From Hymenobacter sp. GOD-10R (GTDB lineage: Bacteria > Bacteroidota > Bacteroidia > Cytophagales > Hymenobacteraceae): a stretch of DNA of 64,000 bases. The position numbers and the translations under genes were made by a program. Where the stretch lies: the NCBI RefSeq assembly GCF_035609205.1, contig NZ_CP141184.1:1702501-1766500 (forward strand), given 5' to 3'. The notes below the pieces were generated by a model that worked only from the letters and a program-made list of their open reading frames with translations, was not told the origin of the DNA and ran no database searches. Positions 1 through 64,000 of the stretch are shown here, one piece after another. Within the stretch, counting starts at the first letter, position 1; the number at the start of each line of letters is the position of its first letter.

Positions 1-1295
<1,295 letters not shown>

Positions 1296-1386
1296 AGACC
1301 ACACCTGGTACTTTTCTTTTTTCCGGCTCGTTGCCGCATGTCAATGGTTTTAGGAGCTACTCGGAACACGAGTAGTCCCCGCCAGC

Positions 1387-1497
1387 AATGGTGGCTTTAG
1401 CCCGGGTGTTCACCTCTTCCCATTCCGAACAGAGTCGTTAAGCCCCGGTGCGCCTATGGTACTGCCTTCACCGGTGGGAGAGTCGGTCGCCGCCAAC
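1387..1497 (+). rRNA. rrf: 5S ribosomal RNA
   Basis: The sequence has the typical bacterial 5S core, with CATTCCGAACAGAG and the later GGTGGGAGAGT block. The terminal helix is visible: GGTGGC near 1390 pairs with GCCGCC near 1489-1494. It lies about 90 bases after the 23S gene on the same strand, as expected for the end of an rrn operon. No tRNA sits between or after the two genes. The ends are estimates within a few bases. Confidence 0.95.
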
Positions 1498-1515
1498 CTT
1501 TGCTTTTTGCCCGCG

Positions 1516-1565
1516 TGTGCCGCGGGTGCTTCGCTGCCTGCCCCGCGCGAAGCACCCGCGGCACA
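1516..1565 (+). terminator. Long GC-rich hairpin after the rRNA operon
   Basis: An 18-bp perfect stem (1516-1533 with 1548-1565) closes a 14-base loop directly after 5S. It sits where the rrn transcript should end, but no clear run of T follows, so it may be a non-canonical terminator or a palindromic intergenic repeat. The pairing is seen in the sequence; the role is inferred from position. Confidence 0.6.
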
Positions 1566-1835
1566 TTCGTTTCTAGCCTACCCCTTACCGCTACGCTACA
1601 TGTGGTAACAGAGGGCCACTTTAGGTATCTCTATCTCTGCTAGTATGTAGCTAGCATAGCTAAAGAAAAAGCTTTACTTCAATACTTATCAAAGCTGGAA
1701 TAGCTTCATAGTATAAGCTTGTATCACTTAGGATAAAGTGGTGAAGGAACTTGAAAAAACATTCTCGTAGATTGTTGCTATTATTTCAAGCTTTGTTGCG
1801 TTACAAAGTTGCGTCAACAGGCCTAAGCAACGAGT
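1566..1835. other. Gene-free gap upstream of the BatA-domain gene
   Basis: About 270 bases of AT-rich DNA separate the rRNA hairpin from the next gene. No tRNA, no plausible ORF and no convincing promoter box were found. CTAG-containing words such as GCTAGC are frequent here, as in the rest of the window. Confidence 0.5.
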
Positions 1836-3896
1836 ATGTCCCTTACGTATCCTTGGTTTTTGTATGGGTTGCTAGCTTTAGCAATACCTATCCTCATCCA
1901 CTTATTTGAGTTACGAAGACCTAAACGGGTCTTATTCAGTAATACTAGCTTTATCCAAGAAGTAAAACTGGTGACAGCTCGTCAGCAGAAGCTCAAGCAT
2001 TTGCTTGTCTTGCTGGCCAGGCTTGGCTTTATTTTGTTCTTGGTTCTGATGTTTTGCCAGCCCTTTTTGCCTGCTCCTCAGAATAGCGGGAATAAGGGTA
2101 CAGTGAAGGTCCTGATAGATAACTCGCCTAGCATGCAAGTGCAGGCAAGAGAAGAACAAACGGCTTTTGACCGGGCAGTTGAAGAGGCACGTGATCTTAC
2201 CACTGTGTATCCTGCTTCCGCTTACTTCGACTTACTAGATAACCCGCATCATAGGATGACGGGTACAGTGTATCGCAGTGCAGTTGAACAGCTAGGTATA
2301 TCAGGCCATACTACGTCTTTGCTGAAGTCGATTACGCGTTTACTTGATAAAGACAGGAAAGATCAAGCTCAAGCGTACATATTTTCTGATTTTCAAAAAA
2401 ACGACTTCTCTCCACAACTCTTAACCACACTAGATACAGCACAGCAGGTATTCTTGGTGCCTGTGGCTAGCAAAGCAGTAAAAAACGTCTATGTAGATAG
2501 TGTGATGCTGGATGATGCATTTGTGCGAGCAGATGTTGACTTGCCTATTCGCATTCGTTTGCGTAATGGTGGCAGTGTTGATGCGGCCGGCTGTCAAGTG
2601 AAGGTGTTTATTGGCGAGCAACAAGCTGCAGCCTTCCGCACAACAGTAGCTGCAGGAGGCGCCACTACTACTGTGGTGCGCGCGCGCTTACGGGGCAGTG
2701 AGTTGCAGAAGTGCCGAGTAGAGGTGGACGACTTCCCAGTCACATTTGACAACACATACTATTTTACGCTACAGCCAGCCCCCAAGATCAGGATAGCTGA
2801 ACTGGCTGCAAGTGGTGCAGTAGCACAGCGCCTTTACGCAAATGAACCTTTGTTCGATTATACATTGAGCAAACCGTACGGCATTGATTATCGCACGCTA
2901 GGTGCTGCTAATCTAGTATTACTGCAAGAGGTACCGCGTATTGAAGCTAGCTTACGAGAAAACCTTCGGCAAGCAGTGCAGAAAGGCGCTACTTTAGTTG
3001 TCGTGCCACCGTTGGATCTGGCAGGAAGACCATCGTATGATGCTTTCTTTCGAGATCTTGGGCTAGCATCTATACAGTGGGAATCTAACCCCACTGGCAA
3101 GCCCGTGCTGCAAGATGTAGCTGCACCAAGCTTACAGAATCCGTTCTTTCGGGATGTTTTCGCTCAGCAGAGTCGTCCAGCTGTAATGCCCAAGGCGGCT
3201 CCGGTATTACGGTGGTCCCGATCGGGCACGGATGTATTGCGGATGCGCAACGGTGAAGGATACCTAGCTGGTTTTCCGAGTGGGGAAGGAACAGTGTACT
3301 TGTTCTCAGCGCCTTTTAGCGGAGGATATTCAGACTTCACCAACCAAGCGCTATTTGTTCCGGTGATGTATCGCTTGGCTATGCAGAGCTACCACAATAA
3401 TCAGCAACCAGCCTATCGGCTCAACGAACGCACTATCGCGCTTGCTGTAGACGGTAAAAAAGATGGTGCAGAGCGTGTATTCAAGCTTACAAAAGACAGT
3501 TTGACCTTTATCCCGGCTCAGCGAGAGCAAGCAGGTGAATTGAGCTTTGATGTGCCGCCTAGCATGCAAGCGCCAGGGTTCTATCAGCTTTCCCGCAATG
3601 GTCAGCCAGTGGCGACCCTAGCTTTCAACTTTGATAAGCGTGAGTCTAACTTGGCGCACTACTCTGCGCAAGAACTGCGCACACTGATTGGTCCTAATCG
3701 GCCTAATGTACGCGTGTATGATGCAAATGCTGGCGAGTCGGTCGCAGCACAATACCGGGCAGAGCGAGTAGGTACGCCCTTGTGGCGCTATTGTCTAGGT
3801 TTAGCCTTGGCGTGTCTGTTAGCTGAAGTGCTGCTACTACGCTTCGGGAGCAAGCGCCAACCAGCCTTACGGCAACCTGTAGCTGCTGCAGCTTAA
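1836..3896 (+). CDS. BatA-domain / degenerate vWA membrane protein
   Basis: The N-terminus matches the BatA (aerotolerance operon) N-terminal domain: a first membrane segment at about residues 9-25, the basic stretch FELRRPKR, then a second membrane segment at about 56-78. A von Willebrand A-like domain follows, with a MIDAS-type DxSxS signature at residues 95-99 (DNSPS). A further hydrophobic segment lies near the C-terminus (about 650-671), followed by a short basic tail. At 686 residues it is far longer than classical BatA, so it belongs to the large BatA-vWA proteins common in Bacteroidota, whose exact role is not settled. It should sit in the inner membrane with its central part outside the cytoplasm. 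The start at 1836 keeps the MSLTYPWFL opening typical of the family. Confidence 0.85.
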   Translation: MSLTYPWFLYGLLALAIPILIHLFELRRPKRVLFSNTSFIQEVKLVTARQQKLKHLLVLLARLGFILFLVLMFCQPFLPAPQNSGNKGTVKVLIDNSPSMQVQAREEQTAFDRAVEEARDLTTVYPASAYFDLLDNPHHRMTGTVYRSAVEQLGISGHTTSLLKSITRLLDKDRKDQAQAYIFSDFQKNDFSPQLLTTLDTAQQVFLVPVASKAVKNVYVDSVMLDDAFVRADVDLPIRIRLRNGGSVDAAGCQVKVFIGEQQAAAFRTTVAAGGATTTVVRARLRGSELQKCRVEVDDFPVTFDNTYYFTLQPAPKIRIAELAASGAVAQRLYANEPLFDYTLSKPYGIDYRTLGAANLVLLQEVPRIEASLRENLRQAVQKGATLVVVPPLDLAGRPSYDAFFRDLGLASIQWESNPTGKPVLQDVAAPSLQNPFFRDVFAQQSRPAVMPKAAPVLRWSRSGTDVLRMRNGEGYLAGFPSGEGTVYLFSAPFSGGYSDFTNQALFVPVMYRLAMQSYHNNQQPAYRLNERTIALAVDGKKDGAERVFKLTKDSLTFIPAQREQAGELSFDVPPSMQAPGFYQLSRNGQPVATLAFNFDKRESNLAHYSAQELRTLIGPNRPNVRVYDANAGESVAAQYRAERVGTPLWRYCLGLALACLLAEVLLLRFGSKRQPALRQPVAAAA

Positions 3897-3954
3897 CTAG
3901 TGCAACAGGATAGTTGGCACAAATCATTTATCTTGCTGCCTCAGTTTTAATCGC

Positions 3955-4479
3955 GTGAAATCAACTAGTGCTCCTGCGCAGCCTGTGCTTAGAACCGCTT
4001 TACTATTCGGTACTGGGCTAGGTATTTTAGCTTTAATTTGGGTCGTCCTCTTGATGATGACGGGCAGCAACCCGTACGGACCGCGACGGTTGATGACGGT
4101 TCCGTTAGTTCCTATCGTCATTTTAGCGAGCCAATGGTTTGTACGCCGTTACTATCCAAGCGGGCCAGGAATCGGAAAGTCGATTTTGACAGGGTTGTTG
4201 ACTGCGTTATTTGCCTCAGTTACCTCGGCAGTTACCTTGTACGGCGTTGCTCGTAGCGCCAATCCGGAATTGTTAGAACGGAATGCTGAAGAGGCTAAGC
4301 AGATTCTTCAGGGCGCACGTTCTTACTATTTAAAGCAGCCCGGAGGAGAGGAGAAATACAAGCTAGATCAGCAAAATATTGCTCGTACACCGCAGGCGTT
4401 AGCCCAAGATGAGTTCAGTAAGAAGCTGATTCTAGGATTGTTGTTTTCCATACCTGGCGGAATTTTTCTTCGGAAGTAG
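3955..4479 (+). CDS. DUF4199-family membrane protein (first of two)
   Basis: A 174-residue membrane protein with about four hydrophobic segments (roughly 12-34, 47-63, 75-96 and 156-171) and a charged soluble stretch between the third and fourth. This layout and the context, just before another DUF4199 gene and a GT2 glycosyltransferase, fit the DUF4199 family, a Bacteroidota group of unknown function often linked to polyprenyl-phosphate glycosyltransferases. The start is GTG at 3955, since no ATG lies upstream in frame. It is 58 bases after the BatA gene and could be co-transcribed with it. Family assignment rests on topology, context and similarity to the next gene, so it is moderately sure. 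Confidence 0.75.
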   Translation: MKSTSAPAQPVLRTALLFGTGLGILALIWVVLLMMTGSNPYGPRRLMTVPLVPIVILASQWFVRRYYPSGPGIGKSILTGLLTALFASVTSAVTLYGVARSANPELLERNAEEAKQILQGARSYYLKQPGGEEKYKLDQQNIARTPQALAQDEFSKKLILGLLFSIPGGIFLRK

Positions 4480-4523
4480 CCTTCATCTAATCTTTGTCTT
4501 CATCGGATTACTCGGATTCAATC

Positions 4524-5066
4524 ATGGAAAACACTGCTACTGCTTCGGCCGCTGTCACCCCTACTTCAGTTGCCATACGCTATGGGCTTCTCACGGGGAT
4601 GGTTTGGCTTATTGTTGATTTCATCTTGCGGGTAACAGAGCTCTCTTTCAAGTTTTCTGTGTACCTGAGTGCGGCAATAGTGGTTTATATCATTGGGTCA
4701 ATTTTGGCGCATCGGTTCTTTAAGCAGAACAACAATGGCTTCATGACATATAAGCAGGGGCTACTGATCGTAGTCATCCTCTCCTTGATATCGGGGTTAC
4801 TATCGGGCTTGTTTAACTATGTCTATGTTAATTTTATCGATCCTGATTATATCGTTAGGATGCGCACAGACATGGAGGCTTGGCTCAGTTCATTGCCAAA
4901 TGTGACCGAAGCCCAAATCGACAAAAGTTTAGAAGATCTGAGCGAAGAAAAACTAAAATCTCCATTACAGATTGGGAAGGGTTTGATGAGTAGCGCCATA
5001 ACAGGTTTGATTATCGGGCTACTTGTTACCGCTTTCACCAAGCATAAACGTCCTGAGTTTGAGTAA
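4524..5066 (+). CDS. DUF4199 domain-containing membrane protein (second of two)
   Basis: This gene codes for about 180 residues with three to four membrane helices. An FIDPDY motif follows the third helix and resembles the conserved DUF4199 core. I chose the ATG at 4524; a TTG at 4494 would add ten polar residues. The stop at 5064-5066 overlaps the likely TTG start of the next gene (5059), which suggests translational coupling with the GT2 enzyme. It is a probable paralogue of the gene before it. Function is unknown; the repeated association with lipid-linked sugar transferases suggests a partner or accessory role, which is inference. Confidence 0.8.
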   Translation: MENTATASAAVTPTSVAIRYGLLTGMVWLIVDFILRVTELSFKFSVYLSAAIVVYIIGSILAHRFFKQNNNGFMTYKQGLLIVVILSLISGLLSGLFNYVYVNFIDPDYIVRMRTDMEAWLSSLPNVTEAQIDKSLEDLSEEKLKSPLQIGKGLMSSAITGLIIGLLVTAFTKHKRPEFE

Positions 5067-6045
5067 GCGTTCGTCGCAACATTTCCCCGTTGAGCTCTCG
5101 GTTGTTATTCCCCTACTCAACGAAGCCGAGTCATTACCTGAGCTGACGCGTTGGATCAATCGGGTGCTGACGCAGCATGGTCTCACCTACGAGGTAATAC
5201 TGGTAGATGATGGCAGCACAGATAATTCCTGGGAGGTAATAGAGGACCTAGCCCAAACGGATACCCATTTGCGTGGCATTCGATTTAACCGGAACTACGG
5301 CAAGTCGGCGGCGCTCAATACTGCTTTCGAAGCGGCTACCGGGCGGGTTGTCTGCACCATGGATGCCGACTTGCAGGACTCGCCGGAGGAACTGCCAGAG
5401 CTATACCGCATGATTGTAGAAGACCGGTATGACCTAGTTAGCGGTTGGAAACGAAAGCGCTACGACCCATTAAGCAAAACCATTCCAACGAAGCTCTTCA
5501 ACGGAGTAACGCGCTGGATATCGGGCATCAATCTGCACGACTTCAACTGTGGTCTTAAGTCGTATGACCAGCGGGTGGTGAAAGGAATAGAAGTGTACGG
5601 TGAGATGCACCGCTACATTCCGGTAATTGCCAAGTGGAATGGCTTCGGGCGCATTGGCGAAAAGGCAGTGCAACACCAAGAGCGTAAGTATGGGGTCACC
5701 AAATTTGGGCTAGAACGCTTCGTATACGGCTTCTTGGATCTGCTCTCAATTACCTTTGTGAGCCGGTTCCGCCGCCGCCCAATGCACTTCTTCGGCACTA
5801 TGGGTACGGTCTCGTTCCTACTAGGCATGCTGATTACGCTGTGGCTAGTGGGGGAGAAGATCTACCTAGCTATGAACAATCTGCGCGCTCGGGATGTGAC
5901 TGCGCAGCCATTGTTCTTTCTGGCGCTGGTTGCGGTTATTGTTGGTGTTCAGCTGTTTCTGGCGGGCTTCTTAGCCGAAATGACCCAACTTAACGGGCCG
6001 CGTCACAATCAGTACCTTATTCGCGACAAGCTGAATATCAGCTGA
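5059..6045 (+). CDS. GT2 polyprenyl-phosphate glycosyltransferase (GtrB/DPM1-like)
   Basis: A family 2 glycosyltransferase of about 328 residues. Visible motifs are the N-terminal strand SVVIPLLNEAESLPEL, the nucleotide-binding VDDGSTDNSWE, the DxD-like MDADLQDSPEE that binds metal and sugar nucleotide, and DFNCGLKSY in the acceptor region. Two membrane helices at the C-terminus (about 245-265 and 285-310) are typical of GtrB-type enzymes, which move a sugar onto undecaprenyl phosphate at the cytoplasmic face. The sugar cannot be told from sequence. The TTG start at 5059 overlaps the DUF4199 stop by 8 bases; a TTG at 5023 is possible but overlaps more. Confidence 0.9.
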   Translation: MSKRSSQHFPVELSVVIPLLNEAESLPELTRWINRVLTQHGLTYEVILVDDGSTDNSWEVIEDLAQTDTHLRGIRFNRNYGKSAALNTAFEAATGRVVCTMDADLQDSPEELPELYRMIVEDRYDLVSGWKRKRYDPLSKTIPTKLFNGVTRWISGINLHDFNCGLKSYDQRVVKGIEVYGEMHRYIPVIAKWNGFGRIGEKAVQHQERKYGVTKFGLERFVYGFLDLLSITFVSRFRRRPMHFFGTMGTVSFLLGMLITLWLVGEKIYLAMNNLRARDVTAQPLFFLALVAVIVGVQLFLAGFLAEMTQLNGPRHNQYLIRDKLNIS

Positions 6046-6123
6046 CAGTTGTCATCAATCAATTTTTATTGATCTTTTGACCTAGCTATTGAAAGTAGTG
6101 GGCAATTAACGGATAACTGTTGA

Positions 6124-7254
6124 ATGAAAAAAGTTGTCATCATTGGGCCAGCTTATCCATTGCGAGGAGGTTTAGCAACCTATAATGAACGATTAGCGCG
6201 GGCTTTCCGTGAAGCGGGTGATGAGGTGCGAATTGTTACGTTCATTCTGCAATACCCTAGCTTTTTATTTCCTGGCCAAACGCAGTTTAGTACAGAGCCT
6301 GGCCCCACTGACCTAGCTATTGACGTCAGTATCAATTCCGTGAACCCGCTGACCTGGTGGACTGTAGGAGAGAAGCTGCGTCGTGAAAAGCCTGACCTAG
6401 TGGTTTTTCGCTTTTGGCTGCCCTTTATGGGGCCAGCTTTGGGAAGCATTGCCCGCCGAATTCGGCGCAACCGGCACACGCGCATCGTTGCTATTACTGA
6501 CAACGTTATTCCGCACGAAAAGCGGCCTGGCGACCGGCCTTTCACCCGCTATTTCTTGGCGGCGTGTCATGGCTTCGTGACCATGTCGCGGGCGGTACTG
6601 ACGGATTTGCGTCGCTTGCGTTTCAAGCAACCAGCACGTTACCAGCCTCACCCGCTTTACGATAACTTCGGGCCGCTCAAGCCCAAAGCTGTAGCCCTGA
6701 AGGCTTTGAGACTAGATCCCGCATTTAGCTATCTACTGTTCTTTGGCTTTATTCGGGCTTATAAGGGATTAGATATTCTACTGGAAGCTTTTGCTGATGA
6801 GCGGCTTGCTAAGTTGCCGATCAAGCTCATCATTGCTGGCGAGTACTACGAAGATGCGGCGCCCTACGAAGCGCTCATCCAGAAGCATAATTTGGAAAAT
6901 CGCTTAGTTCGAGCCACCGACTTTATTCCGAACGAACAAGTGGCGGACTACTTCTGCGCTGCTGATATGGTAGTGCAGCCTTACAAAAACGCGACGCAAA
7001 GCGGCGTTTCGCAGATCGCCTACCATTTCGAGCGCCCCATGCTCGTGACCGACGTTGGCGGTTTAGCGGAGCTAATCCCGGCCGGAGAAGTCGGCTATGT
7101 CACCAAGGCACAACCCAAAGCTATTGCTGACGCTTTAGTCGACTTCTACGAGAACGAACGAGAGGCAGAGTTTGCTGCCGGCGTGTGGGCCCGTAAGAAG
7201 CAGTTCTCATGGTCTGAAATGGTGGCCGCCTTAAAGGCTGTAGCAGAAGAATAA
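6124..7254 (+). CDS. GT4-family glycosyltransferase
   Basis: A 376-residue GT-B fold glycosyltransferase. The N-terminal domain opens with VVIIGPAYPLRGG followed by TYNERLARAF, typical of the acceptor-binding side of GT4 enzymes. The C-terminal domain holds LLFFGFIRAYKGLDILLEAF and the donor-binding stretch around ATQSGVSQIAYHFERPMLV. It lies on the same strand as the GT2 gene, about 78 bases downstream, and probably belongs to a cell-surface polysaccharide or lipid glycosylation set. Donor and acceptor are unknown. A hairpin at 7256-7299 ends the unit. Confidence 0.9.
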   Translation: MKKVVIIGPAYPLRGGLATYNERLARAFREAGDEVRIVTFILQYPSFLFPGQTQFSTEPGPTDLAIDVSINSVNPLTWWTVGEKLRREKPDLVVFRFWLPFMGPALGSIARRIRRNRHTRIVAITDNVIPHEKRPGDRPFTRYFLAACHGFVTMSRAVLTDLRRLRFKQPARYQPHPLYDNFGPLKPKAVALKALRLDPAFSYLLFFGFIRAYKGLDILLEAFADERLAKLPIKLIIAGEYYEDAAPYEALIQKHNLENRLVRATDFIPNEQVADYFCAADMVVQPYKNATQSGVSQIAYHFERPMLVTDVGGLAELIPAGEVGYVTKAQPKAIADALVDFYENEREAEFAAGVWARKKQFSWSEMVAALKAVAEE

Positions 7255-7255
7255 A

Positions 7256-7299
7256 AGCCTAGGCTCTGGCTGTGCGACGACGCTACCAGAACCTAGGCT
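7256..7299. terminator. Bidirectional hairpin between convergent genes
   Basis: Complementary arms (7256-7269 and 7286-7299, 13 of 14 positions pairing) are flanked by AAAA on the left and TTTT on the right. The hairpin lies between the GT4 gene and the convergent GT9 gene and can serve both. Each arm contains CCTAGG, the core of the iterated palindrome. Confidence 0.75.
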
Positions 7300-7326
7300 C
7301 ATTTTGTTGATTGAGTCCGTAAAGTG

Positions 7327-8424
7327 CTACACGCTTACGCTAGCTTGTACTGCACTAAAGACCTTACTAGCCGGTAAATCCTCCATACAGCTGGTACCTA
7401 GCTTACAGGTGCCGCGGTAGAAGCACACACACTGACGGTCGGGTTGCACGATCTGACCGCGGCCGTACAAGTCGAACTCGTAGGGGTTGAAGATGTTGTT
7501 CATCAGCACCGTCGGTTTTTGCAGGGCAATACTGATGTGCATGGCCATGGTCACCTGCGTCACGATGACGTCCATTTGGTAGAGCAGATTGATAAATTGC
7601 TCCAGCGGGAAATAACCTAGGTAGGTGGCACCCGTGGCGGCGTGCAGGCGCTGGTTGCGTTCATCTTCCGCTGCACCACCAAGCAGCACGGGCGCGTAGC
7701 CAGCTTGCTGTAGCTGGTTGATCAACAAAATCCATTTGTCGTCGGACCACAGGCGGGTTGTCCACCGGTCGCCACAGCCGGTATTCAGGCCAATGCGCGG
7801 CTTCCCAGCAGGTAGCGCATCCCAGCTGTAGCCTTTGTCTTGGTGGTTGTCGAATACGTACTCCTCGCCTCGAAACTCGTAGCCGCAGAGCTCAAATATT
7901 TCCTGCGGATATGGTTTCTGGTTCTGTAGACTCAGTTGGTCGAAAACGCCCGTCAGAAACTTGTGGTTTGCTAAGTCGTTGCCGGGCCAGGCTACGCCAT
8001 ATTCCGGATGCAGTCTGTAGCCAACCTTGCGCTTGGCCCGAATGGTGTCGTGCAAGGCGCAGGCTTCTTTATCCTTGTCGAGATTGAAGAGCAAGTCAAA
8101 CTCACGGGTTTGCAAATGCAACGTGGAAGCTAGGTCTAGCTTCAGGATTTCGTCGGCTGACCCCGCCGGTAGGATAGCTGGCGTAAGCGTGAGCCACGTA
8201 ATCTTTGCCGCCGGGTATTCTTGGCGCAAACGACGCAGCAGCGGTGTCGTACGAATGACATCACCAATGGCACCTAGCTTTATAATCAGGATACGCTCTT
8301 GTACAGGCGCATACACCGGACAGTCAGCGCACATATAGCCGTTCTCCTTATTCGGGCGGCACGGTATATCACCGCGAAAATGGCGGCAATCGGGGTGAAC
8401 GAGGATGCCGTTGAGCTCAGGCAT
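7327..8424 (-). CDS. GT9-family glycosyltransferase with two cysteine clusters
   Basis: The core matches heptosyltransferase-type (GT9) enzymes, with ILIIKLGAIGDVIRTTPLL at about 47-65, typical of ADP-heptose:LPS heptosyltransferases, and a later LNTGCGDRWTTRLW donor-site region. The protein is unusual in having four cysteines in the first 35 residues (C13, C22, C32, C35) and a second cluster near the end (CVCF, then GTCKLGTSC). These could bind zinc or an iron-sulfur cluster. The ATG at 8424 is preferred over a TTG two codons upstream. It is convergent with the GT4 gene. A role in lipopolysaccharide or surface glycan assembly is inferred. Confidence 0.85.
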   Translation of the reverse strand: MPELNGILVHPDCRHFRGDIPCRPNKENGYMCADCPVYAPVQERILIIKLGAIGDVIRTTPLLRRLRQEYPAAKITWLTLTPAILPAGSADEILKLDLASTLHLQTREFDLLFNLDKDKEACALHDTIRAKRKVGYRLHPEYGVAWPGNDLANHKFLTGVFDQLSLQNQKPYPQEIFELCGYEFRGEEYVFDNHQDKGYSWDALPAGKPRIGLNTGCGDRWTTRLWSDDKWILLINQLQQAGYAPVLLGGAAEDERNQRLHAATGATYLGYFPLEQFINLLYQMDVIVTQVTMAMHISIALQKPTVLMNNIFNPYEFDLYGRGQIVQPDRQCVCFYRGTCKLGTSCMEDLPASKVFSAVQASVSV

Positions 8425-8541
8425 GGGCAATTCTTAGAAACAACGTTTAAGCGAGAATAGGGGAGGAGACCGACTGGTGTTTCTCTCCAACCAAGGACAA
8501 GCGAGCAGGGTGGCGTTGCCGTTACTGGCAGCGCCACTGCC

Positions 8542-9897
8542 TTAAATACCTAGGTAATTCAGCGGCGAAATAGCTCGTAACTCAGCTTTCACGGCTTCGC
8601 TTACATCCAGCGTTTCCACGAACTCGCGGATGGTTTCGGCCGAGATAGAGGTGCCGGTGCGCGTCAACGCTTTAAGAGCATTGTACGGATCAGGGTAGTT
8701 TTCGCGGCGCAAAATGGTCTGGATGGCTTCGGCCACTACGGGCCAGTTGGCTTCCAGGTCGCGACGTAGTGCTTCTTCGTCGAGAGCTAGCTTGTTCAAG
8801 CCACGCTGAAGCGAGGTGAGAGCAATGAGCGTGTGGCCGAGTGGCACGCCTAGGTTGCGCAATACCGTAGAGTCGGTGAGGTCGCGCTGGAGGCGAGAGA
8901 TGGGGAGTTTACTAGCCAGATGCTCAAGAAGGGCATTAGCAACCCCTAGGTTACCTTCTGCGTTTTCGAAATCGATAGGGTTTACCTTGTGGGGCATGGC
9001 CGACGAGCCCACTTCACCGGCTTTAACGGTTTGCCGGAAATAGCCCATCGAGATGTACTGCCATGCATCGCGGGCTAGGTCGATGAGAATGGTGTTGAGC
9101 CGTTTTAGCCCGTCGCAAGTAGCGGCAAGGTGGTCGTAGTGCTCAATTTGGGTGGTAGGATAGCTGCGGTGCAGATGAAGCGTGTCGTTCACGAACGTAT
9201 TAGCAAACGCATGCCAATCAATCTGCGGATAAGCAACGTGGTGCGCATTGAAGTTGCCCGTGGCGCCGCCAAACTTAGCCCCGAAAGGTACTTGGCCTAG
9301 CAGTTCTACCTGCGCATCGAGGCGCGCTACAAACACGGCTACTTCTTTGCCCAGGCGTGTAGGCGAGGCGGGTTGCCCGTGCGTACGGGCCAGCATAGGC
9401 ACCGCTTGCCATTCCTCTGCCCGGGTGGCAAGCTGGTTGCGCACTTGGGCGTAGGCGGGCAGTAGCACTTGCAGCAATGCCCCCTTCAGGCTGAGCGGAA
9501 TAGCTGTGTTGTTGACATCCTGGGAAGTAAGGCCAAAGTGAATAAATTCCAGGTACTGACCTAGGTCTAGGGCTGTGAACTGGTCACGAAGGAAATATTC
9601 CACTGCCTTCACGTCATGGTTGGTCACGCGCTCATGGGCCTTCACTGCTTCGGCTTCCGCAGCGCCAAAGTTGTGGTAAATGTTGCGCAGCGCTGGAAAC
9701 AGATCCGGGCTAACACCTGCTAACTGAGGCAACGGCAATTGACAGAGCGCAATAAAGTACTCCACTTCTACCAGCACGCGGTAGCGAATCAGCGCTAGCT
9801 CCGAGAAATAAGGCGCTAACGGCGCAGTTTGGCGCTGATAACGTCCATCGAGGGGCGAAACGGCGGTGAGAGGTGTCAGGGTTGTGGGGAATGACAT
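8542..9897 (-). CDS. purB: Adenylosuccinate lyase
   Basis: This enzyme acts twice in purine synthesis, splitting fumarate from SAICAR and from adenylosuccinate. The fumarase/lyase signature GSSAMPHKVNPIDFENAEGN carries the catalytic serine loop, and the N-terminal LTAVSPLDGRYQ is typical of PurB. The 451-residue length is normal. I placed the start at the ATG at 9897 (MSFPTTLTPL), not six codons upstream, because a -7 box lies just ahead at 9921-9928. It is divergent from the transglycosylase gene, sharing a short palindromic promoter region. Confidence 0.96.
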   Translation of the reverse strand: MSFPTTLTPLTAVSPLDGRYQRQTAPLAPYFSELALIRYRVLVEVEYFIALCQLPLPQLAGVSPDLFPALRNIYHNFGAAEAEAVKAHERVTNHDVKAVEYFLRDQFTALDLGQYLEFIHFGLTSQDVNNTAIPLSLKGALLQVLLPAYAQVRNQLATRAEEWQAVPMLARTHGQPASPTRLGKEVAVFVARLDAQVELLGQVPFGAKFGGATGNFNAHHVAYPQIDWHAFANTFVNDTLHLHRSYPTTQIEHYDHLAATCDGLKRLNTILIDLARDAWQYISMGYFRQTVKAGEVGSSAMPHKVNPIDFENAEGNLGVANALLEHLASKLPISRLQRDLTDSTVLRNLGVPLGHTLIALTSLQRGLNKLALDEEALRRDLEANWPVVAEAIQTILRRENYPDPYNALKALTRTGTSISAETIREFVETLDVSEAVKAELRAISPLNYLGI

Positions 9898-9920
9898 AGC
9901 GTAGAAAATGGCCAACGCAT

Positions 9921-9928
9921 CAAAGGTA
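9921..9928 (-). promoter_or_regulatory. -7 box for purB
   Basis: The reverse strand reads TACCTTTG, matching the Bacteroidota -7 consensus TAnnTTTG, 24 bases before the purB start codon. It forms one arm of a 14-bp perfect inverted repeat whose other arm carries the opposing promoter (9968-9981). No clear -33 TTTG box is seen at the usual distance. Confidence 0.6.
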
Positions 9929-9973
9929 GCGAAAGGCGTCGCGCTTGGCGAAGCGGGTCGTAATGGTTTTCGC

Positions 9974-9981
9974 TACCTTTG
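9974..9981 (+). promoter_or_regulatory. -7 box for the GT51 transglycosylase gene
   Basis: TACCTTTG on the plus strand matches TAnnTTTG and lies 73 bases before the GTG at 10055. It argues that the open frame before 10055 is leader rather than coding. A TTG at 9945-9947 is further upstream than the usual -33 spacing. Confidence 0.6.
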
Positions 9982-10054
9982 TGCTCTGTGCGAAGTTGGG
10001 CCTGATAGTAAATTTACAGGACCCAACCGCAATTCTCTCCCCTTGCTACTACGC

Positions 10055-12190
10055 GTGGATTCTGCTGTTAAGAAAAAGATAGGTATAGGCTTAGGCCTTG
10101 TAGTGGTGCTACTGGGCCTGGCGTTGGCTGCATTTCTGCTCAAGCGTCAACAATTGCTGGACTATGCGCTGGCACAGGTGAAAACCAAAGTGGAGCGCAA
10201 GTACCCGGCGCAGCTTACCCTAGGGCCAGCTCGCTTCACCGACCTGAACTCGGTCCGGATTGAAGGTGTGGCGCTGGTGCCTGCTGGACGCGACACGCTG
10301 TTGCGGGCTTCTAGTATCGATGCCTCGCTGAGCGTGCGGTCATTGTTTGCGGGTCGGCCAGTGTTCAGCAACCTGCAAATTGATAACGCTCGCCTCACGG
10401 CCCGTAAGACGGCGGCCGCGGATAACTACTCTTTTCTCTACCGGAAGAAGAAAACCCAGCAAGTAGCACCACGTGATACCACGAAGGGCACCAACTACGG
10501 CCTCTTGCTGAATGAGTTGTTGGAAGCAGGCTTCGACAACATTCCGGGCGAGGCGGCCTTCAAGAACTTTCTCGTAACGTACGAAAGTCCGCGGCACCAA
10601 GCCCGGATTGTCATGCCTGGCCTCACCATTGAAGATGGCGATATTACGGGGCAACTATCGGCTACCATCGACTCGGTTTCTAACAACCTAGGTATTAGCG
10701 GGCACGTGGAAGCCGGCGATTACGAGCTAGCGGCACAAGTGTACGGCCTGAATAGCCAGCCGGTCACGTTGCCGTACTTGCAGCGCCGCCTCAACGCGCG
10801 GGTGCAGTTCGATACGTTGCGCATGAGCCTAGACGGGAAGGACTTCGACGAGGAGCAACTAACGTTGCGAGGCTCGGCTTCGGCTACTCATTTTGTGCTC
10901 AATCAGCCCAAGCTGGCAGCGCGCGACATCGTTGTACAGCACGGCGGCATCAACTTTATTACGAAGCTAGGCCAAGCATCTATGGCGCTAGAAAAAGGAA
11001 CAAAGGTGCGCCTCAACCGCATTGAGTTCTACCCTACGTTCAGCATTCGCAAGCTGCCAGTACCCCAGCGGGTCATTGGGCGTAAAATAAACGGAGTCCG
11101 GAAGCGTAGTGATGCCCTCGCAGGGTTGCAAGTTTCCGCTGACATTGAATCGGCTGAGACTTCCGCGAATGACTTCTTCGCTTCCCTGCCAGAAGGCATG
11201 TTTGAAGAAGTAGAAGGCATGCAAGGTGAAGGCACGCTTACTTATAGCCTGCACACGGCGCTCGATATGAACCAGGTGGATAGCTTGAAGTTCGACTCGT
11301 CGCTACGCGGTAAGAATTTCCGCATTACCAAGTTTGGACGGGAAAACCTGAATAAGCTCAACGAAGAATTCCCGTACACCGCTTACAACGACAAAGGCGA
11401 CTCCATCAAAACGTTCTTGGTGGGACCTAGCAACAAAGATTTTGTGCCGTACGATGAGGTTTCGCGCTACCTCAAGAGTGCGATTCAAACGGCTGAAGAC
11501 CCGCGTTTCTTCACCCACAAAGGCTTCATGGAAAAGGCTTTTGTGAAGTCCGCTATTCAGAACCTAAAGGAGCGGCGCTTTGCCCGCGGGGGAAGTACAA
11601 TCTCGATGCAGCTGGTAAAGAACGTATTCCTGACCCGGCAGAAGACTGTGGCTCGCAAAGTGGAAGAAATGCTCATGGTCTGGCTAATTGAAAACACCCG
11701 TTTGGTGAGCAAGGAGCGCATGTTTGAGGTTTACTTGAACATCATTGAGTGGGGACCGAAGATTTACGGGGTAAAGGATGCTGCCCGCTTCTACTTCGAT
11801 AAGCAGCCTGCCAACCTCAACTTGTCAGAAAGCTTGTACCTAGCTAGTATCATTCCCAAGCCTAAGTTTTATCGGTATTCCTTCGATAGCTATGGCAACT
11901 TGCGGGGAAGTGCCCGCTACTTCTACCGCCTCATCGCCGACATTATGGTGGAGCGCGGCATGATTACCCAAGCCGACCGCGAAAATATGGCATTGGGCGT
12001 GGCACTGAATGGACCGGCCCGCAAGTACATCGTGACGGCCCGCGACACGACCCGAACCGCCGCGGCCGATTCTTCCCAGTTCGAGCCGCTGAACCTAATC
12101 GATTTGCTAGGTGGCAATGCTGCCCCTGATGCCGGGGTAAACAGCAACACACCCGAAACGCAGCCCGCATCCCCTCCGCCTCGACCGTAA
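10055..12190 (+). CDS. GT51 peptidoglycan transglycosylase with AsmA-like N-terminal half
   Basis: A 711-residue membrane-anchored protein. After a basic start and one membrane helix (about 5-30) comes an AsmA/DUF748-like region, followed from about residue 465 by a GT51 glycosyltransferase domain. The catalytic signature TAEDPRFFTHKGF is present, then GGSTISMQLVKNVFL and the EVYLNIIEWG block. GT51 enzymes polymerise lipid II into glycan strands outside the inner membrane. There is no transpeptidase domain, so it is monofunctional, unlike class A penicillin-binding proteins. A Pro/Thr-rich tail ends it. GTG at 10055 is chosen because the frame upstream overlaps the promoter and lacks family features. 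Confidence 0.88.
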   Translation: MDSAVKKKIGIGLGLVVVLLGLALAAFLLKRQQLLDYALAQVKTKVERKYPAQLTLGPARFTDLNSVRIEGVALVPAGRDTLLRASSIDASLSVRSLFAGRPVFSNLQIDNARLTARKTAAADNYSFLYRKKKTQQVAPRDTTKGTNYGLLLNELLEAGFDNIPGEAAFKNFLVTYESPRHQARIVMPGLTIEDGDITGQLSATIDSVSNNLGISGHVEAGDYELAAQVYGLNSQPVTLPYLQRRLNARVQFDTLRMSLDGKDFDEEQLTLRGSASATHFVLNQPKLAARDIVVQHGGINFITKLGQASMALEKGTKVRLNRIEFYPTFSIRKLPVPQRVIGRKINGVRKRSDALAGLQVSADIESAETSANDFFASLPEGMFEEVEGMQGEGTLTYSLHTALDMNQVDSLKFDSSLRGKNFRITKFGRENLNKLNEEFPYTAYNDKGDSIKTFLVGPSNKDFVPYDEVSRYLKSAIQTAEDPRFFTHKGFMEKAFVKSAIQNLKERRFARGGSTISMQLVKNVFLTRQKTVARKVEEMLMVWLIENTRLVSKERMFEVYLNIIEWGPKIYGVKDAARFYFDKQPANLNLSESLYLASIIPKPKFYRYSFDSYGNLRGSARYFYRLIADIMVERGMITQADRENMALGVALNGPARKYIVTARDTTRTAAADSSQFEPLNLIDLLGGNAAPDAGVNSNTPETQPASPPPRP

Positions 12191-12233
12191 GCCAAGGGCA
12201 GCAAGCACCTAGTTACAAGCGATATTCGATGCA

Positions 12234-12277
12234 ATAGAAAAAGCCTCACTGATGTACTTCAGCGAGGCTTTTTCTAT
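12234..12277. terminator. Bidirectional terminator hairpin
   Basis: Inverted arms (12234-12247 with 12264-12277) form a GC-containing stem with A-rich left and T-rich right ends. It lies between the transglycosylase gene and the convergent TerC gene and can end both transcripts. Confidence 0.8.
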
Positions 12278-12323
12278 TTTAGTCAAATGGCTAAAATCAA
12301 ACCAGCGGCGCTCCGCTGTTTGC

Positions 12324-13268
12324 CTAGGATTCCACTTCTTCCTTCTTCGGAAGTAGAACAGACACCAAAACCGAAACGGCTAGAATAAGCCCCACCAAAC
12401 CCAGCGAAATACTCATCGGAATTTCGTAGCCGCGGGTAGCTAGGTAGTCGGTCGTGAGCAGCTTAAAACCGATAAACACCAGAATAAGGGCTAGGCCATA
12501 GTGCAGGTAATGGAACAGCTTCATCAAGCCTGCCAAAGCAAAATACATCGCCCGCAGACCGAGCAAGGCAAACACATTGGACGTGTACACGATGAACGTA
12601 TCACGCGAAACGGCGAGAATAGCTGGGATAGAATCGGCGGCAAAAACTACATCGGTTGTTTCGACCATCAGCAGCACCACAAACAAAGGCGTAGCAAACA
12701 GCAACTTATCCTTGCGCACAAAAAACTTGTCGCCCTCTAGCTTGCTGGTCACAGGCATGTAGCGGCTCAGAAACTTTACGATAGGGTTATTATCCGGGTC
12801 GATTTCGGGTTCGCCCGCGCTGAGCGCCATACGCACCCCCGTGTATACCAAAAAAGCCCCGAGCACATAGAGCAAGATGTGAAACTTGGCTAGCAACGCT
12901 GCTCCCACCAAGATGAATGCCGCGCGCAAAATCAGTGCGCCAATGATTCCCCAGAAAAGGATTTTATGCTGGTACTGTTGGGGTATTTTGAAGTAGCTGA
13001 AGATGAGCAAGAAAACAAAAAGATTATCAACGCTCAGCGACTTCTCAATCAAGTAGCCGGTGAGAAATTCTAAACCAGCCTGCCTGCCCATCGTGCGATA
13101 CACGAGGAAATTAAAACTCAATGACAAGGCTATCCAAAAGCAGCTCCAACCCAAGGCTTCCCGCATTCTCACTACGTGAGCTTTGCGATTGAACACAAGT
13201 AAGTCGAGCATCAGCATTCCCAGAACGAAAATGTTGAACCCGACCCAGAAGACAGGGGTGTTTTCCAT
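12324..13268 (-). CDS. TerC/Alx-family integral membrane transporter
   Basis: A 314-residue protein with about nine membrane helices. It carries the two hallmark TerC acidic motifs, EKSLSVDNLFVFLLIF near residue 75 and ETTDVVFAADSIPAILAVS near residue 200, both helix-embedded with conserved Glu/Asp. Members of the family (Alx, MeeF/MeeY) are linked to manganese export and to metal loading of exported proteins; others are linked to tellurite resistance. No yybP-ykoY-type riboswitch was recognised in the short leader upstream of 13268. The substrate is inferred from the family only. Confidence 0.92.
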   Translation of the reverse strand: MENTPVFWVGFNIFVLGMLMLDLLVFNRKAHVVRMREALGWSCFWIALSLSFNFLVYRTMGRQAGLEFLTGYLIEKSLSVDNLFVFLLIFSYFKIPQQYQHKILFWGIIGALILRAAFILVGAALLAKFHILLYVLGAFLVYTGVRMALSAGEPEIDPDNNPIVKFLSRYMPVTSKLEGDKFFVRKDKLLFATPLFVVLLMVETTDVVFAADSIPAILAVSRDTFIVYTSNVFALLGLRAMYFALAGLMKLFHYLHYGLALILVFIGFKLLTTDYLATRGYEIPMSISLGLVGLILAVSVLVSVLLPKKEEVES

Positions 13269-13327
13269 ACGTAGCGCGAGAAGAGACCTAGCTCTGTCTC
13301 CAATATGGAACAGAACTATAGCAGGGC

Positions 13328-14134
13328 TTACCGCGATTCTGGAGCCGAGGTTGCGGCGGTCACCGAAATAGCATCGGTGCTAGGATGACTGCTATCAGCA
13401 GTGGCGCGCTTGAAGCGGTGAAACCAGCTATACACCTTCATCTGCACGACGCCAAAGAAGGCTTCCTTGAAGATGCCTTTCGACATTTTAGAGGCGCCGC
13501 GGGTCCGGTCGGTAAAGATGATCGGCACTTCTTTGATGCGGAAGCCATACTTGTAGGCTAGCCATTTCATCTCAATCTGGAAGGCGTAGCCGACGAAACG
13601 AATTCGGTGCCTCAACACCGTACGTAACACGCGGGCTGTATAGCACTTGAAGCCTGCCGTTGCATCCATGATGGGCATGCCCGTGACAAAGCGCACGTAC
13701 GCCGAGGCAAACCACGACATCAGCACGCGGTCCATGGGCCAGTTGACGACGTTGACACCTTGAATGTAGCGGGAGCCAATAGCTAGGTCGTAGCCGTCTA
13801 CCGCGCAGGCATTGTACAGCTTCAATAAGTCATCGGGGTTGTGGGAGAAGTCAGCATCCATCTCGAACACATACTCATAGTCCCGCATCAACGCCCACCG
13901 AAAACCATGAATGTAAGCGGTGCCGAGCCCCATCTTTCCCTTCCGCTCTTCCAGAAAAAGCCGCTCTGGAAACTCTTGCATCAGGTTTCGGACAATATCG
14001 GCGGTGCCATCAGGTGAGCCATCGTCGATAACGAGCAAGTCGAAAGATTTGGGCAACGAAAAGACTTTGCGGATGATCAATTCCGCATTTTCGCGCTCGT
14101 TGTACGTCGGGATTAGAACCAGCCCACTGTTCAT
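13328..14134 (-). CDS. Polyprenol monophosphomannose synthase (GT2, DPM1-like)
   Basis: A 268-residue soluble GT2 enzyme. Motifs are VLIPTYNERENAELII at the N-terminus, VIDDGSPDGTADIV for nucleotide binding, and MDADFSHNPDDL as the DxD region, all strongly matching dolichyl/polyprenyl-phosphate mannose synthases. It makes polyprenyl-phosphate-mannose, the donor for GT39-type O-mannosyltransferases; one GT39 gene lies at 45.7 kb. The start codon overlaps the hemG stop codon by four bases, so the two are probably translationally coupled. Confidence 0.92.
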   Translation of the reverse strand: MNSGLVLIPTYNERENAELIIRKVFSLPKSFDLLVIDDGSPDGTADIVRNLMQEFPERLFLEERKGKMGLGTAYIHGFRWALMRDYEYVFEMDADFSHNPDDLLKLYNACAVDGYDLAIGSRYIQGVNVVNWPMDRVLMSWFASAYVRFVTGMPIMDATAGFKCYTARVLRTVLRHRIRFVGYAFQIEMKWLAYKYGFRIKEVPIIFTDRTRGASKMSKGIFKEAFFGVVQMKVYSWFHRFKRATADSSHPSTDAISVTAATSAPESR

Positions 14135-15480
14135 TGTGTCAAAGATAATAAGTGGGGGACGCTGCGAGTAATTTTTTCCGCTAGTTGCCGGGCATGGCGC
14201 ACGCAGTCGGGCACTCCCACACCCGCCCGCCAGTTGGCCGTCGTGTAAATATGGTCAGCCGTAAGAGCATCGGCGGCGGCATGCGCGGCTACAATGCGGT
14301 TGTCGAACTGCGGAATGGCACGCTCCCAGTAGTAGCGAGTTTGCCAAATCGGAGCAGCGGCCTTAATGCCGTAGTAACGAACAAGCTCCGCGTGCACGGC
14401 TTGCTGCTGCTGCTCGGCCGATTGTTGGGCCTGCTCTTGATATTGACTCCCACCAACAAACGTGGTGAACAGCACTTGATCGGTAGGGCAGCGGTTCGGA
14501 AAAATCGAGCTAGTCCAGATGCTACCTGCTGCGTAAGGCTGCTCGACTTTAGGATGTAGTGCGCCAAAACCATCCAACGGGTGCGCTACATCGGCGCGGT
14601 AGTAAGTGGTGTAGATGGCCGCCATAGCTGGATAATAGACATCCGCCAAGGCACTAGCTGCTTCTGGAAATAAACGCTCAAGCAGGGGAGCTGCCGCGTA
14701 AGTAGGTAATGCTAGCACTACAGCTTCGTAAGCATGCGGTGCTGGTCCGCTGGCGAGCTGAACGTGATAAAGCCCATCGGACGAGCGCGTAAGTGCCGTG
14801 ACTGTTTGCCCGCCCTGGTAATTAGTGAGCTGCGCGGCCAACGTAGCAGGCAGCTGCTGAATGCCTTTGCGAAGCGAAACAATGCGTCGGCGGCCACCAG
14901 CGCCGCCACTTTTTGCCAGGCCTCGTACCACCGAACCGTACGTGTGCTCCAACTCAGCTAGCTTCGGAAATGTTTTGTGCAGCAAGAGTTGCTCGGGGTC
15001 GCCAGCGTAGATGCCAGAGATGAATGGGTTAAGCGCATGATCTACAATTTCGGCTCCGAAGCGACGCCGGAAAAAGGCTGCCAACGTTTCATCGGGGTTA
15101 GCTGGGAGCGGGGTGCGGCTTAACTCGCGCAAAATATTAAGCTTGGCCTTTAGGCTGAAGAAACGATTAGCGAGTAACGCGGGGGGCGAGCCAGGGAGCT
15201 TTTGGTAGCGGCCCGCACGCAGTACGTAGCGGTTGGCACTTACAGCTGCTGTGTCCTCAATCTCATCAGCCAACCCTAGGTCGGTAAACAAGTCAAGTAA
15301 CTCTGAGCTGAGCTGCAACGAGTTAGGACCCGTTTCAAGCAGGTAGCCATCCACTTGGACCGTGCGCAGATTTCCGCCTGGTACTGAGCCAGCCTCGAAT
15401 AAATCGTAGCTAACTCCTGCTTTTTGCAGGTAATACGCCAGCGTAAGACCCGAAATGCCACCACCCAAAATAGCTACCAT
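14131..15480 (-). CDS. hemG: Protoporphyrinogen oxidase (HemY type)
   Basis: An FAD-dependent oxidase that converts protoporphyrinogen IX to protoporphyrin IX late in heme synthesis. The N-terminal dinucleotide-binding fold is plain: VAILGGGISGLTLAYYLQK, with an acidic residue ending the second strand (LFEAGS), then PGGNLRT. The C-terminal FAD-contacting region near YTTANWRAGVGVPDCV is also typical. At 449 residues it is full length. A TAnnTTTG box lies 63 bases upstream. It overlaps the downstream GT2 gene by four bases. Confidence 0.93.
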   Translation of the reverse strand: MVAILGGGISGLTLAYYLQKAGVSYDLFEAGSVPGGNLRTVQVDGYLLETGPNSLQLSSELLDLFTDLGLADEIEDTAAVSANRYVLRAGRYQKLPGSPPALLANRFFSLKAKLNILRELSRTPLPANPDETLAAFFRRRFGAEIVDHALNPFISGIYAGDPEQLLLHKTFPKLAELEHTYGSVVRGLAKSGGAGGRRRIVSLRKGIQQLPATLAAQLTNYQGGQTVTALTRSSDGLYHVQLASGPAPHAYEAVVLALPTYAAAPLLERLFPEAASALADVYYPAMAAIYTTYYRADVAHPLDGFGALHPKVEQPYAAGSIWTSSIFPNRCPTDQVLFTTFVGGSQYQEQAQQSAEQQQQAVHAELVRYYGIKAAAPIWQTRYYWERAIPQFDNRIVAAHAAADALTADHIYTTANWRAGVGVPDCVRHARQLAEKITRSVPHLLSLTQ

Positions 15481-15542
15481 GATAAATAACTGCGAAAATA
15501 TGATTGAGTGAGCAGAAGCAACAGCCGCATTCTGCTACGCGA

Positions 15543-15550
15543 CAAAGGTA
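15543..15550 (-). promoter_or_regulatory. -7 box for hemG
   Basis: The reverse strand reads TACCTTTG, a TAnnTTTG match, 63 bases before the hemG start. The -33 region has no clear TTTG. Confidence 0.55.
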
Positions 15551-15636
15551 ACTATCGCGCTAACCTCGGGCGCTTGTACTATAAGAGTAACAATCATTTT
15601 TCTGTGTAATTCACTCGCTAGGTTAATTTTTTAGTC

Positions 15637-16224
15637 ATGTCGGCCAGCGACTATATCTTTGACCTAATGACGAACGCAAATTCTTCTGCACTGGTATCAC
15701 CTCATCAGCACAGGGCAATTTTTTTAGACCGCGACGGGGTACTGAACGAGGAAATGGGGGACTATGTGTGGCGCCCCGAAGATTTTAACGTATTGCCTGG
15801 CGTACCCGAGAGCTTGGCCCGTCTGAAGGCGGCAGGCTATTATCTGATTGTCGTTACCAACCAAGCTGGTATTGCAAAAGGGCTGTATACTGCCTCTCAG
15901 ATGCGCCTCTGCCACGATAAACTACAGCAGGCCTGCGGCAACCTGATTGACGCTCTTTATTTTGCCCCATCGCATCCATCTGTAAGTGAGTCGCTGTCCC
16001 GTAAGCCTGGCTCCTTGATGCTAGAAAAGGCCATTGCCCGCTTTCATCTTGACCCTAGCCAGTGCTGGATCGTAGGGGACCGGCTGCGCGACCTAGAAGC
16101 AGGTGCGCGGGTTGGAGTCAAAGGAATTCTAGTGGGTCACTCCGAAGAAAGCACGCATCAGCCTCACGCTACCAACCTAGCTGCGGCCACTAATATTATC
16201 CTGACACAAGAGAATACATACTAG
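15637..16224 (+). CDS. HAD phosphatase, GmhB-like (heptose-bisphosphate phosphatase family)
   Basis: A 195-residue HAD hydrolase. Motif I is FLDRDGVLNEE with the Asp nucleophile, motif II is VVTNQAG, and the GDRLRDLEAG block carries the acidic motif IV. The match is to GmhB/HisB-N phosphatases, which remove the C7 phosphate of heptose bisphosphate for the LPS core. Classical GmhB has a zinc loop with several cysteines before the RKP motif; here the region around APSHPSVSESLSRKPG has no cysteine, so the zinc site appears lost and the substrate may differ. An in-frame ATG at 15667 is an alternative start. The GT9 gene at 7.3 kb could be a functional partner. Confidence 0.85.
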   Translation: MSASDYIFDLMTNANSSALVSPHQHRAIFLDRDGVLNEEMGDYVWRPEDFNVLPGVPESLARLKAAGYYLIVVTNQAGIAKGLYTASQMRLCHDKLQQACGNLIDALYFAPSHPSVSESLSRKPGSLMLEKAIARFHLDPSQCWIVGDRLRDLEAGARVGVKGILVGHSEESTHQPHATNLAAATNIILTQENTY

Positions 16225-16233
16225 CCTTCTGTC

Positions 16234-16290
16234 GTAAAAAGAGGGGTAGCTGGCCAATATCGAATATTGACCAGCTACCCCTCTTTTTAC
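16234..16290. terminator. Strong bidirectional terminator
   Basis: Perfect 20-bp arms (16234-16253 and 16271-16290) with AAAAA at the left and TTTTT at the right, lying between two convergent genes. Confidence 0.9.
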
Positions 16291-16308
16291 GGGAACTATT
16301 CTTATTAC

Positions 16309-17409
16309 CTAGCTAGCAACGAGGTTTTCTTCGTTGATAAATAGTTTTATCTTTTTGAAGAAACCTGTTGGCGCCATATAGTCTTCCCAGATAGTACGCA
16401 ATTTCTTTTGGAGTGCTCTATAATCCTCCTCGGAAATGTTGTTGTGGAAATCTGCGACAAAGTCACCGATTCTGTCAATGTCCTTCTCTTCTACCCACAC
16501 GCATAAACTCTTCCAATCAATTATTTCTTCAAAAGGTAGAGTACTATCCGTGTTTAAGAAAATTGGAATTCTGCCGCAGCATAGCGTTTCAAAGAAACGA
16601 ACAGAGTTATTGCCATAGCCCCGAATGCAAAGCGTATAGTCGCTTTCCATAATGTTCTCTACATATTTTTTGCGGAATTCCTCTGGGCTTTCAGCTGTAG
16701 CACCCGTATTAAGACCATCAGGACCAAAAGCAAAGTTGCTCTTAAGTCTGAAGTTATTGACAACTTTCTTCGACTTCTGCAGGCCGATAATAGCTCGCGC
16801 TCTGTAGGAATGGGCCACTTTCACGGGGAATTTCTGCATGATTCCCATATAGTTGCCAATCAGCCTCACCATGCCCAAGATTTTCTCCTTGCCCATGGTA
16901 GTATTTAGAGGAGGGGCATAGCCGCAAAAACCGACGATAGGCTTGCTACTTTTTGGACGGATTTCTAATACGCCATTACTGTATTTATCTAAAAAGTCCT
17001 CGAAGAAGTGAGGCCAAGGAAATACATTTTTTGGCTGCTTTGATTTACTAATAGCGCTATTGAAAATTATGGCGTTCTTAATTTTAATATTAAGGTCTAG
17101 GGTGTCGTGTCCAACAAAAACTAAAACCTTCTTATTGCTGCTCTCTACGTATTTAACAAACGAAGCAATATTTTTTTCGAATTCTGCTTGATTCTCAATA
17201 ACATCATAAAATATCGGTAGCAAACAGGCGTCGCACTCTTCTAGGGTGGTTAGCTCTAAAAAATCTTTGCCCTCTTTTAAGAAATGATCAAACCTTCCTA
17301 AGGTTACGGAGCCGGCTTTATCTGCAAAATTTCCAATGAAAGGTATCAATAACTCAACGGGCTTTCCCTTGTCGAGAAGACTTAAATCCGTATAAAGTTT
17401 TAGTTTCAT
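16309..17409 (-). CDS. Exostosin-like glycosyltransferase, AT-rich
   Basis: A 366-residue protein resembling bacterial exostosin (GT47) family proteins: a C-terminal block with SDYTLCIRGYGNNSVRFFE, then CCGRIPIFLNTD and EEIIDW matches the family's donor-binding region. No signal peptide or membrane helix is seen, so action on a cytoplasmic surface-polysaccharide precursor is likely. Its base composition is clearly more AT-rich than neighbouring genes (many AAA, ATT and TTT codons) and it contains no CCTAGG, suggesting recent transfer, as is common for surface-glycan genes. It faces a strong terminator at its 3' end. The substrate is unknown. Confidence 0.8.
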   Translation of the reverse strand: MKLKLYTDLSLLDKGKPVELLIPFIGNFADKAGSVTLGRFDHFLKEGKDFLELTTLEECDACLLPIFYDVIENQAEFEKNIASFVKYVESSNKKVLVFVGHDTLDLNIKIKNAIIFNSAISKSKQPKNVFPWPHFFEDFLDKYSNGVLEIRPKSSKPIVGFCGYAPPLNTTMGKEKILGMVRLIGNYMGIMQKFPVKVAHSYRARAIIGLQKSKKVVNNFRLKSNFAFGPDGLNTGATAESPEEFRKKYVENIMESDYTLCIRGYGNNSVRFFETLCCGRIPIFLNTDSTLPFEEIIDWKSLCVWVEEKDIDRIGDFVADFHNNISEEDYRALQKKLRTIWEDYMAPTGFFKKIKLFINEENLVAS

Positions 17410-17986
17410 GTTTGTCTTCTATTAGAAGTTATGAGAGTTTATGCTTTGAGGGAAGTGACGCTAGCAGGAGCTATAGCAAGCATGGTTGAAGATCTCCTGA
17501 CGTCATAAGAAAACATGCTGTATCGGGTTCAGGAAATAGCTCAGCGTGGCAGCACACCTTACGCATGGAGAGAGAAACACACCGAAACTGATCGTCTTCT
17601 AGAAGGAACAGTGGCCTTTGTTGTTGCCAAATCTGTATCAGCTTAGGTACAGCAGTGATTGTTGAGGAGGGCGTAATGCAGATCTTGTATTCTATTTCCC
17701 TTCTATAGAGTGGCAAAAAAACAATATAAAATCCAAATATGGACTTAATTTAGTAATAAAATAGATTTTTTCGAGAGTTTGTTATAAGAGAGTGACCTAC
17801 TGAAGCTTAGGAAAGGGCTAAAAAAAGCTGATGTCATTGCGATGCTGAGTTGCTTAGCTTGCTAAGTTGCCTATCTATACTCAGACTTGGTAATGTATGC
17901 ATCGGTAGGTACAGAAAGTGCAATTGCAAGTAAATGTATTTGCTACTTTAACCTGTTTATCATTTCCGATAATAGTCTAAAAATAA
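17410..17986. other. Gene-free AT-rich stretch
   Basis: About 580 bases without a supported gene. A reverse-strand frame of 81 codons at 17471-17716 has no recognisable features and was not accepted. The region has long A/T runs and probably contains the promoter of the exostosin-like gene, though no TAnnTTTG box was confirmed. No tRNA or array was seen. Confidence 0.5.
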
Positions 17987-18016
17987 AAAAGCCCTCGCTA
18001 GCTAGCGGAGGCTTTT
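17987..18016 (-). terminator. Terminator for the first small lipoprotein gene
   Basis: A hairpin centred on the palindrome CGCTAGCTAGCG, with AAAAGCC and GGCTTTT ends. Read on the reverse strand it is followed by a T-rich run, so it fits as the terminator of the gene at 18107-18259. Confidence 0.75.
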
Positions 18017-18106
18017 GATAAAGAAGGAGTATCGTGTATGCTATAGCTGTTTGGCAAAGTACATGGAGACCTCTTGCCTAGGACGAAGCACAATGCCAGC
18101 TCTAGT

Positions 18107-18259
18107 TTACTGCCGGGTGGCCGCTGGGGTAGCCGTGCTAGCTGTAATCGACGAAGAAATATGCGTAGCCGGCTTCGTGCTAGAGTACGCGGGACATTTG
18201 GTACGGCAAGAACTTAAGCCTCCGAAGCCGATCAAAACGATGAATAGGAGCTTTTTCAT
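18107..18259 (-). CDS. Small lipoprotein with CPAYS motif (paralogue 1)
   Basis: A 50-residue frame on the reverse strand. It starts MKKLLFIVLIGFGG and has a lipobox ending LSSC at residue 18, so the mature form would be a lipid-anchored peptide of about 33 residues. After the lipidated Cys comes RTKCPAYS, and the tail is Ser/Thr/Ala-rich (TASTATPAA). A second gene 185 bases upstream on the same strand encodes a clear relative with the same signal peptide type, a CPAYS motif and a TASTATP tail. Conservation of this layout between the two copies supports both as real genes. The sequence between them differs, so this is an old duplication. Function is unknown; an outer- or inner-membrane location is inferred from the lipobox. 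Confidence 0.78.
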   Translation of the reverse strand: MKKLLFIVLIGFGGLSSCRTKCPAYSSTKPATHISSSITASTATPAATRQ

Positions 18260-18368
18260 GTAAAAGTGCAAGAGATTGTAAAAGACGATGCTGGGTTCCT
18301 AAAACGAATGGCCAACCATATAATTGCGTAGATCGTTCCTAACACAAAGATTCTGCCTAAAATAGAAA

Positions 18369-18403
18369 AGCAGCTTCCCCCAACGCTAGTAGGAGAAGCC
18401 GCT
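18369..18403 (-). terminator. Terminator-like hairpin for the second small lipoprotein gene
   Basis: Near-complementary arms (10 of 12 positions) frame a loop containing CGCTAG. On the reverse strand the hairpin is followed by TTTTCTATTTTA. It lies 40 bases past the stop of the gene at 18444-18599. Confidence 0.65.
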
Positions 18404-18443
18404 ACTTACACACGCACCATTGTGCGAGTATCTACATATAGTT

Positions 18444-18599
18444 CTATTGTTGAGCTACAGGAGTTGCTGTGCTAGCCGTAAGGTGCGCAGTGTCGGGTTG
18501 CTGGGGGCGTGCTTTGCTATAAGCTGGGCAAACGTTTTTGTTGCAGGAGCTAAGCCCCGTAACGGCTACGATAGCTACTAAGAGTATCTTTTTAAACAT
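18444..18599 (-). CDS. Small lipoprotein with CPAYS motif (paralogue 2)
   Basis: A 51-residue reverse-strand frame: a Lys-starting hydrophobic signal (MFKKILLVAIVAVTG), a lipobox LSSC with Cys at 19, then NKNVCPAYSKA, and a Thr/Ala-rich tail ending TASTATPVAQQ. It shares the signal peptide, the Cys-x(3-4)-CPAYS element and the tail with the gene at 18107-18259. The second Cys is in a fixed place relative to the lipid anchor in both proteins, so it may matter for function, for example in disulfide or metal binding. Each gene has its own terminator-like hairpin, so they are probably separate units. No function is known to me. Confidence 0.78.
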   Translation of the reverse strand: MFKKILLVAIVAVTGLSSCNKNVCPAYSKARPQQPDTAHLTASTATPVAQQ

Positions 18600-18695
18600 G
18601 AGGAGGGGTAAGGGAATGGTTGAAAATGGTTGAGCTTAAAACACAAGTATCGGGCCGACTCATGGTCGAGCCGGCCCGGCACGTGTTGCTATCCT

Positions 18696-20096
18696 TTAAT
18701 CTTGATACCCTAGGATGCGCATCATCGATTCGCTGTCTTGCTCGTCGGCAAACACCCAATCGGTGAGGGTGCCGTCTTCGGCGCGGTCCAAGATAACGTG
18801 CTTGGGCGCTGGGATCAGGCAGTGCTTGATGCCACCGTAGCCGGAGAGGCTTTCTTGGTAGGCGCCAGTGTGGAAGAAACCAACATAAAGTTTTTGCTCA
18901 TCCGTGTTCTTTCGTTCGGGCAAGAACACTTGGTAGATGTGCTTCTCGGCGTTGTAGTAGTCCTGCGAGTCGCAGGTGAGGCCGCCTAGCTGGATCTTCT
19001 TGTACGACTTCTGCCATCCGTTGATAGCCAGCATGATGAAGCGCTGGTTCAACGCCCACGTATCGGGCAGGTTCGTGATGAACGAACCATCGATCATGTA
19101 CCATAGCTCCTTGTCATTCTGTAGTTTTTCGTCCAGAATCGAGTAGAGCGTCACGCCACTTTCGCCCACCGTGAAGATGCCAAACTCGGTGAAGATGTTC
19201 GGCTCTGGCACTCCTTCTTCAGCGCAGATACGCTTGATGGTGCGTAGGATCTCTTCGATCATATAGGCATAATCGTACTCCGGCTGAATGCTGGTCTGGA
19301 TGGGCAGGCCGCCACCAATGTCGATAGTAGTGAGCGTTGGACACACTTTACGCAGCTCGCAGTACTTGTGCACGAAGCGGCTCAGCTCCGACCAGTAGTA
19401 GCTGGTGTCCTTGATGCCCGTGTTGATGAAGTAGTGCAGCATCGTGAGCTCGAAGCGCGGATCTTCCTTGATCTTCTGCTCATAGAGCGGAATGGCATCG
19501 GCGTAGCGCACGCCCAGGCGCGAGGTATAAAACTGGAACCTAGGTTCTTCGTCGGAGGCCAAGCGCATGCCTAAGTTGCACTTCTCCCGCACGTTTTCGT
19601 GGTAATACTCAATCTCTTCCAGGTTGTCGAGAATGGGCATGCAGTTCACGAAACCTTCGTTGATGAGCTCGGTAAGGTGGCGTTTGTAGCGCTCACGCTT
19701 GAAGCCGTTAGCGACGATATATGTTTGCTTGTTGATCTTGCCTTTGCTGTACAGCGCCCGCACGATGTTAATATCAAACCCCGACGATGTCTCGATCTGA
19801 ATATCGTTTTTCAGCGCCTCTTCCAGCACAAAGCTGAAGTGCGACGACTTGGTGCAGTAGCAATACGTGTAGCTGCCTTGGTAGCCAGTTTTCTGGATGC
19901 CATCGGCAAACCACTTCTTGGCCCGCTGAATCTGGGAGCTGATTTTGGGCAAGTAGCTGAGACGCAATGGGGTGCCGTGCTTCTTGATAATATCCATCAG
20001 CGGAATATCATGGAAGCGCAGCTCGTTATTTTGTACGGTAAAGTCTTGGGTAGGAAAGTCGAACGTCTGAGAAATCAGGTCGTGATAGGTATCCAT
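18696..20096 (-). CDS. speA: Arginine decarboxylase (PLP-dependent, fold III)
   Basis: The enzyme makes agmatine from arginine, the first step of a polyamine route. Visible features are the PLP-lysine region YTYCYCTKSSH near residue 80, the phosphate-binding IDIGGGLP, the active-site Cys-Asp LTCDSQDYY and, near the end, GFFHTGAYQ. I start at the ATG at 20096 (MDTYHDL), because upstream in-frame codons look like leader. At about 466 residues it is shorter than the E. coli biosynthetic enzyme and matches the compact form found in Bacteroidota. It is divergent from an arginase-family gene, which points to a shared arginine/polyamine role. Confidence 0.92.
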   Translation of the reverse strand: MDTYHDLISQTFDFPTQDFTVQNNELRFHDIPLMDIIKKHGTPLRLSYLPKISSQIQRAKKWFADGIQKTGYQGSYTYCYCTKSSHFSFVLEEALKNDIQIETSSGFDINIVRALYSKGKINKQTYIVANGFKRERYKRHLTELINEGFVNCMPILDNLEEIEYYHENVREKCNLGMRLASDEEPRFQFYTSRLGVRYADAIPLYEQKIKEDPRFELTMLHYFINTGIKDTSYYWSELSRFVHKYCELRKVCPTLTTIDIGGGLPIQTSIQPEYDYAYMIEEILRTIKRICAEEGVPEPNIFTEFGIFTVGESGVTLYSILDEKLQNDKELWYMIDGSFITNLPDTWALNQRFIMLAINGWQKSYKKIQLGGLTCDSQDYYNAEKHIYQVFLPERKNTDEQKLYVGFFHTGAYQESLSGYGGIKHCLIPAPKHVILDRAEDGTLTDWVFADEQDSESMMRILGYQD

Positions 20097-20294
20097 TGAA
20101 GGGAGAGTGGTCTGTTGCTTGTGGGATGAAACGCTAGAAAGCGCATGCCGAAACACCTAACAAGCCTTGGGAATTCCATCGATTACGGAAGATTAGCCAA
20201 GACGGGTAAGATGCCGAAACAAGTGTATGCTAACGTATGGATGAGTGAAACAACCTAGCCTTTGTGCGCGCTTTTGCGCACCTTTAAGGGCCGG

Positions 20295-20302
20295 CAAAGA
20301 TA
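20295..20302 (-). promoter_or_regulatory. -7 box for speA
   Basis: The reverse strand reads TATCTTTG, a TAnnTTTG match, about 200 bases before the chosen speA start, implying a long 5' leader. No -33 box is obvious. Confidence 0.45.
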
Positions 20303-20419
20303 GGTAGTAGCGGACACTCCTACGGGGGTGTCCGGGACGAGAGCGGTGAGACGTGGTCCTGCTCCGACTGGTATTCGGCTGGGTCTTTGGCTGCCCGTCG
20401 TTGCCGCGCACAGTATGTT

Positions 20420-21421
20420 ATGAAACGCATTAAGCTCATTGAAGTCCGTTCCGAGCTAGGAGCGGGCACTCGTGGGGCTAGTCTTGGAATAGACGCTCTG
20501 CGCATTGCTTGTCTGAACAAAGGTTCTGATTATTTCCGGCGCTTCAACGCCGTTGCCGTGCCCGATCTGAACCACGTGCTGTTCGACAAAAACCACTTTC
20601 CTTATGCCAAGCACATCGACTCGGTGTACACGGTGCAAAAGGGCATTGCTAATACGGTAGAACAGACCCTTCGTTTCGGCGAGTTTCCGCTGGTGCTGGC
20701 CGGCGACCACTCCAACGCCGCCGGCACTATTGCCGGCATCAAGGCCGCCTACCCGCACAAAACGCTCGGCGTGGTCTGGATCGATGCTCACGCCGACATC
20801 CACTCGCCCTACACCACGCCCTCCGGCAACATGCACGGCATGCCGTTGGCCATGGCCCTGAACGAGGATAACCGCGTGATGCAGCGCAACGAACCGGAGC
20901 CTGAAACCGAGTTCTTTTGGCGTCGCCTACAAAACCTAGGCGAGCCTGGCCCCAAGCTCACGCCCGACCACCTCGTGTACGTGATGGTACGCGACACCCA
21001 GCGCGAAGAAGACGAACTGATCGAGAGGCTAGGTATTAAAAATTATGTGCTCGATGAGTTCCGGGCGAAAGGACCTAGGTTGGTCGCCCGCGAAATCTAC
21101 GAGCGGCTACGCTTCTGCGACCTGGTTTACGTGTCCTTCGATGTGGATTCACTGGATTCGCGCTTCAGCAAAGGCACCGGCACACCTGTGGAAGCCGGTC
21201 TGAACGTGCAGGAAGCTATCAGCCTATGTCACTACTTGCTGGAAAATGAACGGGTCGTGTGCTTCGAGATGGTAGAAATAAACCCAACGCTTGACTCCGA
21301 AAACACAATGGCCAAGAATGCTTTCGATATTCTGGAAGCGGCCACTGAAGCCATTCAGGAGCGGCTACGGCTGGAAGAAGCTACCTCGCGCGGACCTAGG
21401 GGGGAGGTGGCGAATGGGTGA
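20420..21421 (+). CDS. Arginase/agmatinase family ureohydrolase
   Basis: A 333-residue binuclear manganese hydrolase. Metal-binding motifs are GDHSNAAG, WIDAHADIHSP and SFDVDSLDSRFSKGTGTP, the last with the DxD pair and the conserved Gly-Thr-Pro. The family splits urea from arginine or agmatine. The N-terminal sequence (LIEVRSELGAGTRGASLG) and GDHS look closer to arginase, but the position divergent from arginine decarboxylase suggests agmatinase; I cannot decide from sequence alone. The ATG at 20420 gives the natural MKRIKLIEV start. The gene is separated from speA by about 320 bases that carry both promoters. Confidence 0.88.
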   Translation: MKRIKLIEVRSELGAGTRGASLGIDALRIACLNKGSDYFRRFNAVAVPDLNHVLFDKNHFPYAKHIDSVYTVQKGIANTVEQTLRFGEFPLVLAGDHSNAAGTIAGIKAAYPHKTLGVVWIDAHADIHSPYTTPSGNMHGMPLAMALNEDNRVMQRNEPEPETEFFWRRLQNLGEPGPKLTPDHLVYVMVRDTQREEDELIERLGIKNYVLDEFRAKGPRLVAREIYERLRFCDLVYVSFDVDSLDSRFSKGTGTPVEAGLNVQEAISLCHYLLENERVVCFEMVEINPTLDSENTMAKNAFDILEAATEAIQERLRLEEATSRGPRGEVANG

Positions 21422-21533
21422 GAAGGAGAGATGTGTAAGTTTTGGATAAGTCAGCGCTCATGCTAAGCAAGGCACAAACAATTACGATAAGCAAGCGTCT
21501 TATGCACATACCACAACCAACACCACCTCCCTC

Positions 21534-22553
21534 ATGAAATACAATCTGTTAGGTAACACTGGCCTGAAAGTCTCAGAGCTGTGCCTAGGTACTATGACCT
21601 TCGGCGGAAAAGGCTGGGCAAAAGCCATCGGTTCGCTCGGACAAGAGCAAGTAGACGAGATAATGAAGCGCTCCATCGATGCGGGTATTAACTTCATCGA
21701 CACGGCCAACGTGTATTCGGAAGGCTTATCGGAGGAACTGACTGGCCAATCCTTCCGCAACCTAGGTATCGACCGCCACGACCTCGTGCTGGCCACCAAG
21801 GTGCGTGGCAAAATGGGAGAGGGACCGAACCAAGTTGGCTTGACGCGCAAGCACATCATGGATCAGGCCGAAGCTAGCCTCAAGCGCCTGAACACCGACT
21901 ACATCGACCTCTACCAGATTCACTCCTACGACCCACTCACGCCGCTGGAAGAAACCCTGCGTGCGCTAGACGACTTGGTGCGCAGCGGCAAAGTGCGCTA
22001 CATCGGGGCCAGTAACCTAGCCGCGTGGCAGCTGATGAAAGCGCTGTCGTACTCGACCTACAACCACGTAGAAAAGTTTGTGTCGTTGCAAGCTTACTAC
22101 ACCATCGCCGGCCGCGACTTAGAACGTGAACTGGTGCCGTTGCTGCAAGATCAGAAAGTGGGCTTGATGGTGTGGAGCCCGCTGGCGGGTGGCTTCCTGA
22201 GTGGCAAATACACGCGCGAAAACCAAGGAGAAGAAGGCTCACGTCGTACCGGCTTCGACTTCCCACCCGTTGATAAGGAAAAAGCCTACGACATCATCGA
22301 CGTGTTGCAGCCAATGGCCGAAGCAAAAGGTGTCACGGTCGCGCAAATAGCACTGGCCTGGCTGCTCCATCAGCCGGTAGTGACTAGCGTGATTATCGGG
22401 GCAAAGCGCATGGATCAACTTGAAGACAATCTGAAGGCCATCGATGTACAGCTTACCCCTGAGGATTTGCAAAAGCTAGATGACGTTAGCAAGTCGGCGC
22501 CGGAGTATCCGGGCTGGATGCTGGAGTTCACGCAAGGTGACCGTCAGGTGTAA
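21534..22553 (+). CDS. Aldo/keto reductase
   Basis: A 339-residue NADPH-dependent oxidoreductase with a TIM-barrel fold. The catalytic tetrad can be seen: Asp and Tyr in [11 protein letters not shown], Lys in LATKVRG and His in YQIHSYDP. The C-terminal cofactor loop is [18 protein letters not shown]. It resembles the general stress/YhdN-like group of aldo/keto reductases. It stands alone between the ureohydrolase and a terminator. The physiological substrate is unknown. Confidence 0.93.
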
Positions 22554-22570
22554 GGCCCTGGTGCTAACCC

Positions 22571-22608
22571 ACAAAAAAGGCTCCTCATGCTGAGGAGCCT
22601 TTTTTGTG
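22571..22608. terminator. Strong bidirectional terminator
   Basis: A 17-bp perfect stem with a three-base loop, AAAAAA on the left and TTTTTT on the right. It lies between the aldo/keto reductase gene and the convergent small acidic gene. Confidence 0.92.
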
Positions 22609-22622
22609 TCTGCTTGGTGTGT

Positions 22623-22928
22623 TTAGAGTGCGTGCACGTCCGAATCACTGCTAATACCGGCGTCTGTATCATCGTAGCCGCCCGTGCCCGCGTCGGAGGC
22701 TTGTGGATCAGAGAGAACGTCTTCTGTGGTATCCTCTTCAGTTGGCGTGACCGGTGTGCTCGTAGTTTGTTCTGTTGTAGTCGCTTCTGGAGTGGTGTCC
22801 ACTACCTCTTCAAGCGAGGACGGCGTGTCTACACCGTCAGGCTGACTATCCGATGCGTTTTGCGCAGATGTGTCTTTGAGGGCGGGATTAACCGGATTCT
22901 TCGGATCGGTAGGAGAGGCGAGCGACAT
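22623..22928 (-). CDS. Small acidic Thr/Ser-rich protein of unknown function
   Basis: A 101-residue frame from an ATG at 22928, rich in Thr, Ser, Asp, Glu and Pro and with almost no hydrophobic core, so it is probably disordered. It opens MSLASPTDPKNPVNPALKD. No signal peptide or known domain is seen. Support for it being real comes from a strong terminator immediately after its stop and the absence of another gene in the gap. An overlapping plus-strand frame of 122 codons looks like its antisense shadow. Confidence 0.55.
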   Translation of the reverse strand: MSLASPTDPKNPVNPALKDTSAQNASDSQPDGVDTPSSLEEVVDTTPEATTTEQTTSTPVTPTEEDTTEDVLSDPQASDAGTGGYDDTDAGISSDSDVHAL

Positions 22929-23091
22929 AGGAAAAAGCATAGAAGGAAGGGGTAGGTCCTTTTACGTAGCTGAACAGCTGGTAGTTCAACCTCAGCCGTA
23001 CTACCTTCCTTATTTGAGATACATTAGCCTGCCAAGCGATACGTGGTCGGGGAAAGCGAGAACTTTTCCCCTAGGTTCCCCCTAGCCTTTC

Positions 23092-23099
23092 TACCTTTG
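23092..23099 (+). promoter_or_regulatory. -7 box for argS
   Basis: TACCTTTG matches TAnnTTTG and lies 90 bases before the chosen GTG start. A TTTT tract at 23064-23067 is at about the right distance for a weak -33 element. Confidence 0.55.
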
Positions 23100-23188
23100 C
23101 AATCGAAACCGGAAGCAGCTTCTAAGTCAGCCAACTGCCCAAGCTTCGCGGTGTGGCGCTCATCTGCTGTTATCCTAGCCTCTCTTCT

Positions 23189-24982
23189 GTGCAACAACTC
23201 GAAAATAGCATCAAAGCAGCGCTCAGCGCCGCTATCCAGCAAGCATTCGGCGCGCAGGTGCCGGCCGAACAGCTCACCTTGCAGCCCACCCGCAAAGATT
23301 TTGCGGGCTCTTTCACCCTTGTCACGTTTCCACTGACCAAAGCGCTGGGCAAAGGCCCGGAGCAGATTGGGCAAGCCCTGGGCGAGTGGCTCGTAGCCAA
23401 CGAGTCGCGTGTGAGCGGCTTCAACGTGGTGAAAGGCTTTCTGAACCTGGAAATTGCTGATAAGGAATGGGTGCGCCTCTTTACCGAGCTTAGCCAGCGC
23501 CCTAATAACGCCCCCGTGCCCACCGGCGGTCCGCAGCAAGTAGTGGTCGAATACTCTTCGCCCAATACCAACAAGCCCCTGCACCTAGGTCACCTGCGCA
23601 ACAACTTTCTGGGCTACTCGGTGGCGCAGATCCTGAAAGCAACCGGCGCTACCGTCACAAAGGCAAACCTGGTGAATGACCGCGGCATCCACATCTGTAA
23701 GTCGATGCTAGCCTACCAGCAGTATGGACACAACGAAACGCCGGAGGAAGCGGGTATCAAAGGTGACCACCTGATCGGCAAGTACTACGTGCTATTTGAG
23801 AAGCACTACCGCGAGCAAGTGCGTCAACTCGAAGCAGAAGGCGTTGCCTCCGATATTGCCAAACGCCAAGCGCCCATGATGCTGGAAGCGCAAGATATGC
23901 TGCGCGCCTGGGAAGCCGCCGACGAGGACGTAGTGAGCCTATGGCGCCAAATGAACGGCTGGGTGTACGAAGGCTTCGACGAAACCTACGCTACTATTGG
24001 CGTTGATTTCGACAAGATGTACTACGAATCGGAAACCTACCTGCTAGGCAAGGAGCGGGTGGAAGAAGGCCTGCAAAAAGGCGTGTTTTTCCGCAAAGAC
24101 GACGGCTCGGTGTGGGTGGATCTGAAGGAAGAAGGACTCGACGAGAAGCTGCTGCTCCGCGCCGATGGCACTAGCGTGTACATCACCCAAGACCTAGGCA
24201 CAGCCGAGCTGAAGTACGAGGATTTTGGCTACGACCTGTCCGTCTACGTCATTGCCGACGAGCAGAACTACCACATGCAGGTGCTGAAGGCGGTACTCAA
24301 AAAGCTAGGTAAGCCCTACGCCGATGCCATTTATCACCTCAGCTACGGCATGGTCGATTTGCCCTCGGGCAAAATGAAGAGCCGTGAAGGGACTGTGGTT
24401 GACGCCGATGAGCTGGTACAGGAAGTAACGGATGCCGCCCGCCAGGCTACCAGCGAGCTAGGGAAGATCGAAGGCCTAACCGAACAGGAAGCGGAGAAGC
24501 TCTACCATACCCTAGGTTTGGGCGCGCTGAAATACTACTTGCTGAAAGTTGATCCCAAGAAGCGTATGCTCTTCAACCCCGAGGAATCGGTGCAGTTGCA
24601 AGGGCACACAGGACCGTTCATCCAGTATTCACATGCTCGTATTGCGGCTATTCGTCGCAAAGCGGCTGAGCTAGGTCTGAGCGAAACTCCCGACCTAGCT
24701 ACCCTGACGTCGCTGCACGAAACGGAAGTGGGCATGGTACAGGAGCTAGCCCGTTACCCCAACGTAGTGGCGGAAGCGGCCACTACGATGTCGCCGGCTA
24801 TTATCGCGCAGTATGCTTATGACTTGGCCAAGGCCTACAACCGCTTCTATACCGAAGTATCGGTGTTCGGCGAGACCGACGAGACTAAGCGTAATTTCCG
24901 CGTAGCGCTTTCGGCGCAAACGGGCCGCATGATCAAAGCCGCCATGCTGCTACTAGGTATTGACGTGCCCGAGCGGATGTAA
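23189..24982 (+). CDS. argS: Arginyl-tRNA synthetase
   Basis: A class I aminoacyl-tRNA synthetase that charges tRNA-Arg. The HIGH motif appears as HLGH within SSPNTNKPLHLGHLRNN, and a KMSKS-like site as GKMKSREGT. The N-terminal additional domain of ArgS and the C-terminal DALR anticodon-binding domain (from SVQLQGHTGPFIQYSHAR onward) are both present. I chose GTG at 23189, giving about 598 residues and the normal MQQLENSIKAAL start; an ATG at 23153 would add twelve unrelated residues. Confidence 0.95.
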   Translation: MQQLENSIKAALSAAIQQAFGAQVPAEQLTLQPTRKDFAGSFTLVTFPLTKALGKGPEQIGQALGEWLVANESRVSGFNVVKGFLNLEIADKEWVRLFTELSQRPNNAPVPTGGPQQVVVEYSSPNTNKPLHLGHLRNNFLGYSVAQILKATGATVTKANLVNDRGIHICKSMLAYQQYGHNETPEEAGIKGDHLIGKYYVLFEKHYREQVRQLEAEGVASDIAKRQAPMMLEAQDMLRAWEAADEDVVSLWRQMNGWVYEGFDETYATIGVDFDKMYYESETYLLGKERVEEGLQKGVFFRKDDGSVWVDLKEEGLDEKLLLRADGTSVYITQDLGTAELKYEDFGYDLSVYVIADEQNYHMQVLKAVLKKLGKPYADAIYHLSYGMVDLPSGKMKSREGTVVDADELVQEVTDAARQATSELGKIEGLTEQEAEKLYHTLGLGALKYYLLKVDPKKRMLFNPEESVQLQGHTGPFIQYSHARIAAIRRKAAELGLSETPDLATLTSLHETEVGMVQELARYPNVVAEAATTMSPAIIAQYAYDLAKAYNRFYTEVSVFGETDETKRNFRVALSAQTGRMIKAAMLLLGIDVPERM

Positions 24983-25004
24983 TAATAGACTGTCATAAAA
25001 TCTC

Positions 25005-25106
25005 CTGTCATCCTGAGCTTGCGAAGGACCTTATCACGCGTGAACAAGTCGTTGTTGTCACAGCCGTTCTAACGTGATGAGGTCCTTCGCAAGCTCAGGA
25101 TGACAG
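25005..25106. repeat. 102-bp inverted-repeat element (TGTCATCCTGAGC type)
   Basis: Two 34-bp arms (25005-25038 and 25073-25106) pair at 33 of 34 positions around a 34-base centre. The outer ends are CTGTCATCCTGAGC and GCTCAGGATGACAG. It contains no ORF. It fills most of the gap between argS and the LOG-family gene. Its outline (34-bp arms, about 100 bp in all) is like the element at 26440-26547, and its outer word resembles the half element at the right edge of the window, so these look like members of a dispersed intergenic repeat class. Confidence 0.9.
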
Positions 25107-25139
25107 AAGACAGTAGAGCAATAGAATAAAATTCAACTA

Positions 25140-25721
25140 ATGAAAAGCGTAGCAGTATACTGCGGTGCCAGCGTAGGCAACAACGATATCTATCGGCAGC
25201 AGGCCGATGCTATGGGCCAAGCTCTAGCCGAGCGCGGCATGACACTCGTATTTGGAGGGGGCCACGTGGGGCTAATGGGGGCTGTGGCTGACGGCGTGTT
25301 GCGCCACGGCGGCAAAGCCATTGGCGTTATTCCTGATTTTCTGGCCAATAAAGAGCTAGCCCACCTAGGTCTGACGGAACTGCACGTCGTTAAATCGATG
25401 CATGAGCGCAAGCTGATGATGGCTGACCTAGCTGAGGGCTTTGTGGCCATGCCCGGCGGCTATGGCACCTTGGAAGAGCTGTTCGAAGTGCTGACGTGGG
25501 GCCAGCTCGGCTTGCACCCGAAGCCCGTGGCCGTGCTCAACGTGAACGGCTACTACAACCACCTGCTCGCCGCCCTCGACACGATGCAGCAAGAAGGCTT
25601 GTTGCGCCAGGAGAACCGTGCCCAACTGCTCCAGGATGAAACGCCCAACGGCATCCTCGACAAAATGCTGGCGTACCGTCCGGTGACCGTCGAAAAATGG
25701 CTGTCACCACCCACTACCTAA
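25140..25721 (+). CDS. LOG-family nucleotide 5'-monophosphate phosphoribohydrolase
   Basis: A 193-residue Rossmann-like enzyme of the LOG (TIGR00730) family. The diagnostic catalytic motif PGGYGTLEE is present, preceded by MHERKLMMADLAEG, and the N-terminal strand VAVYCGASVG is typical. The family cleaves the ribosyl bond of nucleotide monophosphates, including cytokinin precursors; in bacteria its physiological role is often unclear. It is full length. It begins 33 bases after the inverted repeat, which may therefore affect its expression. Confidence 0.93.
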   Translation: MKSVAVYCGASVGNNDIYRQQADAMGQALAERGMTLVFGGGHVGLMGAVADGVLRHGGKAIGVIPDFLANKELAHLGLTELHVVKSMHERKLMMADLAEGFVAMPGGYGTLEELFEVLTWGQLGLHPKPVAVLNVNGYYNHLLAALDTMQQEGLLRQENRAQLLQDETPNGILDKMLAYRPVTVEKWLSPPTT

Positions 25722-25822
25722 GCAGATAACACAAACCAGGTTAGGCGGATAACTCGTACATTCAGCCTTCTGAAACATTTGGCTGCCGGTTGAGGTTAGC
25801 CCGGTATAAAACTCCCCCTCTT

Positions 25823-26410
25823 ATGAAAGCTTCTTTCCTATTTCTGCTGGGTACGCTAGGTGCCATTAGCTTGTCCTCCAGCACCTTTGTAACGCAACCA
25901 GTTATGGCTACCACCGAGACTACGCCGCCGGCTGCCGCCAGCACTGTGTACGACTTCACCGTTAAAACCATCGATGGCAAAGACGTGAAGCTAAGCAAGT
26001 ACAAAGGCAAAAAGTTGCTGATCGTGAATACGGCCTCCAAGTGCGGTTTCACGCCGCAGTATAAAGAGTTGGAAGAGCTATCAAAAAAGTACGGTGACAA
26101 GGTGACAGTACTAGGGTTTCCATCGAACAGCTTCAACCAAGAGCTAGCTTCCAACATGGAAGTGGCTTCGTTCTGCGAGAAAAACTACGGCGTGACGTTC
26201 CCGCTATTCAGCACTGTTGCTGTGAAGGGCGACGAGGCTGATCCACTATATAAGTTCTTGGCTGACAAGCAGAAGAATGGTGCTGTAGGCGATGCACCTT
26301 CCTGGAACTTCTGCAAATACCTTGTGGACGAGAAAGGCCATGTTGTGGCATTCTACCCTTCGAAAGTGAAGCCCTTGAGCGACGAGCTAGTAGCGGCCAT
26401 CACGAAGTAA
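25823..26410 (+). CDS. Glutathione peroxidase family protein, exported
   Basis: A thiol peroxidase of about 195 residues with an N-terminal signal-like segment (ASFLFLLGTLGAISLSSS), so it probably acts in the periplasm. The peroxidatic cysteine is in NTASKCGFTPQY, and the WNFCKYLVD block carries the conserved Trp and Asn of the GPx active site. In the GFPSNSFNQEL motif the usual Gln after Asn is Ser, as in some bacterial GPx proteins with Asn or other residues there. An extra Cys sits beside the Trp (WNFC). The ATG at 25823 gives the cleanest signal peptide. Confidence 0.9.
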   Translation: MKASFLFLLGTLGAISLSSSTFVTQPVMATTETTPPAAASTVYDFTVKTIDGKDVKLSKYKGKKLLIVNTASKCGFTPQYKELEELSKKYGDKVTVLGFPSNSFNQELASNMEVASFCEKNYGVTFPLFSTVAVKGDEADPLYKFLADKQKNGAVGDAPSWNFCKYLVDEKGHVVAFYPSKVKPLSDELVAAITK

Positions 26411-26439
26411 ACCTAGGTTTTCGCAAGTCTGTTTTTGAT

Positions 26440-26547
26440 AGAACGTCATGTCGACCAACGGGAGACATCTCGCATGCAGCGGTAACTCCACCTATTCGGA
26501 TTTACTATGGCACGCAAGATGTCTCCCGTTGGTCGACATGACGTTCT
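26440..26547. repeat. 108-bp inverted-repeat element (ACGTCATGTCGACC type)
   Basis: Perfect 31-bp arms (26440-26470 and 26517-26547), which extend to 34 bp with one mismatch, flank a 46-base centre. No ORF of its own; an open frame running through the right arm into menA is treated as leader. The arm length and size match the element at 25005-25106 while the sequence differs except for a shared GTCAT near the outer ends. Confidence 0.9.
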
Positions 26548-26569
26548 GTTATTATCCATTCTGCTTTTT

Positions 26570-27493
26570 ATGTCTACCGTAACTTCTGCTCCTAGCCCGG
26601 TAAAGGCTTGGATTTCTGCTTTCCGGCCGCGCACGTTGCCGCTGGCTCTGGCTAGCATCTTCACAGGCGGCTTTTTGGCCGCTGCCGCTGGCCGCTTCAA
26701 TGGCTTGGTGCTAGGTCTTGCTGTGCTAACGACCATTCTACTCCAAATCCTGAGTAACCTCGCCAACGACTACGGCGACTCGCAAAATGGCGCTGACAGC
26801 GTGCACCGCGAAGGTCCCCAGCGTGCCGTGCAAAGTGGGGCCATCACGCCAGCCCAGATGAAGCGTGGCATGAGCCTTTTTGGGCTCATGGCGCTGCTTG
26901 CTGGTTTGGCATTGCTGTGGGTAGCGCTAGGTACGGCCGGTGCCTGGATTTTTGGTGCCTTCTTCGTGCTAGGTTTATCGGCTATTTGGGCAGCCGTCAA
27001 TTACACGGCAGGCTCCAAACCCTACGGATACGCTGGATTGGGCGACGTTTCCGTGTTTATCTTCTTCGGCGTGGTAGGCGTGTGTGGTACCTATTTCCTT
27101 CAAACACGTGAACTGCCGCTAGCGGTACTGTTGCCTGCTGCAGCGTTAGGTTGCTTCGCTACGGCCGTACTGAACGTGAATAACATCCGCGACATTCGCT
27201 CCGATGAGCTAGCCGGTAAAATCACGATACCAGTGCGCCTAGGCCCGGCGCATGCACGACGCTACCATTGGCTGCTGCTGGTGCTAGGTTTTGGCTGCGC
27301 CGTGGTGTACGTGGCACTTACCTATCATTCGCCTTGGCAGTGGCTGTTTGTGCTGTCGGCGCCGCTCTTGCTACGCAATGGCTTGCAAGTGTGGCAGCGG
27401 CAAGAATCCATGCAACTCGATCCGCTGCTGAAGCAGATGGCTCTAACAACGCTGGTATTCACGGTGCTGTTTGGGTTAGGGCAGGTGATATAA
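26570..27493 (+). CDS. menA: 1,4-dihydroxy-2-naphthoate polyprenyltransferase
   Basis: A UbiA-type membrane enzyme that attaches the polyprenyl tail in menaquinone synthesis. The first Asp-rich site is NDYGDSQNGADSV, binding the prenyl diphosphate through magnesium, and the second is NNIRDIRSDELAGK. About eight or nine membrane helices cover its 307 residues. I chose the ATG at 26570 because it lies just before AWISAFRPRTLPLALASI, the normal MenA N-terminus, while the upstream in-frame ATGs fall inside the inverted repeat. It is followed by the GIY-YIG-like gene 37 bases on. Confidence 0.93.
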   Translation: MSTVTSAPSPVKAWISAFRPRTLPLALASIFTGGFLAAAAGRFNGLVLGLAVLTTILLQILSNLANDYGDSQNGADSVHREGPQRAVQSGAITPAQMKRGMSLFGLMALLAGLALLWVALGTAGAWIFGAFFVLGLSAIWAAVNYTAGSKPYGYAGLGDVSVFIFFGVVGVCGTYFLQTRELPLAVLLPAAALGCFATAVLNVNNIRDIRSDELAGKITIPVRLGPAHARRYHWLLLVLGFGCAVVYVALTYHSPWQWLFVLSAPLLLRNGLQVWQRQESMQLDPLLKQMALTTLVFTVLFGLGQVI

Positions 27494-27530
27494 TGACGCG
27501 TCATATACCATACTTAATCTTTACCATCGA

Positions 27531-28109
27531 ATGATTGATCAACTAGATCACGCTCAGAAAGCTATCAAACAGATAAAAATAACGTGCGAGCAAGCGGCTG
27601 CTCCGTTATTGCATGTTGCCCAAAAAGGAGCACAGTTGACGCATTTTTTTGATTTTGATATATCTAGCTTACGAGATTACTCTAGCGAAGACATTCGTTA
27701 CTCCAAGGAGTACCAAGAAGTCTTTTCTAAACTCCTAGCAATATGGGGACCTGTTGTATATGTCTTCGAGATAGATTCCGATGTTGATCCAGCTCAAGTG
27801 TTAGCCGCTGCAAAATCGTATTCTGGTGAAAGAGCGTTACCAGCTTTCCGTAAAGGAACAAACGAAGTATCTCGGGTGCTGTACGTAGGCAAGGTGAAGC
27901 GGAATTTTTGGGGCCGCGTGATCCAACACTTGGGATTCTATAAAGTACCTGCTACACAAGGCTTACAGCTTTTTCACTGGGGGCGAGAACTGAATTTGAA
28001 GTTGAAACTAACGGTTTTTGAATTTGAACCAGACATGGTCGAATTACTACCATTATTAGAAAATGCGGTGGCGCAGGTATTGGAGCCTCTTGTTGGTAAA
28101 CACAAGTAA
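27531..28109 (+). CDS. Divergent GIY-YIG nuclease-like protein
   Basis: A 192-residue protein whose second half shows the order of a GIY-YIG domain: VVYVFEI at about 75-81 in place of GIY, VLYVGK at 116-121 in place of YIG, an Arg at 129 (WGRVIQH), and a Glu at 177 in LLENAVAQVLEPLVG, the usual metal ligand. The first 70 residues are helical and unassigned. The key Tyr, Gly, Lys, Arg and Glu positions are kept, so catalysis is possible. No other nuclease or methylase is adjacent. It follows menA closely and ends at a terminator. Family assignment is by motif only; whether it cuts DNA is unknown. Confidence 0.68.
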   Translation: MIDQLDHAQKAIKQIKITCEQAAAPLLHVAQKGAQLTHFFDFDISSLRDYSSEDIRYSKEYQEVFSKLLAIWGPVVYVFEIDSDVDPAQVLAAAKSYSGERALPAFRKGTNEVSRVLYVGKVKRNFWGRVIQHLGFYKVPATQGLQLFHWGRELNLKLKLTVFEFEPDMVELLPLLENAVAQVLEPLVGKHK

Positions 28110-28110
28110 A

Positions 28111-28152
28111 AACAAAAAACCCCGGCTACTCTCGTAACCGGGGCTTTTTGTT
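28111..28152. terminator. Bidirectional terminator
   Basis: A GC stem (CCCCGG paired with CCGGGG) flanked by AAAAAA and TTTTTG lies between the GIY-YIG-like gene and the convergent helicase gene. Confidence 0.88.
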
Positions 28153-28160
28153 TTAGGAGA

Positions 28161-29750
28161 TTACTCAGCGCTCGGCGCAGCTGGTGCTACACTAACGCCA
28201 TCAGCCGCACCGCCTTCCGCTTGTGGCCGACGGCCATTGCGGTTGCGGCCGCCGCGCTTGCGTCGGCGCTGGCCTTCTGTTTGTTCGGTTCCTTCGGCGC
28301 GCGGCTCACGAGGAGCTTCACCTTCCGGACGCGGGGCGCGCGGTGGGCGAGGGGCACGCGGCTCCTTCGCAACAGGCACGGATCCGGCTTCGACGGGCGC
28401 TGTACCATTTTCAGGCGCAGCAGCAACGGCCGGACGCTCTTCGCGGCGCGGGCCACGACCACCGTCGCGGCGGCGCTCACCGCTGCCTTCACCACGGGGT
28501 TTGTCGCCTTCGCGCCGTGGGCCACGACCATTGCGGTCGGAGCTGCCGCCACGGCCGTCGCGGCCGCCTACTTTACCGCGCAAGCCGCTGAAGCGCTTGG
28601 GGTCAAACTCGGGGGCTGGACCTAGGCCTAGCTCCTCGGTAATGTTTTGCTTGTCGACTTCACGCTCGATCAGCTTCTCAATCTTCACCACACGGTCCTG
28701 ATCTTGGTCGCTGATGAAGGTGATGGCCGTACCAGTTGTGGCGGCGCGGGCCGTGCGGCCGATACGGTGTACGTAGTCCTCAGCGGCGCGCGGAATGTCG
28801 TAGTTCACCACGTGGCTCAAGGAGTCGATATCGATGCCGCGGCTGAGCACGTCGGTGGCTACTAAGATCGGGAATTGCTTGTTTTTAAACTCGCGCATGA
28901 TCTTCTCGCGCTCTTCCTGGGTGCGGTCGGAGGAGATACCCTGCGCCACGTAGCCTAGCTTATTGATGGCCCGCACGATGCCGCCCACAGCCGCTTTCTG
29001 CGACGTAAACAGCACCATGCTCTGCACGTTCTGCGTTTTGAGCAGGTGCTCCAACAAGTAGATCTTCTGGCGGTCGAAGGCCATGTAGAACTGCTGGTTG
29101 ATGCCTTCCGCTGGCTTCGATACCGCCAGGCGAATTTCTTCCGGCTGGTTCAGCAGCTGCTTCGAAAACTCCTTGATTTTGTTAGGCATGGTAGCCGAAA
29201 ACAATAGCGTCTGGCGCTGCTTCGGCAAGTGCCGCACAATGCTCAAGATGTCATCGGAAAAGCCCATGTCCATCATCTTGTCAGCCTCGTCGAGCACCAA
29301 GTAGTTGAGCTTGTCGAAGTTGACGTAGCCCATCTGCATGTGCGCAATCAAGCGGCCCGGCGTGGCGATAATAATATCGGCGCCGCCCGTGAGGGCACGT
29401 TTCTGCTGCTCCCAGCCTTCGCTTTTGCCACCGCCATAAATGGCAATGCTGCTCGCTTCCACGAAGTAGCCGAACCCTGTTACCTGCTCGTCAATCTGGG
29501 TAGCTAGCTCGCGCGTGGGCACCAAGATCAGCGTGCTGGTGTGGTCGTGGTTGGCATGCGAAATTTTATCGAGTAGCGGAATAAGATAAGCGGCCGTCTT
29601 GCCCGTGCCGGTTTGGGCGCAGGCAATCAAGTCTTTCCCCTCGATAATCTTTGGAATGGCCTGCTCCTGAATGGGCGTGGCCTGTAAGTAGTTCATGGCA
29701 TCCACGCCGGCCAGCAGGTCGTCGTGGAGATTAAAGTCGTGAAACGTCAA
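28161..29750 (-). CDS. DEAD-box ATP-dependent RNA helicase with RG-rich tail
   Basis: A 529-residue RhlE-type helicase. Conserved motifs are the Q motif ATPIQEQAIP, Walker A AQTGTGKTAAY, the DEAD box in YLVLDEADKMMDMGF, SAT in LLFSATMP, and HRIGRTAR. The core ends near residue 385; beyond it is a low-complexity tail rich in Arg, Gly, Pro and Glu, which typically binds RNA without sequence specificity. The tail creates long shadow frames on the other strand that are not genes. Such enzymes unwind RNA during ribosome assembly and at low temperature. A TACCTTTA box lies about 80 bases upstream (29825-29832, reverse). Confidence 0.95.
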   Translation of the reverse strand: MTFHDFNLHDDLLAGVDAMNYLQATPIQEQAIPKIIEGKDLIACAQTGTGKTAAYLIPLLDKISHANHDHTSTLILVPTRELATQIDEQVTGFGYFVEASSIAIYGGGKSEGWEQQKRALTGGADIIIATPGRLIAHMQMGYVNFDKLNYLVLDEADKMMDMGFSDDILSIVRHLPKQRQTLLFSATMPNKIKEFSKQLLNQPEEIRLAVSKPAEGINQQFYMAFDRQKIYLLEHLLKTQNVQSMVLFTSQKAAVGGIVRAINKLGYVAQGISSDRTQEEREKIMREFKNKQFPILVATDVLSRGIDIDSLSHVVNYDIPRAAEDYVHRIGRTARAATTGTAITFISDQDQDRVVKIEKLIEREVDKQNITEELGLGPAPEFDPKRFSGLRGKVGGRDGRGGSSDRNGRGPRREGDKPRGEGSGERRRDGGRGPRREERPAVAAAPENGTAPVEAGSVPVAKEPRAPRPPRAPRPEGEAPREPRAEGTEQTEGQRRRKRGGRNRNGRRPQAEGGAADGVSVAPAAPSAE

Positions 29751-30031
29751 GGTTCAGCGAATTACTAGTGGATAAATGGCTGACCCTGAGTTCCCGGTCA
29801 GCAAACCGCTTAATGGTAATGTAGTAAAGGTAAGTATTTTCAACGGGCACTGCCGAGTTGTCAATAACCTAGGTAGTAACAAGCAGAATACTATTTTTAC
29901 TCTGTAGAGCCGCACTATTTTGCCGCTCGGCATCGAACGATCCAGCCATAGCAATTTAGGCTAAGAGCATCAGCAACGACGAGCCGCCAAGTAGTACGCC
30001 TCTACAGGAGACCAACGGAAGTAGTTGGTCC
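29751..30031. other. Intergenic gap upstream of the helicase gene
   Basis: About 280 bases without a gene, holding the likely helicase promoter. A short hairpin (GCTGACC with GGTCAGC, about 29779-29803) would form in the helicase leader RNA. One exact ACCTAGGT (29867-29874) lies here outside any coding frame. Confidence 0.5.
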
Positions 30032-31072
30032 TCATCCTAAGAACGCCCAATCCCCTGGGTTTTGTTCAAGTAATGCCATTTGCCACAGAATATGTTCTTC
30101 CTGAATCGGGTACGGCACGTTGTTGCGTAGCGCCTGGTACACCGCCTCGAATAGCTGCGTGTAGTCGCCTTTCAGAGAAGGAACCTGGGTTGTCGTCTTC
30201 TCGTCGTTAGGGCCAACTACCGTCAGTGTACCCTCGCTGCCGGGCGCTTCCTGCCCGTACTCCGGGGCCACCGGCGAAACGCCCTGCTGAAGCTGCGTCT
30301 CTTGTACATCGACGCGGCCCTTCTGAAAACTGCCCGTCGTACCGTGCAGCACGAAAGCCGGCAGCGGATTGGCAATCAATAAGCCGCTGGTGACGAACAC
30401 ATTCAGCCCATTTGGGTATTGCAGGTGCATGGTGAAGTAGTCGTCTACCTGCGTATTAGCCCGGTAGCGCCCCGTGGTTTTGTGGCTGCGCAAAGGCTTG
30501 CCAAACAAACTAATCACCTGATCCAGCAAGTGCGGACCTAGGTCGTACACGATGCCGCTAGCAGGCACGGCTGTTTCCTTGAAAGGCTTAGGGTTTAGCG
30601 TGGTTTTGTACCGATCGTAGCGAAAATGCACTTCGATAAGCTCGCCGAGCTGCCCACTATTAATAACCTGCTGCACAGCCTGGAAGTCGCTGTCCCAGCG
30701 GCGGTTCTGGTACACAAAAACGTGCTTGCCCATCTGCCGACCTAGGTCGAACAGCGTTTGCACTTCGGTGCTCGAGGCTGCCATGGGCTTTTCGACCAAC
30801 ACGTGCTTGCCTGCTCGCAAGGCTTGCTGCGTTAGCTCGAAGTGCGTGTTACTGGGCGTGTTCACGATGACCAGCTCAATTTCGGGGTCGGCCAGCAGCG
30901 CTTCCACACTGTCGTAGCTGATAACGCCGGGGTAGTCTTGGGCCGCCTGCTTGTGGCGGCGCTCCACGATGGCGCAGAAGTCAAAGCCGGGGTGCGTGGC
31001 GACAAAGGGTGCATGGAAAACTTTGCCCGACATCCCGTAGGCGAGTAGGCCGGTTTTGATGGCAGTAGTCAT
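30032..31072 (-). CDS. Gfo/Idh/MocA-family oxidoreductase (cytoplasmic)
   Basis: A 346-residue NAD(P)-dependent sugar or inositol oxidoreductase. The N-terminal Rossmann fold has GLLAYGMSGKVFHAPFV, a form typical of the YvaA/scyllo-inositol dehydrogenase subgroup, and the catalytic-site motif VEKPMAAS contains the conserved Glu-Lys-Pro. A second active-site block follows at YDLGPHLLDQ with the conserved His. No export signal is present, in contrast to the Tat-type relative at 49.2 kb. The substrate is unknown. Confidence 0.92.
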   Translation of the reverse strand: MTTAIKTGLLAYGMSGKVFHAPFVATHPGFDFCAIVERRHKQAAQDYPGVISYDSVEALLADPEIELVIVNTPSNTHFELTQQALRAGKHVLVEKPMAASSTEVQTLFDLGRQMGKHVFVYQNRRWDSDFQAVQQVINSGQLGELIEVHFRYDRYKTTLNPKPFKETAVPASGIVYDLGPHLLDQVISLFGKPLRSHKTTGRYRANTQVDDYFTMHLQYPNGLNVFVTSGLLIANPLPAFVLHGTTGSFQKGRVDVQETQLQQGVSPVAPEYGQEAPGSEGTLTVVGPNDEKTTTQVPSLKGDYTQLFEAVYQALRNNVPYPIQEEHILWQMALLEQNPGDWAFLG

Positions 31073-31308
31073 AGACAGAAAGTGGGTGTTCGGGCGAATA
31101 GTGGAAAAAGAAACGAAAAGCTAGCTTGGCTTCCGTTAGTAGCTAGGGGCTCCTAGTTCGTTACAAAATGATGACGAATCAAGAAGGATATAAGACTCTT
31201 ACGCAACATCTGCGGTTCTAAGCCTCGTAGGAACTGTTTGGGCTGCCTGATAACCAGCCCTTTTGCTTACCTAGACTTGCTTACAGAGCCCGTTGTTTTC
31301 GCTGCCCT

Positions 31309-32130
31309 ATGGATACGATGCCCCCCGCCGCCCTGGTCCCCAATACGCCGGATACTACCACTGTCCTTATTACGCAAGCACCTGCTACGCCGGCTGTGGC
31401 CTCGCCAGAGGAAGCTAGGTCGGAGACAGCCTCACCTACCACTACGGCTAGTCCTGAGCCGGTTGATCGATTGGAGCAGATTGTGAATGGTTTAACGCAA
31501 AAAGCAACGGCCAAACAAGAGGTATACCGCAACACGCAAGCTGCATTTACATTACTCCGGCAAGTGGCACAAAAAGTTGTGAATGAGGTGAGTGGTAAGC
31601 TTAATCCGGTTGATTCCAGTGTTGTTATCGAGTATCGGCCGGTGAACGAGATGGAGTTTCATATTAAGTTCTCCGGCGACCTGCTCATGTTTGTACTACA
31701 CTCCAACATCGTCACCTTTCCCGAGGAGTACGGCCCCATGACATCTGACTACGTGAAGGCAGACTTTCGGCGGCGCTTCTTTGGCCACCTAATGATTTAC
31801 AACTTCATGGCCGACAGCATCAAGTACCAACGCCTACACGATACGGGCTATTTGGTGGGCCGAATGCTCATCAACATTGAAAACCACTACTTCTTGGAAG
31901 GGGTAGAACAGCTTGAGATGCCCACTCAAGACCTAGTTCACGACATTGTGACGGAAACCACGATGCGCCTCTTGGTCGAAAGTGCTATGATTGCGGCCGT
32001 CAACAACGACTTGTTGGCGCAACCTATGGAGGACATTGATAAAATTACCTTGAAGCAGAAGCTAGAAAATCAGCAGGTGTGCCACCCGACTAAAGTCGGC
32101 TTCAGCTTCGCCCGCGACCAAGCGAGCTGA
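31309..32130 (+). CDS. Conserved-looking protein of unknown function
   Basis: I do not recognise this 273-residue protein. The first 50 residues are Pro/Thr/Ala-rich and probably disordered. From about residue 50 there is an ordered, mixed-charge domain with alternating strands and helices (for example EFHIKFSGDLLMFVLHSN and ENHYFLEGVEQLEMP). There is no signal peptide, membrane helix or cysteine cluster. It stands alone, with a strong terminator directly after it, and has the same base composition as its neighbours, so it is likely a resident gene. Further ATG codons exist nearby, so the start is not certain. Confidence 0.75.
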   Translation: MDTMPPAALVPNTPDTTTVLITQAPATPAVASPEEARSETASPTTTASPEPVDRLEQIVNGLTQKATAKQEVYRNTQAAFTLLRQVAQKVVNEVSGKLNPVDSSVVIEYRPVNEMEFHIKFSGDLLMFVLHSNIVTFPEEYGPMTSDYVKADFRRRFFGHLMIYNFMADSIKYQRLHDTGYLVGRMLINIENHYFLEGVEQLEMPTQDLVHDIVTETTMRLLVESAMIAAVNNDLLAQPMEDIDKITLKQKLENQQVCHPTKVGFSFARDQAS

Positions 32131-32164
32131 AGGGAGAATGAGGGGCTCTGTACCTAGCTATTTT

Positions 32165-32210
32165 AAAACGAGAAAGGACTCCCGGGCATCCGGAAGTCCT
32201 TTCTCGTTTT
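32165..32210. terminator. Bidirectional terminator
   Basis: Sixteen-bp perfect outer arms (32165-32180 and 32195-32210) with AAAA and TTTT ends, between the unknown gene and the convergent trpS. Confidence 0.92.
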
Positions 32211-32252
32211 TAGCTTAAAAACGGCAGCAGAGTGCCATTACTTGGCAGGTGC

Positions 32253-33230
32253 TTACCGGCGCAAGTACCCAACTTTCTCGCGCACTTTATTCAACACTTC
32301 CGAGCCATACGCTTGCGCTTTGCGGGCACCTTCTGCCAAGCGGGCATCAATCTCGGCGGGGTTGTTTATGAAGAAGTTAAACTGCTCCCGCTCGGTCTCG
32401 AAGCGGGTCATAATCAGGTCATACAACTCCTTTTTGGCGTGACCATAGCCGTAGCCACCGGCTAGGTAGCGCTGACGCATGTCTTCGGTTTGGACAGGCG
32501 TAGCTAGCAGCGAATAGAGTTTGAAGGTTGTGTCGTTGTCTGGGTTCTTGGGTTCTTCCAGCGGCGTGCTGTCCGACACGATGCTGCGGATGGTCTTCAG
32601 CAGGGCTTTCTCCTCCTGGAAGATGTCGATGATGTTGCCGTAGCTCTTGCTCATCTTCTGCCCGTCGAGGCCGGGAATGGTCATCAGCTGCTCATCCACG
32701 CGGGCTTGAGGCAGCACGAAGGTTTCACCGTAGCGGTTGTTAAATGCCGAGGCAATGTCGCGCGTGATTTCGAGGTGCTGCACTTGGTCTTTGCCCACCG
32801 GTACAATGTTGGCGTCGTAAAGCAGGATGTCAGCCGCCATGAGCACCGGGTAGGTAAACAAGCCCGCATTTACGTCCGATAGGCGGTTGCTTTTATCCTT
32901 GAAGGAGTGCGCATTGGCCAGCATCGGGTACGGCGTGAAGCAGCTCAGATACCACGTCAGCTCCGTCACCTGCGGCACGTCCGACTGCCGGTAGAACATG
33001 TTCTTCTCCGTGTCGAACCCGCAAGCTAGCCACGAGGCAGCTACCGCATAGGTATTTTGGCGCAGCGTTTCGGGGTCACGAACGGTCGTGAGCGAGTGCA
33101 GGTCGGCAATAAATAGTAGCGACTCGTTGGTGCTGCTTTTCGACAGTTCGACGGCGGGCAAAATGGCGCCAAGCAAGTTCCCTAGGTGAGGACGGCCGGT
33201 GCTTTGGATGCCAGTGAGAATGCGAGACAT
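32253..33230 (-). CDS. trpS: Tryptophanyl-tRNA synthetase
   Basis: A class I aminoacyl-tRNA synthetase that charges tRNA-Trp. The HIGH-like motif is STGRPHLGNLLGA and the KMSKS motif is GQKMSKSYGN. At 325 residues it has the compact bacterial TrpS size. Its start lies right beside a 90-bp inverted repeat (33239-33328), which therefore falls in its promoter or leader region. Confidence 0.96.
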   Translation of the reverse strand: MSRILTGIQSTGRPHLGNLLGAILPAVELSKSSTNESLLFIADLHSLTTVRDPETLRQNTYAVAASWLACGFDTEKNMFYRQSDVPQVTELTWYLSCFTPYPMLANAHSFKDKSNRLSDVNAGLFTYPVLMAADILLYDANIVPVGKDQVQHLEITRDIASAFNNRYGETFVLPQARVDEQLMTIPGLDGQKMSKSYGNIIDIFQEEKALLKTIRSIVSDSTPLEEPKNPDNDTTFKLYSLLATPVQTEDMRQRYLAGGYGYGHAKKELYDLIMTRFETEREQFNFFINNPAEIDARLAEGARKAQAYGSEVLNKVREKVGYLRR

Positions 33231-33238
33231 TTATTTTT

Positions 33239-33328
33239 GCTGTTAGCTAGTAGCTGTTGGCGACTACCTTTTTGGAATATTGATTTCATCTCAGGTTAGC
33301 TAATAGCCAACAGCTACTAGCTAACAGC
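33239..33328. repeat. 90-bp inverted repeat (GCTGTTAGCTAGTAGC type)
   Basis: Perfect 23-bp arms (33239-33261 and 33306-33328) surround a 44-base centre between trpS and the queuosine transporter gene, almost filling the gap. Fragments with the same vocabulary (CAACAGCTAACAGCT) recur near 35354-35372, so it belongs to a repeated sequence type. It could act as a terminator for the transporter gene upstream. Confidence 0.88.
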
Positions 33329-33332
33329 TTGT

Positions 33333-34088
33333 CTATACGCTGACGTTCTTTGCCGCTTCCTGCTGCAATTCCAGCGTGTCGTCTTTGCCTAGGTACCGGT
33401 CGATGATAGCGTGAGCTAGGTACAACACAGGCGTCAGCAGAATGGCGGCGGCAAATTTATACCAGTAATTAAAGGTTGCCACACTTATTACCTGCGCCAG
33501 CGGCCAGTTTCCGAATACATAGAAGGCCACAAACAGCACCACGAAGCTGTCTACGAGTTGCGAAACCAGTGTGGAGCCCGTCGCGCGCAGCCAGATGTAG
33601 CGCCCGCCTGTGATGCGCCGTAAGCCCTGAAATACAGAAGCATCTAGCACCTGCCCAATGATGAAGGCCGTTACGGAACCTATAATGATACCTAGGCCCT
33701 GGCGAAAGATGCTCTGGTAAGCAAACTCGATGTTGAAGGGCCGCCCCTGCGGGTCCGTCTTGTTTACGTCGAGCCAGAAGGCTGCAGGTGGGAGCTTGGT
33801 AGTAGCCAGAATAACCAAGAAAGCATAGATAATAAGCCCAACCGTCAGGTAGCTCACCCGCAGTACACCGGCCCGACCAAAGTACTCGTTGATGATGTCC
33901 GTGGTGATGAACACCACCGGCCAAATAATAACCCCTGCTGTGAGGTCGCCGGGCAAGCCAAGCAGCGCCGTTACGGAGAAGATCTTAACGCCGATGATTT
34001 CGGCAAGCAGGGCATTTACCAAAAATATCCCGCTGAGCACGAGATAGAGTTGCTGTTTTTTGTGGGCGAAGGTCTTCGTTAAAGACAT
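33333..34088 (-). CDS. Queuosine precursor transporter (VUT/YhhQ family)
   Basis: A 251-residue membrane protein with about six helices. The N-terminal part has the family pattern LLAEIIGVKIF followed by the VVFITTDIINEYFGRAGVLR block, in which the Asp and Asn-Glu-Tyr are characteristic of YhhQ transporters that import preQ0/preQ1 for tRNA queuosine modification. The later STLVSQLVDSFVVLFVAF block is also typical. It lies between trpS and rnz, both of which act on tRNA, so a loose tRNA theme is possible. Confidence 0.9.
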   Translation of the reverse strand: MSLTKTFAHKKQQLYLVLSGIFLVNALLAEIIGVKIFSVTALLGLPGDLTAGVIIWPVVFITTDIINEYFGRAGVLRVSYLTVGLIIYAFLVILATTKLPPAAFWLDVNKTDPQGRPFNIEFAYQSIFRQGLGIIIGSVTAFIIGQVLDASVFQGLRRITGGRYIWLRATGSTLVSQLVDSFVVLFVAFYVFGNWPLAQVISVATFNYWYKFAAAILLTPVLYLAHAIIDRYLGKDDTLELQQEAAKNVSV

Positions 34089-34187
34089 GAGTGCAGAAAC
34101 GGGTGAGGGGAGATTCTAGGCGTTGCGTCAAAGCAAAAAGCAGGACAGGGCCTCGCTTCACCTAGCTTTGCGCATGCGTCCAGAATC

Positions 34188-35105
34188 TTACTCCGGCAAA
34201 CTTACCGTTTTGCCTTCAGTAGCTAGCTCCACACTGTCAAATACTGCTTTGGCTTCGCGCAAGAGAGGCTCTAAGTCGCGGTAGCGCGAAGAGAAGTGTC
34301 CAATGAGCAAATGGCGCACTTCAGCTTTGCGGGCAAATAAGGCAGCCTGCCGAGCAGTGGAGTGATGCGTAGTGGCGGCCCGCTCGCGCATATCATCCAG
34401 GAAGGTAGCTTCGTGGTAGAGCAAGTCCACGCCGTGCACCAGTTCGGCATTGCTTTCCGTGTAGAGTGTATCGGAGCAGTAAGCGTAGCTGCGCGAGTGA
34501 TTGGGGGCAGTGGTCACATCGGCATTACGGACCAGCACCTGGCCAGCTTCATCGTACAGATCCTCGCCATGCGTCAGCGCCGAAAGCTGGGCGGGTGTGA
34601 GGCCCGAAAGGAGGCGCTCTTTAACGAGGTGGCGACGTTTGGGCTTCTCCCTGAATAAGTAACCGCAGCAGGCAATGCGATGCCGCATGGGCAAGGTGTG
34701 CACCGTCAGATACCGGTCTTCGTACACCTGCGCGAAAGCCGTGGTATCCACTACCGTAAACTCCAGGTTGAAAGTAAGCTGCGTGTTTGACACGCGAAAC
34801 TGCGTGGTTAGCACCTCGTCGAGGCCAGCGGGACCGAAGAGCTGAAGTGGCTCGGTGCGGCCGTGCAGATGCATGGTGGAAAGCAGGCCGAACAAACCGA
34901 AAAAGTGGTCGCCGTGCAGGTGCGAGATGAAGATGGAGCCGATGCGCTGATGGCGAATTTTGTATTCCATCAGTCGGCGCTGGGTGCCTTCACCGCAGTC
35001 AATCAGATACGCCTGACTGTCGACGGTAAGAATCTGCGCCGTGTGGTGGCGGTCCAGATAGGGCGTAGCCGAGGCGCTACCCAGAATTTTCAGCTCGAAC
35101 TCCAA
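34188..35105 (-). CDS. rnz: Ribonuclease Z
   Basis: A metallo-beta-lactamase fold endonuclease that trims the 3' ends of tRNA precursors. The HxHxDH zinc motif is plain in FISHLHGDHFFGL, with the preceding IDCGEGTQRRLM typical of RNase Z. A later Asp (YCSDTLYTE) and His (LLIGHFSSRY) complete the metal site. The 305-residue length is normal for the short bacterial form. The upstream gap separates it from the STAS gene on the same strand, an order I recognise as common in Cytophagales. Confidence 0.96.
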   Translation of the reverse strand: MEFELKILGSASATPYLDRHHTAQILTVDSQAYLIDCGEGTQRRLMEYKIRHQRIGSIFISHLHGDHFFGLFGLLSTMHLHGRTEPLQLFGPAGLDEVLTTQFRVSNTQLTFNLEFTVVDTTAFAQVYEDRYLTVHTLPMRHRIACCGYLFREKPKRRHLVKERLLSGLTPAQLSALTHGEDLYDEAGQVLVRNADVTTAPNHSRSYAYCSDTLYTESNAELVHGVDLLYHEATFLDDMRERAATTHHSTARQAALFARKAEVRHLLIGHFSSRYRDLEPLLREAKAVFDSVELATEGKTVSLPE

Positions 35106-35381
35106 AGGTGAAGGGGTAAAGGTTAACTAGCTGATGGTTGAACGGCTAAATAGAAGAATGGTTAAAAGCTTGATTATGCGTATGTTGAATGCGAAATAAA
35201 CAAGAAGCTGGCCTATTATTAGTCGGCTTCTTGTCGAGAATGCTCGCATCCATAGCTACTCAACCAGCAGCCGTTTAACCCTTCAATTATTTACTCATTG
35301 AGCACAAAAAAGCTGCTGACCGTGGGTTGTTGGCCGAATGACCCAACAACGAACAGTCAACAGCTAACAGCTCTTAAAACC
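35106..35381. other. Gap with several small hairpins between STAS gene and rnz
   Basis: About 275 bases with no gene. It contains imperfect inverted repeats: CAAGAAGC (35201) with GCTTCTTG (35226), GGTTGAACGGCT near 35132 with a near-complement near 35270, and GTTGTTGG with CCAACAAC near 35325-35350. The CAACAGCTAACAGCT word near 35357 matches an arm of the repeat at 33239-33328. These may be decayed repeat elements or terminators. Confidence 0.55.
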
Positions 35382-35756
35382 TTATTCCTTGCTCGTCAGG
35401 TCACGCTCGATGGCGTGCAGAAAAATACGGTCGATGCCTTCCTCTACCGTAGGCAGAATGTGCAGTACCGATTCGAGCTTGGAAATGGTAATGAGCTTCA
35501 TCACGTGGTCTTGAAGGCCGGTGAGCACCAACAAGCCGCCCGTCGAATTGCACAAACGGTTGGCGATTAGAATGGAGCTAAGACCCGAAGAGTCCGTGTA
35601 CTTGACATTAGCCAGGTCCAGAATCAAATTATTAATTCCTTCGGCGTTCAACTTCACAAACTCCGATTTCAGATCAGGCGCAACCGTAGTGTCGAGCTTC
35701 TTCTCATCAATCGTGATGATGGTGTAGGTGTCCTTTTTATCAATCGAGTACTTCAT
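35382..35756 (-). CDS. STAS-domain protein (anti-sigma factor antagonist type)
   Basis: A 124-residue single STAS domain. The conserved phosphorylation loop is DLANVKYTDSSGLSSIL, with the serine pair after Asp that is phosphorylated in SpoIIAA/RsbV proteins. No anti-sigma kinase gene is adjacent, so its partner lies elsewhere. A TACCTTCG box (35787-35794, reverse) sits 30 bases upstream. In Bacteroidota such lone STAS proteins may be part of a stress or partner-switching circuit; that is inference. Confidence 0.9.
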   Translation of the reverse strand: MKYSIDKKDTYTIITIDEKKLDTTVAPDLKSEFVKLNAEGINNLILDLANVKYTDSSGLSSILIANRLCNSTGGLLVLTGLQDHVMKLITISKLESVLHILPTVEEGIDRIFLHAIERDLTSKE

Positions 35757-35786
35757 GCCGGCGAAATTCGGTGGTTAAGAGAGTTG

Positions 35787-35794
35787 CGAAGGTA
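35787..35794 (-). promoter_or_regulatory. -7-like box for the STAS gene
   Basis: The reverse strand reads TACCTTCG, one base from the TAnnTTTG consensus, 30 bases before the start codon. Confidence 0.4.
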
Positions 35795-35856
35795 ACAAAA
35801 AAAGTAATGGTGCGCAGCGGTCTGCAGACTACCTAGGTCGGAGGAGAGCGCCCCGT

Positions 35857-36680
35857 TCAACGTGCAGCATGACTAGCAAAACCAAAGCTAAGGGATGACC
35901 ACGTACTCTGCCAATCAGCCACTTGAGGGTCAGCGGATCGGATCATCCGCATAGTAGTAATTAGGTAAGTGCCGGGTGTGGATAAACGAAACAACGCACG
36001 ACCATTTTGGTTAGTACGAATTTCGATTTTTTCTACATTTTTTTCACATCTCGGCAATATACTTTTAGCAGTGAGCCTGCTACAGGCTGGCCGTCCGCTA
36101 GTACGCGCACCGTGAGCGAGGCGCCTAGCTGAAGCCTATACGGGTTTTGTTCGGGAATCAGCTCCAACGGCAAACCCGCTACTTGCTTGAACGCCTCACC
36201 GGTGGAAGGGGCCGGGCCAACCTGCACTAACGCCTTCGCGCAACGCCGATACGCCTCCAGTACAGGCTTGTCTAGCTGCGCGTTTTGCTTCCTGATTGCC
36301 AGAATATTACCTAGGTTTTCAGCGCGCAAATAGGCGTTGAAAGAGTCGGCAGCAAACGTGAGAAAAGCATTGTTGGTAGCGAGGGCCAACTGGTGAGTGC
36401 CGGGCTGCGAAAAGGTGATGGAAGCCCGGTTAGTATCATGCTGCGCAACCAACGGAAGCAGGTTGGTGGAGTCGGTAGGAGTGTACTGCACGAAGCGGGT
36501 GAGACGGCTGTTTTTGCCGCGCCACCGCATACCCGTAAAGTTGTTTCCTACCAGAATCGGCACCGATATTCGCTCGTTGAGGGACAAAAAGAAGCGTGGT
36601 GCCAGCCAGAACTCTTGGGCTATTGCCGCGGTGATACCGCTAAACAAGAAGAGCCAAGAGAACTTTAAGCCGGCACGCAC
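35857..36680 (-). pseudogene. DUF4198-type secreted protein, frameshifted
   Basis: Two reverse-strand frames add up to one protein. The first (36680 to 36033) has a signal peptide ending near AIAQ and a domain opening EFWLAPRFFLS, as in DUF4198 proteins, then stops just after VYCRDVKKM. The second frame picks up without a gap in sense (NVEKIEIRTNQNGRALFRL, then a typical ending with DWQSTWSSLSFGF) and stops at 35857. The switch falls in a run of seven A; eight A would restore one frame of about 274 residues. It could be a mutation, a sequencing error in a homopolymer, or a slippage site. DUF4198 proteins are secreted and often tied to metal or nutrient uptake in Bacteroidota; the role here is unknown. 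Confidence 0.8.
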
Positions 36681-36792
36681 GCTGTAAAAGTGACGAAAGT
36701 AGTATTAAGAAAAGATGAAGCTAGACTGGACGCAGAATCCGTATTTACCACATCAAAAATTAGTAGTTACCTCGCGCCGCTTGAGTCGCAAT

Positions 36793-38631
36793 TTAGCTTC
36801 GTTCCAGGGCTAGCTCGTAAGCACGGTCGTAGTACTGACGTAGGTTCTTCCAGTCGAAGAGTTCCGAGGAGCTTTCCACCCGGTTGCGCTGCGCTATCCG
36901 TTCGCGGCGGCTGAGCAGTACATAATCCCAGAGCATGTTCGTCAGCTGCTCGGCCGCTTCATCGAAGGTCTTCTCCTGACGCTCCACCACAAAGATGCCT
37001 TTGTCGTCGTGGTTATCTACGTGTTGCAGCACGTAGTCGCCAAAGCCAGAGAGGTCGGAGGTGATGGCCGGTACGCCGCGGGCCACGCACTCGAGCGGGG
37101 TGTAGCCCCAGGGCTCGTAGTAGCTAGGGAAGATACCTAGGTGGCAGCCCCGCACGAATTGGCCGTATTCCATCCCGAATAGGGGTGAGGTAGGCGACAC
37201 AAAATCAGGGTGATACACGATCTTCACCCGGTCGTGCTGGTGGTTGATCATGTTGGAGCGACGCAGGAAGTTCAGGATGTCGTCCTTCTGATCGTCGATC
37301 AGGTTGTGGGTGATAACGGAAGGCAGCTGCGAGGTCTTCCAGGTTTGCAGCAAGCGGCGGTAGCGGAGCTTCCAGTAGTCATCAACCATGCTGCTGAGGT
37401 CGGGCAGGCGGTGGTCGGTGCTGGAGGCGGCGGCATACACCAGCCGTTCGCCCACTTGCCGCTCGATAGCGTTGCAGGTTTCGTGTACTTCGTCGAGGAT
37501 AGCGCGGCTCTGCAATACCAGCGGGTTGATGCTGGTGAACGGCCGCTTGGTGATAAAGAACATCACTACTTGCCCTTCCAGCCCGCTCTGTTGCAAACGG
37601 TAGTTCAGGCGAGCTAGGGCCTCTAGCGTTAGGTCGAAACCCTTGTTGTGGTACTCGTAGCGGCCCGAGGTGAACATGTAGATGGTCTTGTCCAGATCAA
37701 AGGAATAGCTCTGGAAGAAGTGCGCCATCACAAACTCGTGGATCTTGTCCTTGTACTGCTTGTGCAGAATCTGAAACTCGTGCAGAGCGACAAACCGCTC
37801 GATGTTCAGGCCGTTAGGCAGCACGCAGTCCGGAATTCGGTCGAGCAAGTAGATACATTCGCGCACCGTTAGCTCGCTCACCGTGGTGAACACGTGGGAG
37901 CCGTGCGCCGCCGCTCGCTCGATGCGTACAGCCGTTTCGATGTTGAAGTGTCTCGCTTGAGCCGCCCAATCGACCTGCATGAGGTGGTCGTAGAAGTTGG
38001 GGTCGTTCATGGCTAGGTAGCGGCCCAGCAGCGTGGCGTGCGTAGTAAAGACGATGTGCGCCTGCACCTGCTCCCGCCGCATATCGGGGATGGCGACGCC
38101 CGTCATCCACTCGTGAAAGTGGGCAATAACCCGTTGCGGCGGTACTACCTCATTCGTCAAGACCTGCATAAAGATCTTGACAAGGTGGCCAAAGGCTTCT
38201 ACCTGGTGGAGCAGGTCATCGTTGTCGGGCGTGGGGATGCCGTGGCGCAGCCAAAGCTCGGTCTTGATTTCGCCTAGCTGCCCATAAGCCTGGAATGGGT
38301 TGATCAGCACAACGCGGGGCCGGCCCGTCACGAGCCACGTACCAATGCAGATGTCATAGCCCATTTGCCGCATCTGGCGCACTGCGCCGGCGAAAGGGTC
38401 ATTGAGCAGTTGGAGCTGGTAGTCGTCGAAGGCCTCGAATTCACCCTGGGCTTGCTGCGGAAAATAAGGACCTAGCAAACAATAGCGCTCATCCCAGGCC
38501 TGCACAGTAGCGGGCACTTTGGAACGGATAACGGTGTAGATACCGCCGACCTGATTACAGACTTCCCAGGCCACTTCCACAAGTAGCGCATCAGGGGCAA
38601 TGATTTCGGGGGTAGAGGCAGGTGGTTGCAT
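36793..38631 (-). CDS. Glycogen synthase, GT3 (eukaryotic-type) family
   Basis: A protein of about 612 residues matching GT3 glycogen synthases rather than the usual bacterial GT5 GlgA. Visible features are LLVEVAWEVCNQVGGIYTVI near the start, FHEWMTGVAIP, TTHATLLGRYLAMND, and near the end GIFPSYYEPWGYTPLECVA with the conserved glutamates of the donor site. It extends alpha-1,4-glucan from a nucleotide sugar. The ATG at 38631 is preferred, as upstream residues look like leader. The branching enzyme gene follows upstream on the same strand, so the two make a glycogen pair. Allosteric regulation in GT3 enzymes lies in segments I cannot judge here. Confidence 0.93.
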   Translation of the reverse strand: MQPPASTPEIIAPDALLVEVAWEVCNQVGGIYTVIRSKVPATVQAWDERYCLLGPYFPQQAQGEFEAFDDYQLQLLNDPFAGAVRQMRQMGYDICIGTWLVTGRPRVVLINPFQAYGQLGEIKTELWLRHGIPTPDNDDLLHQVEAFGHLVKIFMQVLTNEVVPPQRVIAHFHEWMTGVAIPDMRREQVQAHIVFTTHATLLGRYLAMNDPNFYDHLMQVDWAAQARHFNIETAVRIERAAAHGSHVFTTVSELTVRECIYLLDRIPDCVLPNGLNIERFVALHEFQILHKQYKDKIHEFVMAHFFQSYSFDLDKTIYMFTSGRYEYHNKGFDLTLEALARLNYRLQQSGLEGQVVMFFITKRPFTSINPLVLQSRAILDEVHETCNAIERQVGERLVYAAASSTDHRLPDLSSMVDDYWKLRYRRLLQTWKTSQLPSVITHNLIDDQKDDILNFLRRSNMINHQHDRVKIVYHPDFVSPTSPLFGMEYGQFVRGCHLGIFPSYYEPWGYTPLECVARGVPAITSDLSGFGDYVLQHVDNHDDKGIFVVERQEKTFDEAAEQLTNMLWDYVLLSRRERIAQRNRVESSSELFDWKNLRQYYDRAYELALERS

Positions 38632-38890
38632 ACGAGAGAGTATGGGTAGGAGACGAGAGTCAGTAAGCCGTTGGACCGGCAACGTAAGAGGTTTTACGGA
38701 ATTCTGCGACGTAAGCTAGCTTCAGCGTGTGCCTGTGCAACCGTTTGCGGCAAGATACAAGCTATTATGAGCTGACAACCAAGCGCTGACAACTATAACC
38801 CCCTACGGAAAAGTTATTTGTTCAGGTTGTGCAGCGGCAGTGCTAGCGAGAGTAAGCTGAAGTATGTCGTAGCATCCTTCTGCAACGCAA

Positions 38891-38936
38891 AACCGGCCTT
38901 GCCACCAGCCGGATAAGGCTAGCAACAAGGCCGGTT
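38891..38936 (-). terminator. Terminator-like hairpin after the branching enzyme gene
   Basis: Eleven-bp arms (38891-38901 and 38926-38936) with AACCGGCCTTG pairing, followed on the reverse strand by a TTTT tract. It ends the branching enzyme transcript before the glycogen synthase gene, suggesting separate transcripts. Confidence 0.7.
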
Positions 38937-38956
38937 AAACGTAAAGAAGCTAGGGT

Positions 38957-40807
38957 TTAGCCTTCCTGCGAAATAACGAGTACGGAGTACGGCGCTAAGC
39001 CAAACGTGCCGTGCCACGGCTTGCCATCGTATTCGCCTTCTTGGGCTTCGGCGTCGAAGCTCTCGAAGTTGCCAAACTCTTGGTCATAGCCCTGCCAGTC
39101 GCTGTTGAAGCGCACGGTCCACTTGCCGGAAGCGGGCAGACCGATCGTGTAGGCTTCGCGGGTTTGATCGGCAAAGTTGGCTAGCACAATGGTGGTGTCG
39201 TTAGGGCCTCCGTCGCCATCGGCCCAGCGGGCAAAGGCAATAATTTTGTCTGCGTCATTGACGTGGAATACTTCCGTGCGCTGCCCGGTCAGACCGCGGG
39301 TGTGCCCGTCGATGTTGCGACGCAGCCGAATTAGGTCGCGGTAGAGCTGCACGAGGCCGCCCATCTGTTCGTGGCGCGACCAGTCGAGGGGCTGGTCGTC
39401 GGAGAAATGGCCGTCAGCTAGGGTCGGCTGGCCCTGGAAGATCATCGGGATGCCAGGCGCCGTGAAGACGATGGCGGCACCTAGGGTGGCGCGCTTCTTT
39501 GGATACCAGCTGGCCGCGTCGCCAGGCATGATTTCCTCCGGCACCCGCGACTTACCGTTGGCTACTTCGTCGTGCGACTCTGTATAGATGACTCGCTGGA
39601 AAGCGTCGCCGTTGTACGTCGTATTGATAATCTCAGCCACGGCCGCCATCGAGCGGTCAGTATCATTGGGCGTAACCAGCGCTTCGCGGATGATGTTCAC
39701 GAAAGCAGCATCCCATTGGGTGGCAAAACCTTGGCCATCCTGATCGGTCGGACGCGTGATGTACTCGTTGCCTTGCAGGTCTTCCGCAATGGTGATTTTC
39801 CAAGGTGTCCGGGCTTGAATTTCTTCGTTCACCCAACGCATCAAGGTCCAGCCTTCGGGCAGGTCGCCGACAGGACCGTTGCTGCCGTTTACGTTGCGGA
39901 TGTGCGAAATCGAGTCGCAGCGGAGGCCGTCGACGCGGTAGTCTTCGAGCCACATCAAGGCGTTGTCGCGGATGTAGTTGCGCACGGCTGGGTTGCCGTA
40001 GTCGGGGCGGTTGTGACCCCACGGGGTTTCAGCGCGCCAGTCGTTGTAGAAGTAAATGCCGCCGCCGTCGTTTTCTGCCCAGCCATCAAATTGCCAGAGG
40101 TCTAGGTCACCGGGGCCAAAGTGGTTGTACACCACATCGAGGATAATAGCAATGCCATGGCGGTGCGCTTGCTTCACCAGCTCCTTAAATGCCTTCGGGC
40201 CACCGTAAGCAGTTTCAAGGGCAAACGGATGCGAAGGATTGTAGCCCCACGACAGACTGCCAGGAAACTCCGTAGCCGGCATAATCTCAACGGCGTTAAT
40301 ACCTAGCCCTTGCAAGTAGGGCAGTTTCTCAATTACGTCGTAAAAAGTGCCGGGCTCGTCGGGGTTGGAGCGGTTGAAGGTGCCCACGTGCAGCTCGTAG
40401 ATAACGAGTGAGTTCCAGGCGGGCATTTCGAAATGGTCGTCCTCCCAATCAAAATTGGGATCAGGCACGATGGAGTTGCCAGCCGAGTGCGTCACTTCGC
40501 GGGCATAAGGGTCATTGCGCGTGAGCTCGGTGTTATCGTTGCACAGCCAGTATTTGTACTCGGTACCGGATGGCAAATTGGGGAAATCGGCGGCCCAATA
40601 GCCATCCGCTTCGTGCATGAGACGGTTGGCTTTGTTGTTCCAGTCGTTGAACGGACCGACAACAGCAACCGCTTCGGCGTGAGGAGCCCACACCCGAAAG
40701 GTGGTGCCGTGCTGGTGAGGAATGGCGCCCATACCAGCCTGAAGCTGGGATTTGGAAGGGGCAGAAGAAGTAGAGGTAGGTGCTAGGGTTGTGGAAGCAG
40801 ATGGCAT
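38957..40807 (-). CDS. glgB: 1,4-alpha-glucan branching enzyme (GH13 with CBM48)
   Basis: A 616-residue enzyme that makes alpha-1,6 branches in glycogen. An N-terminal CBM48 domain (FRVWAPHAEAVAVVGPFNDW) is followed by the GH13 barrel. The four catalytic regions are DVVYNHFGPGDLD, GLRCDSISH with the Asp nucleophile, IAEDLQG with the acid/base Glu, and ESHDEVANGK with the transition-state Asp, the last typical of branching enzymes. It lies beside the GT3 synthase on the same strand. No phosphorylase, ADP-glucose synthase or debranching gene is in view. Confidence 0.92.
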   Translation of the reverse strand: MPSASTTLAPTSTSSAPSKSQLQAGMGAIPHQHGTTFRVWAPHAEAVAVVGPFNDWNNKANRLMHEADGYWAADFPNLPSGTEYKYWLCNDNTELTRNDPYAREVTHSAGNSIVPDPNFDWEDDHFEMPAWNSLVIYELHVGTFNRSNPDEPGTFYDVIEKLPYLQGLGINAVEIMPATEFPGSLSWGYNPSHPFALETAYGGPKAFKELVKQAHRHGIAIILDVVYNHFGPGDLDLWQFDGWAENDGGGIYFYNDWRAETPWGHNRPDYGNPAVRNYIRDNALMWLEDYRVDGLRCDSISHIRNVNGSNGPVGDLPEGWTLMRWVNEEIQARTPWKITIAEDLQGNEYITRPTDQDGQGFATQWDAAFVNIIREALVTPNDTDRSMAAVAEIINTTYNGDAFQRVIYTESHDEVANGKSRVPEEIMPGDAASWYPKKRATLGAAIVFTAPGIPMIFQGQPTLADGHFSDDQPLDWSRHEQMGGLVQLYRDLIRLRRNIDGHTRGLTGQRTEVFHVNDADKIIAFARWADGDGGPNDTTIVLANFADQTREAYTIGLPASGKWTVRFNSDWQGYDQEFGNFESFDAEAQEGEYDGKPWHGTFGLAPYSVLVISQEG

Positions 40808-40979
40808 GTAGAAACAAACAAAGAGCGCTGTAAACTCAACAGCTTTGTGTCTCTAACTGAATTAGCACTATTTAGGTTGTACTTGGCCAAGCTTGCGCTA
40901 GCGCAGCAGAAAGCAAGGCCGCAGCGGGAAAGAAGCAATGGAACTTGTCTGGTTGCCAAAAAATGTCGTGCTTCCTACT

Positions 40980-41669
40980 ATGGATACTTCGTTAACTATT
41001 CAGAATAAACCGGTTACGTTGTACCACCGGCGCCATATCCGGCGCAGCCGCGGCAAAGCGTTGTCGCACCTGGTGCCGGCGGCTGTTTTGCTAATCAGTG
41101 CGCTAGGTGCTGTTGCGAGCCCCGAGCCGCTGTCGTTGGTAGTGTGGATTGAGTTTATCATCGGTGCCGCTTACCTTGTGCTAATGGTGCGTGAGCTGCG
41201 TCACTTGCAGCATCAGCACTTGCATCACGAGCAGGTAGCGTGGTTGGAAATAGCCGCTGCGGGCATTTTGGCGCTGGAAGGCTACCACATCTGGCACCGC
41301 CATCACGCGGCAGCGGAAGCCTCCGGTGAGCATCGGGTTCATATACTGCCGTGGTTGTACGGGGTTATTGCTGTATGGTACTTGCTGTTGGCTTTCGGTG
41401 TCGTGCGCATACTGGAGCGGCGACATCTACACCTGCACAACGAGGGTTTTAGTGGTCGGCTCACGCTCTTTGGTGCGCCCTTCAGCTACCGCTGGAGTGA
41501 AGTAGCGGGCGTTGAATCAACTAACGAAGCCGACGTTATTATTCACCGCTCCGACGGGCAAACGAACCACCTCTCTTTTGCCGAACTGCACGAGGGCTCG
41601 GCCCACCGCGACCGGCTCGTTGCCTACGCAGCTGATAAAGTTGGGGTAGCAGGGGAGCTAGCTTCTTAG
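40980..41669 (+). CDS. Membrane protein of unknown function, His-rich loops
   Basis: A 229-residue protein with about four membrane helices (near residues 28-48, 53-72, 86-103 and 123-143). Between helices two and three and after the third are histidine-rich stretches (HLQHQHLHHE, HIWHRHH), then HLHLHNEG before a soluble C-terminal domain of about 75 residues (FSGRLTLFGAPFSYRWSEV) that looks like a PH-like or DUF-type beta domain. I do not recognise the family. The His stretches could bind metal, which is a guess. The ATG at 40980 is chosen over 40938, which would add fourteen residues. Confidence 0.72.
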   Translation: MDTSLTIQNKPVTLYHRRHIRRSRGKALSHLVPAAVLLISALGAVASPEPLSLVVWIEFIIGAAYLVLMVRELRHLQHQHLHHEQVAWLEIAAAGILALEGYHIWHRHHAAAEASGEHRVHILPWLYGVIAVWYLLLAFGVVRILERRHLHLHNEGFSGRLTLFGAPFSYRWSEVAGVESTNEADVIIHRSDGQTNHLSFAELHEGSAHRDRLVAYAADKVGVAGELAS

Positions 41670-41679
41670 CACTGAATAG

Positions 41680-42369
41680 TTACTCCTCCGCAGTTACAGC
41701 TTCCGTCCACACTGTTTTGCCGCAGCGGGTGCAAGCACTCCGGTTTTCCTTGGCCAGATTGCCACAGCTTCGGCAGGCGAAGGTGCCTGGCACTTTGCGT
41801 TGCTCCCGCACAAAATCTTGGTCCCAATCGGGTAGTATGCTCAGGCCTGGTTGGGGTTTGGGGTGCTTAAGAACGGTGAAAGATCCGTTAGCCTCCATGT
41901 ACACCCTTTTCACGGTGCCTAGGTTGTCGATAGCCGATGAGCGTAGCTGCGCAAACAGGCGCTCCTGTGGCAATACCACCTCCTTCATCGTCTCTAGTTG
42001 TAGGCAACCATCTTCTACCAGAATGCCAATGTCACCTTGCGTGACTTCCTCAAATTTTTCACTCCGAAAACTCCACAGAGCAGACAGGCGTTGAATACTG
42101 ATCACGACAATGGCCATGATGATTGGTGGCAGTAGCCCGCGGTCGGGAACTTGCATCGGAACACCGATAGCCGCCGCCAACGACGACATGGCGGCCAACT
42201 CATTGCGGCTCAGCTGCGAAGCCATGCGCTTGCCCATCAGTCGCATCGACACGACCAGCAGCACGAAGATGAACACAATGCGAATTACTACTTCGAACAG
42301 AAAGCTCCAAGGGGCCTCGCCCAGAAAAATACGCAGGAAATCGAACGGATGAATGTCTTCGGGTTTCAT
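41680..42369 (-). CDS. DUF421 (YetF-type) membrane protein with C-terminal zinc ribbon, copy 1
   Basis: A 229-residue protein. The N-terminal membrane part has the DUF421 pattern RLMGKRMASQLSRNELAAMSSLAAAIG; the soluble part contains TQGDIGILVEDGCLQLETM, typical of the YetF C-terminal domain. It ends with two CxxC pairs (CRSCG and CTRCG) forming a zinc ribbon, which I do not recall as usual for YetF. A second copy with the same architecture lies directly upstream on the same strand. The function of YetF-type proteins is unknown; some are linked to spore and envelope traits. Confidence 0.9.
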   Translation of the reverse strand: MKPEDIHPFDFLRIFLGEAPWSFLFEVVIRIVFIFVLLVVSMRLMGKRMASQLSRNELAAMSSLAAAIGVPMQVPDRGLLPPIIMAIVVISIQRLSALWSFRSEKFEEVTQGDIGILVEDGCLQLETMKEVVLPQERLFAQLRSSAIDNLGTVKRVYMEANGSFTVLKHPKPQPGLSILPDWDQDFVREQRKVPGTFACRSCGNLAKENRSACTRCGKTVWTEAVTAEE

Positions 42370-42418
42370 CGAAGGCTGTATTAATATAGTACAATAAGTA
42401 GAGATAGGTAGCGCAGTG

Positions 42419-43105
42419 CTACTTCACGGCATACGTCCAATTTTGCTGCCCGCAAGTGGGGCAAGCAGTGCGCGCCTGATCTGGGGGCACAACGGTAGCA
42501 CAGTTGGTGCAAGCGCGTAAGTCATCGGCGTGCTCATCTTGGCGGTGAATAGACTCATCGCGGGAAGGCAACACGCTCAAGCCCGGTTTTGGTTGGGCGT
42601 TCGGGTAGATGCTGAAGTCGCCGTTTCCCTCCACGTACATCCGCTTGACGGCACCTAGCTGCAAGATTTCTTTCGCCCGGATCTGAGCATAAAGCTGGGC
42701 GTGCGAAATGGCCGTCTTGCGCATTTCGTCGAGCTGCAGAATGCCATCTTTCACCAGCATCGACACGTCGCCTTGCGTGGTGGTTTCCACTCTCCGGTCT
42801 TTGAAAGCAAAGTAGTTCAGCCCGCGTTGAAGCAGCAGCACGCATATCAGAATCAACACGCCCGGCAAAATGCCTCGATCGGGAGCCTGCATGGGCAGCG
42901 ACACGATAGCACCTAGGGTAATAAACACCGCCATTTCGGTGATGGTAAGCTGCGCGCTCATGCGTTTGCCCAGCAACCGAATCACGACTAGCAAAATCAA
43001 GTAAACGACAATCGTACGCAGAAACACTTCGAGCATAAACTCACCCGGCACATTGCCCAGCAAAATTCGCTTCCAGTCTCCGAAGTGAATTTCTTCCTTT
43101 TTCAT
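42419..43105 (-). CDS. DUF421 (YetF-type) membrane protein with C-terminal zinc ribbon, copy 2
   Basis: A 228-residue paralogue of the gene at 41680-42369, with RLLGKRMSAQLTITEMAVFITLGA in the membrane part, TTQGDVSMLVKDGILQLDEM in the soluble domain, and a terminal zinc ribbon (CTNCA, then CPTCG). The two share domain order and length, so they arose by tandem duplication, with sequence divergence showing it is not recent. They are 49 bases apart and probably co-transcribed. YetF proteins may assemble as oligomers, and two paralogues could form a mixed complex; that is inference. Confidence 0.9.
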   Translation of the reverse strand: MKKEEIHFGDWKRILLGNVPGEFMLEVFLRTIVVYLILLVVIRLLGKRMSAQLTITEMAVFITLGAIVSLPMQAPDRGILPGVLILICVLLLQRGLNYFAFKDRRVETTTQGDVSMLVKDGILQLDEMRKTAISHAQLYAQIRAKEILQLGAVKRMYVEGNGDFSIYPNAQPKPGLSVLPSRDESIHRQDEHADDLRACTNCATVVPPDQARTACPTCGQQNWTYAVK

Positions 43106-43377
43106 CGCAACCCTTTTAAGCCTGATCGTGGTAGTATCAGGGCTTTGAACGGCACTCTACCCCGGCAGAGTTACGGGGAGAGATGAAAAAATATTTATAT
43201 AAGTCGAGCTTACTTAGTGCGTTAGACCAGAACGGTAACGTTCAAAAAAGGGCTATTAGCGCTGGTCTGGGGAATAAATAGTTGAAATTTGTTGTTGCTA
43301 ATAGAAAGGCATCATCTAGGTAATAGTGCCTGCTTTTTGCACAACTTTTTTGCGCTTTCATTTTCTATTCTGCTTAC

Positions 43378-43779
43378 ATGCCCCGACCGAAACCTGTTCG
43401 CTACGGCCTTTACCCTTGGACGCCCGAATACGGCTTGCGTTATATCCACCCCGCCAATCGGCGCTCCTTTGAGTGGCTAGAGCCGCTGGGTAAAGTCTTC
43501 GAAAAAATTGATGAAACCGACGAATGGATTCTGCTCCGCTACGACGAGCAGCAGTTCAAAGTCAGCCCCGAGCTCTTTACTGAACTACACCAGAAGCCAC
43601 CTTTCAGCTTTGGCGACTCGGTGGAGGAAAGCAACCCTGAATCTGGACGCCCCGCGCACCACGGCTTGATTTCCGATGTGTTCTGGGATGAAGGCGCCGA
43701 CCGAGCTAGGTTCCAGCTCGTGGAAAAGAAGCGCAAACTAAAGCGCATTTTTGAAGCGGAAGACCTACGCTTCGCGTGA
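43378..43779 (+). CDS. Small cytoplasmic protein of unknown function
   Basis: A 133-residue protein without signal or membrane helices. The N-terminus is basic (MPRPKPVRYGLYPWTPEYG), and a central beta-rich part (WILLRYDEQQFKV) is followed by a charged C-terminus (KKRKLKRIFEAED). I do not recognise a domain. Its codon use is like that of neighbouring genes, and the next gene is convergent, so it is probably a stand-alone resident gene. Its TGA stop at 43777-43779 lies inside the start of the tandem octamer repeat, so the repeat begins exactly where coding ends. Confidence 0.75.
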   Translation: MPRPKPVRYGLYPWTPEYGLRYIHPANRRSFEWLEPLGKVFEKIDETDEWILLRYDEQQFKVSPELFTELHQKPPFSFGDSVEESNPESGRPAHHGLISDVFWDEGADRARFQLVEKKRKLKRIFEAEDLRFA

Positions 43780-43848
43780 GTGACTGAGTGACTGAGTGAC
43801 TGAGTGACTGAGTGACTGAGTGACTGAGTGACTGAGTGACTGAGTGAC
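43778..43848 (+). repeat. 8-bp tandem repeat, about nine copies
   Basis: The octamer GAGTGACT is repeated eight times and then a seven-base partial copy, without interruption, beginning within the stop codon of the preceding gene. About 30-57 bases further on, 43878-43905 holds CACTCAGCCACTCAG and a related word, which are near-complements of the repeat, so the RNA could fold into a long hairpin. The region lies between convergent genes and could act as a terminator. Copy number is likely to vary by slippage. Confidence 0.93.
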
Positions 43849-43906
43849 GTGTAGCCGGGCAAGGTACGAGAACAATCACTCAGCCACTCAGTGCGAAGCC
43901 ACTCAG

Positions 43907-45250
43907 TTACTTCATAAGCGCAATGCCTACCACCACGGCCGCCGCGCCAAGCCCGAGCAGACCTAGGTAGAGCGGGAGCACAAATTTCCACCAGGCATCG
44001 AAACGTACGCCGCACGCTGCCACGATGGCCATGAGCGCGCCGTTAGTGGGCGTGATGAGCTCACACAAGCCTGCCCCGTATTGGTACGCAAGCACCGTTA
44101 CCTGGCGCGGTAAGCCAATGAGGTCGGAGAGGGGCGTGAGGATGGGCATGGTGAGCACTGCCTGCCCGCTCACACTCGGCACGGGCAAGTGCACCGCCGT
44201 GTGCAACCCGATCATGCCGAGCGCCGACAGCGCCACCGGAAGTTGGGCCAGCGGCGCGGAGAGCCCATTGACAATGGTATCGACGATATGGCCCTGCTCC
44301 AGCACGATAAAAATAGCGCGGGCAAAGCCAATTAGTAGGGCGGAAAAAGCTAGGTCGCGGAAGCCGGCAATGAAGGCCTCGGCCGTGCCATTCAGCCCTA
44401 GCCCTCCTAACAGACCGGCTGCTACGCCCAGCACGAAGAAGAGCGCGCCCATTTGCTCGAAGCCCCATTCGAGCTTCAAGATACCGTAGGTGAACCCGCC
44501 AAACGTAGCCAGCAGCAACAGCAGGATCAAGCCGTGCCGCCCGACGCTGGCTGGCGAATCGTTGGGAAGTTCCTCAAAAACAGGCGCTACTTGGTAGCGT
44601 TTGGCGTAGCGCATGGTTCCCCCAATCCAGAGGAGTAAAGCCAACGCCAGCACCACCAGCCGGAAGCCGCCACCCGATAGCAGCGGCAGTTGGGCTAGCT
44701 TCTGCGCGATGCCCACTTGGAACGGGTTGATGGGGCTGAATGCGGCGCCCACGGCCGCAGAACCTAGGCTCACGGCCGCCGCCGTGAGGGTCGGATAACC
44801 AAGCCGCCGCATGAGTACCAGCAAGATGGGTACCAGCGGAATGATTTCTTCCTGCATATTCTCTAGGGCACCCATGGTGGCAAATAGCAGGGAAATGAGC
44901 GGAATAACTAATGCCTCGCGGCCCCGAAAACGCGCCACAAGCCAATCGACGCCGCGGCGCAGAGCACCGGTTTGATCCACGACGGTGAAGGCGCCACCGG
45001 TTAGAAAAACGAAGAAGATAACGTCGGCCGCACCGGCCATGCCCTGCGGAACGGCTACCAACGCGCCGAGCAAGCTCACGGGTGTGGCCGGTACGTGGTG
45101 ATAAGACCCCGGGGCCACCACTTCGCGCTGGGTAGCAGGGTCGGTGTGGCGGACAAACTGCCCGGCGGGTAGCACGTAGCTCAGCAGCATAGCTAGCACG
45201 ATAAACCCAACGAGTAGCACAAGCGGGTGCGGAAAGCGCATTGTTTTCAT
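43907..45250 (-). CDS. YfcC/DcuC-type membrane transporter
   Basis: A transporter of about 447 residues with ten or more membrane helices. The family (YfcC, PF03606) includes proteins annotated as C4-dicarboxylate or arginine/ornithine carriers. Family-like blocks are LLSYVLPAGQFVRH near the N-terminus, TMGALENMQEEIIPLVPIL, and near the end SVSGQAVLTMPILTPLSDLIG. The ATG at 45250 gives the natural start; an upstream TTG/GTG region reads as leader. It is convergent with the small gene at 43378. The substrate cannot be told. Confidence 0.85.
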   Translation of the reverse strand: MKTMRFPHPLVLLVGFIVLAMLLSYVLPAGQFVRHTDPATQREVVAPGSYHHVPATPVSLLGALVAVPQGMAGAADVIFFVFLTGGAFTVVDQTGALRRGVDWLVARFRGREALVIPLISLLFATMGALENMQEEIIPLVPILLVLMRRLGYPTLTAAAVSLGSAAVGAAFSPINPFQVGIAQKLAQLPLLSGGGFRLVVLALALLLWIGGTMRYAKRYQVAPVFEELPNDSPASVGRHGLILLLLLATFGGFTYGILKLEWGFEQMGALFFVLGVAAGLLGGLGLNGTAEAFIAGFRDLAFSALLIGFARAIFIVLEQGHIVDTIVNGLSAPLAQLPVALSALGMIGLHTAVHLPVPSVSGQAVLTMPILTPLSDLIGLPRQVTVLAYQYGAGLCELITPTNGALMAIVAACGVRFDAWWKFVLPLYLGLLGLGAAAVVVGIALMK

Positions 45251-45342
45251 GCTAGCGAAAGTAGCGGAAACCACTGCATCACGCACCCTAGGGGTATAAT
45301 TACGGAACCGAACAGTCGTACCTTTCGGTTTTCGATGCGTCT

Positions 45343-45585
45343 ATGAATCTCGTCGATTTCAAACAGCTGCCCATGGGCCAACAGGCCAAGCTCCTGCATC
45401 AGCACGGCCACTTTCTGGCTGAGCGTGCTGAAGACAGCTGCCGCCTGCGCCTGTATGCGCTCGGCGACTTCTACGCCGAGGAGTGGCGTCTCTACGATGA
45501 GGAGCGTATCCTGTTCATTCACCTCTTCCAGCATTCGACCGGGCTGACAGCGTACCTGGAAAAGATTCGGCTGCCCGAGGTCTAA
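45343..45585 (+). CDS. Small protein of unknown function (80 residues)
   Basis: An 80-residue soluble frame with a regular pattern of hydrophobic and charged residues (MNLVDFKQLPMGQQAKLLHQHG, in part) and no signal peptide. A promoter-like TACCTTTC lies at 45319-45326, 17 bases before the ATG, too close for a long leader. The overlapping reverse frame (45247-45534) is a shadow and would conflict with the YfcC gene start. Base composition matches the region. I do not recognise a family. Confidence 0.65.
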   Translation: MNLVDFKQLPMGQQAKLLHQHGHFLAERAEDSCRLRLYALGDFYAEEWRLYDEERILFIHLFQHSTGLTAYLEKIRLPEV

Positions 45586-45732
45586 CCAGAGTTCCGGTTG
45601 CCAGTTCGAAACCTAGGTGTCGATTAGTAAGCATATTTCAGGAGCTAATAGGCTTCGTATTCAGCTAGCTAGCAGGGAAGAAACTGGCATTGAATAAGCA
45701 AACGCACGAGCATTTGCTTACTTTCAATCCCT

Positions 45733-47268
45733 ATGAAACGAGTTCTACCGCTGCTATTTGCCGTTCTCAAATTCATCTCCGGCTTCGTGCTGGCCAGCCG
45801 CGCCTACGAGCTGCAACGCGACGAATACCTCTACCTCGATGAAGGCCGGCACCTCGCCTGGGGCTACCTGGAAGTGCCGCCCCTGATTGCCGCTCAAGCC
45901 TGGGTGACCCAAGCACTCGGCGGCGACTATTTCTGGGTAAAGTTCTGGCCGTTTCTGTGGGGTGCCCTCACGGTGTATGTGGTGGGCCGGATGGCGCAAA
46001 AGCTAGGTGGTGGTTGGTTTGCCGTGACCCTGACTTGCCTGTGCTACTGCGCTTCGGGGTATGCGCGGCTCAATTTCCTGTTTCAGCCCAATTCGTTCGA
46101 GGTTTTTGGCTTCACGATCTGCTGCTACTGGCTGCTCTCGTACATTCAGGAAGAGCGGCCAAAATACCTGTATTTCATTGGTTTGGGGCTAGGCCTAAGC
46201 TTGCTCAATAAGTACACAACGTTCTTTTTCATTGCGGCGCTAGTAGCCGGGCTTCTACTCTCGCCTCAACGGAGTCTGTTAACTAATAAGCATTTCTGGT
46301 TTGCCGCTGGGCTCACGCTGCTGCTGTTCGCCCCTAGCTTGGCGTGGCAGCTGGCGCATGGCATACCGTTCTTGCACCACATGAGCGAACTACACGACAC
46401 GCAGCTCGTCAATGTGTCGGCGGCCGACTTTTGGAAAGATCAGCTGGTGATGTGCTTCCCGGCGGTGTGGGTATGGGTGCCGGGCTTGCTGGCTTTGTTT
46501 GCGTACGCGCCCTTTCGACCGTACCGGAGCCTAGGTTGGGTGTACGCCGGTGGGCTGCTGCTGCTGACGGTGCTGCACGGCAAAAGCTACTATAGCCTAG
46601 GCTACTATCCGGTGCTGTTTGCCTTTGGAGCGGTGTGGTGGGAGCGGCTTTTGCAAAGCTTCCGATACGGCGCCTTCGTCCGGCCCGTGTTGGTGCTGGT
46701 GCCCTTGCTGATGATTTTGCCTATTGTGCCGTTCCTCTTCACCTTGTATCCGCCGGCTTACATGCAGGTCATTAGCGCCAAGTACGAAAGCCTAGGCCTC
46801 ACGCGCTGGGAAGACGGCAAAGTTCACCCACTGCCGCAGGACTACGCTGACATGATTGGTTGGCAGGAACTGGCCGACAAAACCTACCAAGCATATCAGG
46901 CGCTGCCCGATTCTACGCGCGCTTTCACGCTAATCAAGTGTGATAATTACGGTCAGGCCAGCGCCATCAACTACTACAATCGACACCGGGTACTACCCAT
47001 TGCCAACAGCTTCAATGGTAGCTACTTGTTCTGGTTTCCGGCCCGGCCAACGAAGCCGTACCGGCACCTGCTGCTGATTGGGGAAGGCAACCCGGCCGGT
47101 TTGGTCCCGCATTTTCGGGAGCTGCGCAAAGTTGGAGAAATCACCAATCCTTATGCCCGCGAAAAAGGCACGACTATTTTGCTCGGCAATGATCCTGATG
47201 CCGCCCTGATCGAGCGGGCGTACCGCGAGCACAAAGAGGCGCTGGCGGTGTGGGAAAAAGAAAAATAG
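45733..47268 (+). CDS. GT39-type integral membrane glycosyltransferase
   Basis: A 511-residue protein with about eleven membrane helices, matching the ArnT/PMT superfamily. The first loop has the acidic motif LQRDEYLYLDEGRHLAWGY, in part, as in lipid-linked sugar transferases of GT39, where the Asp-Glu pair is catalytic. These enzymes use polyprenyl-phosphate sugars at the outer side of the inner membrane; the DPM1-like synthase at 13.3 kb and the GtrB-like enzyme at 5.1 kb could supply donors. The acceptor is unknown. It is followed by a convergent membrane protein gene after six bases. Confidence 0.88.
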   Translation: MKRVLPLLFAVLKFISGFVLASRAYELQRDEYLYLDEGRHLAWGYLEVPPLIAAQAWVTQALGGDYFWVKFWPFLWGALTVYVVGRMAQKLGGGWFAVTLTCLCYCASGYARLNFLFQPNSFEVFGFTICCYWLLSYIQEERPKYLYFIGLGLGLSLLNKYTTFFFIAALVAGLLLSPQRSLLTNKHFWFAAGLTLLLFAPSLAWQLAHGIPFLHHMSELHDTQLVNVSAADFWKDQLVMCFPAVWVWVPGLLALFAYAPFRPYRSLGWVYAGGLLLLTVLHGKSYYSLGYYPVLFAFGAVWWERLLQSFRYGAFVRPVLVLVPLLMILPIVPFLFTLYPPAYMQVISAKYESLGLTRWEDGKVHPLPQDYADMIGWQELADKTYQAYQALPDSTRAFTLIKCDNYGQASAINYYNRHRVLPIANSFNGSYLFWFPARPTKPYRHLLLIGEGNPAGLVPHFRELRKVGEITNPYAREKGTTILLGNDPDAALIERAYREHKEALAVWEKEK

Positions 47269-47274
47269 GCTAGG

Positions 47275-47877
47275 TTAGTCCGGCCGCTCTACATCCAAGA
47301 TTTGCTCTTTCTGCTTCATAATCTGCAAATCGTAGCGGGTGAGGTCGAAGGATTCGCGGTCGTAGTTTTCAGGCTTGTTCAGGTCGGCTATTTCGGAGCT
47401 GCTGCTGGTCTGGTACGTGTTGGCTTGCAGCTGCACGCTGTTGCCATCTACGGCTACCACCTTGAGCAGTGAATAATTGCCTTCCTGCGTCCGGACGTGG
47501 TACAGGTCGCCGGTGTGGGGGCGGTTGAGGTAAGCTAGACTTTCTTTGTGGGCAAGGCCGCTTGCCGTGAAAGTATTGAGGATCACGAGTGCCAGCAACA
47601 GCAAGCCGACATGGTGCCAGGAGGCGGTCGTAGCTCGTTGTAGGAACGCTAGGCCGGTAGTTAGAAGGTGCAAGACGGGGCGAGGGTGCTCCAACGTGCG
47701 TCGACAATAGAAGCACGTTGTCTCTTCGTGCGCCGCCGGTAACCAAGCCGACCAGTCTACCCACGCACGTTGCCCAAGCACCTGCACTTGGTCAGCGCCA
47801 GTGCGACATGCATGGCAGAGAGTAGTCGCCGGGGACTCCTGGGCTGAGTGAGAAGAACTGCGGCCGTGAATAATCAT
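47275..47877 (-). CDS. Membrane protein of unknown function with N-terminal cysteine pairs
   Basis: A 200-residue protein. Near the N-terminus are two Cys pairs (CHAC near residue 21 and CFYC near 56) that could form a zinc site, followed by one membrane helix at about 88-106 (VGLLLLALVILNTFTASGL), then a soluble domain of about 90 residues (LYHVRTQEGNYSLLKVVAVDG) with beta character. This is a zinc-ribbon plus single-pass layout. I do not recognise the family. It converges on the GT39 gene, with six bases between stops. Confidence 0.68.
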   Translation of the reverse strand: MIIHGRSSSHSAQESPATTLCHACRTGADQVQVLGQRAWVDWSAWLPAAHEETTCFYCRRTLEHPRPVLHLLTTGLAFLQRATTASWHHVGLLLLALVILNTFTASGLAHKESLAYLNRPHTGDLYHVRTQEGNYSLLKVVAVDGNSVQLQANTYQTSSSSEIADLNKPENYDRESFDLTRYDLQIMKQKEQILDVERPD

Positions 47878-48125
47878 GAGGGGAAAAGAGCAGCTAAATG
47901 GATTGTGCTGGCTAAAATAACATTTTCACTTGTACTGTAAGCACTTCGTTATACTATTTCTTGAAATTATTACTGTGGGAATTGTGGTGATAATTGTGCG
48001 CACGAGCTTCTCACGCTATGTTTGATAGCAATAGCGCTGGGGCATAGGGCTCGCTGAGCAACTACCTAGGTCGCACGCTCAGCAGTGTATTCAGTAATAA
48101 GAACGATCAATTATAGTGGCGTAAA

Positions 48126-49136
48126 ATGACGACACCAATTAGACTATTAGCACTTTTGGGGCTGATTATCATAGGACTACGCGGGAATGCGCAGCAAAAA
48201 ACGCCCGCTGATTTTGGTTATCAACACATCGTCATCAAGTACGGGAAGGATACGGTAGACGTGCTGGTGCTGTCGAAGAAAGGGGAGGAGCGGAAGAAGA
48301 AGCCTCTATTCCTTTTTGTACAAGGTTCTCGTCCTATTCCCTTGATTAAATACAAGGGAGAAGCAACGTACGGCGTATTCCCCTTCAAACCAGATGCCTA
48401 TCTGTCCGATTTTCACCTTGCCATCATTAGCAAGCCCGGTATCCCACTGGTTGCTTCGGTGCAAGAACTACAGCCGGGTTTTATGTGGCTTGACCCAAAA
48501 ACCAAAACTTTTCCTGCGGCTTATTGCCAGCGCAACTACCTAGGGTATTACGTAGCGCGCAACACGGCCGTGCTGAAATACCTAGCGCAACAAAGCTGGG
48601 TAGAGTCGAAAAGCATAACTATTGCGGGGCACTCGGAAGGAAGTACGGTTGTGGCCCGGATGGCCGCCAAGCCCGGGCCCGTCGCACACGTGATTTATCT
48701 CAGTGGCAATCCCTTAGGTCGCATGATGACCATCGTGGCGCAGCAACGCACACCAGCAGATACCACCAATGACGCTACCGAAGCAGAGTTTCGCGATTGG
48801 GCAAGCGTGATAGCAACTCCCGACCAAAACGACTGTTCCACCGGCGACTCGCACAAAACCACTTACTCGTTTTCGGGTCAACCGCTAGAATATTTCCGCA
48901 AAGCGAGCATTCCGGTGTTTGTTGGGTACGGCACCCGCGACGCAGCAGCGCTCTTCAATGACTATCTCCGCTTGGAAATGATTCGGGCGCAGAAAACCAA
49001 CATCACCTTTCGCGCATACCCAGGTTTGGAGCACAATTTCTTTGGCTTCAAGAACGACGCCATCAACTACGACAACTTCAACTGGGACCGGGTGGCGCAG
49101 GAGTTCTTTGCCTGGATTAAGCAGGCTAAGCAATAG
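48126..49136 (+). CDS. Secreted alpha/beta hydrolase
   Basis: A 336-residue protein with a signal peptide (about residues 1-23, ending NAQQ). The nucleophile elbow GHSEGS within ITIAGHSEGSTVVARMA gives Ser, with probable Asp in the GYGTRDAA loop and His in GLEHNFFGF near the end, so the catalytic triad is complete. It probably acts in the periplasm or outside the cell on an ester or peptide. The exact substrate is unknown. It faces the Tat-type oxidoreductase. Confidence 0.88.
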   Translation: MTTPIRLLALLGLIIIGLRGNAQQKTPADFGYQHIVIKYGKDTVDVLVLSKKGEERKKKPLFLFVQGSRPIPLIKYKGEATYGVFPFKPDAYLSDFHLAIISKPGIPLVASVQELQPGFMWLDPKTKTFPAAYCQRNYLGYYVARNTAVLKYLAQQSWVESKSITIAGHSEGSTVVARMAAKPGPVAHVIYLSGNPLGRMMTIVAQQRTPADTTNDATEAEFRDWASVIATPDQNDCSTGDSHKTTYSFSGQPLEYFRKASIPVFVGYGTRDAAALFNDYLRLEMIRAQKTNITFRAYPGLEHNFFGFKNDAINYDNFNWDRVAQEFFAWIKQAKQ

Positions 49137-49167
49137 CACCTAGCCTGCTTAATCCAGTCTCTAGCCG

Positions 49168-50382
49168 CTATTTAGCGCCTACTTTGTCCAGTACGGCTAC
49201 CACGTCTTTCGTCGATACCTTCTGGCCGCTATCAGCAGCCTGGTAAATGGCTTTCAGCAGCTGCACGTCGCGCAAACCCATTTCGCCGGGCACGCGCGTA
49301 GGCTTGTTATTGAGCACGCAATCAGCGAAATCGTCCATTTGCAGGGCCTGCTGACTGATGTCGCGGCTAGGCATGTTGGGCAGTGGACCTTTGCTCGTTT
49401 CGCTGTGCAAGCCATTGTAGGCATAAGCTGGCTGTAGTTCGAGCCAGCCGTTGGCGGCTTCCATGCGCAGGCGGCCTACGTTTTCCACGTAGCTGGTGCG
49501 GCAGTCGGCCACTGAGCCGTCGGCAAACTGGAACTGCCAGTTAATGGCTTCTTCGACCTCGTTGAACTGCTGCGGACGCTGCTTCGGTGGGTACTTCGCC
49601 GTGACGGATACCGGCACTTGGCCTTTCGTATAAATTACGCCCTGCACGCAGTAGATACCCATATCCATGAGCGGTCCGCCACCCGAAAGCTTCTTCTGAA
49701 TGCGCCACGGCCGATTATTACCCATCGTGAAGCCATTCTCCGCAATCAGCTTCTTCACCGGACCATACTGCTGGTTTTGCCCGATGCGCATGGCCGCTAG
49801 GTTATAAGGGTCGAAATGCAAACGGTAGCCAATGCTGAGCTTTTTGCCCGCTTTTTTGCACGCGTCGATCATGCGGCGGCAGTCCTCCACCGACGTGGCC
49901 ATGGGTTTTTCACAGATAACGTGCTTGCCCGCCCGCGCGGCCCGCTCTACGTACTCGGCGTGCAAGGCATTGGGCAGCACCACGTACACAATGTCGATAT
50001 CGGGGTTATCCTTGATGGAGTCGAAGTTCTCGTAGGTATAAATGTTTTTGTCGGGAATGTTGTACTGTTGCTTCCACTTCGTCGCCTTGTCCGGCGTGCC
50101 CGTCACGATGCCAGCTAGGTGGCAGAGCTTGGTTTGCTGCAAGGCCGGCGCCAACTGTCCGGAACTGTAGCCCCCTAGGCCCACCAACGCTACCCCTAGC
50201 TTTCGCCCCGACTGCAAAGCAGCTAGGCTCGCCAGGCCGTACTCGGCTTCAGGCGTAGCAACAAACGCATTGGCCAAACTTGGTAGACCAACCAAGCCAA
50301 CCCCCACACCAAGGGAGAGACGGCGAAGAAAGTCGCGGCGGGAAGAAGCAGCGGATTCGGGAGTAAGTGCGGGTGTTTTCAT
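49168..50382 (-). CDS. Gfo/Idh/MocA-family oxidoreductase with Tat signal
   Basis: A protein of about 404 residues. The N-terminal SRRDFLRRLSLGVGVGLVG segment is a Tat signal with the twin Arg, so the folded, cofactor-loaded enzyme is likely exported to the periplasm, as in glucose-fructose oxidoreductases. The Rossmann fold follows (VALVGLGGYSSGQLAPAL), then CEKPMATS with the conserved Glu-Lys-Pro, and MDMGIYCVQG. The start at 50382 (MKTPALTPES) gives the best signal; an upstream ATG would add nine residues. It is probably bound to a tight NADP(H), which is known for the family. Confidence 0.9.
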   Translation of the reverse strand: MKTPALTPESAASSRRDFLRRLSLGVGVGLVGLPSLANAFVATPEAEYGLASLAALQSGRKLGVALVGLGGYSSGQLAPALQQTKLCHLAGIVTGTPDKATKWKQQYNIPDKNIYTYENFDSIKDNPDIDIVYVVLPNALHAEYVERAARAGKHVICEKPMATSVEDCRRMIDACKKAGKKLSIGYRLHFDPYNLAAMRIGQNQQYGPVKKLIAENGFTMGNNRPWRIQKKLSGGGPLMDMGIYCVQGVIYTKGQVPVSVTAKYPPKQRPQQFNEVEEAINWQFQFADGSVADCRTSYVENVGRLRMEAANGWLELQPAYAYNGLHSETSKGPLPNMPSRDISQQALQMDDFADCVLNNKPTRVPGEMGLRDVQLLKAIYQAADSGQKVSTKDVVAVLDKVGAK

Positions 50383-50450
50383 AACCAATAAGCTAGCGTA
50401 CAGCAGCATGTACCGCAGAAGCCCAGCTAGGGTTATGCTAGGAGCAGCCC

Positions 50451-50807
50451 TTACGCCGCCTGCCGTTGCTCCAACGCTTGCAGGAGCGAAGTAATCTGAT
50501 TGGAATACGTTTCAATCTGGTCGAGGCCCGCGCGCGACTGCTCAAGCTGACCGCTCTTGTAGCGCCGCACGAGGTCTTGGCCCGTATCGAGCATCCGCTG
50601 AAGTACCCGTTCGATTTCGCGCACTTCCGGGTAGCTGCTGTATTTGGGCTTCACAATCGTGTTAAGCCATTCGCCCAGCGGGTTCTTTTGCAGCGAAAAC
50701 AACGTGTCATCTACCTCACGCACGCCATATAGAATGGAGCGTAACCGGGACTTAAATAGCACCTGCTTGATCCGCGCTTGTTGGAAATCCAGGTTCGTTA
50801 AGTCCAT
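50451..50807 (-). CDS. Small helical protein of unknown function
   Basis: A 118-residue protein, mostly predicted helical, with charged and glutamine-rich segments (for example IERVLQRMLDTGQDLVRRY and SLLQALEQRQAA), which could form a coiled coil. There is no signal peptide or membrane helix. A TACCTTCG-like box lies about 20-30 bases upstream on the reverse strand. I do not recognise a family. It lies between the Tat oxidoreductase and the PAS protein on the same strand. Confidence 0.7.
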   Translation of the reverse strand: MDLTNLDFQQARIKQVLFKSRLRSILYGVREVDDTLFSLQKNPLGEWLNTIVKPKYSSYPEVREIERVLQRMLDTGQDLVRRYKSGQLEQSRAGLDQIETYSNQITSLLQALEQRQAA

Positions 50808-50852
50808 GTGAGCAGAAAAGTTGCACGAAGGTAGGAGAGAGGCAGCAGAATC

Positions 50853-52142
50853 CTACGCATTAGGGGCGCCAGCGCGGTTTTCCAAGAATTTGCGGGCTTC
50901 AACCAAGCTAGTTACATCGAAGGCAAAAACCGTGATGCCGGCTTTTTGCTCTGCTTCCTTGAACAACTGATAGGTGAAGTTGAGGTAGCGCTGGTGCAGC
51001 TGTCCGTCGCCGTTCTGGTCGAGCATGATGCTCATTTCGTTTCCAATAAAAGGCTCTCCCGTTTCATAAACGTTGTTGAGCAGATCAACAAAACCTTGCT
51101 CTATTACTTCAGGCAAAGCTTCTGCTACCGGTTGGCCGATCAGGTCGCGGTGCGGGAATAGCTTTTGGTATTCTGGGTTTACAAACTCAAAGCGGTGCTC
51201 GGGACCCCGCAAAATGCAGATCATAGCGGGCGTTTGCACAAACAGGTTGTAGAACGTAGAGCGCTGCTGTTCCGCCAGTTGATAGGCTCGATAAGCTTGA
51301 TCGGACAAGGCAGCTTGCTCCTCGTTGGAGGTCAGCAGCTCCTGCACCATTTGCTTTTGCTCGTGGATGTCGGTGCCACCACCAACCCACAGAGTAGGTT
51401 GGCCGTCGGCACCTAGGCGCGGTACGGCCCGCACCAAAATCCATCGGTACTGGCCATCGTGGCGGCGCAGGCGGTATTCTACTTGGTACTCGGTAGCGCT
51501 TTGCGAGGCTTCTTGCCAAGCGGCTTCTACGGTGGGCCGGTCATCGGGGTGCAAGTCGTCGAGCCAACCCCAGCCAACGGATTCCGCCAGTGTGCGGCCG
51601 GTGAAGTCGAGCCAGCGCTGGTTGAAGAAATCGGCTTCACCGCTGGGTTGCAACGTGGCAACAAGCACAGGCAACGATTGGAGAATAAAAGCGGTGCGCG
51701 CCTGCGCCTCATCCAACTCACGCTGTAGTAATTGGCGCTGCTGTTCGGCTAGGTACTGCGCCGTCACGTCTTGAGTCCGTTGCAGAATGTGCAGCAGCTG
51801 ACCTTGCTCATCGAGCAAAGGATAGTGCGTGGCTTGCCAGTAGCGCTGCTCGAAGCCACCACCTTGCTCGGCGGGCCGCTCCAAATCGTAGCGGATCAGC
51901 GGCATGGTGTGCGGCTCAAGATGGCGCCGCACATGCTCGTGCGAGTCGGCAATGATGGCGCCTTCGTTTTGGTTGGTGGCGGGATACGCTTCAAAGAAGG
52001 GTTTGCCCACTACTTCCTCCCGGTTTTTCAACGAAACAGCCACGTGGCTGTCTGTATTGTCGACGATGGTGGCGTCTGCGTCGGGGGCAATAAGTAAAAA
52101 GTTTTCGGGCAAAGCCCGGAAGAGTTTCTGATAATCAACCAT
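50853..52142 (-). CDS. PAS-domain sensor protein without output domain
   Basis: A protein of about 429 residues built of three PAS domains and no kinase, GGDEF, EAL or DNA-binding domain. PAS1 lies near residues 10-120 (LFRALPENFLLIAPD), PAS2 near 160-270 (a PAS_3-type fold ending in a YRLRRHDGQYRWILVRAVP block), and PAS3 near 300-420 (EHRFEFVNPEYQKLF). I chose the ATG at 52142 since upstream codons look like leader. It lies 255 bases from the divergent P450 gene, so a shared regulatory region is possible. What it signals to is unknown. Confidence 0.85.
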   Translation of the reverse strand: MVDYQKLFRALPENFLLIAPDADATIVDNTDSHVAVSLKNREEVVGKPFFEAYPATNQNEGAIIADSHEHVRRHLEPHTMPLIRYDLERPAEQGGGFEQRYWQATHYPLLDEQGQLLHILQRTQDVTAQYLAEQQRQLLQRELDEAQARTAFILQSLPVLVATLQPSGEADFFNQRWLDFTGRTLAESVGWGWLDDLHPDDRPTVEAAWQEASQSATEYQVEYRLRRHDGQYRWILVRAVPRLGADGQPTLWVGGGTDIHEQKQMVQELLTSNEEQAALSDQAYRAYQLAEQQRSTFYNLFVQTPAMICILRGPEHRFEFVNPEYQKLFPHRDLIGQPVAEALPEVIEQGFVDLLNNVYETGEPFIGNEMSIMLDQNGDGQLHQRYLNFTYQLFKEAEQKAGITVFAFDVTSLVEARKFLENRAGAPNA

Positions 52143-52397
52143 GGTTACGGAATAGGACCCGTATACGGGAAAAGGCGCGCAGCAAGCTAAGTAGTCCGAC
52201 GGCGGCGGAAATGAACGACTAGGAAGGTGTGAATCTAATGAATTCAGGGAGTAGTAAAGCACCCGTTGCTTGTCGAGCTCGACTATATCTCATTGGGCTG
52301 GGGTTCGTAAGCAGCAACATCTGCTTATCAGGAGGCTGGGACAACGCCGATTGATGTGTCCCTGGCCTAGCTTCCCCTTTCTACATTCCTCTACCGC

Positions 52398-53702
52398 ATG
52401 AATACGATTCCCCGCGACGAAAGCTTCGATAGTACCCTCGATGTAGTGCGTGAAGGCTTCCCTTTTATCTACAAGCGCACCAAGCGCTACCAATCCGACA
52501 TCTTCCAGATTCGGCTAATGGGTCTGCCCGCCATCTGCCTGCACGGGCAGGAAGCCGCCGCGGTTTTTTACGACAATGAGCGCTTTATGCGCACGGGTGC
52601 TATTCCGAGGCGCATCCAAACGACGCTGATGGGGCTGCACGGTATTCAGACCTTAGATGGGGAGAAGCACCAGCAGCGGAAAGCGCTGTTTATGTCGGTG
52701 ATGACGCCTGGCAGCTTGCACAAGCTCATGGAGTACATGGCCGCCGATTGGCGCTACTCTATTAAGCAATGGACCAGGCAGGAGCAGGTTGTCTTGTTCC
52801 CGGAAGTGCAAGAGCTGCTGTGTCGCGCCGCCTGCACCTGGGCCGGCGTGCCGCTGGCAGAAGAGGAAGTAACGCGCCGCACGCGCGACTTCCGCCGCAT
52901 GGTGGATGCATTCGGGGGCGTTGGGCCGCGGCACTGGCGCGGCAAGCGGGCTAGGTCGCGGGCCGAAAAGTGGATAGAAGGCATCATCAAGCAGATTCGG
53001 AAAGAAAAGCTGCAAGTGCCTGAAGAGTCGGCGGCTTACCGCATGGCGTGGTACCGCGAACCAGATGGCAAGCTGATGGACTCGCGCATGGCAGCCATTG
53101 AGCTGATTAACATCGTTCGGCCCATCACGGCTATTGGCTGGTATATCACTTTCGCCGCTCTCGCCCTGCACGAGCACCCCGAAGCCCGTGCCCGTTTGCG
53201 CACCGGCGACGAAGAGTACCTAGAGTGGTTTATGCACGAGGTGCGCCGCTACTATCCGTTTGCGCCTTTCCTAGGTAACGTAGTTCGCAAAGACTTTGAG
53301 TGGCACGGCTACAAATTCCCAAAGGGCCGCTTGGTGTTGCTGGATGTGTACGGCACCAACCGCGACCCACGGCAGTGGCACCAGCCTGAGTCGTTTCGCC
53401 CCGAACGGTTCAGGTCGTGGAATGGCAGCGCCTATAACTTCATTCCGCAAGGTGGCGGCGACTACTTCGGTGGCCACCGTTGCGCCGGCGAGTGGCTGAC
53501 CATCGAAACGGTGAAGCTAGCCATTACCTACCTCACCCGCGGCATGACCTACGATGTGCCCGCGCAAGACCTCTGCTTCCCGCTCGACCGGATGCCCACG
53601 CTGCCCAAGAGCAGCTTCATCATCGAAAATGTGCGCAGCACGAATAAAGTCGGGGCGGCACCTAGCTTGCTCGGCTGCCCCTTTCATCGGCAAATGGCGT
53701 AA
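52398..53702 (+). CDS. CYP152-type cytochrome P450 fatty acid peroxygenase
   Basis: A 434-residue P450. The heme-ligand cysteine is C362 in FGGHRCAGEW. In the I helix the usual acid-alcohol pair is replaced by R241-P242 (IVRPITAIGW), the hallmark of CYP152 enzymes, where the Arg holds the fatty acid carboxylate and hydrogen peroxide replaces oxygen and reductase. Q84 in GIQTLDG aligns with Q85 of P450BSbeta, while the decarboxylase OleT has His there, so fatty acid hydroxylation is more likely than decarboxylation. These three sites sit one residue before those known for P450BSbeta (85, 242, 363). No ferredoxin or reductase gene is near, as expected for a peroxygenase. Confidence 0.93.
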   Translation: MNTIPRDESFDSTLDVVREGFPFIYKRTKRYQSDIFQIRLMGLPAICLHGQEAAAVFYDNERFMRTGAIPRRIQTTLMGLHGIQTLDGEKHQQRKALFMSVMTPGSLHKLMEYMAADWRYSIKQWTRQEQVVLFPEVQELLCRAACTWAGVPLAEEEVTRRTRDFRRMVDAFGGVGPRHWRGKRARSRAEKWIEGIIKQIRKEKLQVPEESAAYRMAWYREPDGKLMDSRMAAIELINIVRPITAIGWYITFAALALHEHPEARARLRTGDEEYLEWFMHEVRRYYPFAPFLGNVVRKDFEWHGYKFPKGRLVLLDVYGTNRDPRQWHQPESFRPERFRSWNGSAYNFIPQGGGDYFGGHRCAGEWLTIETVKLAITYLTRGMTYDVPAQDLCFPLDRMPTLPKSSFIIENVRSTNKVGAAPSLLGCPFHRQMA

Positions 53703-53737
53703 GCTAGCGGAGTAGCGCCAGGTCAAAAAGGTTAGTG

Positions 53738-54223
53738 CTACTGGCATTCCGCAAAAACAACCGGAGGCGTTTTGGCAATGACGGTGCTGCGGCCCGGTGC
53801 GGTGTAGCGGTGCAGGTAGAAGTAGCACGTAATTGGGCGCTTGAGTCGCGGATTGCCCCAAATGGCGGCCATTGGGTAGCGGAGTGTGAGCGTGTCATTG
53901 CGGCTGGTGACCAGCGTTTCACCGGCTTTCTGGCCCGCTAGTCCCATCGAAAACGTCATGCGCGGATCAGTACCCTGAAACTTGATAGACACGGAAAAAC
54001 CATGCTCCGACTGCTCCTGCTCGGTAATGTGGTAGGCGAGCCTAGCTGTAATCATTGATTCCGGCGACGGCACCGAGCAGGGCGGTTGATTAAGCGCCAG
54101 CAGCTTGATGGTGTTACCGTTAGCAGGCGCCGTTTGGGCTAGGGAGGCGTGGTAGCGTTGCACAAAGCTCACGAAGACAAAGCCAAGTAGGAGCGGGCAG
54201 GCGAAGTGTAAAGCTGGTTTCAT
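53738..54223 (-). CDS. Secreted protein of unknown function
   Basis: A 161-residue protein with an N-terminal signal segment (LHFACPLLLGFVFVSFVQ), then a beta-rich domain (ARLAYHITEQEQSEHGFSV and TLTLRYPMAAIWG) with several cysteines. I do not recognise a family. The ATG at 54223 is natural. It lies between the P450 and permease genes, convergent with the first and divergent from the second. The codon use is like neighbouring genes. Confidence 0.72.
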   Translation of the reverse strand: MKPALHFACPLLLGFVFVSFVQRYHASLAQTAPANGNTIKLLALNQPPCSVPSPESMITARLAYHITEQEQSEHGFSVSIKFQGTDPRMTFSMGLAGQKAGETLVTSRNDTLTLRYPMAAIWGNPRLKRPITCYFYLHRYTAPGRSTVIAKTPPVVFAECQ

Positions 54224-54309
54224 GCGGAAAAAATAGTCGTTTCGGCGCAGCTTTTCCTAGACGGGCGTTCGGCTGCTATATTGAGGAGGTAAACCATGAT
54301 TCGCCTCCT

Positions 54310-55623
54310 ATGACGAAGCCTCCTGAATCTACCGGTCTGAAGAAAGCGCTGAAGCCGATCCACCTGTGGGCCATCGCCGTGGGTCTGGTGATTTCGGGCG
54401 AGTACTTCGGCTGGAACTATGGTTGGGAAGTTGCCGGGCCCGTCGGTTTTCTCGTCGCCACGCTCCTGATTACGGTGTTGTACGTGGCGTTCATCTTCAG
54501 CTTCACTGAGCTAACTACCGCCATTCCGCACGCGGGTGGGCCGTTTGCTTATTCGTATCGGGCCTTTGGGCCAATCGGCGGCTTCGTGGCCGGTTATGCC
54601 ACGCTAGTGGAGTTCCTGTTTGCGCCGCCGGCTATTGCGTTTGCCCTAGGTAGCTACGTGCATTTTCTGTACCCTAGCTTGCCGGTGCTATACACGGCGT
54701 TAGGGTGCTACTTGCTATTTACCCTGATCAATCTGCTGGGCATTAAAGAGTCGGCAAATTTCTCTCTAGTGGTCACGTTGTTGGCAGTGGCTGAGCTGCT
54801 GCTGTATATGGGCTTAGTGGCGCCAAGTTTCAAGACCAGTACTTTCCTCGCTAATCCCATTCCGCTGAGTGCCGCTGGTGTGTTTGCCGCCCTGCCGTTT
54901 GCCATCTGGTTTTACCTAGCCATCGAGGGCGTGGCGATGGTAGCGGAAGAAGTAGAGCATCCGCGCCGCACCATCCCGAAAGGTTACGGCTACGGTATGT
55001 TCACGCTAGTGGTGCTAGCGCTCGGCGTCATGGTGCTCACCGGTGGCGTTGCTGATTGGCGTAAGCTGAGCCACATGGATTATCCGTTGCCGGAAGCGCT
55101 CGGCATCGTGCTGGGCAAAGGCAGCAGCTGGACGAAGTTTTTCGCTAGCATTGGCTTGTTTGGGCTGGTGGCTTCCTTTCACGGCACCATCATCGGCTAC
55201 TCGCGACAGATCTTTGCGTTAGCTCGCAGCGGTTACCTCCCTAGCTCCCTAGCTCGGCTCAACGGCCGCCAAACGCCACATTGGGCCTTGGTGGCCGGTG
55301 GGGTAGTTGGCTGCTTAGCCTTGCTCACCGGCACCACCAATCAAGTTATCATTCTCTCCGTATTTGGGGCGGTGGTGATGTACATCATGAGCCTGCTGAG
55401 CCTGTTTGTGCTGCGCCGCAAGGAGCCGGGGCTAGCGCGACCGTACACGGCGCCGTTGTACCCGTTCTTTCCGCTTGTCGCCTTGGCCTTGTCGCTGCTG
55501 AGTCTTGGCGCAATGGTCTATTACAACCTGCTGCTGAGCGTTATCTTCTTCGTGGGCTTAGGATTGATGCTGGGCGTGTACGTGCTGTTGAAGCCTGCGC
55601 TGGTGGGGGACCTCACCCCCTAG
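54310..55623 (+). CDS. Ethanolamine permease (APC superfamily)
   Basis: A 437-residue transporter with about twelve membrane helices, matching the ethanolamine permease group (TIGR00908): HLWAIAVGLVISGEYFGWN near the N-terminus, FSFTELTTAIPHAGGPFAY and YRAFGPIGGFVAGYATLVE, in part. It would import ethanolamine by proton symport. The ethanolamine ammonia-lyase large subunit gene follows 152 bases on. The last codons and stop (GDLTP, stop at 55621-55623) lie inside the left arm of an inverted repeat, so the natural C-terminus may have been replaced. No microcompartment shell genes are nearby. Confidence 0.88.
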   Translation: MTKPPESTGLKKALKPIHLWAIAVGLVISGEYFGWNYGWEVAGPVGFLVATLLITVLYVAFIFSFTELTTAIPHAGGPFAYSYRAFGPIGGFVAGYATLVEFLFAPPAIAFALGSYVHFLYPSLPVLYTALGCYLLFTLINLLGIKESANFSLVVTLLAVAELLLYMGLVAPSFKTSTFLANPIPLSAAGVFAALPFAIWFYLAIEGVAMVAEEVEHPRRTIPKGYGYGMFTLVVLALGVMVLTGGVADWRKLSHMDYPLPEALGIVLGKGSSWTKFFASIGLFGLVASFHGTIIGYSRQIFALARSGYLPSSLARLNGRQTPHWALVAGGVVGCLALLTGTTNQVIILSVFGAVVMYIMSLLSLFVLRRKEPGLARPYTAPLYPFFPLVALALSLLSLGAMVYYNLLLSVIFFVGLGLMLGVYVLLKPALVGDLTP

Positions 55624-55747
55624 CCCCCTCTCCAAAAGAGAGGGGGAACTAACCTTAGATCTAATTCTTGACCTTAGCTGCTAGACTAGGATACAATTAA
55701 AGTTAGTTTCCCTCTGTTTTGAAGAGAGGGCTAGGGGGTGAGGTCCC
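55607..55747. repeat. About 140-bp inverted repeat overlapping the permease gene end
   Basis: Outer arms (55607-55633 and 55721-55747) pair at 25 of 27 positions; the pairing continues inward less perfectly to about 55653 and 55702, giving arms of about 46 bases with a centre of about 48. It starts inside the last codons of the permease gene and ends 28 bases before eutB. It contains no ORF. Sequences beginning GACCTCACCCCCTAGCC are a known style of dispersed repeat in Bacteroidota, by recollection rather than search. Confidence 0.88.
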
Positions 55748-55775
55748 ACGTAAGCTCACTAAAAACGAAACGGTT

Positions 55776-57152
55776 ATGTCGTACCACTACACCATCCGCC
55801 AGCACACCTACGTCTTCGAGGACCTAAAAACACTCCTAGCGCGGGCCACGCCGCTGCGCTCCGGCGACGTGCTGGCCGGAGTAGCGGCAGAAACCTACGA
55901 GGAGCGCGTAGCCGCCCAACTCGCCCTAGCCGACGTGCCGCTACGCACCTTTCTCCAAGAAGCCCTCGTGCCCTACGAGCAAGACGAAGTCACCCGCCTC
56001 ATCCTCGATTCGCACAATGCCGTAGCTTTTGCGCCTATCAGCCACTTCACCGTAGGGCAGCTGCGCGATTGGCTTCTCTCGGAAGCCGCCGATACGCCGA
56101 CGCTGCAAAACCTAGCTCCCGGCCTCACACCCGAAATGGTAGCGGCCGTGTCCAAGCTCATGCGCAACCAGGAGTTGATTGCCGTGGCGCGCAAGTGCGA
56201 AGTCGTCACGCAATTTCGCAACACCCTAGGTCTGCGCGGACACTTGGCTACGCGCCTGCAACCCAACCACCCTACCGATGATGCCCGCGGCATTGCTGCC
56301 AGTCTCGTCGACGGCCTTCTCTACGGCAGCGGCGACGCGGTTATCGGCATCAATCCGGCCACCGATAACCCGCAAGTCGTGAGCAACTTACTGCACATGC
56401 TGGATGCCGTACGCGAGCAGTACGCCATTCCGACCCAGTCGTGCGTGCTGTGCCACGTCACGACGGCCTTGCAGCTGATCGAGCAGAAGGCGCCGGTCGA
56501 TCTGACGTTCCAATCCATCGGCGGCACCGAGGCCACGAATGCCAGCTTCGGTGTGAACCTAGGTCTGTTGCAGGAAGCCTGGGAAGCCACGCTGAGCCTG
56601 AATCGCGGCACCTTGGGCCAACACGTCATGTACTTCGAAACGGGGCAGGGCAGCGCCCTTTCGGCCAACGCCCACCACGGCCTCGACCAGCAAACCTGCG
56701 AAGCCCGCGCCTACGCCGTAGCCCGACGGTTTCAGCCGTTGCTGGTCAACTCCGTTGTCGGCTTCATCGGTCCCGAATACCTCTACGACGGCAAGCAAAT
56801 TACGCGGGCTGCTTTGGAAGACCACTTCTGCGGCAAGCTCCTAGGTCTGCCGATGGGCATGGACATCTGCTACACCAACCACGCCGAAGCCGACCAAGAC
56901 GACATGGATAACTTGCTCACCCTGCTAGGGGTGGCCGGCTGCAACTACATCATGGGCGTGCCCGGCGCCGACGACATTATGCTGAATTATCAGTCCACGT
57001 CCTTCCACGATGCGCTGTACGTGCGTCAGGTGCTAGGTCTGCGCCCCGCGCCAGAGTTCGAGGCGTGGCTGTTGCAGCAGGGGATTTTTGATGAGCGGGG
57101 AAAATTGTTGCCAGCGCAGGCTGGGCACCGGTTATTAGAGGTAGGACGGTGA
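55776..57152 (+). CDS. eutB: Ethanolamine ammonia-lyase large subunit
   Basis: A 458-residue TIM-barrel subunit of the adenosylcobalamin-dependent enzyme that turns ethanolamine into acetaldehyde and ammonia. Conserved regions are DAVIGINPATDNPQ, QSIGGTEATNASFGVN, in part, YFETGQGSALSANAHHG and MDICYTNHAEADQDD. The length is normal and no damage is seen. The start at 55776 (MSYHYTIRQ) lies outside the repeat; a longer frame would run through it. The small subunit gene eutC, which binds part of the cobalamin and normally follows directly, is absent: the next gene is an unrelated AT-rich nuclease. It needs EutC supplied from elsewhere to work. Confidence 0.95.
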   Translation: MSYHYTIRQHTYVFEDLKTLLARATPLRSGDVLAGVAAETYEERVAAQLALADVPLRTFLQEALVPYEQDEVTRLILDSHNAVAFAPISHFTVGQLRDWLLSEAADTPTLQNLAPGLTPEMVAAVSKLMRNQELIAVARKCEVVTQFRNTLGLRGHLATRLQPNHPTDDARGIAASLVDGLLYGSGDAVIGINPATDNPQVVSNLLHMLDAVREQYAIPTQSCVLCHVTTALQLIEQKAPVDLTFQSIGGTEATNASFGVNLGLLQEAWEATLSLNRGTLGQHVMYFETGQGSALSANAHHGLDQQTCEARAYAVARRFQPLLVNSVVGFIGPEYLYDGKQITRAALEDHFCGKLLGLPMGMDICYTNHAEADQDDMDNLLTLLGVAGCNYIMGVPGADDIMLNYQSTSFHDALYVRQVLGLRPAPEFEAWLLQQGIFDERGKLLPAQAGHRLLEVGR

Positions 57153-57261
57153 AACCTCTGTGAAACATCCTGTTTCGAGATGCTTCATGTAATTGCGATA
57201 GTTACGTGAGTATAAGTGTTGGTGATAATTTCAAGGAATTACGAATACAGAATCTGACTTT

Positions 57262-58020
57262 GTGAACAGCCAAGATAAAGGTGCTCTTTTTGAAGAGTAT
57301 ATAGAAAAGGTTTATAGGCTTCTTTTAGATTTGGAAACAAGTAAAGATGACGAGCCTATTATAATTTCTCGTAATGTGAAATTATTGAGGCATGGTTATA
57401 CGGATGAGATTGATATATACTATGAGTTTACCAAAGCCAAGATTAGACATAGGGTTGCAATTGAGTGCAAGAATTATTCATCGCCAGTTGAAATCAGCAA
57501 AATAAGAGATTTTCATGGTAAAATTTATAGATCGCAAAAGATTACTGGGGTTTTCATCTCTAGCAATGGATTTCAATCTGGAGCAAAAAGCTATGCTATA
57601 GAGCATGGTATTATTTTGATGGTGACTAGCGATTTGCCAAACTTATTTAATCTTATTGGAAAACGTTTAGAACAAATTTATTTACCTAATGAGTATACGA
57701 AAGGAGAACCATTCTATGTGCTTATGGAAATGCAAAACAAAGTTTTAACCGGTTCTTATCATGTAGTAAGCTTTAAGGATACTCCAAGATCGATAATGTT
57801 GTTTTTGTCTAAAAATTTGGCAGCTGAGTATATAGAAAGAACAAAGGAATTTGATCTGGTTCCAAGAGGGATAAAACAAGAGTCTTATGACTTCTTAATA
57901 CATTTTGCTAAAAGGATGGATCTAAAATTTCAGTTGAATATAATGCGTTATCCTGAGAGTGGAAATACCATGTCGGTATTTATAGAGCCTGATCAATTGA
58001 AAAGCGAATTTTTTGATTAA
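57262..58020 (+). CDS. Mrr-like PD-(D/E)xK nuclease, AT-rich
   Basis: A 252-residue protein whose first 130 residues form a restriction endonuclease-like (Mrr_cat) fold: a Glu in helix 1 (E11), D51 in DEIDIYYEF and E68-x-K70 in IECKNY give the PD-(D/E)xK catalytic pattern. The second half (about 130-252) is unassigned. The start is GTG at 57262. Base composition is much more AT-rich than its neighbours, with no CCTAGG, so it was probably acquired; it sits where eutC is expected. No methylase is near, so it is more likely a defence or modified-DNA nuclease than half of an RM system. The function is inferred from the fold. Confidence 0.8.
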   Translation: MNSQDKGALFEEYIEKVYRLLLDLETSKDDEPIIISRNVKLLRHGYTDEIDIYYEFTKAKIRHRVAIECKNYSSPVEISKIRDFHGKIYRSQKITGVFISSNGFQSGAKSYAIEHGIILMVTSDLPNLFNLIGKRLEQIYLPNEYTKGEPFYVLMEMQNKVLTGSYHVVSFKDTPRSIMLFLSKNLAAEYIERTKEFDLVPRGIKQESYDFLIHFAKRMDLKFQLNIMRYPESGNTMSVFIEPDQLKSEFFD

Positions 58021-58280
58021 AGAAAACATTGCTAAAGTGGTTTTAACATGCGGAGTTAAAATACGTAAGATTAGATTTATTTTTAAATTATAGCCAAAAA
58101 TATTTGTGTATGATCAATTTGTGTGTATTAATGTTAATAATTTACTAACGTCAATAAATAGGAGTGCACTCGCGGCTGCGCGTATTCTTGCCGACCAAAA
58201 CAAGAATGACTACGCTACGCTTCTTGCTCATCCCAGGTGATTAGAAAAGCAGCGTGTTGACCAGAACCAAGCGCTGCACC

Positions 58281-59510
58281 ATGGCATCTAAGAGTACCCT
58301 TAAAAACCATCTGTTCACGAGTGCCTTCGGAGCTGGCTTGCTGCTGATTACGTGCGGCGTGAGCAATACGGCCCTAGGGCAATCGAGCCACACTAGTCCG
58401 TGGGCGCCGACGATTATTAATACCCCGCCGCCAGTTGCTAGCATCACGAACGGGGTGTGGCTGAAGGGAGATCTGCACGTGCACTCTCGGCATAGCAAAG
58501 AGTCCTCGAACAACCCCATTGCGAAGATTCTGGCTTTCTCCCAGTCAGTCGGCATGGATTACCTAGGTATCACCGACCACGACAACCACGTGGAGGGCGA
58601 CGTGGCGCACAACACCTGGGCCGACCCCGAGTTCAAATCCAACTCAGTATTGCTTCTCTACGGCGCCGAATGGACTACCACGCGCGGCCACGGCAACGCC
58701 TTTTCGGCTCGCCCCTACGATCATCAGCGGCTCTACGACGTGCGCGACCAGCGCGACATGGTAGTCGGGGCGGTGAAGAAGGAGCTAGGTATCCATCTGT
58801 CGGCCAACCACCCGAGCGGGAAGGACCATTTTGGCTACTCCTACGACATGCTCGAATCGCTGGAAGTGTGGAATTCCGTGCTGTGGTCTAAGAACGCCAA
58901 TGCCATCATGATCTGGGACGACATGCTTTCCTCAGGCCGTAAGCTGACGGGTAGGGGCGGGAGCGACGCCCACCACGGCACTCCCGATGCGCCCGACAAA
59001 GCAACGCCCAATAGCAAGCAGGCAAAAGCCAACTACGTAGGCACGCCCACGACTTGGGTATTCGCCACCGCGCGTACCACGCAGGCCGTCGTGGACGCCC
59101 TGACCAACGGGCGAGTTTCGGTTAGCGCCAACCCGTACGCTCCGCGCGTTGAGTTCTACGCCGACCTAAACCAAGATGGCAAAATGGACCTGATGATGGG
59201 CGACAATGTCGTTGCCACGGGCAAGCCCGTCAAGTTTCGCGTGCAGCTCACGGGCAAGCTAGCGCCGGGAGCCGCCTATACCGTCAGCGTGGTGAAGAAT
59301 GGCGGGCAGCTGGATACGTTGCAAATAAGCGGCAAAACGGCCATGGCCGAGTTTACCGATACGCCGGCAACGCTCGGGCGGACGTATTACCGTGTGATGG
59401 TGCAGGGGCCGCCTACGGCCTACCCGCAGGTGCCCGAGTCGATGGCGCTGAGCGAAAAGATGGTCGGGCTGTCGAATCCTATTTACTTCAACTTCGACCC
59501 TAACTTTTGA
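58281..59510 (+). CDS. Secreted CehA/McbA-type PHP-domain metallohydrolase
   Basis: A protein of about 409 residues with a signal peptide (ending near TALGQ). The PHP fold shows its metal motifs: DLHVHSRHS, GITDHDNHVEGD, ANHPSG and RGGSDAHH, in order. CehA/McbA proteins hydrolyse carbamate esters or phosphate esters, but the wider family's substrates vary. A C-terminal beta domain follows (from about residue 290). The ATG at 58281 gives the best signal. It and the next gene, both exported, may be part of carbohydrate or ester degradation; that is inferred. Confidence 0.88.
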   Translation: MASKSTLKNHLFTSAFGAGLLLITCGVSNTALGQSSHTSPWAPTIINTPPPVASITNGVWLKGDLHVHSRHSKESSNNPIAKILAFSQSVGMDYLGITDHDNHVEGDVAHNTWADPEFKSNSVLLLYGAEWTTTRGHGNAFSARPYDHQRLYDVRDQRDMVVGAVKKELGIHLSANHPSGKDHFGYSYDMLESLEVWNSVLWSKNANAIMIWDDMLSSGRKLTGRGGSDAHHGTPDAPDKATPNSKQAKANYVGTPTTWVFATARTTQAVVDALTNGRVSVSANPYAPRVEFYADLNQDGKMDLMMGDNVVATGKPVKFRVQLTGKLAPGAAYTVSVVKNGGQLDTLQISGKTAMAEFTDTPATLGRTYYRVMVQGPPTAYPQVPESMALSEKMVGLSNPIYFNFDPNF

Positions 59511-59767
59511 ATCCGGAGCTTTCTACAATCAGGTTATGCCTGTTAGACCGTCGTGCTTCGGCTAGCGCAGCATGATCTACGGCTACCTACGGCTTTCTAA
59601 ACTCTGCTCGGCTAGATTGCAAATTTGGTTGAGTCGGCTGCGCTGCTGCACCTAGCTTAGTAGTTGGTTAAGCGGCTTGTATGCAACAGGTCCGTATAGT
59701 TTTGGGAGGTGCGTTGCTTTACATTAGCCCTATAAACAACCAATTCACTGCACCTAGCTAGCCTTGC

Positions 59768-62557
59768 ATGCTCAGAATATCCGCGCTTTTTCCTGTCGTC
59801 GTTGGCTTGCTAGCAGCCTTTTCCATTGATGGTGAAAAGCTTGCTGTTTTAACTAATCATATTTTTTCCAAGAAGATAGCTGATGCCGATAAGCCACCTT
59901 ATGCGGTGCTAGCAACTAGGGAGCATATCCTGATCAACGAAGGCTGGAAGTTCTTCCGGTACGACTCGCCCGAAAAGGCCGACAGCCTGATCTACGACGT
60001 GCGGCCGGAAGTGCGGAACGAGCAGGACAGCAAAGCCGCCGACTCCCGACCCACCGAAGCTGTGGCTGTGACGGCCAACCGAACCGTGCTCAAGCCGTGG
60101 ATTCTGCCCACGGGCAACGCCTTTCTGAAAGACCCGGCCAAGCGCCACGCCCGCCCCGCCGGTAATCCGGGCGGCAACTTCCCATTTGTGCAGACGCAGT
60201 TCAACGACCAAGCGTGGGAAAGCGTGGATCTGCCGCACGACTGGGCCATCAAAGGGCCTTTCTACGTGGGTGAGGGGGTGCCCATTGGCGGGGGCATGGG
60301 CCGCTTACCGGTGCAAGGCGTGGCTTGGTACCGAAAGAAACTTCAGATTCCGGCCTCCGACGCAGGTCGCACCATTTACCTGGACGTGGACGGGGCCATG
60401 TCGTACGCCATGGTGTGGATGAATGGCAAGCTGGTGGGCGGCTGGCCCTACGGCTACTCGTCTTGGCGCCTGGACCTGACACCTTATCTCATTCCCGGTG
60501 CCGATAACCAGCTCGCTATTCGCCTGGATAATCCGCCCGGCTCGGCGCGGTGGTACCCTGGGGGCGGCATCTACCGCAATGTGTGGCTGACCAAGGTAAA
60601 CCCCGTGCACGTGGGCCAGTGGGGGACCGTCGTCAAGACCCGCAACGTGAGCAAGGCCGCGGCCACCATCGACTTGCGCGTGTCTGTTGCCAACAAGGCC
60701 ACTAGCAGCGCCAGCGTGGACGTGGCAACGGAGATTTACGCCCTGAACGCCAATGGCGAAAAAACCGGCCGGTCCTTAGCTAAGCTAGCTCCGACGAAGG
60801 CGACGATTCGGGCCCAGTCCGCCGACACCGTTTCTGGTTCGGTTGTTATAACTAACCCCAAGCTCTGGGGACCGCCGCCTACCCAAACGCATAATCGGTA
60901 CGTGGCCGTGACGACCGTTTCGGCCCAAGGTAAAACGCTCGACACGTACCAGACCACCTTTGGCATTCGCGAAGTGCGGTTTGATCCTGATAAAGGCCTC
61001 TTTGTCAATGGGGAGCACATCGTTATCAAAGGCGTCAACCAGCACCACGACCTAGGTGCCTTGGGTGCCGCCTTCAACGTGCGGGCTGCCGAACGCCAGC
61101 TGCAACTTCTGCGCGAAATGGGCTGTAATGCCATCCGCATGTCGCACAACCCGCCCGCACCCGAGTTGCTGGAGCTGACCGACCGCCTAGGTTTTCTGGT
61201 AATTGATGAGGTGTTTGACTCGTGGGAAACGAAAAAGACGCCGCTCGATTTTCACCTCATCTTCCCCGACTGGCACGAGCAGGACCTGCGGGCCCTAGTG
61301 CGCCGCGACCGGAATAGCCCCTCCGTTATCCTCTGGAGCTTTGGCAACGAGGTGGGCGAGCAGTACACGGGCGAGAGAGGCGCCGCCGTAGCGAGGGAAC
61401 TGCATGCCATCGTGAAAGAGGAAGACCCCACCCGCCCAACCACCGTGGCCATGAACTACGCCAAGCCCGACATGCCGCTGCCAGCCGTAGTAGACGTCAT
61501 CAGCCTCAACTACCAGGGCGAGGGCATCCGCTACGATGGCGCCTACAAGGGCTTAAAGGGCATAACCACGCCGCCGCTGTTCCCGGAGTTTCACAAGAAA
61601 TTTCCCGGCAAGATGATTCTGAGCAGCGAGAACGCCTCGGCGCTGAGTAGCCGCGGCGAGTACCTGCTTCCGGTCTTCAACGGCAACAGCGCCCCCGTGC
61701 TCGACGGCCAGGGCGGCGACCCGACAACGCACCAGGTAAGCGCCTATGAGCTATATTCCGTCGCGTTTGGGTCGTCGGCCGATAAGGTGTTTGCCACCAT
61801 GGCGCAGCACCCCTACGTGGCCGGCGGCTTCGTCTGGACGGGCTGGGACTACCTAGGTGAGCCCACGCCCTACTACTCCTCGCGCAGCTCCTATTCCGGC
61901 ATCATCGACCTGGCCGGGTTCAAGAAAGACCGTTTTTACCTCTACCAAGCCTATTGGCGCCCGGAGGTGCCCATGGCTCACCTGCTGCCGCACTGGAACT
62001 GGCCTCAGCGCCTAGGTCAGGTGGTGCCCGTGCACGTCTTCACCTCCGGCGACGAGGCCGAACTGTTCCTGAACGGTAAGTCGCTGGGTCGCAAGAAAAA
62101 AGCAGCAGGTGAGTACCGTGTGCGCTGGGACGACGTGGTGTACGCGCCGGGCGAGTTGAAGGTGGTAGCTTACAAGAACGGCAAGCGTTGGGCAGAGGAT
62201 GTCGTGAAAACTACAGGCGAAGCAGCTAGCCTCAAGCTCACCGCCGACCGTGCGACGATGGATGCCACAGGAACGGGCCTCATCTTCGTAACCGCGCAAC
62301 TCACCGATAAAAACGGCTTGCCCGTATCGAATGCCAAGAACAAGATCCAATTCTTTATCGAAGGCCCCGGCGAGATTGTCGCCACTGACAACGGGGATGC
62401 AGCCAATATAGAGTCGTTTGCTTCGCCGGAACGGGAGGCATTTAATGGCAAGTGTCTCGTTATTGTGCGCGGGAAAAAAGGGCAAGCCGGAACGATCCGG
62501 TTGAAAGCGCAGGCTAGCGGGTTGGAAAGCGCGACTATTTCGTTGAAGAGCAAGTAA
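59768..62557 (+). CDS. Secreted GH2 beta-galactosidase-type glycoside hydrolase
   Basis: A 929-residue enzyme. A signal-like N-terminus is followed by the GH2 jelly-roll (about 60-270), an Ig-like domain (to about 390), the TIM barrel (about 395-690), a DUF4982-type domain and a C-terminal Ig-like domain. The acid/base Glu is residue 528 in SFGNEVGEQ and the nucleophile Glu is residue 621 in LSSENASAL. The family removes terminal beta-linked galactose or related sugars. It probably acts in the periplasm or outside. A -33-like TTTTG and a TACATTAG box lie about 50 bases upstream. No SusC/D pair is adjacent, so it is not in a typical PUL here. Confidence 0.93.
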   Translation: MLRISALFPVVVGLLAAFSIDGEKLAVLTNHIFSKKIADADKPPYAVLATREHILINEGWKFFRYDSPEKADSLIYDVRPEVRNEQDSKAADSRPTEAVAVTANRTVLKPWILPTGNAFLKDPAKRHARPAGNPGGNFPFVQTQFNDQAWESVDLPHDWAIKGPFYVGEGVPIGGGMGRLPVQGVAWYRKKLQIPASDAGRTIYLDVDGAMSYAMVWMNGKLVGGWPYGYSSWRLDLTPYLIPGADNQLAIRLDNPPGSARWYPGGGIYRNVWLTKVNPVHVGQWGTVVKTRNVSKAAATIDLRVSVANKATSSASVDVATEIYALNANGEKTGRSLAKLAPTKATIRAQSADTVSGSVVITNPKLWGPPPTQTHNRYVAVTTVSAQGKTLDTYQTTFGIREVRFDPDKGLFVNGEHIVIKGVNQHHDLGALGAAFNVRAAERQLQLLREMGCNAIRMSHNPPAPELLELTDRLGFLVIDEVFDSWETKKTPLDFHLIFPDWHEQDLRALVRRDRNSPSVILWSFGNEVGEQYTGERGAAVARELHAIVKEEDPTRPTTVAMNYAKPDMPLPAVVDVISLNYQGEGIRYDGAYKGLKGITTPPLFPEFHKKFPGKMILSSENASALSSRGEYLLPVFNGNSAPVLDGQGGDPTTHQVSAYELYSVAFGSSADKVFATMAQHPYVAGGFVWTGWDYLGEPTPYYSSRSSYSGIIDLAGFKKDRFYLYQAYWRPEVPMAHLLPHWNWPQRLGQVVPVHVFTSGDEAELFLNGKSLGRKKKAAGEYRVRWDDVVYAPGELKVVAYKNGKRWAEDVVKTTGEAASLKLTADRATMDATGTGLIFVTAQLTDKNGLPVSNAKNKIQFFIEGPGEIVATDNGDAANIESFASPEREAFNGKCLVIVRGKKGQAGTIRLKAQASGLESATISLKSK

Positions 62558-62734
62558 GGCTAGACACTGGTTTTGCTAGGTTTGTAGGCCACTCTGTAGG
62601 GCTAATACAATTAACGGCAGCTATATTGTCGCTACGAACTTGCACAAAAGCTGATTGCCGCTACTTCACGCAAGTACTGAATAGCGATAATGTAAATATC
62701 AGACGTAATTTTTGACAATATAACTGAGCATGGT

Positions 62735-63490
62735 TTGGAAGCTTTAGACTACAATGCTTTTGCTGGGGAATGTGTTGAGGAGTTGAAAGTTTTGCAAAAC
62801 AAATTCCGAGAAGAGTACAATTTGAGCTGGTATGAGAACTGGTTCTATAATCAATCGACAGGATTATTTACCTTTTCGACTGATGATGTGGAATTAAATT
62901 TCAAATATTTCCAAGTGGGAAGTTTCTCAAAGAAGACAAATACTTGGAAGTGGGCGTGGGATAATGATAATACCCTTGATAATGTCAAAGAAATAACTAA
63001 CGTCGCTAAAGAATTTGGACAAAAAAATAATTTTAACAAGCTCACAAACGCATATTTCGAAAGCGACGAAATTGAAGCATGGGAGTTTACTGCAATTGCA
63101 GCTAAATTGACAAATGGTATAGGTACTTATCGGCCTGTTGACGAACACTTGCAGATATTTTTGGTTATAACGGAGTTGGTTGATAGTGAAACTGCGCAAA
63201 GTATTAAAGCTAGGTACGTTGAGTGCGGTGCTCACGAATATAGAAGAATAGCCTTCGTCTGTAAGCATCTTAACCACAGTACTAAAGTTGGCTTTGAAGA
63301 AGCCTTTGAGACTTTTGGAGGTATGGAGTTATTAGAAGATGACGACTTTCAAGCCTGGTGTAATAAGTGTGAGCGTGTTAGAAAGAAAGAGAAAGGATGG
63401 AATGATAAGTCAATGGAATTTGCGCAAATAAAATTTGTTTGCGAAGACTGCTATTTTGAGATGAAAGAGCTTAACCTCGGATATAGATAG
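62735..63490 (+). CDS. DUF6882-like protein with C-terminal zinc ribbon
   Basis: A protein of about 251 residues. The N-terminal 150 residues match DUF6882 (WYENWFYNQSTGLFTF and WKWAWDNDN, with a LTNGIGTYRP block), a domain often seen in immunity-type or stand-alone proteins near toxin genes. The C-terminus has Cys pairs in WCNKCERVR and VCEDCYFE that look like a zinc ribbon. The start is unclear: TTG at 62735 is the only codon before the domain; the frame stays open about 39 bases further but has no ATG or GTG. Base composition is AT-rich and it contains no CCTAGG, so transfer is likely. No toxin gene is adjacent in view. Function is unknown. Confidence 0.75.
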   Translation: MEALDYNAFAGECVEELKVLQNKFREEYNLSWYENWFYNQSTGLFTFSTDDVELNFKYFQVGSFSKKTNTWKWAWDNDNTLDNVKEITNVAKEFGQKNNFNKLTNAYFESDEIEAWEFTAIAAKLTNGIGTYRPVDEHLQIFLVITELVDSETAQSIKARYVECGAHEYRRIAFVCKHLNHSTKVGFEEAFETFGGMELLEDDDFQAWCNKCERVRKKEKGWNDKSMEFAQIKFVCEDCYFEMKELNLGYR

Positions 63491-63523
63491 CGTAAGCTTT
63501 GGTAATTTAATTACTCATGCAAT

Positions 63524-63955
63524 ATGCCAACAGAAAATAAATTGCGTAGATTCCTCGACGCCCAACAAGCCGATTACCAAACCGCGCTATCCGAAATCAA
63601 AAACGGTAGAAAGCGCAGCCATTGGATGTGGTATATCTTCCCGCAGATTCAAGGGCTAGGCTTCAGTGAAACGTCGAAGTACTACGCTATAAAAGACGCA
63701 GCCGAAGCAGAGGAATACCTAGCTCATCCGGTGTTGGGGAGCCGGTTGGTGGAGATTTCCAGCGAATTGCTCAAGCAGCCGGGTAATGATGCGTACCGCA
63801 TATTCGGCAGCCCGGATGATATGAAGCTGAAGTCTTCTATGACGCTGTTTGCGGCTCTGCCTGATACCAATCCGGTGTTTCAACAAGTGCTGGATAAGTT
63901 TTACGGCGGCGCGAAAGACAGCAAGACGCTGCAACTATTGAGGAATCAGCAATAG
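63524..63955 (+). CDS. DUF1810-family protein
   Basis: A 143-residue protein matching DUF1810 (RFLDAQQADYQTALSEIKNG, in part, and HWMWYIFPQIQGLGFSETSKYYAI). The family is small, single-domain and of uncertain function, with suggested links to ADP-ribose/NAD-related folds. The length is normal and it ends 45 bases before the window edge. The codon use is GC-balanced, unlike the AT-rich gene just before it. The ATG at 63524 is natural. It could be the last gene before another repeat element. Confidence 0.9.
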   Translation: MPTENKLRRFLDAQQADYQTALSEIKNGRKRSHWMWYIFPQIQGLGFSETSKYYAIKDAAEAEEYLAHPVLGSRLVEISSELLKQPGNDAYRIFGSPDDMKLKSSMTLFAALPDTNPVFQQVLDKFYGGAKDSKTLQLLRNQQ

Positions 63956-63982
63956 CTTATAAACAGATATTGGAGGCCCCAA

Positions 63983-64000
63983 GTCATGCTGAGCTTGTCG
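63983..64000. repeat. Partial inverted-repeat element at the window edge
   Basis: The last bases read GTCATGCTGAGCTTGTCG, which resembles the outer arm of the element at 25005 (GTCATCCTGAGCTTGCG). It is probably the left arm of another member cut by the window edge, so the full element cannot be seen. Confidence 0.6.

Follow-up and report, generated by a model that had tools for sequence, protein, structure and literature searches.

Sites in the window

The stretch of Hymenobacter sp. GOD-10R DNA analysed here (the window, 64,000 nucleotides) contains exactly 23 copies of the 8-bp palindrome ACCTAGGT, which ranks first among the window's 8-mers for over-representation by first-order z; dinucleotide shuffles gave a mean of 0.62 copies and a largest value of 3, with none of 100 reaching 23. 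CCTAGG occurs 61 times against 13.8 expected under a first-order Markov model. A sequence-only reading had arrived by hand at 23 and about 60 sites, and its range ends, 7258 and 62016, are indeed the first and last CCTAGG. It had also placed sites in genes of both strands and in at least five intergenic spots, in agreement with 9 copies in plus-strand open reading frames (ORFs), 9 in minus-strand ORFs and 5 between them, ORFs being the longest non-overlapping ones of at least 90 amino acids and not the calls of a trained gene finder. No tRNA genes were found in the window. The 23 copies of ACCTAGGT are given below with their state in two sister species (G013 and G019) and an outside relative (G032); the present genome is G000.

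7615..7622, ORF 7327-8430 (minus); G019 has CCCTAAGT, G013 CCCTAGGT, G032 ACCCAAGT
8548..8555, ORF 8542-9915 (minus); retained in G019, not in G013
9559..9566, ORF 8542-9915 (minus); retained in G019, not in G013
10686..10693, ORF 9908-12190 (plus); retained in G019, not in G013
19538..19545, ORF 18696-20156 (minus); retained in G019 and G013, absent from G032
21073..21080, ORF 20387-21421 (plus); retained in none of G019, G013 and G032
21760..21767, ORF 21534-22553 (plus); retained in G019 and G013
23583..23590, ArgS ORF 23153-24982 (plus); retained in G013; G019 has ACCTAGGC, G032 ACCTAGGG
25363..25370, ORF 25140-25721 (plus); retained in G019; G013 has ACCTAGGC
26411..26418, intergenic; retained in G013, not in G019
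29867..29874, intergenic; G019 has AGCTAGGT
30536..30543, ORF 30032-31072 (minus); G019 and G032 have GCCTAGGT, G013 ACCTAGAT
30740..30747, ORF 30032-31072 (minus); retained in G019 and G013, absent from G032
35831..35838, intergenic; G019 has ACCTAGGC, G013 ACCCAGGC
36309..36316, ORF 36033-36680 (minus); retained in G013, not in G019
37135..37142, glycogen synthase ORF 36793-38682 (minus); retained in G019 and G013, absent from G032
43961..43968, ORF 43907-45286 (minus); retained in G019 and G013, absent from G032
45611..45618, intergenic; retained in G019
48064..48071, intergenic; no relative aligned
56557..56564, ORF 55719-57152 (plus); retained in G019 and G013
58561..58568, ORF 58254-59510 (plus); no relative aligned
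61050..61057, ORF 59768-62557 (plus); retained in G013; G019 unaligned
61851..61858, ORF 59768-62557 (plus); retained in G013; G019 unaligned

Abundance across the genome

Over-representation of ACCTAGGT across the genome is confirmed: the 7,508,807 bases hold 1,867 copies (about 250 per Mb) against 32 of a reversed-word control, and the observed-to-expected ratio reaches 17 under a second-order Markov model in a sample of 364 kb, of which the window forms part. A count close to expectation, which would have told against the sequence-only reading, is thus not seen. By first-order z, ACCTAGGT is the top 8-mer in samples of G000, G013 and G019, and its density rises to 580 per Mb in H. cavernae. 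The first 20 kb of each of six smaller contigs contain 1, 2, 2, 9, 0 and 1 sites, overall under the chromosome density. CTAG itself stands at 1.38 times first-order expectation, compared with 0.35 over 27 ArgS loci from other species of the genus, consistent with the earlier remark that its excess runs against the usual trend; ACCTAGCT, AGCTAGCT, GCTAGC and CCTAGC are likewise elevated. At positions 1 and 2 of ACCTAGGT, single-position variants reach 1.7-12 times expectation, the one exception being A at the second (0.46-0.83); for positions 3 and 4 the range is 0.26-1.54. Treating the half-sites as independent describes the counts poorly (r 0.32-0.41, though a few combinations fit), and no such model is claimed. 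Spacing is near random (coefficient of variation (CV) 0.91-1.02), with close pairs slightly under-represented in G000 and G013, and no consistent site preference was found among divergent, convergent and codirectional gaps. Neither spacing nor gene context supports the segregation signal suggested earlier.

Codon usage does not account for the word. Intergenic and coding densities per kb are 0.653 and 0.254 in G000, 1.178 and 0.466 in G013, 0.331 and 0.281 in G019, and 0.026 and 0.004 in G032. The leucine codon CTA makes up 29% of use in G000 before G and 9-11% otherwise; the spelling C-CTA-GGN is used in 69% (G000), 63% (G019) and 65% (G013) of cases compared with 8% in G032, and CTA and AGG, both rare codons, are favoured solely where CTAG is thereby completed. 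Because intergenic density exceeds coding density and codon choice depends on the next base, codon usage or a single codon pair without intergenic enrichment, an outcome that would have refuted the sequence-only reading, is ruled out. Observed [YHND]LG tripeptides exceed expectation in G013 (100 vs 81) and fall short of it in G032 (85 vs 107), implying that even protein sequence yields slightly.

A clade-restricted word among several

Abundance of ACCTAGGT is restricted to one clade. More than 400 copies occur in 5 of 120 Hymenobacter genomes, the remaining 115 having at most 60. The three highest counts belong to the present genome and its nearest sequenced relatives, H. crusticola and H. cavernae, a trio that is monophyletic in an ArgS tree (SH-aLRT 99), and the next nearest relative by ArgS, G032, has 22 copies. 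Word classes iterated across the genus include ACCTAGGT, CCTAGG, CCCTAGGG, TGGCCTAGG, GCTAGC and GGGCCC, the last devoid of the CTAG core; some other species have no such word and some repeat a different one. The words of other lineages were, at least partly, gained separately. Among aligned places of CA2-7, a GCTAGC species, CTAG is present at 3 of 25 CCTAGG sites of H. setariae, which rules out, in the tested species with CCTAGG and GCTAGC, flank switching at common core positions. In the literature searched we found no description of such an iterated word for this bacterial group, and nothing contrary to the earlier statement to that effect.

Retention between species

Both ACCTAGGT and CCTAGG are retained among the trio above control palindromes. 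ACCTAGGT is kept at 27/47 sites from G000 to G019, 29/42 from G000 to G013 and 24/37 from G019 to G013, compared with 0.26, 0.20 and 0.21, respectively, for control 8-bp palindromes lacking the CTAG core; CCTAGG is kept at 95/143 (G019) and 85/138 (G013) sites, where other 6-bp palindromes give 0.35 and 0.28. In G032, none of 21 ACCTAGGT and none of 50 CCTAGG sites are retained. Conservation beyond amino-acid constraint, which the sequence-only reading had singled out as a check, is borne out in frame-matched comparisons at conserved [YHND]-Leu-Gly: ACCTAGGT is exact in 22/31 and 22/27 cases, other CTAG spellings being unchanged in 5/20 and 1/15. Against a trinucleotide-matched background, CCTAGG shows 3 losses where 18.4 are expected, and six other 4-bp palindromes show 0.68-1.38 of expectation. 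Site identity is 0.81-0.91 compared with 0.78-0.82 in the flanks across six comparisons, and intergenic sites, which are few, are conserved in 3/9, 5/8, 0/3, 5/10, 0/7 and 1/2 cases over a background of 0.17-0.23. In a second lineage (H. setariae versus sp. BT559), CCTAGG is retained at 30/40 sites over a background of 0.46; in a pair of GCTAGC species retention is absent (10/25 over a background of 0.49).

For CTAG alone the retention evidence is mixed: the strict test counts 10 losses where 39.6 are expected, but pairwise its retention does not exceed that of other 4-bp palindromes (0.547 vs 0.534, G000 to G019; 0.421 vs 0.499, G000 to G013). Other NNCTAGNN words are retained below average 8-mers (0.193 vs 0.280; 0.112 vs 0.241), which would follow if many of them arose recently. 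Counted by branch, CCTAGG has more losses than gains (19 and 7 in G000; 9 and 2 in G019), and ACCTAGGT counts, which are small, show 13 losses and no gain in G000 and 3 losses and 2 gains in G019; these counts are biased because a gain requires identical non-site words in two species, and they hint at most that G000 may be losing sites.

Creation is not accelerated in a strict-context count (C[C>T]AG 15/372, all C>T 0.048). A looser count (CCAG to CTAG 0.076, reverse 0.027) leaves room for a mutational push toward CTAG. That count is suggestive of an unrepaired, Dcm-like deamination hotspot at CCAG, a candidate set aside given the unsupportive strict-context count and the lack of an m5C enzyme match in G000.

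Methyltransferases

Profile searches covered five Pfam families of methyltransferases, among them PF00145 (m5C), PF01555 and PF02086 (Dam-type). Neither G000 nor G019 matches any of these three; G013 has one m5C enzyme (PF00145). What G000 does have within the searched families is limited to two enzymes, a type I HsdM (contig C6) and an MmeI-like one (contig C2), both on small contigs that are probably plasmids, and presumably neither enzyme recognises a palindrome. The MmeI-like enzyme has close relatives in G055 (93%) and G071 (85%); it was rejected as the agent, with matches at E <= 1e-100 widespread (62 of 120 genomes of the genus) and none in G013, G019, G024, G087 or G119. Across the trio, the enzymes found share no close homologue, their cross-matches having 26-31% identity. 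A standard m5C, PF01555 or Dam-type methyltransferase is therefore unlikely to be the agent in G000, and for the suggested role as a standing methyltransferase target the five families offer no obvious candidate there. Compared with type II restriction-modification, the site is enriched and not avoided, and no candidate pair appears among these families.

Nearest known system and interpretation

Among described systems, ACCTAGGT most resembles the HIP1 class of cyanobacteria, another phylum; the parallel drawn by the sequence-only reading is well supported. According to the accessible part of Elhai (2015; PMC4390886), HIP1 (GCGATCGC) and alternate HIPs are likewise palindromes forming the most over-represented 8-mer, in coding and noncoding DNA, with outer deviations around an intact core and lineage-specific replacements. 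Relative to what that part describes, ACCTAGGT differs in its host (Hymenobacter, Bacteroidota), its CTAG core, the presence of several words in one genus, its density (below the HIP values, mostly 1000-2000 per Mb and elsewhere 500-2500) and the absence from G000 and G019 of an m5C match cognate to the G-meC model (PMC4390886). The same part still called the role and origin of HIP1 a mystery in 2015, partly as HIP1 tracks cyanobacterial phylogeny (PMC4390886). A HIP-like pattern thus exists in a second phylum and in named species, beside close relatives without it and others with different words, a natural experiment for setting gene presence, methylomes and mutation spectra side by side over several apparently separate gains. 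The puzzle known from cyanobacteria becomes testable elsewhere, and the lack of the expected methyltransferase matches in G000, a genome reported 100% complete, challenges the published mechanism as set out in the accessible text (PMC4390886).

Given the retention of ACCTAGGT and CCTAGG, we put at about even the chance that ACCTAGGT is a HIP-like element retained by a trans-acting DNA-binding, repair or modification protein that biases its own site; among the roles suggested earlier, the best fit is a bias of repair or retention. The chromosome-wide, clade-specific palindrome would be maintained by a sequence-specific process reading double-stranded DNA symmetrically, with a strict CTAG core, adjoining C better than G and A best outside. 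The putative protein would tilt mismatch repair or fixation toward its site, sites would build up wherever coding permits and then decay slowly, and lineages with agents of other specificity would acquire other words. More tentatively, Hymenobacter lineages may repeatedly gain their own palindromic watermark (at least six words) through a methylation-independent retention system, a protein family rewriting the genome toward its own site and replaceable by an other-word variant.

Selection for a distributed binding site, in which a symmetric protein of the chromosome, whether a nucleoid, segregation, recombination or topology factor, uses ACCTAGGT and each copy brings a tiny fitness gain, is possible though doubtful. 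Retention, site identity above the flanks and the tripeptide excess in G013 and deficit in G032 favour it; gap orientation and near-random spacing do not, and sister lineages carry different words at different positions (3/25), so each new specificity would need very many sites rebuilt. Selection on HIP1 is reportedly the subject of a paper by Xu et al.

Words such as CCTAGG, GCTAGC and GGGCCC are commonly recognised by restriction-modification systems with 6-bp palindromic sites, a resemblance that, with the HIP1-like anatomy and the m5C enzyme of G013, speaks for methyltransferase-directed drive. In this model, which Elhai (2015) put forward for the HIPs of cyanobacteria, the word is marked by a cognate enzyme and mismatch repair favours it. 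On the five families searched we consider it improbable here: G000, with no m5C match, lacks the model's enzyme, G019 has no match to the three families either, and the enzymes found across the trio are not closely homologous.

A slimmer chance still attaches to a DNA uptake signal with dialects, as in the DUS of Neisseriaceae, which are not palindromes: competence would prefer word-bearing DNA and recombination would spread the word. Thousands of copies and species-specific variants are common to both systems, as far as the accessible part of Frye et al. (2013; PMC3630211) describes them, and between-species retention would fit. Yet ACCTAGGT is palindromic, and the eight DUS dialects have a common, required CTG core (PMC3630211, accessible part), unlike the tested sister-species words, which share no core positions, and GGGCCC, which has no CTAG core. 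Nor is unshared chromosomal DNA poorer in ACCTAGGT than fully shared DNA in G000 (0.372 vs 0.300 per kb) or G013 (0.703 vs 0.413), although it is in G019 (0.176 vs 0.371), the noncoding share differing between these classes.

Base composition or codon use of an ordinary kind, or an artefact of sequencing, has a negligible chance as the explanation despite species differences in GC content and codon use, being already contradicted by intergenic density, codon switching with the next base and sites at the same places in separately deposited genomes.

Vsr-type very short patch repair is a sequence-specific enzyme activity producing a genome-wide word bias around CTAG, with the difference that it lowers CTAG, which is raised in Hymenobacter. 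A further non-cyanobacterial over-represented palindrome with no larger surrounding repeat is the 18-nt extragenic palindrome of Caldithrix abyssi, of which the accessible part of PMC5317091 reports 38 exact copies, almost only intergenic, unlike the 1,867 copies of the 8-mer ACCTAGGT, many of which lie within genes.

Abundance and phylogenetic distribution of the palindrome

The palindrome ACCTAGGT, whose CTAG core lies within CCTAGG, occurs 23 times in the window, against a mean of 0.62 and a maximum of 3 in 100 dinucleotide shuffles, and CCTAGG occurs 61 times against 13.8 expected under a first-order model. According to simple ORF calls, the 23 sites are distributed among intergenic DNA (5), plus-strand ORFs (9) and minus-strand ORFs (9). 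The complete genome to which the window belongs (G000; 7,508,807 bases in 7 contigs) contains 1,867 copies versus 32 of the reversed word. Compared with a second-order Markov expectation, the excess is 17-fold in G000 (364 kb sample), 44-fold in Hymenobacter cavernae CGMCC 1.15197 (G013; 560 kb) and 18-fold in Hymenobacter crusticola MIMBbqt21 (G019; 241 kb). First-order observed-to-expected ratios for CTAG overall are 1.2-1.4 in these three genomes versus 0.35 elsewhere in the genus (27 ArgS loci).

The CTAG core is strict, with variants at positions 3 and 4 found at 0.26-1.54 of expectation. Position 2 tolerates G well (AGCTAGGT/ACCTAGCT, 7-12 times expectation), with the T variant at 1.7-3.0 and the A variant at 0.46-0.83 times expectation; the remaining bases at position 1 exceed expectation 2.4-8.3-fold, and AGCTAGCT is over-represented 2.7-4.9-fold. 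No longer consensus was seen flanking ACCTAGGT, except for a slight preference for A at -1 in G013, so the sites look unlike copies of a mobile repeat.

Among 120 genomes of the genus, five exceed 400 copies, namely G013 (3,262), G000, G019 (1,815), H. setariae Fur1 (G071; 492) and Hymenobacter sp. BT559 (G087; 450), and none of the remaining 115 has more than 60. The highest counts besides G000 and G013 among 390 genomes of the order, drawn from a larger group, are 138, 124, 115 and 106. G000, G013 and G019 form one clade in the ArgS tree (SH-aLRT 99; 82 rows, quick method), and the next nearest genome (G032; 85% ArgS identity), which is poor in ACCTAGGT, falls outside this clade, at an open fork of the tree.

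Within the literature searched, with most subscription journals outside it, the iteration of ACCTAGGT is undescribed: of the listed papers that contain the word, none concerns it by title, and none was found that joins CCTAGG with Hymenobacter or reports CTAG as an overrepresented palindromic tetranucleotide of bacterial genomes. Nor did searches covering few subscription journals find Hymenobacter methylome papers; in two methylome papers CCTAGG appears only within a reference title on phage lambda. The listed papers on over-represented or highly iterated palindromes deal mostly with cyanobacteria and none, by title, with Bacteroidota; in a separate listing of matches, only a LexA paper mentions the genus. 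A passage citing unpublished work places octamers as frequent as HIP1, the highly iterated palindrome (HIP) of cyanobacteria, in very few bacterial genomes (PMC3497702), and another describes an 18-nt intergenic repeat with 38 exact copies in Caldithrix abyssi (PMC5317091).

Sites are retained between species

At aligned places, ACCTAGGT is kept at 27/47 sites from G000 to G019, 29/42 from G000 to G013 and 24/37 from G019 to G013, the corresponding fractions for control 8-bp palindromes lacking the CTAG core being 0.26, 0.20 and 0.21. Starting from the site-richer G013, 29 of 74 are kept in G000 and 24 of 53 in G019 (controls 0.23 and 0.24). CCTAGG behaves similarly, with 95/143 kept in G019 and 85/138 in G013 from G000, versus 0.35 and 0.28 for other 6-bp palindromes. 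None of the 21 ACCTAGGT sites of G000 and none of the 50 of G013 that align to G032 is kept there. Where the peptide [YHND]LG is conserved, ACCTAGGT is exact in 22/31 cases (G019) and 22/27 (G013), and other CTAG spellings are exact in 5/20 and 1/15. With G013 as outgroup, identical context and a background matched by trinucleotide rather than codon position, losses observed versus expected were 3 versus 18.4 for CCTAGG, 10 versus 39.6 for CTAG and 2 versus 4.6 for GCTAGC; the corresponding ratios for controls were 0.68-1.38 (six other 4-bp palindromes), 1.08 (CGATG) and 1.87 (CCTGG).

Pairwise, CTAG overall has no retention advantage over other 4-bp palindromes (0.547 versus 0.534; 0.421 versus 0.499), and other NNCTAGNN words are kept less than average 8-mers. 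Many of these words may be recent, because CTAG gains outnumber losses on both branches (55 versus 38; 63 versus 51; alignment-biased counts). For CCTAGG, in counts with the same bias, losses outnumber gains on both (19 versus 7; 9 versus 2). By the strict count, sites are not created any faster (15/372 or 0.040 for C[C>T]AG, versus 0.048 for all C>T); the looser count gives 0.076 for CCAG to CTAG versus 0.027 for the reverse. Retention at intergenic sites alone in the six comparisons (3/9, 5/8, 0/3, 5/10, 0/7 and 1/2; background 0.17-0.23) is suggestive only. In the syntenic region, 13 sites are common to G019 and G013 and absent from G000, and 3 are common to G000 and G013 and absent from G019; the lineage of the window may be losing the word.

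Codon use and genomic context

The excess of ACCTAGGT is not a codon effect. Intergenic versus coding densities per kb, from syntenic regions of 240-320 kb, are 0.653/0.254 in G000, 1.178/0.466 in G013, 0.331/0.281 in G019 and 0.026/0.004 in G032. Leucine is written CTA in 29% of cases in G000 when G comes next and in 9-11% when another base does; in G032 the figure is 6-7% whatever the next base. C-CTA-GGN accounts for 69% (G000), 63% (G019), 65% (G013) and 8% (G032) of such Leu-Gly pairs, and arginine is written AGG in 23-42% of cases behind codons ending in CT versus 1-7% behind the five other endings shown. Counts of [YHND]LG tripeptides against those predicted from composition (G013, 100 versus 81; G000, 96 versus 86; G019, 92 versus 87; G032, 85 versus 107) indicate that the protein sequence, too, bends slightly.

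No local role was seen in spacing, gap type or shared and unshared DNA of G000, G013 and G019. Spacing is near random (CV 0.91-1.02), with close pairs slightly scarce in G000 and G013. In G000 all gap types have similar intergenic densities (0.65-0.69 per kb), and in G013 convergent gaps are the densest (1.95 per kb, 9 sites, versus 1.0-1.2); of only 10 intergenic sites in G019, none lies in a divergent gap. Densities per kb in unshared DNA versus DNA common to all three, classes that differ in their noncoding share, are 0.372 versus 0.300 in G000 and 0.703 versus 0.413 in G013, and reversed in G019 (0.176 versus 0.371). The first 20 kb of each of the six smaller G000 contigs hold 1, 2, 2, 9, 0 and 1 sites.

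Candidate agents and mechanism

The pattern behaves like a HIP. Passages of Elhai 2015 state that every cyanobacterial genome with highly over-represented words has a putative methyltransferase capable of reading them, that some HIP1-rich genomes lack a CGATCG enzyme, and that GmeC is proposed to direct mismatch repair (PMC4390886). A search of G000 for PF00145, PF01555 and PF02086 methyltransferases gave no match, and the GmeC model lacks its enzyme there. PF02384/PF07669 recover two G000 proteins, a type I HsdM (contig C6) and a 1,119-aa enzyme (contig C2), both from small contigs that are probably plasmids:

L114:3638-6994, G000 contig C2, MmeI-like type IIG restriction-modification enzyme, 93% identical to those of G055 and G105

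The C2 enzyme is matched in 62 of the 120 genus genomes, G013 and G019 being without a match. G013 carries a single m5C enzyme and a type IIG enzyme sharing 54% identity with one of G087; the three PF02384 matches of G019 include an HsdM distantly related to the G000 protein (31%) and a further type IIG enzyme. Among the methyltransferase proteins compared (five Pfam families), no close homologue is common to G000, G013 and G019.

We see an even chance that a trans-acting, symmetric protein keeps its own sites in place, with repair bias as the likeliest route. The main rival, selection for a distributed binding site, seems rather unlikely to us; both readings predict retention.

Other iterated words in Hymenobacter

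CCTAGG exceeds 1,000 copies in 10 of the 120 genomes and reaches at most 888 in the remainder.

CCTAGG counts in the ten genomes
G071, 8,806
G087, 8,591
G055, 7,530
G013, 5,949
G019, 5,749
G000, 5,585
G024 (H. fodinae 92R-1), 2,331
G119, 2,190
G026, 2,027
G111, 1,209

Preferred forms differ in the samples: G055 prefers CCCTAGGG (25 in 40 kb), CCTAGG in G071 and G087 has a weak flank preference (A and C commonest, T avoided), and G024, G026 and G119 (L196-L198) use TGGCCTAGG in small samples of 15 kb each. In similarly small samples, L196-L198 and L231 carry a longer iterated word around TGGCCTAGGCCA that resembles an extended palindrome. Two of 81 ArgS neighbourhoods, L259 and L272, iterate GCTAGC/GGCTAGCC; their species are close to CCTAGG iterators. 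Solirubrum puertoriconensis (L243), placed inside the Hymenobacter ArgS tree, iterates CACCTAGG and has 27 CCTAGG in 22 kb. At least nine word changes are needed on this tree, with word labels assigned by eye from lists.

Core positions are not common to species iterating different words, so the words look separately gained. Of 25 aligned CCTAGG sites of H. setariae, 3 are CTAG in CA2-7, a GCTAGC species, where CCTGGG is commonest. Two CCTAGG species have 30 of 40 sites in common (background 0.46) and the GCTAGC pair 10 of 25 (background 0.49); retention is thus seen in the ACCTAGGT and CCTAGG lineages and not in the GCTAGC pair.

GGGCCC, a palindromic word without the CTAG core, exceeds 8,000 copies in 6 of the 120 genomes (8,560-15,647; others at most 4,443); named loci showing it belong to H. 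coccineus and H. caeli (L239, L248, L274). Several Hymenobacter genomes (for example, G096, G104, G006, G009, G065 and G067) contain almost no GGATCC (0-1 copies), a strong avoidance of an apparent restriction site. The non-palindromic CTACCC(C) is about threefold or more enriched relative to other loci in several species (L268, L230, L227, L225, L262 and L215).
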